Shown: positions 1-22,441 of the stretch, one piece after another | Position numbering within the stretch: position 1 is the stretch's first letter | How the letters are laid out: every line of letters begins with the position of its first letter | From: a virus | Virus record (IMG/VR): IMGVR_UViG_3300005582_002640 | Location: 1 to 22,441 of that record | DNA: 22,441 bases | Reading direction: 5' to 3' (one strand) | The notes under the pieces: model-generated | Told to the model about the DNA's origin: nothing | Databases searched by the model: none | Seen by the model: only the letters and a program-made list of their open reading frames with translations | Made by a program: the position numbers and the translations under genes

Positions 1-404
1 TTGGGGTCGTTTGTTGCCACTTTTCCCTTGTACTCTTTAATACGGTTATATTCTGTAACATGATCACTTCCTGTGACCACATAGATGTTTTTGTATCCTA
101 GTTCGCAAAGATATAAAACTGTGTCAAATGGATTTGTCGATTTTCCCAATGGAAACTTAACTTTTGGAAACAACTTCTTCAGATAGTCGATCTTTGACTT
201 TTGACTGAGTGGATTTTTTTTGGTGTCCTGAGTTTTAGACACAAAGATAAAATGATCTGCTCCCTTTGCTGCGGCTTCACTTAGAACTTTATCCACAACT
301 ACCTTATGACCGATAGTTGGTGGGTTCATTCTACCGAATGCAAAAACTACACTATCTTTTTTTGCTTCATTAATCTGAGTATTGTGGTCTGAGAAGTTAA
401 ACAT
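1..404 (-). CDS. HIGH-type nucleotidyltransferase, partial (C-terminus outside window)
   Basis: An open frame begins at the ATG at 404-402 and runs off the left edge, giving about 134 residues. Near residues 24-33 it carries GRMNPPTIGH, the T-x-G-H nucleotide-binding motif of the cytidylyltransferase/NMN-adenylyltransferase superfamily. Further along come a KNPLS stretch and VVTGSDH, both typical of phage members of this fold. Such enzymes transfer an NMP to a phosphorylated substrate, but the substrate (NMN, sugar phosphate or other) cannot be read here because the C-terminal half and its ISSTxxR-type motif are missing. The start lies one base after the stop of the ligase-like gene upstream, so the two are probably co-translated. 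The superfamily is clear; the exact activity is not. Confidence 0.8.
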   Translation of the reverse strand, partial: MFNFSDHNTQINEAKKDSVVFAFGRMNPPTIGHKVVVDKVLSEAAAKGADHFIFVSKTQDTKKNPLSQKSKIDYLKKLFPKVKFPLGKSTNPFDTVLYLCELGYKNIYVVTGSDHVTEYNRIKEYKGKVATNDP

Positions 405-405
405 T

Positions 406-1620
406 TTACCTCTGATTCACCATTCGGTTTTGTTTACTAAATTCTAAACGATTAACTAGTTTAATCACCGATCCTGATCGATAGATGACAATACCTTCAG
501 GATTTGTCGGGCGAATTCCATTTTCGTCCATGAAGAAATGACCTAGTGTTGAAATGGCATACAGTTTACGCAAAAGAATTTCTTTGATATTGGCGATTTT
601 ATTATGAAGTTCAAACATTTGATCAATCTGCTTTGAATATGCATCAACGAAATCTAATTGCTTTTGCATCAACTCAGTTTTTGCTTGCTTGGCTTTGTCA
701 GTTTTTAGTTTATTTATGTCCTTTTCAAACTTACCTTGGATGTTTAGTTTGAGACTAGATGCATTAAAATTGCTCATTCCACCATTGATTGTACTATTGA
801 CATAAGGCAACAAATAATTTTCTGCTATCTCTTTCTGTGCAATTAGAGTCTTGAGGAACGGTCTTACTTTAGATGCTAGGGCTTCGCATTCCTTGAGCAT
901 CCTGATTGACATCTCTGATTCGCCGCCCTTCATAAGGGCAGGAGAGAGATCGTAGATGTTTGGATCTGTTACCCAAACATCACTCGTTTGTTTTAAAACC
1001 TTGGAATTGAAATTATAAGATACTGCCTGAATAGACTTCAGACTGTCTCCCTTATATTCAGTATGAAATGCGATTCCTAGTTTTGCTGAAGAGATTGCTG
1101 ATCCAATATCACTATTCTTCGGTACAGCGTACATGATTGTGTTTGGTTGAAATGCTATATGTGGCTTACCATCGATGTTTACTGCCTTTCTCATTTCAGC
1201 AGTAAACATCAGATCGCCTTGCAAAATCCTCTTACCAATACCAACCTTAGTGAGCATTTTCAAACACATTGCCATCTTATCAATCAAATCAGACGGCAAG
1301 CCGGATTTTCTGAGTTCGGCCTCCGTATGATATGCTTTTTGTTCTTTGGCACCGAAAACGGACTTCGTCGATACGAAGAATTTACCATTATCGGGGTTTT
1401 CGCCGCAAATGATCGCAGGCTTCCCATCCCATTTGGTGGAAACTCCCAAACTAGTATTCCCAGTTTTTAGGCTTTCGATTATATCCTTGAGGAATGCTAT
1501 TGAGTTGTCTAATCCCTTTTGTCCATAAAGGATCATCAAATCTTCAATGTGATCTAGATGCTTGTTTCTAGCGGTCTCTTCTTTGATTATCTCATGATTG
1601 TATCGTGCAAATGACAGCAT
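406..1620 (-). CDS. Polynucleotide-ligase-like nucleotidyltransferase (KxDG protein, DUF6267-like)
   Basis: This 404-residue protein has signs of the covalent nucleotidyltransferase (DNA/RNA ligase and capping enzyme) superfamily. TKWDGKP at 62-68 fits motif I with K63 as the nucleotide-accepting lysine. GDLMF at 135-139 resembles motif III. PEGIVIYR at 374-381 and IKLVNR at 386-391 resemble motifs IV and V. Between III and IV lies an unusually long stretch of about 235 residues, whose part near 240-350 is charged and helix-like. I recall T4-like cyanophages encoding comparable proteins under the label DUF6267. The ATG at 1620 has AAGGA about 8 bases upstream. The gene follows the structured element and a possible late promoter, and is adjacent to another nucleotidyltransferase. 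That it ligates or adenylates nucleic acid is inferred from motifs only. Confidence 0.72.
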   Translation of the reverse strand: MLSFARYNHEIIKEETARNKHLDHIEDLMILYGQKGLDNSIAFLKDIIESLKTGNTSLGVSTKWDGKPAIICGENPDNGKFFVSTKSVFGAKEQKAYHTEAELRKSGLPSDLIDKMAMCLKMLTKVGIGKRILQGDLMFTAEMRKAVNIDGKPHIAFQPNTIMYAVPKNSDIGSAISSAKLGIAFHTEYKGDSLKSIQAVSYNFNSKVLKQTSDVWVTDPNIYDLSPALMKGGESEMSIRMLKECEALASKVRPFLKTLIAQKEIAENYLLPYVNSTINGGMSNFNASSLKLNIQGKFEKDINKLKTDKAKQAKTELMQKQLDFVDAYSKQIDQMFELHNKIANIKEILLRKLYAISTLGHFFMDENGIRPTNPEGIVIYRSGSVIKLVNRLEFSKQNRMVNQR

Positions 1621-1645
1621 TCCCTATTCCTTTGGGTTAGTCAAT

Positions 1646-1653
1646 TATTTATT
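1646..1653 (-). promoter_or_regulatory. Possible T4-type late promoter (AATAAATA)
   Basis: On the minus strand, AATAAATA differs by one base from the T4 late-promoter consensus TATAAATA. It lies in the only sizeable intergenic region, so the transcript would start near 1640 and leave a leader of about 20 bases containing the AAGGA ribosome-binding site of the ligase-like gene. An 8-base AT-rich match is weak evidence alone; the position is what supports it. Confidence 0.35.
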
Positions 1654-1696
1654 CTGTTGTTTTGTTCTCCAAAGTGGAGGAATAAACTATCTTAAT

Positions 1697-1766
1697 ATGC
1701 CGTACAAGTGCTGCCCTTGTGTTGCTCGGGTATAAGCCGACCTGAGATGCTGACCTCCCACGGCAC
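1697..1766 (-). ncRNA. Candidate structured RNA with cloverleaf-like fold
   Basis: The 70 bases between the zinc-finger gene and the ligase-like gene can fold into a closed three-armed structure on the minus strand. GTGCCGT (1766-1760) pairs with ACGGCAT (1703-1697), seven pairs including one terminal G-U. Inside are GAG/CTC (1757-1755 with 1746-1744), TCGG/CCGA (1740-1737 with 1729-1726) around the 7-base loop CTTATAC, and ACAAG/CTTGT (1720-1716 with 1708-1704) around a 7-base loop. The last arm abuts the closing stem directly, as a T arm does. Canonical tRNA bases are absent: no T at position 8, no GG in the first loop and no TTC in the last loop. It could be a tRNA-like element, a processing or stability structure, or a degenerate tRNA. 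The pairing is seen; transcription and function are inferred. Confidence 0.4.
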
Positions 1767-1771
1767 AAATT

Positions 1772-2026
1772 TTAACTTTTAACTACTGCGTGTTTTGTCA
1801 ATACTTTCTTTATAGGCTCCATGATTTTTTCTGCTTCTTCTCCATACATTCCGTTCCTACAACTAGGATTTATGCATTGAAAGATCGGAACATTCATGAC
1901 AATTGTGGCACTAACTAAGGGTTCTGTTCTAATTTCTCCACCACTAATTTCGAAAGAAAGATCCTGCCGTGAACGAATTGTTGCACAGCCACATTTAGGG
2001 CAAGATGGACATTCTCCATTATCCAT
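1772..2026 (-). CDS. Small YgiT-type zinc-finger protein
   Basis: This 84-residue protein starts at the ATG at 2026-2024, inside an ATGGATAA overlap with the stop of the preceding gene. A longer reading upstream would only translate that gene in another frame. It has CPSCPKCGC at residues 6-14, then VPIFQC and a second cysteine pair (C-x4-C) about 50 residues into the protein, followed by GEEAEKI and a helical tail. This order matches the YgiT-type zinc finger seen in the N-terminal half of MqsA-like antitoxins, but there is no helix-turn-helix domain and no toxin partner. It probably binds one zinc ion. Its role is unknown; its place after gp41 suggests a nucleic-acid transaction or regulation. 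Confidence 0.72.
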   Translation of the reverse strand: MDNGECPSCPKCGCATIRSRQDLSFEISGGEIRTEPLVSATIVMNVPIFQCINPSCRNGMYGEEAEKIMEPIKKVLTKHAVVKS

Positions 2027-2270
2027 TTGCGAATTTGACACGGTTTTTCTTGTGGGTGCAATGACCCATCTTATCCATGTCAAGATAGTTCGAACGCTGT
2101 CGATCATCATCGTGTCCAAGTCTGTAATTGATTTCCAAGTCAGATCCTATCAATTGAGGATTATCTGCAATCAGAATTCCTAACTTTGCGAGAATGTCCT
2201 TTGCTTCAATCTGAGCATCGTCAACGCTAATTGATTCAATCGGAATATCAATATGAATTCTGTAGGGCAT
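2019..2270 (-). CDS. Small conserved-looking protein downstream of gp41, function unknown
   Basis: This 83-residue protein starts at the ATG at 2270-2268, two bases after the gp41 stop, with GGGGAG as a strong ribosome-binding site inside the last gp41 codons. A TTG five codons upstream is a poorer start. It begins with PYRIHIDIPIESISVDDAQIEA-like amphipathic sequence (beta strand, then helix), has a central AKDILAKLGI helix, and ends hydrophilic and basic with no membrane segment. I do not recognise the family. Tight coupling to the helicase gene and to the zinc-finger gene downstream suggests a small accessory protein of the replication module, which is inference from position only. Confidence 0.75.
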   Translation of the reverse strand: MPYRIHIDIPIESISVDDAQIEAKDILAKLGILIADNPQLIGSDLEINYRLGHDDDRQRSNYLDMDKMGHCTHKKNRVKFANG

Positions 2271-2272
2271 TT

Positions 2273-3688
2273 TTACTCTCCCCAACCTGACAAAGATCTG
2301 GGCTTCTTGATTTTGAACTTACTCATGTCTTCCTCGTCATCGACAGATTCCTTTTCCTTTCCTATTTGCTCAAACAACACTTGGTCATCTTCTTGTACAT
2401 CATACAGTTTCATCTTGGATCTGTCAATACCTAAAATGAATCTTCTGTGAAGAGTTGGATCATTATATCTGTTCTTCAGTTGTTTAACCATGATTTGGCC
2501 TGACTCATCAAGTTGCTCGGTTGCAATAATAGCAAACATCAAATCTGCTGTTGCTGGTAGCCCGAATGACTCCGATGTATCAGTTAGTTCCACATCAGTA
2601 TTCGAAAATCCCGATCTATTCGTTTGTGTTGCGGTAAATATTGGGAAACCGAATTCAACCGCAAGTCCCCGTAATTCCTCTGCGATTGCTTTAATATAAG
2701 TATATGAGTTAACATTTGCTCCCGCTTTGAACCGACTTGAAGCACAAATGTTCAAGTAATCAATAAACAAGACATCGGGAAGAAAGTTCTTCTTGAGTTT
2801 CAACTCGTTTAAAAGGTGACGGAAATGATCTACATTTGCTGTAGCAGTTGGATATTCTTTAATGATCAACTTGCCCGTCATACCAGAAGTGACCTTGGAC
2901 AACTTACGGTCATAAATATCTTTTGGTAGTTTCTTGAGTTCATCCACAGGAATATCCATCAGGTTGGCATCAATGCGCTCTGCAATACGCTCCTCTGCCA
3001 TTTCACAGGTAATATACAATACATTCTTATTTATTGTCAGGCAGTTGGCCGCATGGTGACACATGAATAGACTCTTACCCACACCCGTTCCCGCCAATAT
3101 GACATTAAGAGTTTTGTTTGGGACACCACCATTGGTGATTTTGTTGAGGAATTCAAGATCAAATGGAGTCTTTTGCTCAACTCTATGATAAAACTCAAAT
3201 CGTTTATCAGCATCTTCTACGAAGTCGTGACCAATACTAGCATCAAAAGATACACTGAGTGCCTCAGTTAGAATCTCAGGAATAGCATTTCGTGATTTCC
3301 CCTTGGACTTCTTCTCGTCCAATAATTGAATAGACTCCATCAAAGCATTATAGACCGCTTTGTCCTTACAGAACTTCTCAGTCTGATCTATAAGCCAATC
3401 TATTTCATTAGTAACATCCTTAGAAACCATCAGAGTGTCGATAAGTTTAGAGCAGTTATCGTACTCACCCTGAGAAACACCATCTTGTTCAGATAGAATG
3501 ATGTTTAATGCTTCTGTTGTTGGAGAGGAAGAATATTTCTGAATAAATGATTCGATGCTCTGAAAGAGTCTACGATCACATGGGTCATGAAAATAGTCAC
3601 TCCTGAGAAATGGAAGGACACGCCGAGTGTATTCGTCATTATAAAGCAGATTACGCAATATAACGAGTTCGATTTTATCGTTTGGCAT
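2273..3688 (-). CDS. 41: Replicative DNA helicase, T4 gp41/DnaB type
   Basis: This 471-residue protein matches T4 gp41 in length and layout. A helical N-terminal domain (about 1-165) includes the LSVSFDASIGHD segment, close to the gp41 LSISFDSYVGHD. The RecA-fold motor has Walker A GTGVGKS at 200-206, a CEMAEERIAERIDAN helix near 228-242, and Walker B DVLFIDYL at 305-312. SYTYIKAIAEELRGLAVEF and GLPATADLMFAI follow, both nearly as in gp41. It forms the hexameric 5'-3' helicase of the phage replisome and normally works with a primase and a gp59-like loader, neither of which is in this window. The ATG at 3688 is the only reasonable start but has no Shine-Dalgarno sequence and sits 8 bases after a TATAAT box. 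In T4 uvsX lies close by; here the glycan island separates them. Confidence 0.97.
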   Translation of the reverse strand: MPNDKIELVILRNLLYNDEYTRRVLPFLRSDYFHDPCDRRLFQSIESFIQKYSSSPTTEALNIILSEQDGVSQGEYDNCSKLIDTLMVSKDVTNEIDWLIDQTEKFCKDKAVYNALMESIQLLDEKKSKGKSRNAIPEILTEALSVSFDASIGHDFVEDADKRFEFYHRVEQKTPFDLEFLNKITNGGVPNKTLNVILAGTGVGKSLFMCHHAANCLTINKNVLYITCEMAEERIAERIDANLMDIPVDELKKLPKDIYDRKLSKVTSGMTGKLIIKEYPTATANVDHFRHLLNELKLKKNFLPDVLFIDYLNICASSRFKAGANVNSYTYIKAIAEELRGLAVEFGFPIFTATQTNRSGFSNTDVELTDTSESFGLPATADLMFAIIATEQLDESGQIMVKQLKNRYNDPTLHRRFILGIDRSKMKLYDVQEDDQVLFEQIGKEKESVDDEEDMSKFKIKKPRSLSGWGE

Positions 3689-3696
3689 TTGATTTT

Positions 3697-3724
3697 ATTA
3701 TACAGAAAAATTCACTAAAGTCAA
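3697..3724 (-). promoter_or_regulatory. Sigma70-type promoter of gp41 (TTGACT-N16-TATAAT)
   Basis: On the minus strand TTGACT (3724-3719) is followed after 16 bases by a perfect TATAAT (3702-3697). The expected start site is about 3690, only one or two bases before the gp41 ATG at 3688, so the transcript would be leaderless or almost so. It lies just after the last gene of the glycan island and lets the helicase be expressed independently of it. Confidence 0.8.
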
Positions 3725-3743
3725 CACATTTTAACTAAATTCA

Positions 3744-4646
3744 TTACAAATTTTGTGAAATCCACTGATCAATACTTGTGTTTGCTTTCCAACCAAGATG
3801 TGTTTTAGCCTTGGTACAGTCGGAAAGAGTCACCCTAGCCTCTCCTTCCCGTGGAGGAATATGCACACTTTTTCCGCCAATCATTTTTGCAATATCGTTT
3901 ACGGAATGGTTTGTTTCCGTCCCGATGTTGTAAATCTGACCCCATATGTAGTCGTCTGATGGTATGAAAGTAGACGCTAGAATATTTGCTTCAACAACAT
4001 CGCTTACATGAACAAAATCCCGCCTCTGCTCTCCATCACCCACAATCGTCATTTCGTTTCCCGCAGATTTTTGTCGCAAGAAAACTCCAACAACAGGAGC
4101 ATACTGCCCACGAATAGGTTGTCTCTCTCCATACACATTGAAGTACCTGAAAATCAGAGTCTGTAGTCCATACAATCTACTATACATTTTGCACAGTTCT
4201 TCACCACCTACTTTGGTTACAGAGTATGGATTCAGACAATCAGTCGGCATCGTTTCTATGTTTGGATACGGATTAGCAAGTCCGTATGCTGATGATGTGG
4301 AAGAATAAATTACTCGCTTAACTCCACACACTCTGGCGCACTGCAATACGGTTGCCGTTCCTGTTAGGTTGGTTTCGACAGCCTTGACAGGATCACTTAT
4401 GCAATTCTGAATTCGTGATTCAGCAGCCATGTGAAACACGACATCTTGATGCTCGTAGAGTTTACGAGTCATGGTGTAATCCATTATGCAGTATTGATAG
4501 TTCTTTGCTAGAGGATTCCAATAGAACTGCTCGTTTGATTCCGCTGACTCATTGTCGATCACGGTTACATCGTGACCTTCAGAAATCAGCCGATCCACTA
4601 GATTTGAACCTATGAATCCTGCTCCACCAGTTACTAATGCTTTCAC
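3744..4646 (-). CDS. NAD-dependent sugar-nucleotide epimerase, GalE/WbpP-like SDR
   Basis: This 300-residue extended short-chain dehydrogenase has the NAD-binding GGAGFIGS at 7-14, SSTSSAYG near 115-122 supplying the catalytic Ser/Thr, and YSVTK at 141-145 with Y141 and K145. FRYFNVYGERQ and RRDFVHVSDV, the usual substrate-side signatures of UDP-hexose and UDP-HexNAc 4-epimerases, follow. The likely reaction is C4 epimerisation of a nucleotide sugar; the exact sugar cannot be read. The start is the GTG at 4646, with AGGA nine bases upstream. It is the last gene of the glycan island and is preceded by a 46-base spacer, the longest gap inside the island. Related SDR members act as 4,6-dehydratases or decarboxylases, so 4-epimerase is the best rather than the only reading. 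Confidence 0.88.
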   Translation of the reverse strand: MKALVTGGAGFIGSNLVDRLISEGHDVTVIDNESAESNEQFYWNPLAKNYQYCIMDYTMTRKLYEHQDVVFHMAAESRIQNCISDPVKAVETNLTGTATVLQCARVCGVKRVIYSSTSSAYGLANPYPNIETMPTDCLNPYSVTKVGGEELCKMYSRLYGLQTLIFRYFNVYGERQPIRGQYAPVVGVFLRQKSAGNEMTIVGDGEQRRDFVHVSDVVEANILASTFIPSDDYIWGQIYNIGTETNHSVNDIAKMIGGKSVHIPPREGEARVTLSDCTKAKTHLGWKANTSIDQWISQNL

Positions 4647-4692
4647 TCTTCGGTTTCCTCATAAAGTTTTTGTTGATATTTTTCAGTTATGG

Positions 4693-6009
4693 TCAGCGGT
4701 CTTTCATAAATTGAGCCAGAATTTTTTCAATGTAGTCAATTTGAGGGTCTGTAATTCTTGGACTGGTTCCCAAGAAGAAAGTGTTGATAGTAGCAGTAGT
4801 TGCGTTAGGGAAATCTTTAATCGGATCTCCTGTTGACAGATGTGCATAACCAGGCTGCAACAAAATGTTTCCCCCGAAGTAATTTCTGGTCTGAATCTTG
4901 TTGTCCTCAAAGAACATTGTCAATTCTGTTCTCTTGAAACCAGCATCTGCCTTGACTGTGATCGGAAAGGCAAACCAAGAAGGATCGGCCCCATCTGTTG
5001 CTTTCGGAAGAATGAACTTACTTTCGTAATTAGAGAAAATTTTAAGCAGCCTTCGGTAGTTATACTTTCGGGTTTCAATGATTTTGTCCAACTTTTCTAG
5101 TTGAACAAGACCCATTGCAGCCTGTAGGTCCAATGGCTTTAAATTGTATCCTATTTCTTCATACACATACTTGTGATCAAAGATTTCATCTGGCAGAGAA
5201 GGTAACCAATTACTAAATCTCTTCTTGCACATACCATTTTTCAAGCAAGAAGCCGCCTTTCCCGAACAATAGCAGCCACGACCCCACTCCCGCAGACTCT
5301 TGAGAACCATTTCTTGTTCTCTAGTCTTGGTGGCTATAAAACCGCCTTCCCCCATCGTTATGTGGTGGGCTGGATAGAACGAACAAGTAGACATTTCTCC
5401 AAACGAACCTAGTGCTTGTCCCTTGTATGTGCTTCCAAGAGCATCACAACAATCTTCTACTAGAATAAGGTTATACCGATGAACAATATCCATTACAGCA
5501 TCCATGTTTGGAGGATTTCCCAAAACATGGGCAAACACCAGTGCGCTTGCTCCATTTTTTGCTGCTGCTTCTAGTTGTTCAATGTTTAGATTCAGAGTAT
5601 CCAATTCAATGTCAATGAATACTGGCGTGAATCCGTTTTGAATAATAGGATTGATTGTTGTTGGAAATCCGGCAACAGGAGTAATTATCTTCGATCCCTT
5701 CGGCAGATCCCACAATTTCTTGGAACCAAGAGCAGTAATCATGAGAAGATTTGCACTAGAGCCACTATTGGTCAAACATCCATGTTCTTTTCCAAGACGC
5801 TTAGGAAACTTGTTCTCAAAACGAATCCCATTCTCTCCGAGAGCAAGCCAGCCGCCAAGCAAACAATCTATTACCGCAATATATTCTTTTTCGTCCAAAA
5901 CAGAGCCAGAGTACTGAACCCAATCAGTACCAGCAACCCAATTCTCGGATTTTGATTTTACGATCTCGGTGACGAGATCATTAATCATCTTCTGCTTGTC
6001 CTGCTGCAT
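4693..6009 (-). CDS. rfbH: RfbH/DdhC-type CDP-4-keto-6-deoxyglucose 3-dehydrase (E1)
   Basis: This 438-residue protein of the DegT/DnrJ fold has almost the same length as bacterial RfbH (about 437). In YPAHHITMGEGG the first His (residue 215) occupies the place of the PLP-binding lysine. This replacement marks the PMP-dependent 3-dehydrases, which remove the C3 hydroxyl on the way to 3,6-dideoxyhexoses. The iron-sulfur ligands are also present: Cys188, then 57 residues, Cys246-x-Cys248, and Cys261. The last spacing is 12 residues instead of the usual 7, so the cluster loop has a 5-residue insertion. The C-terminal part has EIGYNLKPLDLQAAMGL, typical of the family. The ATG at 6009 follows the upstream stop by five bases. 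The partner reductase (RfbI/E3) and a CDP-glucose 4,6-dehydratase are not in the window, so a host or distant gene must supply them. Confidence 0.92.
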   Translation of the reverse strand: MQQDKQKMINDLVTEIVKSKSENWVAGTDWVQYSGSVLDEKEYIAVIDCLLGGWLALGENGIRFENKFPKRLGKEHGCLTNSGSSANLLMITALGSKKLWDLPKGSKIITPVAGFPTTINPIIQNGFTPVFIDIELDTLNLNIEQLEAAAKNGASALVFAHVLGNPPNMDAVMDIVHRYNLILVEDCCDALGSTYKGQALGSFGEMSTCSFYPAHHITMGEGGFIATKTREQEMVLKSLREWGRGCYCSGKAASCLKNGMCKKRFSNWLPSLPDEIFDHKYVYEEIGYNLKPLDLQAAMGLVQLEKLDKIIETRKYNYRRLLKIFSNYESKFILPKATDGADPSWFAFPITVKADAGFKRTELTMFFEDNKIQTRNYFGGNILLQPGYAHLSTGDPIKDFPNATTATINTFFLGTSPRITDPQIDYIEKILAQFMKDR

Positions 6010-6014
6010 GATAT

Positions 6015-6914
6015 TCAATTCCACCACTTGTTTATTCCCTTCTTATATTCAGGTTCCCATCCAGTTGTTAATTTAATCTTGGTAGTGTCGAGTGAGTATC
6101 TTACATCCTGACCCCAACGATTAGGAACAAACTGTATACCTTCTTCTTTAGTTTTACCAAAGGAACTAAGAAGATCAATGGCAACATCAAGGTTTGTCAT
6201 GTGATTATCTGCACCAATATTAAATGTGGAATTTTTAACCTTCGATTTTATCAATGAATATATTGCTTTTACATTATCTGTTACATAAATCCAATCCCGA
6301 ACATACGAACCATCCCCATGTAAAGGAATTTTCTTCCCATTATTAATACAATCGAGGCTTTTTGGAATTAGTTTTTCATAATATTGTCTTGGTCCATAGT
6401 TGTTAGAACTCCGTGTAATAATATAGTCTATCCCATATGTTCTGTGGTAACTAAAGACAAGCATCTCAGCGGATGCTTTTGATGCGGAGTAAGGATTACT
6501 TGGCATTAGTCTATCGTTTTCTTTGAAAGACGAACCCGCAGTGTCTCCATAGACTTCATCTGTACTTATATGAAAAAACACAGGTCTTTCGTGTTCAGAC
6601 TTACCTCTGATTATCTCAAGTAGATTGTGTACTCCTAAGATATTACTCTTGATGAACGGAACAGTATCATTTATAGAGTTATCAACATGAGTCTCCGCAG
6701 CAAAATTAACAACATAATCGCACGACGGTAAATGCTTGACTTCACAAATATCTTGTTTGATGTGCTTATAATTCGGATTGTTATCAAATGGGAGGTTTTG
6801 ATTGGCACAATAAGTTACACAGTCATAATCAATGATTGTGTCTCCATTTTTGAGAGCCAACTCAACAAAGTGACTTCCAATAAATCCTCTACCACCAGTT
6901 ACTACTAGTCTCAT
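6015..6914 (-). CDS. rmlB: NDP-glucose 4,6-dehydratase, RmlB-like SDR
   Basis: This 299-residue SDR has GGRGFIGS at 7-14, AAETHVDNSI near 72-81 and STDEVYGD at 117-124 with the dehydratase signature T118-D119-E120. YSASK at 142-146 gives Y142 and K146, and RSSNNYGPRQYYEKLIPK is close to canonical RmlB. It should oxidise C4 of a dTDP- (or CDP-) glucose, eliminate water across C5-C6 and leave a 4-keto-6-deoxy sugar, the substrate type required by the RfbH-like enzyme downstream. It is about 40-50 residues shorter than usual RmlB, mainly in loops. The ATG at 6914 is preferred because AAAGG lies 6 bases upstream; a TTG at 6920 overlaps the previous stop. Nucleotide specificity cannot be decided by eye. 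Confidence 0.9.
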   Translation of the reverse strand: MRLVVTGGRGFIGSHFVELALKNGDTIIDYDCVTYCANQNLPFDNNPNYKHIKQDICEVKHLPSCDYVVNFAAETHVDNSINDTVPFIKSNILGVHNLLEIIRGKSEHERPVFFHISTDEVYGDTAGSSFKENDRLMPSNPYSASKASAEMLVFSYHRTYGIDYIITRSSNNYGPRQYYEKLIPKSLDCINNGKKIPLHGDGSYVRDWIYVTDNVKAIYSLIKSKVKNSTFNIGADNHMTNLDVAIDLLSSFGKTKEEGIQFVPNRWGQDVRYSLDTTKIKLTTGWEPEYKKGINKWWN

Positions 6915-6916
6915 GA

Positions 6917-7768
6917 TCAACCTTTCATCGAATCTAAAATTATATCAACCGCTTCGAAGGTATTTATCGACGGCTTATATCCATACGAAAGCAACTTATC
7001 ATTGTTTAAACAAACATTTCTGACTTGAACAACCTTGTGAAAGTGGGGAACATCGATGTTTGTAATATTAGATGTAGAACCCATTTTGCTATGTGCATAA
7101 TGAATAATCTCTCCGATTTTTCTAGGTTCCCTATTGCTAATATTGATCACTTCATCCATAGGCGATTGATCTATACATGTTTTGATTGCCCTACAGGCAT
7201 CACCAACATACATGAAATCACGAATATTGGTTCCCTTGTCATAAAGTTGAACTGAACTACCGACCTTCATAAGGTTCATCATATGCTGTAGGGCATTCTT
7301 TTTTAGTGATACGCCTTTATCCCCCTCGCCAATGATGTTAGTCATGCGGAGAATTCTGTATTTCATACCGTAGGTTTTGCAATAACAGATTAACATCTGT
7401 TCCGCTGCTCTCTTCGTGATTGAATAGAAACCTCTAGGATCGCAATAATCACTTTCTTTTGTATCCAAAGAGCAATTCATCCCGTATACAAACCAAGAAC
7501 TGACGAAATTAAATACCGTATCCTCACGGTAATTAAGTCTACAAGACTCAAGTACATCGACCATTTTGGTCAAGTTAGTTTGTATATCTAAAGTGGGCTT
7601 GTCGAAAATGTTATAATTGTGTGTCGTACTTATGAAATACAACACATCTTTACTTTTAGGTTTGTTCTCGTTTCGGTCAATAGATACACAACGATCTTTG
7701 TTCATCTCCACAAAACGGCTACCAATAAACCCTGTGGAACCATATACAGAAATTTCATTTTGAGTCAT
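6917..7768 (-). CDS. Extended SDR, sugar-nucleotide reductase or epimerase
   Basis: This 283-residue protein has a slightly diverged NAD(P)-binding GSTGFIGS at 10-17, a VSSWFVYG segment near 89-96 in place of the usual Ser-Ser-x-x-x-Tyr-Gly, and YSITK at 115-119 with the catalytic Tyr and Lys. NIRDFMYVGDACRAI follows as the substrate-domain signature. It belongs to the NAD-dependent epimerase/dehydratase family but lacks the T-D-E triad of dehydratases, so a 4-ketoreductase or epimerase is more likely. It lies immediately before the RmlB-like and RfbH-like genes, where a paratose, abequose or tyvelose type reductase or epimerase would fit. That assignment is contextual only. Confidence 0.8.
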   Translation of the reverse strand: MTQNEISVYGSTGFIGSRFVEMNKDRCVSIDRNENKPKSKDVLYFISTTHNYNIFDKPTLDIQTNLTKMVDVLESCRLNYREDTVFNFVSSWFVYGMNCSLDTKESDYCDPRGFYSITKRAAEQMLICYCKTYGMKYRILRMTNIIGEGDKGVSLKKNALQHMMNLMKVGSSVQLYDKGTNIRDFMYVGDACRAIKTCIDQSPMDEVINISNREPRKIGEIIHYAHSKMGSTSNITNIDVPHFHKVVQVRNVCLNNDKLLSYGYKPSINTFEAVDIILDSMKG

Positions 7769-7777
7769 ATTTGTGTC

Positions 7778-8575
7778 TTATAGTTTGTCAATGTTGTTTC
7801 TAAACCAACGCTCACCAGGATACATATCGGGAGTATCCATACCATTTCGTAATCTCTGTGGTGAATTGCCGTAAGCACCGCATGCATTATTCGAACCATC
7901 GGGATCTAGTTCCATCTTCTGCCCAAATTGAAACTCACGATTGTATGCGCTATACTTAGTTCCGCTATGTGTTTTGGTATTTTTTCCCGGTTGACAGTTA
8001 TTGTCGGTGTTGAAAACAAGACTGTTAGTAGTATAATTTCTCATGTGGCGATTGAATTTATTTTGGAACCTCCACATCCAGTCTCCATCTTCTTCACCAA
8101 AACCTATAAGCCTCTCGTCAAAATATCCAACACGATCTTTGTCTGTCATGTCTTTTCTGTACATGCAAAAGTGACCCCAATGACTGTTGATTCTAAACGA
8201 CTCGTCACCAAGACTCCTATTTTCAACAAGCATAGATTCAAAATCATCGAAAAACTGATCACGAAAAATAACATCATCACTAAGAATCAAGGTGTAATCA
8301 TTACTAGTATAATTAACAGATGTGTTCCACATGAAAGAACAACCACGCATGAAAGGGGACATCACCAAAAATGTATTTGAGAAGTTAGATGCATACTGCA
8401 TCATACCACGGCGATAGTTCTCGCTGAATGGTTCTTTATTTTGACCATTGACGAAAATGACTTTCTCCACATTCGGTCTCAATCTATTAATATTGGCGAG
8501 AAGAACCTTGAAATATGAATCAAATCTATAGACATAAGTCTGAACTGTGATGCTGTAAGATGGAATGTTAGTCAT
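7778..8575 (-). CDS. GT-A type glycosyltransferase, paralogue of 12199-13059
   Basis: This 265-residue soluble protein begins with SYSITVQTYVYRF, a beta strand typical of GT2-like folds. It has LILSDDVIF at 97-104, whose D100-D101 is a likely metal and nucleotide-sugar site, and GFGEEDGDWMWR near 155-166, which resembles the acceptor and base region of GT2 enzymes. It ends in PDMYPGERWFRNNID. All these blocks recur in the protein at 12199-13059, so the two are clear paralogues. It probably transfers a sugar from an activated donor to a growing glycan in the cytosol; donor and acceptor are unknown. It starts at the ATG at 8575, nine bases after the GDPD-like gene. Confidence 0.8.
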   Translation of the reverse strand: MTNIPSYSITVQTYVYRFDSYFKVLLANINRLRPNVEKVIFVNGQNKEPFSENYRRGMMQYASNFSNTFLVMSPFMRGCSFMWNTSVNYTSNDYTLILSDDVIFRDQFFDDFESMLVENRSLGDESFRINSHWGHFCMYRKDMTDKDRVGYFDERLIGFGEEDGDWMWRFQNKFNRHMRNYTTNSLVFNTDNNCQPGKNTKTHSGTKYSAYNREFQFGQKMELDPDGSNNACGAYGNSPQRLRNGMDTPDMYPGERWFRNNIDKL

Positions 8576-8584
8576 TGTTTATTC

Positions 8585-9049
8585 TCAATTAACGAATTTG
8601 TCTAGGCAGTCATAAATGAAATCAGAGCATACAGCATAAAACCCTGTATGTCCATAAGATTCTATGCACTTCTTAGATAAAAGTGGTATGATGCACTTAT
8701 CTGTTGGAGGATTAGTTAAATCGTGGGACCAAATATATCGATTGCTTGTTAATGTATAGTCATCGGATCTGTGACAAAAGTATTTGCAATCAGGAACATT
8801 ATCCATTAACCACAGAAGAGCATTATACTCCTTAACATGGATCCAGAGAAATTCTTTCCTCGCATTGATCCAATCTGATGAAATTGGATAATCTGGTGTA
8901 TCATGACCAAGATGTGGGATACCATCTCGCATTCTTAAGTCAATCTCGCAATCAAATGAATTATTTAAGCACTTGTCTATGTAATTTGGGGAGTTTTCAA
9001 GTTCAGGATAAACGCCATCCAGATTTCCTCTATGCGATATGAATATCAT
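8585..9049 (-). CDS. Minimal glycerophosphodiester phosphodiesterase-like protein
   Basis: This 154-residue protein starts at the ATG at 9049, overlapping the stop of the nucleotidyltransferase gene as ATGA; a longer upstream reading would run over that gene. It keeps the active-site residues of the GDPD TIM-barrel family: H6-R7, E18-N19, E35-I-D37 and H49. After residue 80 it is much shorter than the usual 230-250 residues, with WIHVKEYNALLWL perhaps replacing the E-x-K strand. Typical members hydrolyse glycerophosphodiesters to glycerol-3-phosphate and an alcohol, using a divalent metal. Here it may trim a phosphodiester-linked glycan part or release glycerol phosphate for it. No signal peptide is seen, so it acts in the cytosol. 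The fold family is well supported; the reaction is inferred. Confidence 0.8.
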   Translation of the reverse strand: MIFISHRGNLDGVYPELENSPNYIDKCLNNSFDCEIDLRMRDGIPHLGHDTPDYPISSDWINARKEFLWIHVKEYNALLWLMDNVPDCKYFCHRSDDYTLTSNRYIWSHDLTNPPTDKCIIPLLSKKCIESYGHTGFYAVCSDFIYDCLDKFVN

Positions 9050-9876
9050 TTGGACACCTCTTTGTGGTACTCTGTCCAATACTCAAAGCAAGCGGCAGCA
9101 TGTAAAGGGTGTTTTGCTTGCCCCCCCTTTAAGATTTTCACCCACGCCTCAAAGTTCTCGACTTCTTCGGGAGTCCCAAACACAGTCACATAAGGGGTAT
9201 CGTAGTACCCTACCTTTAGTCCATCTCTTACCAACAAGTTATAAACTAAAGTAACATAGTACTCACCGTTATAGTTAATATCTTCTTTCATTGCCTGATC
9301 GAAATACTTCTTAATGTATTTCCCTTTGCGGAAGTAGTAGACACCAGTTGATGCATGTTCATCTAGTGGATTATTAGTATAGCAGGCTTTCTCCTTGATC
9401 TCCTCAAGGATGTTGTTTTCTCCCTTCACAAAAGCCATCTTCGTGTGAGCCAGCGTGTGTGGGTGAAAGCCCGTGTGTGTAAGTACACAACCATCGAACT
9501 TTCCTTCCTTCATCTTCTTCTTGAAGTCCTTGCGATCCCAAAGGTGAGGATTATCGCAATACGAGATGATCACCTCTTCATTGTCATCGATTAGATCGTA
9601 GACAGTTTTTACGGTGAAGACCGGACCCAATTTATGCTGTGGCATGGATACAATCTTGGCACTTGGAACAAGTTTCTTTAGTATTTTCCTCATGTTAGTT
9701 GTTTTCAAATGCACATCATTGCAGATGAAAACAAACTCATCATTCTTAACATCAAACATGTCCAAGATGTATTCAATTATCATTTTGCCATTGACTTTGA
9801 TCAATGGTTTTGGATCGATATAACCCTTCTCTACGAAACGGTTTCCCGTCCCTGCCATCGGAACAATGATTTTCAT
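9046..9876 (-). CDS. Sugar-1-phosphate nucleotidyltransferase
   Basis: This 276-residue protein has the N-terminal signature of the NTP-transferase family: VPMAGTGNRF at 5-14, then DPKPLIKVNGK at 21-31. ISYCDNPHLWD near 104-114 contributes D108 as the metal ligand. It should condense a sugar (or polyol) phosphate with an NTP to give the NDP derivative. Both the nucleotide and the sugar are undetermined; glucose-1-phosphate is possible but the sequence is not a close RmlA or RfbF copy. It overlaps the kinase-aldolase gene upstream and the GDPD-like gene downstream by ATGA, so the three products are probably made in a fixed ratio and may work on one compound. A run of seven G lies 24-25 codons before the stop. 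Confidence 0.88.
   Translation of the reverse strand: MKIIVPMAGTGNRFVEKGYIDPKPLIKVNGKMIIEYILDMFDVKNDEFVFICNDVHLKTTNMRKILKKLVPSAKIVSMPQHKLGPVFTVKTVYDLIDDNEEVIISYCDNPHLWDRKDFKKKMKEGKFDGCVLTHTGFHPHTLAHTKMAFVKGENNILEEIKEKACYTNNPLDEHASTGVYYFRKGKYIKKYFDQAMKEDINYNGEYYVTLVYNLLVRDGLKVGYYDTPYVTVFGTPEEVENFEAWVKILKGGQAKHPLHAAACFEYWTEYHKEVSK
9121..9127 (-). repeat. G7 homopolymer tract in nucleotidyltransferase gene
   Basis: Seven consecutive G bases (coding strand) occur at the Lys-Gly-Gly-Gln codons of the nucleotidyltransferase. They are the longest G/C run I noticed in an otherwise AT-rich region. A slip here would alter only the last 25 or so residues and break the ATGA coupling to the next gene. 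Confidence 0.6.
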
Positions 9877-11282
9877 ACTAAAGTCTTCCTATGCTTTTCA
9901 GATGTCATGTTATTAAGGTGCCTGATCTGATTTCTATTCAAGAACTTAGGAGTCAAGCAAGCAGCCGTCATCAACCTTAGTATGTAGTTGTTCGTAGATG
10001 ACATCTCTACGGGAAACACAGCGGCATCAGGAAATAACGGAAGATTTATTTTAGTATCATCCTCACTAACATCAACAAATGATTCATAGTGATTTCCTAA
10101 CCACATCTTACATCTGTTGTTGATTTCATTAGTAATAGAAAGTGCTTCCTTAGCGTTTACTGCGCTTACTATTAGTCCGTGGTTCTCAAGAAACAGAATA
10201 CCTTTACTATCACCAATTCGATTCATAAGTTCTCTACCAGGAACTTGATACTCAATGAATTTATATGATAGGTCTTTAAATAATCCATTGATAATTGGTT
10301 TCCCTTCTCTGCTACAGAGAAGTACATTCAGATGAATCGGATGTGTGTGAATTATTACTCTTTCCTTGATAGAGTCATGAAACCCCATTTCCATAGAAGG
10401 TCTTCCAAATCCAGACTTCTTTGATAGAGTTACATAGTTATTGTACTCATCATCCGTATCAAACGATGGAACAGATCCATTACTATGATGGCAGACACAG
10501 AATCCGTGGTAGAGGTTGATGTCTCCCATCATCGAACCTGATGCTTTAATAATCAATCCACTCTTAGACTTTATTGAAACATTGCCGCCCCTTCCTTGCA
10601 CTAGCGACGGGTCTAAAGATAAAGACTTACAGATACCCATAAATTCGTTAAGTGAGTCGTAGAAATCTTTCACTTTACTCATCAATTCCGAACCCACATC
10701 AGTTATATTCACATATTCTAAACAAACAGACCCCATCCTGTCTTTAGTGAATTTAACGATGATGTCCGCATTTTTTCTCTGTGGAGTTATATACAATTCT
10801 TCGTCATGTATCCTTCTTTTCATCGTGTCTATGACTTGATCCTCAGTGTATCCCCTCTTTTTGGTATCTCTTTTGATTTTCCACTCAGTCTTCAATTCAG
10901 TATCCGTGTCTACAAATATTTTGACATCAGCGAGATCTGATGTGGGCTTATGGTATAAAGCATGTAAGCCCTCATATAAAACACATTGTTTAGGTTCAAT
11001 TTTTACAGGAGGATCAAACTTACCGGTATCGTGATTGTACTGCACACGAAGCACACTTTCACCATTCATAAGAGAAACTATGTGTTCGTGTCCGACATGG
11101 AGCACATTAGATTCAGGATTTAAGTGGGTTTTGGTGTTCCAGGCGCAATTATCTCTCTCCCATTTATGAAGATCATCGCCACTCAAACAAACTACTTTGT
11201 CAACTCCAATAACACTCTCTATGAGTTTCGACAATGTTGTTTTACCCACACCAGAACTGCCTGACACACAAATTAGTTTCAT
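9873..11282 (-). CDS. Fusion of uridine kinase/PRK-like P-loop kinase and class II aldolase
   Basis: This 469-residue protein has two recognisable domains. Residues 1-190 form a P-loop kinase with Walker A GSSGVGKT at 8-15, LYEGLHALY at 102-110 and VDTDTELKTEWKIKRDTKKRG near 124-144, the pattern of phosphoribulokinase and uridine kinase. Residues about 205-420 form a class II aldolase/adducin domain: GNVSIK at 233-238, KASGSMMG at 247-253, E298 in SMEMGFH, HTHP at 312-315 and ENHGL at 366-370. H312, H314 and H368 are the expected zinc ligands and E298 the catalytic acid. Such aldolases act on sugar-1-phosphates or related phosphates with dihydroxyacetone phosphate or glycolaldehyde phosphate chemistry. 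The fusion could phosphorylate a sugar and then cleave or build it. It is coupled downstream to a sugar nucleotidyltransferase. Domains are clear; the substrate is unknown. Confidence 0.88.
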   Translation of the reverse strand: MKLICVSGSSGVGKTTLSKLIESVIGVDKVVCLSGDDLHKWERDNCAWNTKTHLNPESNVLHVGHEHIVSLMNGESVLRVQYNHDTGKFDPPVKIEPKQCVLYEGLHALYHKPTSDLADVKIFVDTDTELKTEWKIKRDTKKRGYTEDQVIDTMKRRIHDEELYITPQRKNADIIVKFTKDRMGSVCLEYVNITDVGSELMSKVKDFYDSLNEFMGICKSLSLDPSLVQGRGGNVSIKSKSGLIIKASGSMMGDINLYHGFCVCHHSNGSVPSFDTDDEYNNYVTLSKKSGFGRPSMEMGFHDSIKERVIIHTHPIHLNVLLCSREGKPIINGLFKDLSYKFIEYQVPGRELMNRIGDSKGILFLENHGLIVSAVNAKEALSITNEINNRCKMWLGNHYESFVDVSEDDTKINLPLFPDAAVFPVEMSSTNNYILRLMTAACLTPKFLNRNQIRHLNNMTSEKHRKTLV

Positions 11283-12178
11283 TAGTCCATCATCCCTGAT
11301 GTTTTAAGTAAACGAAGAAGAGCAGCCTCATATTTTTCAAAAGGAAGCCCACAATGTATCTCAACGAGCATCTTTTCCTTCAATCTATTTGGACATCTTT
11401 TATCCCCGTCGTGTATAAAATTTTCCCCATCCCAAACCCTAGGATAGTATGTTGGATTATATGCGTTTTGATATTTTGCTTCAAGTCTTTGGAATTGTGA
11501 AATATATTCTTTGACGGAGAACCCCATAAATTGTTTAGGTGCAAAATAATTCCATAAAGTTTCGGATGTGTAATGTTCCTCTGCCATCCAATGATCACCA
11601 CGGAGTTTACGAAGTTCAGAATCACTCTCTACTCTCTCATATTTTCGTGATGCTACAATGAATTTAATGAAGGATTCAAATGTTTCATGATGTTTGAAGA
11701 ATATTTCTTTGATTAAACTGCCTTTAGCACAGTGATAATGTCCAGGTAGGTCATAACCACCATTACCCATTTTTAATGATCCCTTTTTAAAATATTCATG
11801 AGGATTTAGACCCATCTCTCTACCTATAATTGAATAGTTGAGGTGTAAATACGAATCGTCGGGTACACTTTCCAATTTCGTGAAATACTCTGTTTGTAAT
11901 GGAATTAAATCGATGTCACCGATCAACCAAGTCGTATCTGGCTCTAGGGTTGGAAACCAAAACCTCGAAAACTGAAGTTGTAATACTTCAGGTATACTCG
12001 GATCAGGAGTTATCTCAATTACATCTCCATACTCTTCAGACATACCACACTTATTCTTATCTCCATACAGATAACAAACGGGATGAATTCCCAATTTGGT
12101 TTTCCACACTTTCGATTGAATATTCCAAAAAGGACTAAACTTTTCTGAACACGGGAATGCTATTTTGTCTATTTTCAT
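11282..12178 (-). CDS. Putative GT-A glycosyltransferase with DID motif
   Basis: This 298-residue protein has WLIGDIDLIPL near 84-94. Its D88-I-D90 is the D-x-D metal and nucleotide-sugar site of GT-A folds, preceded by a strand-rich N-terminal part as in GT8 and related families. GHYHCAKGS in the middle resembles acceptor-side loops of phage-encoded transferases that I know only as unassigned. There is no membrane segment. The ATG at 12178 is preferred, with GGAG about 9 bases upstream; a TTG at 12202 overlapping the previous stop would add eight residues. The stop TAA shares one base with the ATG of the kinase-aldolase gene. The family assignment is tentative because only the D-x-D block is diagnostic. 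Confidence 0.65.
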   Translation of the reverse strand: MKIDKIAFPCSEKFSPFWNIQSKVWKTKLGIHPVCYLYGDKNKCGMSEEYGDVIEITPDPSIPEVLQLQFSRFWFPTLEPDTTWLIGDIDLIPLQTEYFTKLESVPDDSYLHLNYSIIGREMGLNPHEYFKKGSLKMGNGGYDLPGHYHCAKGSLIKEIFFKHHETFESFIKFIVASRKYERVESDSELRKLRGDHWMAEEHYTSETLWNYFAPKQFMGFSVKEYISQFQRLEAKYQNAYNPTYYPRVWDGENFIHDGDKRCPNRLKEKMLVEIHCGLPFEKYEAALLRLLKTSGMMD

Positions 12179-12198
12179 GTGTATTATTCTCCATTTAA

Positions 12199-13059
12199 TC
12201 AAACATCATTTATGTGTTTTCTGTACCAACTCTCCGCAGGATAAAAATCTGGATTTGTAGCACCAATTCTCATTCTAACCGGATGTGATTTATGGTTTGT
12301 GTACGGACCCATAGGCGTATAACCACTATGTGCGGGACGGTTCGGATCAATGTCCGATGGATCTTTTACTTCTTCATACTTATTATTCCAGAGCCAATTG
12401 ATGTTAAATAAAGAGTACTTGTTCCAACCAGTTACCTTTTCGACGTTCATGTTTTTAGAATTTGTTGGAGAATTATCACATAAATGTACAATATTATTGA
12501 GATAAACTACAGGCAACTCTTTCTTCTTGATAGTTTCATACCTCCACCACCAGTCACCATCTTCTTCACCAAATCCTAGTAGTCTTTCATCGAAGTATCC
12601 AACATCGAACAAATCTTGTCTGAAAACTGAGAAATGTGCAAATCCCCATGTATTAATTCTAAATGAACAATCCCCATTTTTTCTCCTGTCGGAAAGTGCC
12701 ATCTCATATTCCTCAAAAAATCCATCTTTAATAGACACATCATCTCCAACATTTAAGATGTAATCACTATTAGTGAAGTTGATAGCGGTGTTCCACATGA
12801 ACGAACATCCTCTAACAATTGGGGACATAATAACATATGTTCTTGGACACAGAGAACAGAACTTCATTATCTCTCTTCGATACTCTTGATCGAAATCTTC
12901 TTTGTGTTGACCATTTACAAAAATGATTTTGTCAACATCTGGTCGCATCCGAGAGATTGAGTTCATTAAGTGTTTGAAATACTTCTCATACCTGTGAACA
13001 TGAGTTGCAATTACGATGCTGTATTTGGGAGTTGTTGTGTAATTATTGAGTTCTGACAT
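12199..13059 (-). CDS. GT-A type glycosyltransferase, paralogue of 7778-8575
   Basis: This 286-residue protein shares many blocks with the product of 7778-8575: KIIFVNGQHKE, MSPIVRGCSFMWNTAINFTN, GYFDERLLGFGEEDGDWWWR and PDFYPAESWYRKHI. The DxD-like site is NVGDDVSIKDG, corresponding to the ILSDDVIFRD of the paralogue. It should be a cytosolic GT2-like transferase. The differences are concentrated after the EEDGDW block, consistent with a different acceptor or donor. The ATG at 13059 follows the upstream stop by 24 bases; a TTG at 13083 is possible. Its stop lies close to the start of the DID-type transferase. Confidence 0.8.
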   Translation of the reverse strand: MSELNNYTTTPKYSIVIATHVHRYEKYFKHLMNSISRMRPDVDKIIFVNGQHKEDFDQEYRREIMKFCSLCPRTYVIMSPIVRGCSFMWNTAINFTNSDYILNVGDDVSIKDGFFEEYEMALSDRRKNGDCSFRINTWGFAHFSVFRQDLFDVGYFDERLLGFGEEDGDWWWRYETIKKKELPVVYLNNIVHLCDNSPTNSKNMNVEKVTGWNKYSLFNINWLWNNKYEEVKDPSDIDPNRPAHSGYTPMGPYTNHKSHPVRMRIGATNPDFYPAESWYRKHINDV

Positions 13060-13083
13060 GATATTTTCTCTTTTAACTTGCAA

Positions 13084-13842
13084 TTAGAATCTAGGCATTT
13101 CATCCACTTGAAAAATATTGATCTTTAGACCTTTTAATAGAATCCATGTTCCATAGTATCTCTCCATTAAACCGCCCGACAGTCTATGTTTCCTCTCCGG
13201 ATCGTACTGGTCTATATTGTCTCTCTCTGCGGCCCATACGCAAAAATTCATCATGTCCATGAAGTTATCCTTTGACATAACGAACGATGAACATAAAGGT
13301 ATGATTTTATTCTTAGCAAAATCAGAAAAACGAATAGATGTTCCATAGTACTTATTGAAATTTGCTATCATAGGAAAATAACACAACGGATCTCCTCGCA
13401 ATTTCTGAGGTTCGTTTGGGTCCATTGCTATCTTAGTTGATGTTATTTCGTGATTCAAATCAATAGGGGCAAAGCAAATTACACCAAGATTTCCCATAGC
13501 ATCAACATGCTTAATTAAGTAATCAAGCATAGATTTTCCATCTTTAGATTTTATCGTATGATCATATTGCATGAAACCAACATAATCAGTTTCATTAAGA
13601 TACGAAGGGTCTTTTTTTAGTGTGTGATACAAAGAAATCAGAAACTCACTTTCAGTCCAATGTTTCCCCTTTGAAACAAATCCAGGCATATCTTTACACA
13701 ATAATACCTTAGATGATATATTCTCCGATACAATAGAGAACGGAGAATCTCCCACCTTAACAAAAGAGTATAGATCTTCAACACCTTGGTATTGATGCTC
13801 ATGGAGTTGAGAATGGAAAACAACAAATACTCTAGTGTTCAT
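13084..13842 (-). CDS. DUF4422-like capsular-polysaccharide glycosyltransferase
   Basis: This 252-residue protein has HWTESEFLISLYHTLKK near 61-77, then ETDYVGFMQYDHTI at 84-97, and SGGLMERYYGTWIL toward the end. This order resembles DUF4422 glycosyltransferases of capsule and O-antigen clusters, where an acidic YIGFCHYRR-type block sits in the middle and a lone glutamate near YMAERLF follows. Here GFMQYDH replaces the GFCHYRR motif, so it is a diverged member. No transmembrane helix is seen. The ATG at 13842 overlaps the stop of the GT2 gene upstream (ATGA). The reaction is presumably sugar transfer, with donor and acceptor unknown. Confidence 0.65.
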   Translation of the reverse strand: MNTRVFVVFHSQLHEHQYQGVEDLYSFVKVGDSPFSIVSENISSKVLLCKDMPGFVSKGKHWTESEFLISLYHTLKKDPSYLNETDYVGFMQYDHTIKSKDGKSMLDYLIKHVDAMGNLGVICFAPIDLNHEITSTKIAMDPNEPQKLRGDPLCYFPMIANFNKYYGTSIRFSDFAKNKIIPLCSSFVMSKDNFMDMMNFCVWAAERDNIDQYDPERKHRLSGGLMERYYGTWILLKGLKINIFQVDEMPRF

Positions 13843-14504
13843 TTAAGTACCACTGGAGGATTAGCGTTACCAGGAAGTAATGGTGCTGATGTTGATTTTG
13901 ATGACCACTTATATACATGTAAGATCTTGTCTATTTTGTGGTGTGAGGTAATGTTCTTTGTGGCCTCTGTGGCAAACAAAGTGTCTTCTCCGGAGAATGA
14001 ATCCCCGAATGGATACTTCTTGGCATAATCGGTTCTCCAAGCACACCAATGCCAAGGAGGTCTTTTACATGGGATGTAATTTCCATGAGAATCCATAGGA
14101 TACTTCGGTAGTTGGTCGAATGGATTCATAGGAGCATTAATGTCTGTGCTTATAAGAAAAGACACACCATCAATTATAGCCTCTTGATTATAATGGATAA
14201 CATCTACACCATCGTGTGAATTGATAGCCGAGCATACTTCGCTGACAAAATCATTTGTTACATCATCATCATCATCGATGATTGCACAGTACTTTCCTTG
14301 TGCGATATGGTGAAGAAGATGTCTTTTCTTACCAATTGACATGCTCTTATTATCCATTATTGAAACAACTTCAACATCTTTTCTATCACCAATTTGAGTC
14401 ATGAGTCTTGAAAACATAGGCTCAAGGTTCATACGCATCCTTGATGGAATAGATGGAATTGCAATCGTAAGTAGGATTTCTTTTTTACTCAATTTATTTC
14501 TCAC
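13839..14504 (-). CDS. GT2-family glycosyltransferase, paralogue of 18488-19084
   Basis: This protein of about 221 residues has a GT2 Rossmann-like start (LLTIAIPSIP), KSMSIGKKRHLLH at 53-65, and an acidic run of five Asp at 77-81 (IIDDDDDVTNDF) as the nucleotide-sugar and metal site. FSGEDTLFA follows as the likely catalytic-side block. The start is the GTG at 14504, overlapping the stop of the fucose-synthase gene as GTGA. Starting further upstream would overlap that gene by 76 bases, and a TTG at 14492 is an alternative. The KSMSIGxKR and DDDD blocks are shared with the transferase at 18488-19084, so the two are paralogues. The Asp run is encoded by tandem GAT codons on the coding strand. 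Confidence 0.82.
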   Translation of the reverse strand: MRNKLSKKEILLTIAIPSIPSRMRMNLEPMFSRLMTQIGDRKDVEVVSIMDNKSMSIGKKRHLLHHIAQGKYCAIIDDDDDVTNDFVSEVCSAINSHDGVDVIHYNQEAIIDGVSFLISTDINAPMNPFDQLPKYPMDSHGNYIPCKRPPWHWCAWRTDYAKKYPFGDSFSGEDTLFATEATKNITSHHKIDKILHVYKWSSKSTSAPLLPGNANPPVVLK

Positions 14505-15430
14505 TTTCGAATATTTGGGTAATTTTCCATAAAGTATTTGACGGATTCTTTCAGACCAGTTTTTAAGTCTGTCCAATTAAATTTTGGAAAGTTCTGCATA
14601 AACAAATCGTTCGTTGTGGGTTTGCGTAAAATACCATCCGGTTTGTCAATGTCAAATACAATTTTTCCATTATAATTCATAGTCTGAACAATCTCGTCAA
14701 CTAATTCTCTAATAGAATATGACCTACCTGGAGATATAATCATTGTTTGTGGGTATTGCTTAGACGGGTCTTTTCGTTGATCGTCGTGAATAGTTTGTAT
14801 AACTCTAGCAAGATCTCCAACATAGATGAACTCTCTTTCAGGTAATCCTGTTCCCCATATCTTAAGATCGTCCCCATTTTTCATAGCCAAATAACACTTG
14901 TGGATTAGACTAGGAATAACATGACCCCCAACTAAATCGTGATTGTCATTCGGTCCATAAAAATTACAAGGAGCAACACATGTAGATGATATTCCATATT
15001 CATCTTTTAGGCATCTAGCACCAACTTCGATCATTCTTTTTGCATATGCATATCCGTAGTTGGTGAAGTGTGGCTCTCCACGATGAAGGATATTTTCACT
15101 TAATGGGAATGGTCCATCAGCAGGAAGAATACATGTTGAAAGTACAAAGATAGAGTTGTTAATGCTGTACTCTTTGCATGCTCGTAGTATGTTCAGATTC
15201 ATCACTAAGTTCTTGTCAAAGAACTCGTAGACCCATTTTGTATTAGCATGTACACCACCAACAATTGCTGCACAATGAATTATTCTGTCTATTTCTTCTC
15301 TCTCGATAAAATTACAAAGAGAGTCGTAGTCGAGTAAGTTTACCTCTTTACTACTAGGCTTTATTGAATTCGATATGTTTAAGTTTGATCCGAGAAGGCC
15401 AGACCCACCAGTGATTAAGGTTTTCCCCAT
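14501..15430 (-). CDS. fcl: GDP-L-fucose synthase-like SDR (GDP-4-keto-6-deoxymannose 3,5-epimerase/4-reductase)
   Basis: This 309-residue SDR carries the whole pattern of Fcl/WcaG: GGSGLLGS at 8-15, AAIVGGVHAN near 54-63, STCILPADGPFPLSE near 98-111 and YAYAK at 127-131 with catalytic Tyr and Lys. CNFYGPNDN and WGTGLPEREFIYVGDLA follow. The family epimerises C3 and C5 of GDP-4-keto-6-deoxymannose and reduces C4 with NADPH, giving GDP-L-fucose. No GDP-mannose 4,6-dehydratase (Gmd) is in the window, so its substrate must come from the host or from elsewhere in the phage. Its ATG shares one base with the stop of the small DUF4254-like gene. The Ser-Ser-Cys of canonical enzymes is Ser-Thr-Cys here. 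A related heptose or colitose reductase cannot be excluded. Confidence 0.88.
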   Translation of the reverse strand: MGKTLITGGSGLLGSNLNISNSIKPSSKEVNLLDYDSLCNFIEREEIDRIIHCAAIVGGVHANTKWVYEFFDKNLVMNLNILRACKEYSINNSIFVLSTCILPADGPFPLSENILHRGEPHFTNYGYAYAKRMIEVGARCLKDEYGISSTCVAPCNFYGPNDNHDLVGGHVIPSLIHKCYLAMKNGDDLKIWGTGLPEREFIYVGDLARVIQTIHDDQRKDPSKQYPQTMIISPGRSYSIRELVDEIVQTMNYNGKIVFDIDKPDGILRKPTTNDLFMQNFPKFNWTDLKTGLKESVKYFMENYPNIRK

Positions 15431-15687
15431 TATTTTCTCCCATACATTTTAGTTGATCCCTGCGAATACAACTTTTGAATTTCACCAGTCTTAATCATGT
15501 GATTTACTCTTTCATCTATTTCTTGAATAAGATCATTTCTTTGAGAATTAGCAATATTAGTAATTTTGCAAGCATTGGCGATGTCATTGTCTGTGGAATC
15601 GCTGTTTCTTTTTATGTCTTCAGCCATCCAAATCCGAATGTTTACCACAGTTAATTTGTCAATTAGATTTCCAATCGTATCTGCCAT
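15430..15687 (-). CDS. Small DUF4254-like protein of polysaccharide clusters
   Basis: This 85-residue hydrophilic, helical protein starts at the ATG at 15687, one base after the methyltransferase stop. TIGNLIDKLTVVNIRIWMAED at 4-24 and a later NSQRNDLIQEIDERV fit the pattern of DUF4254 proteins. Those occur beside glycosyltransferases in LPS and capsule clusters and have a LIDKLTI-VN-K-WH core and an N-QR-LI-EID motif. Family members are usually longer and have no proven reaction. The stop codon shares one base with the ATG of the fucose-synthase-like gene. The match is by recalled pattern, so the family name is moderately sure and the role is unknown. Confidence 0.65.
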   Translation of the reverse strand: MADTIGNLIDKLTVVNIRIWMAEDIKRNSDSTDNDIANACKITNIANSQRNDLIQEIDERVNHMIKTGEIQKLYSQGSTKMYGRK

Positions 15688-15688
15688 A

Positions 15689-16909
15689 TTACGCTCCCAT
15701 GATTTTGAATTCAGGACACGGTACAATAAACTTACCGCCACCTTTTATGTAATCACTTTCACGAACCATAAACTCATTAATGAAGTGCCAAGGAAGAACC
15801 AGCAGATAATCCGGTTTTTGCTTTCTCATCTCATCTTCAGAGTATATGGGTATGTTAGTCCCTACGGTTTTAAGACCAAATTTGTAGATGCTTCTTTCTG
15901 CTATACCATCGATCATTGTGTGATCAAGTCCAAAGTATTGCAGTAAAGTATTACCCTTAGTTGATGCTCCATATCCCCATATTCGTTTACCTTTGGCCTT
16001 CTCTTGCTTGATAAAATCGGTGGTTTTCTGTTTAAGGTCTACAATACGGGAAAAAAATTCATCCCATGTTTTTTTACTGTTTAGTTCCAAAGTCTTTTCA
16101 TACTCCAGTAAAGAGTGAACTCTGAAACTACAGACATCACGATATGGCTGAGTCCCAAACTTAGTCTTGTCTGATGTTTTCTTCATGGCGTAGACACGAA
16201 AAGATCCTCCATTCGTATCGTTGAGTTGAACATCTACAATATCAAACCCACACCTATCGAACATACTCTTCAAATTAAAAAGTGAGTAATAGTAGATGTG
16301 TTCATGGCAGATGTTGTCGAAGGCCAATTGCTTCAACATCAATGGGGTATAAGACAACTGTAGAACCCAAAGACCGTCATCATCTAGAACATCATTCACA
16401 TCACGAATAAATTCCTCCGGATTCTCTAAGTCGTAGAACATAGCGATTGTAGTGATTACCTTCGCTTTCATGAACCCAAACTTGGAAGATTTAAACTTTT
16501 TCGCCGTGAAGTAGTCTTGTATGATCAAGTTTGAATGCTTTTCGGACTCATTCTTGAAAGAATCATCCACAGGATCAATACCAACACGAATCATTTGGTT
16601 GGGAACATAACTCAATAAAGTACCATCGTTGCAAGCAATATCGATCCAAAGATCATTCTCTTTGAAATTAACTACATCTAGAATAGATTCAACGATGTGT
16701 TGAAGTTCTGTACGCATAGTTTGATTTATACCTGAGCGATACCAGTATTTCCCATACATAGTATCAAGTGGAGCAGTAGTATCTAAACGAACCAGTCCAC
16801 TGTTTTCATCTAACATCATTTTCATTTCGACCTTACCTCCACGGGGCATATTCCCATCTTGGATAAAGTCAGACACATACAAATCGCCCAAAGTAAATAG
16901 TTCTTTCAT
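15689..16909 (-). CDS. SAM-dependent sugar C-methyltransferase (NovU/TylC3-like), zinc domain lost
   Basis: This 406-residue protein has the three-part layout of deoxysugar C-methyltransferases: YWYRSGINQTMR near 55-66, SAM motif I DIACNDG at 90-96, and the HEHIYYYS active-site block. The C-terminal domain has GYGASTKGN and LPWHFINEFM, then GGGKFIVPCPE. These enzymes methylate C3 of 4-keto-6-deoxy or 3,6-dideoxy NDP sugars, which fits an island with RmlB- and RfbH-type enzymes. Unusually, the N-terminal zinc domain, normally with C-x2-C and further cysteines, is absent: the protein starts at FTLGDLYVSDF and the first cysteine is Cys93. The ATG at 16909 has GGGAA about 8 bases upstream. Confidence 0.9.
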   Translation of the reverse strand: MKELFTLGDLYVSDFIQDGNMPRGGKVEMKMMLDENSGLVRLDTTAPLDTMYGKYWYRSGINQTMRTELQHIVESILDVVNFKENDLWIDIACNDGTLLSYVPNQMIRVGIDPVDDSFKNESEKHSNLIIQDYFTAKKFKSSKFGFMKAKVITTIAMFYDLENPEEFIRDVNDVLDDDGLWVLQLSYTPLMLKQLAFDNICHEHIYYYSLFNLKSMFDRCGFDIVDVQLNDTNGGSFRVYAMKKTSDKTKFGTQPYRDVCSFRVHSLLEYEKTLELNSKKTWDEFFSRIVDLKQKTTDFIKQEKAKGKRIWGYGASTKGNTLLQYFGLDHTMIDGIAERSIYKFGLKTVGTNIPIYSEDEMRKQKPDYLLVLPWHFINEFMVRESDYIKGGGKFIVPCPEFKIMGA

Positions 16910-16923
16910 GATAAATTCCCAAT

Positions 16924-17625
16924 TTAGATATGATACGCTATCAGGTTGTCGAGCGTATTTATGCTGAAGTCAAACATCTTACTCATTTCATACACAATAG
17001 TCTCACCACAAAATATACCATCTTTTTTGTTTCTCATATTATGAAGATAGTCAATCATACTGAATCCATTACAATAAACATTCATGATGGAATTCGAAGC
17101 AAATGCAAACCTATCATCGACCATCTCAGGTGGAAGTGGACCTTTATTTGGAACAAGATTTCTGTTAGATATGTTGAGTGTGTCTTTGTGATAAGATGAA
17201 CAGATTACTGGCTTGTTGTAAGCGATATCGAATCTTGCTCTAATCACATAATCATACTCTATATCATTTTCAAGGCGATATTGTTCTTTTAATAGATTGG
17301 CCTGCAATATGCTGTACCAAGAACTATACACCATTGTGACAAAATTGTTTCTCTCATATCCCCTTCCGTGAGAAGCCATCATTCTACTAAGTTCCATATG
17401 GCTGTCAACAAACTTTTTCTGAGTCTCAAACAACCATCGTTTTGGCTTAAAATTTTCCAATATGAATCTAGACTTTTGTTTCTCTTCACTTTCATTTAGC
17501 CAAGAGTGAATGAATACATCAGCGTTGTTGGGTTCAATCAAACATTGATTTATGTTATTGAAACCAGCATAAATGTTTCTTGGGAGACCCGAAATTAGTA
17601 GACAAGTTTTCATTTGATTTTTCAT
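16924..17625 (-). CDS. Putative glycosyltransferase with YVIRARFD motif
   Basis: This protein of about 233 residues starts MKNQMKTCLLISGLPRN, similar to a group of capsule and phage transferases beginning with an ISGxPR strand. It has YDYVIRARFDIAY near 124-136, whose R-x-R-x-D is a common acidic site in that group, and a WYSILQANLLK helix before it. There is no membrane segment. Two ATG codons in the same frame, at 17625 and 17613, lie in a perfect 12-base duplication; neither has a clear Shine-Dalgarno sequence, so the true N-terminus may be four residues shorter. The gene follows a GT-B-like gene with a 7-base gap. Function is inferred from motif and context only. Confidence 0.62.
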   Translation of the reverse strand: MKNQMKTCLLISGLPRNIYAGFNNINQCLIEPNNADVFIHSWLNESEEKQKSRFILENFKPKRWLFETQKKFVDSHMELSRMMASHGRGYERNNFVTMVYSSWYSILQANLLKEQYRLENDIEYDYVIRARFDIAYNKPVICSSYHKDTLNISNRNLVPNKGPLPPEMVDDRFAFASNSIMNVYCNGFSMIDYLHNMRNKKDGIFCGETIVYEMSKMFDFSINTLDNLIAYHI

Positions 17626-17634
17626 TTGATTTTT
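17611..17634 (-). repeat. Perfect 12-base tandem duplication carrying the start codon
   Basis: On the minus strand AAAAATCAAATG occurs twice in tandem, so two in-frame ATG codons four codons apart are available to the gene at 16924-17625. The last 11 bases of the unit are also found at the gp41 start (3696-3686). Replication slippage explains the duplication most simply. Confidence 0.85.
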
Positions 17635-18484
17635 ACAAAACTTGTAAGACTTGTTCACAAATTTCATTCATGTTATTATAATTGTTACTCCAAATTGTTC
17701 TATCTGTCGGCCAACTGTCTTGCACCGAATTGCAGAAACAAACAAAAACCTTGCTACTGATTGTATCTTTTGTGATACTAAAAGTGTATGGACCTGATGA
17801 TCTTCCTATGATCACATCACAATTTTTTGCTATGTAAGAAACCTCATTCATATCAAATAAAATTGTTGGATCATTTATTATGTCCGAAGCATAGACTACA
17901 TTTTCTGAACTAATTTTATCTTCATCAGATAACTTGTTCGAAACAACGAAGATATAGTCGGAAAATTTATTAGACAGGTGTTGGATTAATTGTGTCATGG
18001 ATCCATATGCTTGTCCTGAATTTACATGGTTATTGCATATCAATACATGCTTTCGCTTTTTATTTGAGAAATAATTATCAATTCCTTCGATTTTGAATTG
18101 ATTGTAATCTATTTGGGGGCAGTAAAAATCAATCGGTTTCATTTGTTTTAGTACCCCTATCGATTGATATACTTTGGTCATCACGGAATAGTAGTTAGTA
18201 AAATTACATCCATAAAATGGTGCTATCATTTCACCATTACTATTCCATGAAAACTGTCCAATCCATGTTGATATTTTTAAATCACATTTTGGAAGTTCTT
18301 CTTCGGAAGAAATAGTTTTCAGTCCCTTTATATCAGCCAATAGCCTAGAATTATTCTTATGTAAATAGTAGTAATCATTGTCTCCAAGAATACTCATTAA
18401 ATCAACGACATACGGTCGGGACATGTGTATGTCACCGTTATGAAGTTCATTGTAAAACAGAATAGTTTTCCGTCGATTATTCAC
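17633..18484 (-). CDS. Putative GT-B fold glycosyltransferase, GT9-like
   Basis: This 283-residue protein opens with KTILFYNELHNGDIHMSRPYV, reminiscent of heptosyltransferase-like (GT9) enzymes in which a strand is followed by an H-N-G-D loop. VLICNNHVNSGQAYGSMTQLI near 145-165 looks like the start of a second Rossmann domain. CDVIIGRSSGPYTF near 223-236 resembles the donor-binding turn of GT-B enzymes. No transmembrane helix is seen. It starts at the GTG at 18484, three bases after the stop of the GT2 gene. The assignment rests on fold-like patterns without a diagnostic catalytic motif, so it is the least certain transferase of the island together with its downstream neighbour. Confidence 0.55.
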   Translation of the reverse strand: MNNRRKTILFYNELHNGDIHMSRPYVVDLMSILGDNDYYYLHKNNSRLLADIKGLKTISSEEELPKCDLKISTWIGQFSWNSNGEMIAPFYGCNFTNYYSVMTKVYQSIGVLKQMKPIDFYCPQIDYNQFKIEGIDNYFSNKKRKHVLICNNHVNSGQAYGSMTQLIQHLSNKFSDYIFVVSNKLSDEDKISSENVVYASDIINDPTILFDMNEVSYIAKNCDVIIGRSSGPYTFSITKDTISSKVFVCFCNSVQDSWPTDRTIWSNNYNNMNEICEQVLQVL

Positions 18485-18487
18485 GAA

Positions 18488-19084
18488 TTATCTTTGTACT
18501 TGATTGTGGTGTGTTTCTTCAAAGGTCTTTCTACAGATGTAGTTGTAGATTATTCCTTCGATCCATTCCTCAGTCTTTAACTGCGGACGAATCCCCATAC
18601 TGAATACACGATCTTCACCACTATTAATTTGTGGAAATCCAACTGCTGCTGCTATCGATCTCTTTACTGCGTTTAAGTGGTTGGGTGGTCTATAGTATAT
18701 CTTTGATTCGTGATCATCAATCCACCTATCGTACCTTAGCGAATGAACAAAGGGTCTTGAATAGCCATCAGAAAATACTACTTGTCCAGTCAGAGATGAG
18801 CAATCAGGATTCTTAACAATAGCATTTAAGACTTTGTCTATGTAGTCAATACTAACTGTATCGTCATCGTCTACAAAAGCAACATATTCACCTGTAGATT
18901 GAGTCAGAAGCATATTTCGCTTCTGTCCAATAGACATCGATCTATCATCAGATGCATATAAAACTTGAACAGACTTTTTACCAATCTGCCTATCAAGGTC
19001 ATCCATGAGTTGAATTAGTTTGTTCTTTCGCTCATTCAGGCTTGGAATAAGAATCGACAATTTATGAGTTGGTCGCCAAGGCAT
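18488..19084 (-). CDS. GT2-family glycosyltransferase, paralogue of 13839-14504
   Basis: This 198-residue protein has a typical GT2 start (KLSILIPSLNER), DRSMSIGQKRNMLL at 47-60, and FVDDDDTVSIDY at 70-81 with four Asp forming the nucleotide-sugar and metal site. NSGEDRVFSMGI follows near the expected catalytic base. It is shorter than most GT2 domains (about 230-250) and ends soon after the base region. The ATG at 19084 overlaps the upstream transferase gene by 23 bases but is supported by GAGGGAG about 6 bases before it. The SMSIGxKR and Asp-run blocks also occur in the product of 13839-14504, marking a duplication within the island. Confidence 0.82.
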   Translation of the reverse strand: MPWRPTHKLSILIPSLNERKNKLIQLMDDLDRQIGKKSVQVLYASDDRSMSIGQKRNMLLTQSTGEYVAFVDDDDTVSIDYIDKVLNAIVKNPDCSSLTGQVVFSDGYSRPFVHSLRYDRWIDDHESKIYYRPPNHLNAVKRSIAAAVGFPQINSGEDRVFSMGIRPQLKTEEWIEGIIYNYICRKTFEETHHNQVQR

Positions 19085-19835
19085 TTTTCGCTCCCTCTTC
19101 TAATGAGATACCAAAGTTATTCTCTTTGTGTTTTTCATAAACATTACGATCATGGTCATACATTTCCTGTGATTCATTTCTTTCATGCAAAGAGTCACGG
19201 GAAACCTCTTGAGTTGGAATCTCTCCACGGGAAGCCATAGCATAGGGGATTCCAACCCATTGATGTTGAATTATGCAACGATCAATATAAACAACTTTAT
19301 TCAGCATACGAGCAACTTGCGTGAATTCATCATCAGCAAAAACACTCTTGTACTCAGGATTGTATAAGTAATTAAATCTATTGAAATATTTTGTTCCGAG
19401 TATGCTGAGTGTGATCAATCGATCTTTGCCACTAAATCCATCGTCATAGTGAAGAACTCCATCTGTATCAGGAAAGTTTTCGGCCATATTTTTGCAGATG
19501 ATATCATCATAACCAGAAACTACTGGAATCATATCATCAGATGCGAGAACAATAACATTAGGTTTGATTTTTTGTACCATGTTCAAATCTGCGTTACATG
19601 CTTCAATTTTAGTTTTAGATGCTCCATATGAGAAATGCAATCTATTTTCCATCCTGCTTCTCATTCGCATTAGATGAGAGATCATGTTGTCATTGTTCAT
19701 AAGTGGATCATCATGATCCATAGAAATAAGGAAATGCACATCTCTCATTCCTGAACAAAAGTTAATATATCGATCTAAAACTGAAACAAATTTATTCGGT
19801 CTCCCTCTTGTGGGCATTTTTATCAATAATCTCAT
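19062..19835 (-). CDS. GT-A/GT2-like glycosyltransferase coupled to uvsX
   Basis: This 257-residue protein starts RLLIKMPTRGRPNKF, the first strand and loop of a GT2 fold common in phage genomes. It has SMDHDDP near 38-44, VLASDDMIPV at 97-105 (D100-D101 as the D-x-D equivalent), HYDDGFSGKD and FADDEFTQVARML as the catalytic-side block. It is soluble by sequence. Its ATG overlaps the uvsX stop as ATGA, so translation of the island's first gene is coupled to a core recombination gene. Donor and acceptor are unknown. This gene marks the upstream boundary of the glycan island. Confidence 0.8.
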   Translation of the reverse strand: MRLLIKMPTRGRPNKFVSVLDRYINFCSGMRDVHFLISMDHDDPLMNNDNMISHLMRMRSRMENRLHFSYGASKTKIEACNADLNMVQKIKPNVIVLASDDMIPVVSGYDDIICKNMAENFPDTDGVLHYDDGFSGKDRLITLSILGTKYFNRFNYLYNPEYKSVFADDEFTQVARMLNKVVYIDRCIIQHQWVGIPYAMASRGEIPTQEVSRDSLHERNESQEMYDHDRNVYEKHKENNFGISLEEGAKNALATNS

Positions 19836-20869
19836 TCAGTTTCCTCCGTTTCTTCTCCATTACCACCATACTTGAATTCCTTCGCAGCAGCATCATCAAG
19901 AGCCTTAATGATATCATCAGTAAAGTACTTCTCGGGATTCTTGTTGATATGACTTTCGAATGCAGCAACACCGTTTGGAAATTGAATCTTGTTGGAGACC
20001 TTGGTGAATAATCCCTGAGACAGCCCCAGTTCAACAAGACCATAGTATCGGTCTAAACCCGTGTCGTAGTTGAGCAGAACATCCACCTGACGATTCTCCT
20101 TTGTCAGACGGCTCTTGTAGGTTTTACAATGAATGATGTTGCCAACAATCTCATCATCGACCTTGTGCTTCTTCTTCGTCAGATAAACAATAGTTGAGGC
20201 AGCATACTTTAGACCACTACCTCCACCCATCTCCTTGGTCGGTACATACGCCCCCACAACATCATAAGTGTGGTTAGTAACGATTAAAGGAATGTTGTAC
20301 TTTCCTAACTTAAGGGTCACAGTACGGAAAGTTCCCTTGATGACTTGACTACGAGTCATATCACGGGTCTCCTTGCCTTCCGCTGTGTCATTCATTTCCT
20401 TGGATGTCGAAAGCATTCCAAGGGAGTCGAGAACAACCATGATTGGCTTCTGCTCACTCTTGTTCAACTTACCGTAATTGTCAAGGATCTGAATCAGTTG
20501 GAATCTGAAGTTCTCAACAGTAGCCACAGGAAATACGGCAACCTTGGTTGGATCAAGACCACGGGACTTGATCATTTCCCGTGTGACTGCCTGTTCGCTG
20601 TCAAAGTAAAGCACAGCCCCTTCAGGATTGTCCTTCAAAAACTGTCCTGCAATACCAAGAGCAAAGTATGTTTTCCCTGTAGCAGATTCACCCGCAATCC
20701 CGATGATCTTATTGTTAGCAATTCCGCCCGTAAGCGTACCTGATACTAATGCGTTGAACGCATAGGATCCGGTGTCAACAAATCCCGAAACATCGGCCTC
20801 GGTTCCGTCGATTGCAATAGTTGCATGTTCGTTTCCACTGCTCTTAACAAGACTCTTCAGAAAGTTCAT
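19832..20869 (-). CDS. uvsX: UvsX/RecA-type recombinase
   Basis: This 345-residue protein has Walker A GESATGKT at 60-67 and the Walker B strand IMVVLDS at 143-149. Further RecA-family blocks are YFDSEQAVT near 88-96, IVTNHTYD (the sensor-like Q/N-T-N region) and MGGGSGLKYAASTIVYL, close to phage UvsX. The C-terminus is acidic (GEETEETE), as in other recombinases where the tail tunes DNA binding. UvsX coats single-stranded DNA and drives strand exchange for phage recombination-dependent replication, with a UvsY-type mediator. At 345 residues it is shorter than T4 UvsX (about 390) but ordinary for marine T4-like phages. It starts at the ATG at 20869 with GGAG seven bases upstream, and is read from a consensus promoter about 30 bases away. 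Confidence 0.96.
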   Translation of the reverse strand: MNFLKSLVKSSGNEHATIAIDGTEADVSGFVDTGSYAFNALVSGTLTGGIANNKIIGIAGESATGKTYFALGIAGQFLKDNPEGAVLYFDSEQAVTREMIKSRGLDPTKVAVFPVATVENFRFQLIQILDNYGKLNKSEQKPIMVVLDSLGMLSTSKEMNDTAEGKETRDMTRSQVIKGTFRTVTLKLGKYNIPLIVTNHTYDVVGAYVPTKEMGGGSGLKYAASTIVYLTKKKHKVDDEIVGNIIHCKTYKSRLTKENRQVDVLLNYDTGLDRYYGLVELGLSQGLFTKVSNKIQFPNGVAAFESHINKNPEKYFTDDIIKALDDAAAKEFKYGGNGEETEETE

Positions 20870-20893
20870 ATTATCTCCATTACAAAGTGATTT

Positions 20894-20908
20894 GGGGATT
20901 ATATCCCC
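20894..20908. promoter_or_regulatory. Perfect inverted repeat enclosing the uvsX -10 box (possible operator)
   Basis: GGGGAT and ATCCCC form a 6-base perfect inverted repeat around a 3-base centre, with TATAAT lying inside it. A dyad placed exactly over the -10 element could be an operator for a repressor or activator. It could equally affect the promoter by DNA structure. The symmetry is seen; a binding protein is not known. Confidence 0.5.
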
Positions 20909-20926
20909 TATAAGTTAGTGTGTCAA
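20898..20926 (-). promoter_or_regulatory. Consensus sigma70-type promoter of uvsX and the glycan island
   Basis: TTGACA (20926-20921) and TATAAT (20903-20898) match both consensus hexamers and are separated by the optimal 17 bases. Transcription should start near 20891, giving a leader of about 22 bases with GGAG before the uvsX ATG. The -35 box begins immediately after the stop codon of the deacetylase gene. No MotA-type middle box was noticed. Confidence 0.9.
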
Positions 20927-21673
20927 TCAATTAGTTGAACATTCAAATGTCTCAAATGAAGCACCTGCCATCTTAACGGCAGACAGCACGGTATCTAGTT
21001 CTTCCTTTGTGACAAATCCCAATTTATCTGCATGTGTTCCATTATTTTTCTGCGACTGTGGGTGAACATCATGGAAAACTAAGTTTATGCCTAGACCCAT
21101 CTTCAATTTGGTGTCGATTTCATCAATAACATTGACCATATCTCCACGACGAATTCTGTGTTCGTAGGTCTCGCTATTTCTTCCGCCTTCTCTTTCCCGT
21201 AGCATATCAGCATGTCGCATCAATAAAAATCTATCATTGTATAGAGTGTTTTGTCCTGGTCTAAGCCTGATATAACAGAACATATCAGATACTGCATCAT
21301 AAAGAGAAGAATTGAAACTTGAATAGGGGAAAGCGAAATGTGTTGGCGGAAGTCCAACCGCTGCCATTGACTCCATAGCAGGAATTACCTCTTCATCTAT
21401 GTAATTATCCGTTTCACCGTACTCTAGGGCATCCTTATGAGAAACCCCATGACACCCTATAACATGACCATCTTTCTTTAATTCAAAAATCAAATCAATG
21501 TCTGAATTACTCAATTGATCGAATGAATCGATGTAAAATACGGCTTTAGCATCATGTTTTCTGAGAATGTCTCTAGCATTGTAATGCCAATTAGATATAC
21601 AATGATCATCAAAACACAGATGAGCATGTGGTAGTTTTACCTTATGAGATGTGAAAGTCCCGAAACGATCCAT
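20927..21673 (-). CDS. Polysaccharide deacetylase-like (NodB/CE4) protein
   Basis: This 248-residue protein starts at the ATG at 21673, four bases after the stop of the small membrane-protein gene. An in-frame ATG at 21763 would overlap that gene by 86 bases and add a sequence unlike the family. It carries CE4/NodB motifs in order: CFDDH with D22-D23 (catalytic base and metal ligand), H75-G-V-S-H79 (metal ligands), FAFPYSSF at 113-120 corresponding to the R-x-P-Y motif, and VFHDVHP at 199-205 with H201. Members remove N- or O-acetyl groups from GlcNAc-type sugars using a divalent metal. There is no signal peptide, so the substrate is probably cytosolic, such as a nucleotide or lipid-linked sugar. 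Lying just before uvsX and the glycan island, it may modify the same glycan. Confidence 0.82.
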   Translation of the reverse strand: MDRFGTFTSHKVKLPHAHLCFDDHCISNWHYNARDILRKHDAKAVFYIDSFDQLSNSDIDLIFELKKDGHVIGCHGVSHKDALEYGETDNYIDEEVIPAMESMAAVGLPPTHFAFPYSSFNSSLYDAVSDMFCYIRLRPGQNTLYNDRFLLMRHADMLREREGGRNSETYEHRIRRGDMVNVIDEIDTKLKMGLGINLVFHDVHPQSQKNNGTHADKLGFVTKEELDTVLSAVKMAGASFETFECSTN

Positions 21674-21677
21674 GAAA

Positions 21678-21869
21678 CTATTTAGCGAACTTATCTTGCC
21701 TCTTCTTTTTGGCAACTGATCGCTTTCTGGTGTTTTTAGTATTCTTGTTTGGTTTTTCAACATACAACCATTCTAAGAAACTAGACCAAAGAATACCAAG
21801 TCCACCTAAAATGACCAGAATAGTAATAAGATTCATGAGCGACTGTGCATGATTGATTTCGTTTGTCAT
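21678..21869 (-). CDS. Small single-pass membrane protein, function unknown
   Basis: This 63-residue protein has one strongly hydrophobic helix at about residues 11-34 (LMNLITILVILGGLGILW) followed by a very basic tail rich in Lys and Arg, including the run KKKRQDK. The positive-inside rule places the tail in the cytoplasm. Its ATG overlaps the gp43 stop codon as ATGA, so it is translationally coupled to the DNA polymerase. No lysis signature (dual-start holin motif, lipobox or coiled-coil spanin) is present. I do not recognise the family. A membrane tether with a nucleic-acid-binding tail next to the polymerase is conceivable but purely inferred. Confidence 0.75.
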   Translation of the reverse strand: MTNEINHAQSLMNLITILVILGGLGILWSSFLEWLYVEKPNKNTKNTRKRSVAKKKRQDKFAK

Positions 21870-22441
21870 ACAAATAGATCCTCTAATGATGATGTTTCTT
21901 CAAGTTTCCAACCAATTATCTCAACGATTGCAGTCAGAGGTTGAACAAAAGATTTCTCAAACTGCATTTCGTAGTCGATGTGCTTATCTAAGGATAGTTC
22001 CTCGGGCAAAGAAGTTACGAATGAAATTACTTTTTCGTTGATAGGATTAGGCATTCGAAGGTAAAGATACTTAATCTTCTCGCCCTCACGGATCATAGGA
22101 TACTTCTTACCAAGTTTCTTCATTCGAATCCAATGATTGTATATCAGCGCACCCTTGGGGGCAATTGGTGTCGCCTTCTTGTATATGCTGCTGTAGTCCC
22201 CGTAGGTGTCAAGCCCATTGCATCCACGGGGGAAGGCTACCTTGTCGGCAGGAAGCCGTATAAACTCAGCATGGAAGTCCTGAACGAACCTACGGAGGTT
22301 ACTCTCATCCTTCAGCATGACGATCTCCATGGCCTCCTTGAGTCGCTTACGCACGATGGCGGGAGTGGATGACTTCACCATCTCAAGACCGGTAATCTTG
22401 AGTTCGGGTGTGTCCATATAAACATCGTCTTCACCCTTCAG
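21866..22441 (-). CDS. 43: DNA polymerase, T4 gp43 type, C-terminal part (start outside window)
   Basis: The open frame enters from the right edge and ends at the TGA at 21868-21866, giving 192 residues. MDTPELKITGLEMVKSSTP aligns with the T4 gp43 segment MDTPKLKIMGMETQKSSTP, which begins the thumb domain of this family-B replicative polymerase. GALIYNHWI, REGEKIKYLYL and FVQPLTAIVEIIGW match later parts of the gp43 thumb. The terminal SSLEDLFV is the sliding-clamp binding peptide, comparable to T4 SLFDMFDF. The active-site Asp residues of the palm and the exonuclease lie outside the window, so whether the gene is intact or split (as in some T4 relatives) cannot be judged. Confidence 0.95.
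   Translation of the reverse strand: MKGEDDVYMDTPELKITGLEMVKSSTPAIVRKRLKEAMEIVMLKDESNLRRFVQDFHAEFIRLPADKVAFPRGCNGLDTYGDYSSIYKKATPIAPKGALIYNHWIRMKKLGKKYPMIREGEKIKYLYLRMPNPINEKVISFVTSLPEELSLDKHIDYEMQFEKSFVQPLTAIVEIIGWKLEETSSLEDLFV

Follow-up and report, generated by a model that had tools for sequence, protein, structure and literature searches.

Why does a T4-type phage carry a 16-kb run of sugar genes between uvsX and gp41, and what would their product decorate? The window analysed here is the whole stretch of 22,441 nucleotides of the IMG/VR virus record IMGVR_UViG_3300005582_002640 (Table 1). The genes gp43, uvsX and gp41 lie in this order on a single strand, as in the T4-type replication block. 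In T4, uvsX, gene 40 and gene 41 are adjacent. An earlier inspection of the letters alone (hereafter the sequence-only reading) had proposed that 19 consecutive genes fill this place, and we confirmed 19 consecutive ORFs (i01 to i19) at 3744-19835, all on the minus strand and bounded by the phrog_97 and phrog_19 matches. The frames are intact, tightly packed, co-directional and overlapping, the coding coverage of the interval is 1.01 and the start of i19 overlaps the stop of uvsX. No tRNA was found in the window, no tail-fibre gene was recognised in its island, and the host marker psbA is absent. Outside the coordinates given in the sequence-only reading, a further sugar-related gene, encoding a polysaccharide deacetylase, lies between gp43 and uvsX.

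Table 1 Features of the 22,441-nucleotide window, in order of position
Feature	Position	Strand	Evidence and remarks
NadM-like cytidylyltransferase, partial (flank)	3..404	-	phrog_3041 E 8e-34; relatives keep same order
phrog_455 protein (flank)	406..1620	-	phrog_455
gp41 replicative helicase, left boundary	2273..3688	-	phrog_19 E 3e-123
i01, NAD-dependent nucleotide-sugar epimerase	3744..4646	-	PF01370 E 3e-58; phrog_540; also in L199, absent from L008/L011
i02, RfbH-type 3-dehydrase (PMP/Fe-S)	4693..6027	-	NF011936 479.6 bits; PDB 3bcx E 1.5e-111
i03, RmlB-like NDP-glucose 4,6-dehydratase	6015..6920	-	TIGR01181 320 bits; PDB 2hun E 8e-73
i04, SDR nucleotide-sugar epimerase/reductase-like	6917..7768	-	PF01370 E 8e-29
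i05, probable glycosyltransferase, i10 paralogue	7778..8575	-	phrog_29879 E 5e-6; clusters with i10
i06, no function assigned, within conserved i06-i09 core	8585..9079	-	phrog_34507 E 2e-32
i07, sugar nucleotidyltransferase	9046..9876	-	PF12804; phrog_3980 E 2e-62
i08, fusion of PRK/uridine-kinase and class II aldolase domains	9873..11282	-	PF00485 E 2e-39; PF00596 E 5e-16
i09, presumptive glycosyltransferase	11282..12202	-	no family match; conserved in core module
i10, GT2 glycosyltransferase	12199..13083	-	PF00535 E 1e-6
i11, presumptive transferase	13084..13842	-	no family match; common to other cassettes
i12, glycosyltransferase, same PHROGs as i18	13839..14576	-	phrog_8858 E 2e-20
i13, GDP-fucose-synthase-like epimerase/reductase (Fcl-like)	14501..15430	-	PDB 4e5y E 7e-64
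i14, DUF4254-like small protein	15430..15741	-	PF14063 E 7e-7
i15, sugar 3-C-methyltransferase, without zinc N-domain	15689..16909	-	PF08484 E 4e-46; PDB 4rv9 E 7e-41
i16, presumptive transferase	16924..17667	-	phrog_13607 (no function assigned)
i17, presumptive transferase	17633..18484	-	no family match
i18, GT2 glycosyltransferase, related to mycobacteriophage transferases	18488..19084	-	PF00535 E 4e-9; phrog_14775 E 6e-35
i19, GT-A-fold glycosyltransferase	19062..19835	-	phrog_14945; AF2 pLDDT 85.5; Foldseek to GT-A enzymes E 3e-7
uvsX recombinase, right boundary	19832..20869	-	phrog_97 E 1e-88
Polysaccharide deacetylase, without signal or TM segment	20927..21763	-	PF01522 E 2e-13
gp43 DNA polymerase C-terminus (flank)	21866..22441	-	phrog_262 E 9e-64

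The window is a single metagenomic contig with bacterial-type genes in its island, as would be expected if phage genes had been fused to a bacterial polysaccharide locus by misassembly. However, the contigs L008 (52.6 kb) and L011 agree with positions 1-3752, and again with those from 4702 on, at about 99% or better. The stretches 19410-22441 and 2330-6793 are spanned by L012 (99.6%) and L199 (100%), respectively. Because these near-identical contigs, which stem from differently numbered metagenomes, recover both island junctions, misassembly is excluded for all practical purposes; many diverged relatives share the arrangement as well.

Apart from the transferases, treated below, the enzyme families named in the sequence-only reading were confirmed. 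The assignment of i02 to RfbH is certain from its sequence: the protein exceeded the NCBIfam equivalog cut-off of 423 bits for RfbH (CDP-6-deoxyglucose 3-dehydrase), and its alignment to 3bcx kept the AHHITMGEGG segment, the catalytic His and the Fe-S cysteines. The score of i03, on the other hand, lies below the TIGR01181 cut-off of 365 bits; the protein looks like the 4,6-dehydratase 2hun and is called RmlB-like here rather than RmlB. The presence of RmlB-, Fcl- and C-methyltransferase-like enzymes together with a nucleotidyltransferase is supported by the family and structure matches. The gene i07 is the most conserved one of the cassette (67-88% in some 20 other contigs), and a search of GTDB genomes with two patterns yielded no bacterial relative of i08.

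Nine transferases, the approximate number given in the sequence-only reading, is an upper reading, as about half of the calls rest on weak or absent matches. The identity of i10, i12, i18 and i19 as glycosyltransferases is good, that of i05 is weak, and i09, i11, i16 and i17, which gave no informative match, are presumptive. The PHROG search placed i18 and i12 in glycosyltransferase families. The profile of i19 had no significant match among PDB sequences, and the AF2 model of i09 (pLDDT 49.5) was left out of the fold search.

A comparison of the uvsX-gp41 interval across T4-type phages showed that alternative sugar cassettes do occupy the same boundaries in other phages. In two related uvsX clades, each of the 22 members that could be placed carries such a cassette (6-17 kb in complete intervals), whereas the gap is 0-2 kb in the outgroups (77 rows, including Melnitz and cyanophages); uvsX and gp41 were joined in one short place in 2153 of the 2614 phage records. 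The cassette state required 2 label changes on the tree versus 20 in shuffles, and we do not claim two gains because a single origin was not rejected (p-AU 0.245). The gene sets differ: mean pairwise Jaccard was 0.13, the idea of ordinary core content common to all close relatives was tested and rejected, and the modules i18-i19, i10-i12, i06-i09, i03-i05 and i01 recur singly. Other cassettes contain GT7, GT10, GT15, GT90, UDP-galactopyranose mutase and C-methyltransferases. The description of the island as inserted is therefore apt as regards the short outgroup intervals and the different sugar sets of the relatives, but not as a single recent event; it should be read as a long-standing clade locus with exchange of content.

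Traces of such exchange are visible at the gp41-proximal end. L008 lacks 3752-4700, that is, the gene i01, which is 94.8% identical in L200, while the genes adjoining it there are 74.6% identical. The neighbouring i02 carries an imported tract, its dS being 0.34 versus 0-0.04 in nearly all other genes. The dN/dS values in i02 and i03 are 0.04-0.12. At the sequence level, the locus displays fixed flanks, variable content, recombination at one end, purifying selection and recognisable enzyme families; with its fixed flanks, swappable middle and purifying selection it behaves like a bacterial serotype locus. The strong turnover of cassette content would also suit passenger or 'stuffer' DNA without function, an idea raised for cyanophage LPS clusters (PMC3037559), but the 19 intact overlapping frames, the low dN/dS and the retention of a cassette by every placed clade member make this very improbable.

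Large LPS-type clusters are known in the T4-like cyanophages P-SSM2, S-SM2 and S-SSM7, near hli03 or phoH and tRNAs (PMC3037559), and pelagimyophages have a hypervariable host recognition cluster in which glycosyltransferases and tail fibres occur together, flanked by VrlC and gp14 (PMC7029224). The claim that T4-like phages usually carry one or two sugar genes is consequently wrong for these phages. The cyanophage clusters resemble the island in their long runs of nucleotide-sugar and transferase genes, shared families and T4-like genome, and in S-SM2 a homologue of i07 (44.7%) sits next to genes for a class II aldolase and a kinase. They differ in location, the uvsX-gp41 interval of P-SSM2 and S-SSM7 being closed, and the literature examined does not describe for them a serotype-like turnover at a single fixed address. 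The pelagimyophage cluster shares hypervariability, glycosyltransferases and a related T4-like background, but not the replication-gene boundary. Bacterial O-antigen and capsule loci share the fixed flanks with an exchangeable centre, the enzyme classes and a true RfbH; unlike the Wzx/Wzy-type loci, the island is phage-borne, and Wzx, Wzy, ligase and initiating transferase were not found. Virus-encoded rare-sugar pathways with transferases also occur in the clade-specific glycosylation clusters of Megavirinae (6-33 genes; PMC10117803), which are giant viruses of eukaryotes whose fibril sugars have been measured, whereas the present island is known from its genes. Mycobacteriophages that glycosylate virions possess transferases homologous to i18, but they are unrelated phages with few transferases and no large sugar pathway in the stretches examined. 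Large glycan clusters in T4-like phages are therefore already known; the uvsX-gp41 address and its turnover appear to be new.

The dedicated heteroglycan pathway proposed in the sequence-only reading is supported by the locus comparison, and the heteroglycan itself is predicted from the enzyme families. We consider it fairly probable that the island is a glycan-type locus of the phage, in which a swappable cassette provides unusual activated sugars for a phage-specific oligosaccharide. The i03 protein would form an NDP-4-keto-6-deoxy sugar, and i02 and i15 would deoxygenate or C-methylate C3 of this product or of a second sugar; i13, i01 and i04 may epimerise or reduce, and i08 and i07 may make and then activate a further building block. 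The sugars would be transferred by i05, i10, i12, i18, i19 and others, soluble glycosyltransferases that would assemble the oligosaccharide in the host cytosol, with the cassette co-expressed with uvsX early or in the middle of infection. The acceptor would be one or more virion proteins, resulting in glycan-decorated particles, and glycan types varying between strains could allow escape from recognition by hosts or competitors.

Virion-protein glycosylation is the function that we tentatively prefer, ahead of host-envelope and then DNA modification. The nearest relatives of i18 in named phages are mycobacteriophage transferases (35-39% identity), one of them encoded directly behind the major capsid gene, and capsid glycans are reported for such phages (Freeman 2023, as cited in PMC11256854); this tie to capsid-glycosylating enzymes would hold at the family level only. 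The site, which adjoins early replication genes and not late structural ones, suits an early function, on DNA or the host envelope, as well or better, and a scan for the T4 late-promoter motif did not inform on timing, the motif being too rare in relatives. Remodelling of the host envelope, the standard proposal for the glycosyltransferases of related pelagimyophages (PMC7029224), is a possibility of some weight though a doubtful one: soluble transferases using the host's lipid carrier, flippase and ligase would alter the O-antigen or capsule and block superinfecting phages. The overlapping ends of uvsX and i19 point to cotranscription and to expression early on, and the gene content, its variability and the true rfb-type gene are O-antigen-like. 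Nevertheless, none of the 173 cassette ORFs looked polytopic by hydropathy and none of the cassettes showed an evident flippase, polymerase, ligase or initiating transferase, so that the host parts would need to accept many different glycans; a superinfection trait might, moreover, be patchier than a locus present in every placed clade member.

Hypermodification of DNA, with oligosaccharides on modified bases evading restriction, is unlikely. The gp43-uvsX-gp41 block is the site of gp42 and beta-gt in T4 and holds a C5-methyltransferase and a Tet_JBP-like gene in Melnitz, and DNA glycosylation by multiple transferases is known (Pyle 2024, as cited in PMC12619734). None of the 19 island proteins, however, matched the T4 AGT/BGT Pfam families. 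The thymidylate-synthase/hydroxymethylase family (PF00303), which includes dCMP hydroxymethylase, had no member in cassette-bearing contigs of 156, 177 and 119 kb; these long relatives also had no C5-methyltransferase, and the 156-kb contig had no Tet_JBP match. The contigs may be incomplete, and the window is itself a fragment. The absence of the T4-type hydroxymethylase and the C5-methyltransferase from the long relatives speaks against T4-style glycosylation of DNA, though a modification by some other base chemistry is conceivable.

Returning to virion proteins as the preferred acceptor, the locus may be the phage counterpart of O-antigen typing, with recombination through uvsX and gp41 swapping the cassettes and the virions of each strain coated with a different phage-encoded oligosaccharide, a picture that we put forward with some reserve. 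Since the cassette content differs from phage to phage, each phage seems to make a glycan coat or mark of its own. Sugar pathways of phages are commonly regarded as auxiliary genes that lie scattered. A glycan locus that keeps its place, is always occupied and reassorts, as in these clades of uncultured T4-like phages, implies that glycan diversity is under continual selection. Such a locus provides a defined set of alleles for asking what phages glycosylate, and for enzymology it is a source of new transferases and of a fusion of kinase and aldolase that is unusual.

Every gene of the window, an IMG/VR virus record of 22,441 bases, lies on the − strand, and the order from right to left is the gp43 C-terminus, a polysaccharide deacetylase, uvsX, the island genes i19 to i01, gp41, small genes, phrog_455 and a NadM-like cytidylyltransferase. 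The 19 sugar genes which the sequence-only reading had placed between uvsX and gp41 were recovered at exactly the same coordinates. They fill the interval completely (coding coverage 1.01), and many neighbouring frames overlap by a few bases. The G+C content is about 0.40–0.44 near uvsX and gp41 and 0.32–0.38 over most of the island, with the exception of i01–i02 (up to 0.43). The deacetylase, which has neither a signal peptide nor a TM segment, is kept in the nearest relatives at 44–52%, so that the sugar theme reaches beyond uvsX.

Features of the window and of two compared sequences
Sequence	Coordinates	Strand	Feature
Window	1772-2285	-	Overlapping small frames g3a and g3b, each conserved in relatives next to gp41
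Window	3744-19835	-	Sugar genes i01-i19
Window	3752-4700	-	i01, additional relative to L008
Window	9873-11282	-	i08
Window	15689-16909	-	i15
Window	19832-19835	-	Overlap of i19 start with uvsX stop
Window	20927-21763	-	Polysaccharide deacetylase, between gp43 and uvsX
Melnitz (L002, MZ577097.1)	4070-6089		C5-methyltransferase, then Tet_JBP-family gene, between gp43 and uvsX
L158	10817-14739		i03, i02 and i04 homologues between gp41 and phrog_455

Misassembly of uvsX and gp41 with the island, which would have undone the earlier proposal, was ruled out by database sequences spanning the junctions. The near-identical 52.6-kb contig L008 and L011 match the window at 99.7% over 1–3752 and at about 99% from 4702 on, L012 matches across 19410–22441, and L199 is identical over 2330–6793, spanning the gp41–i01–i02–i03 junctions; the four come from differently numbered metagenomes, which are possibly non-independent samples.

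In T4, uvsX and 41 are separated only by gene 40, in P-SSM2 the two genes overlap, and in S-SSM7 and methylophage Melnitz the gap is 0.5–0.9 kb. With a joined uvsX–gp41 query, 2153 of 2614 phage records proved to hold the two genes together in a single short stretch, and none of the sampled rows had a large insert. All nearest IMG/VR relatives, however, carry a sugar cassette at the same boundaries. Complete intervals measure 6.1, 6.2, 9.0, 9.7, 10.0, 10.0, 10.4–10.6, 11.4–11.6 and 12.2 kb, with 15.2 kb in L008 and 16.1 kb in the window; from coordinates, a 177-kb contig (G021) has 10.4 kb and a 119-kb contig (G023) 17.1 kb. On a uvsX tree of 104 rows (22 cassette, 77 short), the cassette state needs 2 changes versus 20 in shuffles. 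Both cassette clades had support of 99–100 in the first tree, and a single cassette clade was not rejected (p-AU 0.245). The intervals and this distribution show that the locus is a standing property of these clades.

The content of the locus, by contrast, is not ordinary core shared by relatives: among 13 complete cassettes the mean Jaccard index was 0.13 (maximum 0.56; reciprocal best hits of at least 40%). Two cores recur, i06–i09 with the nucleotidyltransferase and a kinase–aldolase fusion (about 20 contigs, mostly adjoining gp41) and a HAD-phosphatase with a nucleotidyltransferase (L015, L017, L029 and L071). Around them GT7, GT10, GT15, GT90, UDP-galactopyranose mutase and methyltransferases vary. 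Exchange is seen directly in the window, in the extra gene i01 and in the dS values relative to L008, which are 0.34 for i02, 0.085 for i03 and 0–0.04 for nearly all remaining genes. In the database sequence L200, i01 is 94.8% identical at the DNA level but the adjoining genes only 74.6%, and identity breaks at 3751, the same place as in L008. The dN/dS of i02 and i03 (0.04–0.12) shows purifying selection on both. In a distant phage (L234, L235), the i06–i09 core lies between gp41 and uvsX in reversed gene order, with flanking genes only 31–32% identical, and L158 reveals a second sugar-gene address. Inserts of 0.4–1.3 kb interrupt gp41 or uvsX in L014/L217, L042 and L183 and are perhaps introns or homing elements.

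As for the enzymes, i02 is a true RfbH (479.6 bits, curated cut-off 423; nearest solved structure 3bcx; histidine motif and cysteines kept). The proposed RmlB held only in part, i03 being a dTDP-glucose-4,6-dehydratase-like SDR scoring under the RmlB cut-off. The Fcl-like, C-methyltransferase and nucleotidyltransferase assignments agree with the similarity of i13 to GDP-fucose synthase and of i15 to mycarose 3-C-methyltransferase, and with i07 (sugar nucleotidyltransferase); i01 and i04 are additional nucleotide-sugar SDRs. The N-terminal zinc-binding domain retained by the L018 homologue is missing from i15. In i08 a phosphoribulokinase/uridine-kinase domain is fused to a class II aldolase domain; named phages yielded no full-length relative, the fusion recurs next to gp41 in about 20 IMG/VR contigs, and it may mark a new pathway. 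Of about nine transferases proposed, i10 and i18 (GT2) and i12, i18 and i19 (phage glycosyltransferase families) were substantiated. The predicted i19 model (pLDDT 85.5) matches GT-A enzymes, e.g. chondroitin polymerase, SpsA and TarP. The galactosyltransferase assignment of i05 is weak, and for i09, i11, i16 and i17 a transferase role is no more than a guess.

Each cassette would provide activated sugars of its own together with soluble transferases. By hydropathy, none of the cassette proteins resembles a flippase, polymerase or initiating transferase, and the glycan would therefore either be assembled in the cytosol, on an acceptor that is soluble, or be passed to the export system of the host. 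A virion protein, the host envelope and DNA are candidate acceptors. Judged from sequence relationships, the virion protein is favoured because i18 is akin to mycobacteriophage transferases, one of them encoded directly behind the capsid gene; capsid glycans are reported in such phages (Freeman 2023, as related in PMC11256854). Modification of the host envelope, the customary proposal (PMC7029224), has to be kept in consideration. DNA modification is a candidate by position, since T4 gp42 and beta-gt, and in Melnitz a C5-methyltransferase and a Tet_JBP-like gene, are located in the same block. However, searches of cassette-bearing contigs of 156, 177 and 119 kb found no member of PF00303 or PF00145, and the 156-kb contig, which includes gp23, also lacks Tet_JBP. 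The Melnitz pair itself possibly serves oxidised-methylcytosine DNA modification; the Melnitz paper, in its accessible part, names the methylase only.

The suggestion that the sugar set is larger than usual in T4-like phages has to be corrected, since large LPS-type clusters were already described in T4-like cyanophages (PMC3037559). Those clusters lie near hli03 or phoH, and pelagimyophage glycosyltransferases sit in the tail-fibre region (PMC7029224), whereas the window's cluster lies at uvsX–gp41. A literature search of partial coverage found no published description of a sugar locus there. Functionally, the nearest comparison is with the Megavirinae, whose glycosylation clusters are clade-specific (PMC10117803), and the interest of the uvsX–gp41 locus lies in its serotype-like behaviour.

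Follow-up and report, generated by a model that had tools for sequence, protein, structure and literature searches.

Haloarchaea encode HAD and FucA homologues in one operon, and these have been shown biochemically to convert ribulose 1,5-bisphosphate (RuBP) to ribulose 1-phosphate (Ru1P) and then to DHAP and glycolaldehyde (PMC9700705). In this non-carboxylating pentose bisphosphate pathway, as in the gene module described here, a class II aldolase is accompanied by a HAD from the RuBP 5-phosphatase family, and the same course from RuBP through Ru1P to DHAP and glycolaldehyde is predicted for the module. In haloarchaea (PMC9700705), RuBP is derived from nucleosides via ribose 1,5-bisphosphate and is degraded, whereas in the bacterial and phage module a phosphoribulokinase-type kinase is predicted to make RuBP. 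Unlike the haloarchaeal genes, those of the module sit with genes for a nucleotidyltransferase, a GDPD-like protein, and glycosyltransferases.

The phosphoribulokinase of the Calvin cycle (cyanobacterial structures 9qkn, 9qko, and 9qkp) shares with the module kinase its fold (Z 25.5), the Walker A motif, and the DDxH..R, YNHxTG, and RDxxxRG motifs. Unlike phosphoribulokinase, the module kinase is fused to an aldolase in phages or to a GT-C membrane domain in bacteria, scores below the NCBIfam cut-off, and lacks the C-terminal part.

RhaD and FucA aldolases, and the bifunctional aldolase/short-chain dehydrogenases (PRK08324, TIGR02632), have the same zinc site, catalytic Glu, phosphate loops, and fold as the module aldolase. 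The partner in PRK08324 and TIGR02632 is a dehydrogenase rather than a kinase, and the module aldolase scores far below every equivalog cut-off.

Three-component glycan modification systems (GtrA, GtrB, and GT-C) have a counterpart in the bacterial form of the module, which has GtrA, a GtrB-like GT2 enzyme, and a GT-C-like domain, none of them in the phage DNA analyzed here. Unlike Gtr systems, the bacterial module has its own sugar-building enzymes, and its GT-C domain is fused to the kinase.

The LPS-type clusters of Synechococcus phages S-SM2 and Bellamy contain adjacent genes for a tandem nucleotidyltransferase, an aldolase, a small HAD, and a GDPD-like protein. Unlike the phages with a fusion, these clusters have no kinase, and the aldolase is a separate gene. 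A literature search, mostly of papers outside subscription, found no description of the module or of a kinase-aldolase fusion, in agreement with an earlier sequence-based note on this DNA, which knew of no named system with this arrangement. The types of reaction are known, but the way they are combined, their fusion, and the pattern in which the kinase was lost appear to be new.

The fused enzyme and its neighbors

The virus record analyzed, hereafter the window, is 22,441 bases long. It belongs to a T4-like phage, with genes for a gp43-like DNA polymerase, UvsX, and a DnaB-like helicase flanking about 20 minus-strand genes of nucleotide-sugar and glycosyltransferase type. The features are as follows.

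4693..8575, minus strand: context; a glycosyltransferase-like ORF, two 4,6-dehydratase/epimerase-like enzymes, and an RfbH-like 3-dehydratase of aminotransferase fold
8585..9049, minus strand: GDPD-fold phosphodiesterase-like protein (AlphaFold2 model, structure match, invariant residues); 4-nt overlap with the nucleotidyltransferase stop
9046..9876, minus strand: nucleotidyltransferase, 276 aa (PF12804, 4.2e-06); 4-nt overlap of its start with the stop of the kinase-aldolase
9873..11282, minus strand: fused kinase-aldolase, 469 aa, ATG start (Pfam, AlphaFold2 model, structure matches)
10098..10640, minus strand: aldolase half, Pfam match at residues 215-395 (PF00596, active-site alignment, invariant columns)
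10746..11276, minus strand: kinase half, phosphoribulokinase-type P-loop kinase, residues 3-179 (PF00485, NF005655, motif alignment, tree)
11282..12202, minus strand: upstream neighbor, 306 aa, no Pfam match; context rather than core module

The kinase-aldolase is a single frame that holds a PRK domain (PF00485, residues 3-179) and an Aldolase_II domain (PF00596, residues 215-395), both above the Pfam cut-offs. Its AlphaFold2 model, built from 42 alignment rows, is confident in both halves (pLDDT 93, pTM 0.90), and a structure search pairs each half with experimental structures of the corresponding type, phosphoribulokinase 9qkp and aldolase 3m4r. The earlier note had described a kinase fused to a class II aldolase in a phage, with intact Walker A, zinc histidines, and catalytic Glu, and had proposed structural modeling; the single 469-aa frame, the two Pfam domains, the model, and alignment to E. 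coli FucA and AraD all bear the description out. Searched with the fusion, a viral structure library gave matches of one domain type only and no named fusion. Judged from its sequence, the product is probably a two-in-one phage enzyme that phosphorylates ribulose 5-phosphate and then cleaves a sugar.

The kinase half matches PF00485 with an E value of 2e-39 (135.9 bits; cut-off 22) and has the motifs GSSGVGKT (Walker A), GDDLHKWER, THLNP, YNHDTG, and RDTKKRG. DDxHxWxR, YNHxTG, and RDxxxRG occupy the same positions as in cyanobacterial phosphoribulokinase, and the first two are absent in Udk. The residues of DDxH..R, YNHxTG, and RDxxxRG presumably act on the substrate side. Cyanobacterial phosphoribulokinase 9qkp superimposes with an rmsd of 1.7 Å over 197 aligned residues, and all 42 representative fusions match the phosphoribulokinase model. 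The window kinase scores 198.8 bits against this model (NF005655), compared with 86.3 bits against udk. The first score is below the curated cut-off of 236 bits (NCBIfam PRK07429), and the match (model positions 10-188 of 326) leaves out the C-terminal part found in true phosphoribulokinases; the second is below the udk equivalog cut-off of 220.3 bits. In a tree that includes Phormidesmis phosphoribulokinase and E. coli Udk, the Udk rows form a separate clade (100/100) that excludes the kinase half; row L033 of the underlying alignment was trimmed at the wrong place during the motif search and is in part misaligned. A uridine or nucleoside kinase identity is rejected in view of the model scores and the tree. 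The earlier label of uridine kinase/phosphoribulokinase-like is thus narrowed to its second part: by sequence, the kinase half is of the phosphoribulokinase type and not of the uridine-kinase type.

The aldolase half matches PF00596 with an E value of 4.7e-16 (59.7 bits; cut-off 22.2) and resembles class II aldolase 3m4r (Z 20.1, rmsd 2.4 Å, 187 aligned). Aligned to E. coli FucA and AraD, it keeps the GN.S and SG phosphate loops; Glu298 corresponds to FucA Glu73, and His312, His314, and His368 to FucA His92, His94, and His155, all of them conserved in the fusion. The Pfam score, zinc histidines, catalytic Glu, and fold place it among the class II aldolases. Its scores for named substrate classes (FucA, RhaD, and Ru1P aldolase equivalogs) are far below the curated cut-offs. 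RhaD-type aldolase/dehydrogenase models fit better than the Ru1P aldolase model (14 of the 42 fusions at 1e-5). Two C-terminal motifs specific to the family, PD (418-419) and ExxR (462-465), lie beyond the Pfam match. The invariant residues of the phage and bacterial aldolases coincide, including these two motifs outside the generic active site.

The fusion is translationally coupled to its neighbors through the ATGA overlaps that the earlier note had reported. Its junction with the nucleotidyltransferase reads gtATGA and that between the nucleotidyltransferase and the GDPD-like gene aaATGA, and the 4-nt overlap at the first is kept in 51 of 54 viral gene pairs. On the other side, the stop of the 306-aa neighbor shares 1 nt with the kinase-aldolase start. 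The start of the GDPD-like ORF is most likely ATG 9049, not TTG 9079. The GDPD-like protein has a compact GDPD fold (pLDDT 94.4) and matches Pyrococcus GDPD 7e2a (Z 12.2, rmsd 3.2 Å, 154 aligned). Its catalytic set of His-Arg, Glu-Asp, and His is present, with invariant H16, R17, E45, D47, H59, and K83. The window protein has no Pfam GDPD match at E<=0.1, and among 43 relatives there are weak matches in 6 (best 0.0018).

Distribution in viruses and bacteria

In an initial scan, two near-identical copies were recovered along with two relatives of 73% identity, in which these three genes occur in different surroundings. A scan with a nucleotidyltransferase alignment then provided 81 viral loci, the best 80 of 204 matches and the window. 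In 64 of these 81, kinase and aldolase lie in one frame, which excludes an assembly artifact as the source of the fusion. The remainder comprise one locus with two frames, one with a kinase and no aldolase, seven with an aldolase and no kinase (two ending at a contig edge), and eight with neither. These gene-content counts, and those for the Cyanobiaceae regions below, rest on HMMs built from 1-7 seed sequences each, and the viral counts include near-identical contigs; the 61 full-length fusions reduce to 42 representatives at <93% identity. All eight motifs are present in 36 of these 42 under a strict regular expression, and the other six differ at one or two motifs, one being truncated. The two-frame locus (L134) differs from a fused one (L139) by four mismatches and one indel over 1410 bp, and its split is probably a frameshift or sequencing error. 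The aldolase of L158 is also divided over two frames.

Other searches with the fusion gave no match in a scan of genome contigs, matches of the kinase half only in 50,697 phage records (tblastn, 8 records), and no single site covering 80% in 72,556 plasmids (tblastn).

A GDPD-like gene is present in 63 of the 64 fused viral loci. A small HAD-type gene of ~100 aa adjoins the fusion in 40 of them and has weak matches to PNKP and to EcbF/BcbF phosphatases. In the other 24 fused loci, the window among them, no small HAD adjoins the fusion, and the window's own group lacks it. A search of 17 records gave four matches, three of them in already known carriers; the gene was absent elsewhere in 13 of the 14 fused records lacking an adjacent copy, most of which are fragments.

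An E. coli plasmid provided the clue to the bacterial module. Clusters on plasmids of E. coli, Hirschia, and Azospirillum, reached through the nucleotidyltransferase, encode kinase, aldolase, nucleotidyltransferase, and GDPD-like protein as separate neighboring genes. The nucleotidyltransferase was then the bait for bacterial loci, so that its presence is by construction, and 80 of 576 matches were listed. Fifty-two loci were analyzed together (48 of the 80 listed, L066, and three plasmids), 51 of them with a strong nucleotidyltransferase.

The bacterial module comprises a kinase joined to a GT-C-like membrane domain, a HAD phosphatase, an aldolase, and a tandem nucleotidyltransferase, together with a GtrB-like transferase and a GDPD-like protein. 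Among the matches listed, the 51 loci contain a membrane domain in 39, a kinase above 100 bits in 37, the HAD in 40, the aldolase in 43, the GtrB-like transferase in 41, and a GDPD-like gene in 46, several loci being interrupted by contig ends. Membrane domain, HAD, aldolase, and GDPD-like gene occur together in 36 of the 51 (among the matches listed). No kinase-aldolase fusion is found in these 51 loci. Separate halves in all relatives, a possibility raised in the earlier note, is thus contradicted by viruses (64/81 fused) and applies to bacteria (0/51 fused) and cyanophages.

The bacterial kinase is a C-terminal domain, and the membrane part before it resembles GT-C glycosyltransferases (GT87 in 10/30, ALG3 in 4/30). 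The bacterial nucleotidyltransferase is a tandem duplication, and the window enzyme is 37-40% identical to its first half. The bacterial GDPD-like profile has no credible PDB relative and aligns with the phage profile over the first halves only (94.6% probability, 67 columns); a common origin is likely, but not firm. By record title, the carriers among the matches listed are proteobacteria, Cyanobacteria, Gastranaerophilales, Bacteroidota, Campylobacterales, Clostridiales, Acidobacteria, Cloacimonadota, and others. This putative module for surface sugars is widespread and, in the literature searched, apparently undescribed. Existing annotations of its members read uridine kinase, HAD hydrolase, aldolase, and phospholipase.

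The bacterial module HAD matches the RuBP 5-phosphatase model NF053830 in 33 of 34 loci. It is the only NF053830 match at E<=1e-25 in all 27 module genomes (control, 1/14), its position having been assigned by script in 24 and by hand in three; its scores there, 137-195 bits, are below the cut-off of 330 bits. Across 400 Cyanobiaceae genomes there are 12 HAD hits; all fall in the 14 genomes that the nucleotidyltransferase search had identified, and none in the other 386. The HAD lies directly before the aldolase in 18 of 47 bacterial loci (among the matches listed), an arrangement not seen in the window.

Kinase loss in Calvin-cycle settings

A module kinase gene was found in 11 of 13 further Cyanobiaceae regions and in L032 and L050, 13 in total; of the two other regions, one has no detectable kinase gene and one has no module. 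The kinase motifs are eroded, to different degrees, in all 13 of these kinases from marine picocyanobacteria. The membrane domain, HAD, aldolase, nucleotidyltransferase, and GDPD-like gene are retained in the same loci. The kinase is intact in all 37 other bacterial module kinases among the matches listed. The full set of 39 module kinases consists of 32 with all four strict patterns, five missing one, and two Prochlorococcus exceptions; the five were read as conservative changes, four of them from the motif alignment, and counted as intact.

RuBisCO was found in five of six Cyanobiaceae carriers tested, the sixth (the L032 genome, which may be incomplete) having no match. The 34 other carriers, all with apparently intact kinases, comprise a Phormidesmis with a RuBisCO match of the same strength, two with weaker matches, and 31 with none. 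Phormidesmis (L029) is thus an exception, with RuBisCO together with an intact module kinase.

An aldolase without a kinase is found in cyanophages S-SM2 and Bellamy and in five viral records that resemble them. The cyanophage versions keep the aldolase, small HAD, nucleotidyltransferase, and GDPD-like gene. Two of five aldolase-only viral records carry psbA/psbD, compared with none of 38 fused records, and RuBisCO was absent from all 32 viral records searched.

Because the kinase is eroded in Cyanobiaceae and absent in cyanophages, it appears to be missing where the host phosphoribulokinase supplies RuBP. Kinase loss in two separate settings with a host phosphoribulokinase is a prediction of ribulose chemistry. 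The erosion in Cyanobiaceae may be one inherited event.

Proposed pathway and alternatives

The observed architecture, intact active sites, conserved gene set, and kinase loss suggest a route in which each reaction is assigned by homology. It is somewhat probable that the fusion is the entry enzyme of a ribulose-based branch in a glycan-building module. The kinase half would phosphorylate C1 of D-ribulose 5-phosphate to give RuBP, which is phosphoribulokinase chemistry. In bacteria, the RuBP 5-phosphatase-related HAD would remove the C5 phosphate to give Ru1P; in many phages, the small unrelated HAD beside the fusion would take its place. The aldolase half, of the zinc-dependent DHAP-type class II, would reversibly cleave Ru1P to DHAP and glycolaldehyde. 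Where the phosphatase is absent, it would act on RuBP, producing DHAP and glycolaldehyde phosphate. It may also re-form another pentulose phosphate; alternatively, the route may stop at Ru1P. The coupled nucleotidyltransferase would activate the phosphorylated product as a nucleotide-activated unit for glycans, and the GDPD-fold enzyme would trim or rearrange a phosphodiester on the route. In bacteria, the activated unit would pass to the GtrB-like transferase, GtrA, and then the kinase-linked GT-C domain, whereas phage glycosyltransferases would receive it in phages.

Two proposals of the earlier note change accordingly with the HAD. Phosphorylation and the C-C step on one substrate may not be literal, since a phosphatase probably acts between them in most relatives. 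Fuculose, rhamnulose, and heptulose are not favored as first substrates, because the bacterial HAD partner points to RuBP and Ru1P instead.

Ribulose chemistry is suggested by the phosphoribulokinase-type motifs, the module-restricted RuBP-phosphatase-like HAD, and the kinase loss in Calvin-cycle hosts. It is weakened by the Phormidesmis exception, the possible single erosion event, the sub-cut-off HAD scores, and an aldolase nearer to the RhaD type, and also by the 24 of 64 fused loci without an adjacent small HAD, the missing C-terminal part of the kinase, and cyanophage CP12. Many cyanophages carry CP12, an inhibitor of phosphoribulokinase. Some of these points favor a module of the same design that handles a different sugar. 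The kinase would then act on another ketose or ketose phosphate (tetrulose, xylulose, or heptulose), the aldolase would make or cleave its 1-phosphate, and the likeness to RuBP enzymes would be at the family level. HAD phosphatases are often promiscuous, the module HAD scores under its equivalog cut-off, the aldolase half is closer to RhaD-type models, and the module sits among nucleotide-sugar genes. However, neither the single module-restricted RuBP 5-phosphatase match nor the kinase loss in Calvin-cycle settings is predicted by a different sugar, which we consider possible and rather unlikely.

The aldolase half could instead be an epimerase or dehydratase on a ketose phosphate, like AraD or MtnB, yielding a stereoisomer or deoxy-dicarbonyl with no cleavage. 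AraD and MtnB have the same fold and zinc site, 9 of 42 fusions and 11 of 31 bacterial aldolases are hit by MtnB models at 1e-5, and epimerization would be more useful than cleavage to a biosynthetic cluster. This is quite improbable, as the MtnB scores are weaker than those of the aldolase models, and an AraD-type epimerase is disfavored by a catalytic acid that is Glu, of the FucA type, rather than AraD's Asp, with AraD's other residues not conserved. Phosphoribulokinase and Udk belong to one Pfam family and many viruses carry uridine-kinase-like proteins, as seen in the viral structure library, which would suit a nucleoside or uridine kinase with a salvage or housekeeping role that became joined to an aldolase by chance and is unrelated to the glycan genes. 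The separation of the Udk rows, the near-constant GDPD-like gene, and the conserved nucleotidyltransferase coupling make such a chance fusion extremely improbable.

A broader form of the ribulose proposal is tentative and rather doubtful. Bacteria of many phyla and independently streamlined phages would tap RuBP for a new nucleotide-activated unit, either a two-carbon one derived from glycolaldehyde or a ketopentose such as ribulose, xylulose, or an epimer. A true glycosyl donor would arise when the GDPD-fold enzyme, with the second nucleotidyltransferase, shifts the C1 phosphate to the anomeric C2, a cyclic phosphate being a conceivable intermediate. Marine picocyanobacteria and their phages would have dropped the kinase with the Calvin cycle already filling the RuBP pool, and carbon-fixation intermediates would flow to surface glycans.

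Natural kinase loss in hosts with a Calvin cycle opens the substrate prediction to direct testing, for which the phage fusion, being compact, is a convenient enzyme. If the proposal is true, a conserved gene set would gain a concrete function. RuBP, the substrate of RuBisCO and an intermediate of archaeal salvage, would also be a precursor of cell-surface glycans in heterotrophic bacteria, in Prochlorococcus and Synechococcus, and in T4-like phages.

Other genes in the window

The window carries several genes with the kinase-aldolase fusion:

4693-6027, RfbH-like protein (NCBIfam 479.6 bits, above the cut-off of 423 bits)
11282-12202, 306-aa protein with no Pfam match, overlapping the fusion's start by 1 nt
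15689-16909, C-methyltransferase (Methyltransf_14), same cluster as the fusion
20927-21763, polysaccharide deacetylase, same cluster as the fusion

Among the 83 viral loci in the clustering, 38 encode a member of the 306-aa protein's family. The C-methyltransferase and the deacetylase suggest additional unusual sugar modification. The RfbH-like protein is a phage-encoded dehydratase of the 3,6-dideoxysugar type.

Genes next to the nucleotidyltransferase

Seven viral loci of the fused type (L120, L129, L130, L143, L157, L161, L164) encode a separate second nucleotidyltransferase followed by a GT61-type gene, an order that agrees with the tandem nucleotidyltransferase and GT61 of cyanophages. 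In locus L105 and others, a HAD-type protein of ~100 aa is located between the nucleotidyltransferase and the GDPD-like gene. Its cyanophage annotation as phosphoheptose isomerase is contradicted by a DxDET motif and by weak Pfam/NCBIfam matches.

The bacterial module and its kinase

The bacterial module also occurs in full on an IncR plasmid, in E. coli isolated from stool:

L006 (NZ_CP145712.1), 6022-14984, bacterial module

An IS26 copy lies near it. Among Cyanobiaceae, the kinase domain is eroded, to a varying extent, in all 13 module loci (L187-L195, L197, L198, L032, L050), and the remaining module genes are retained. Judged by sequence, these eroded kinases are a natural loss of the predicted phosphoribulokinase-like activity.
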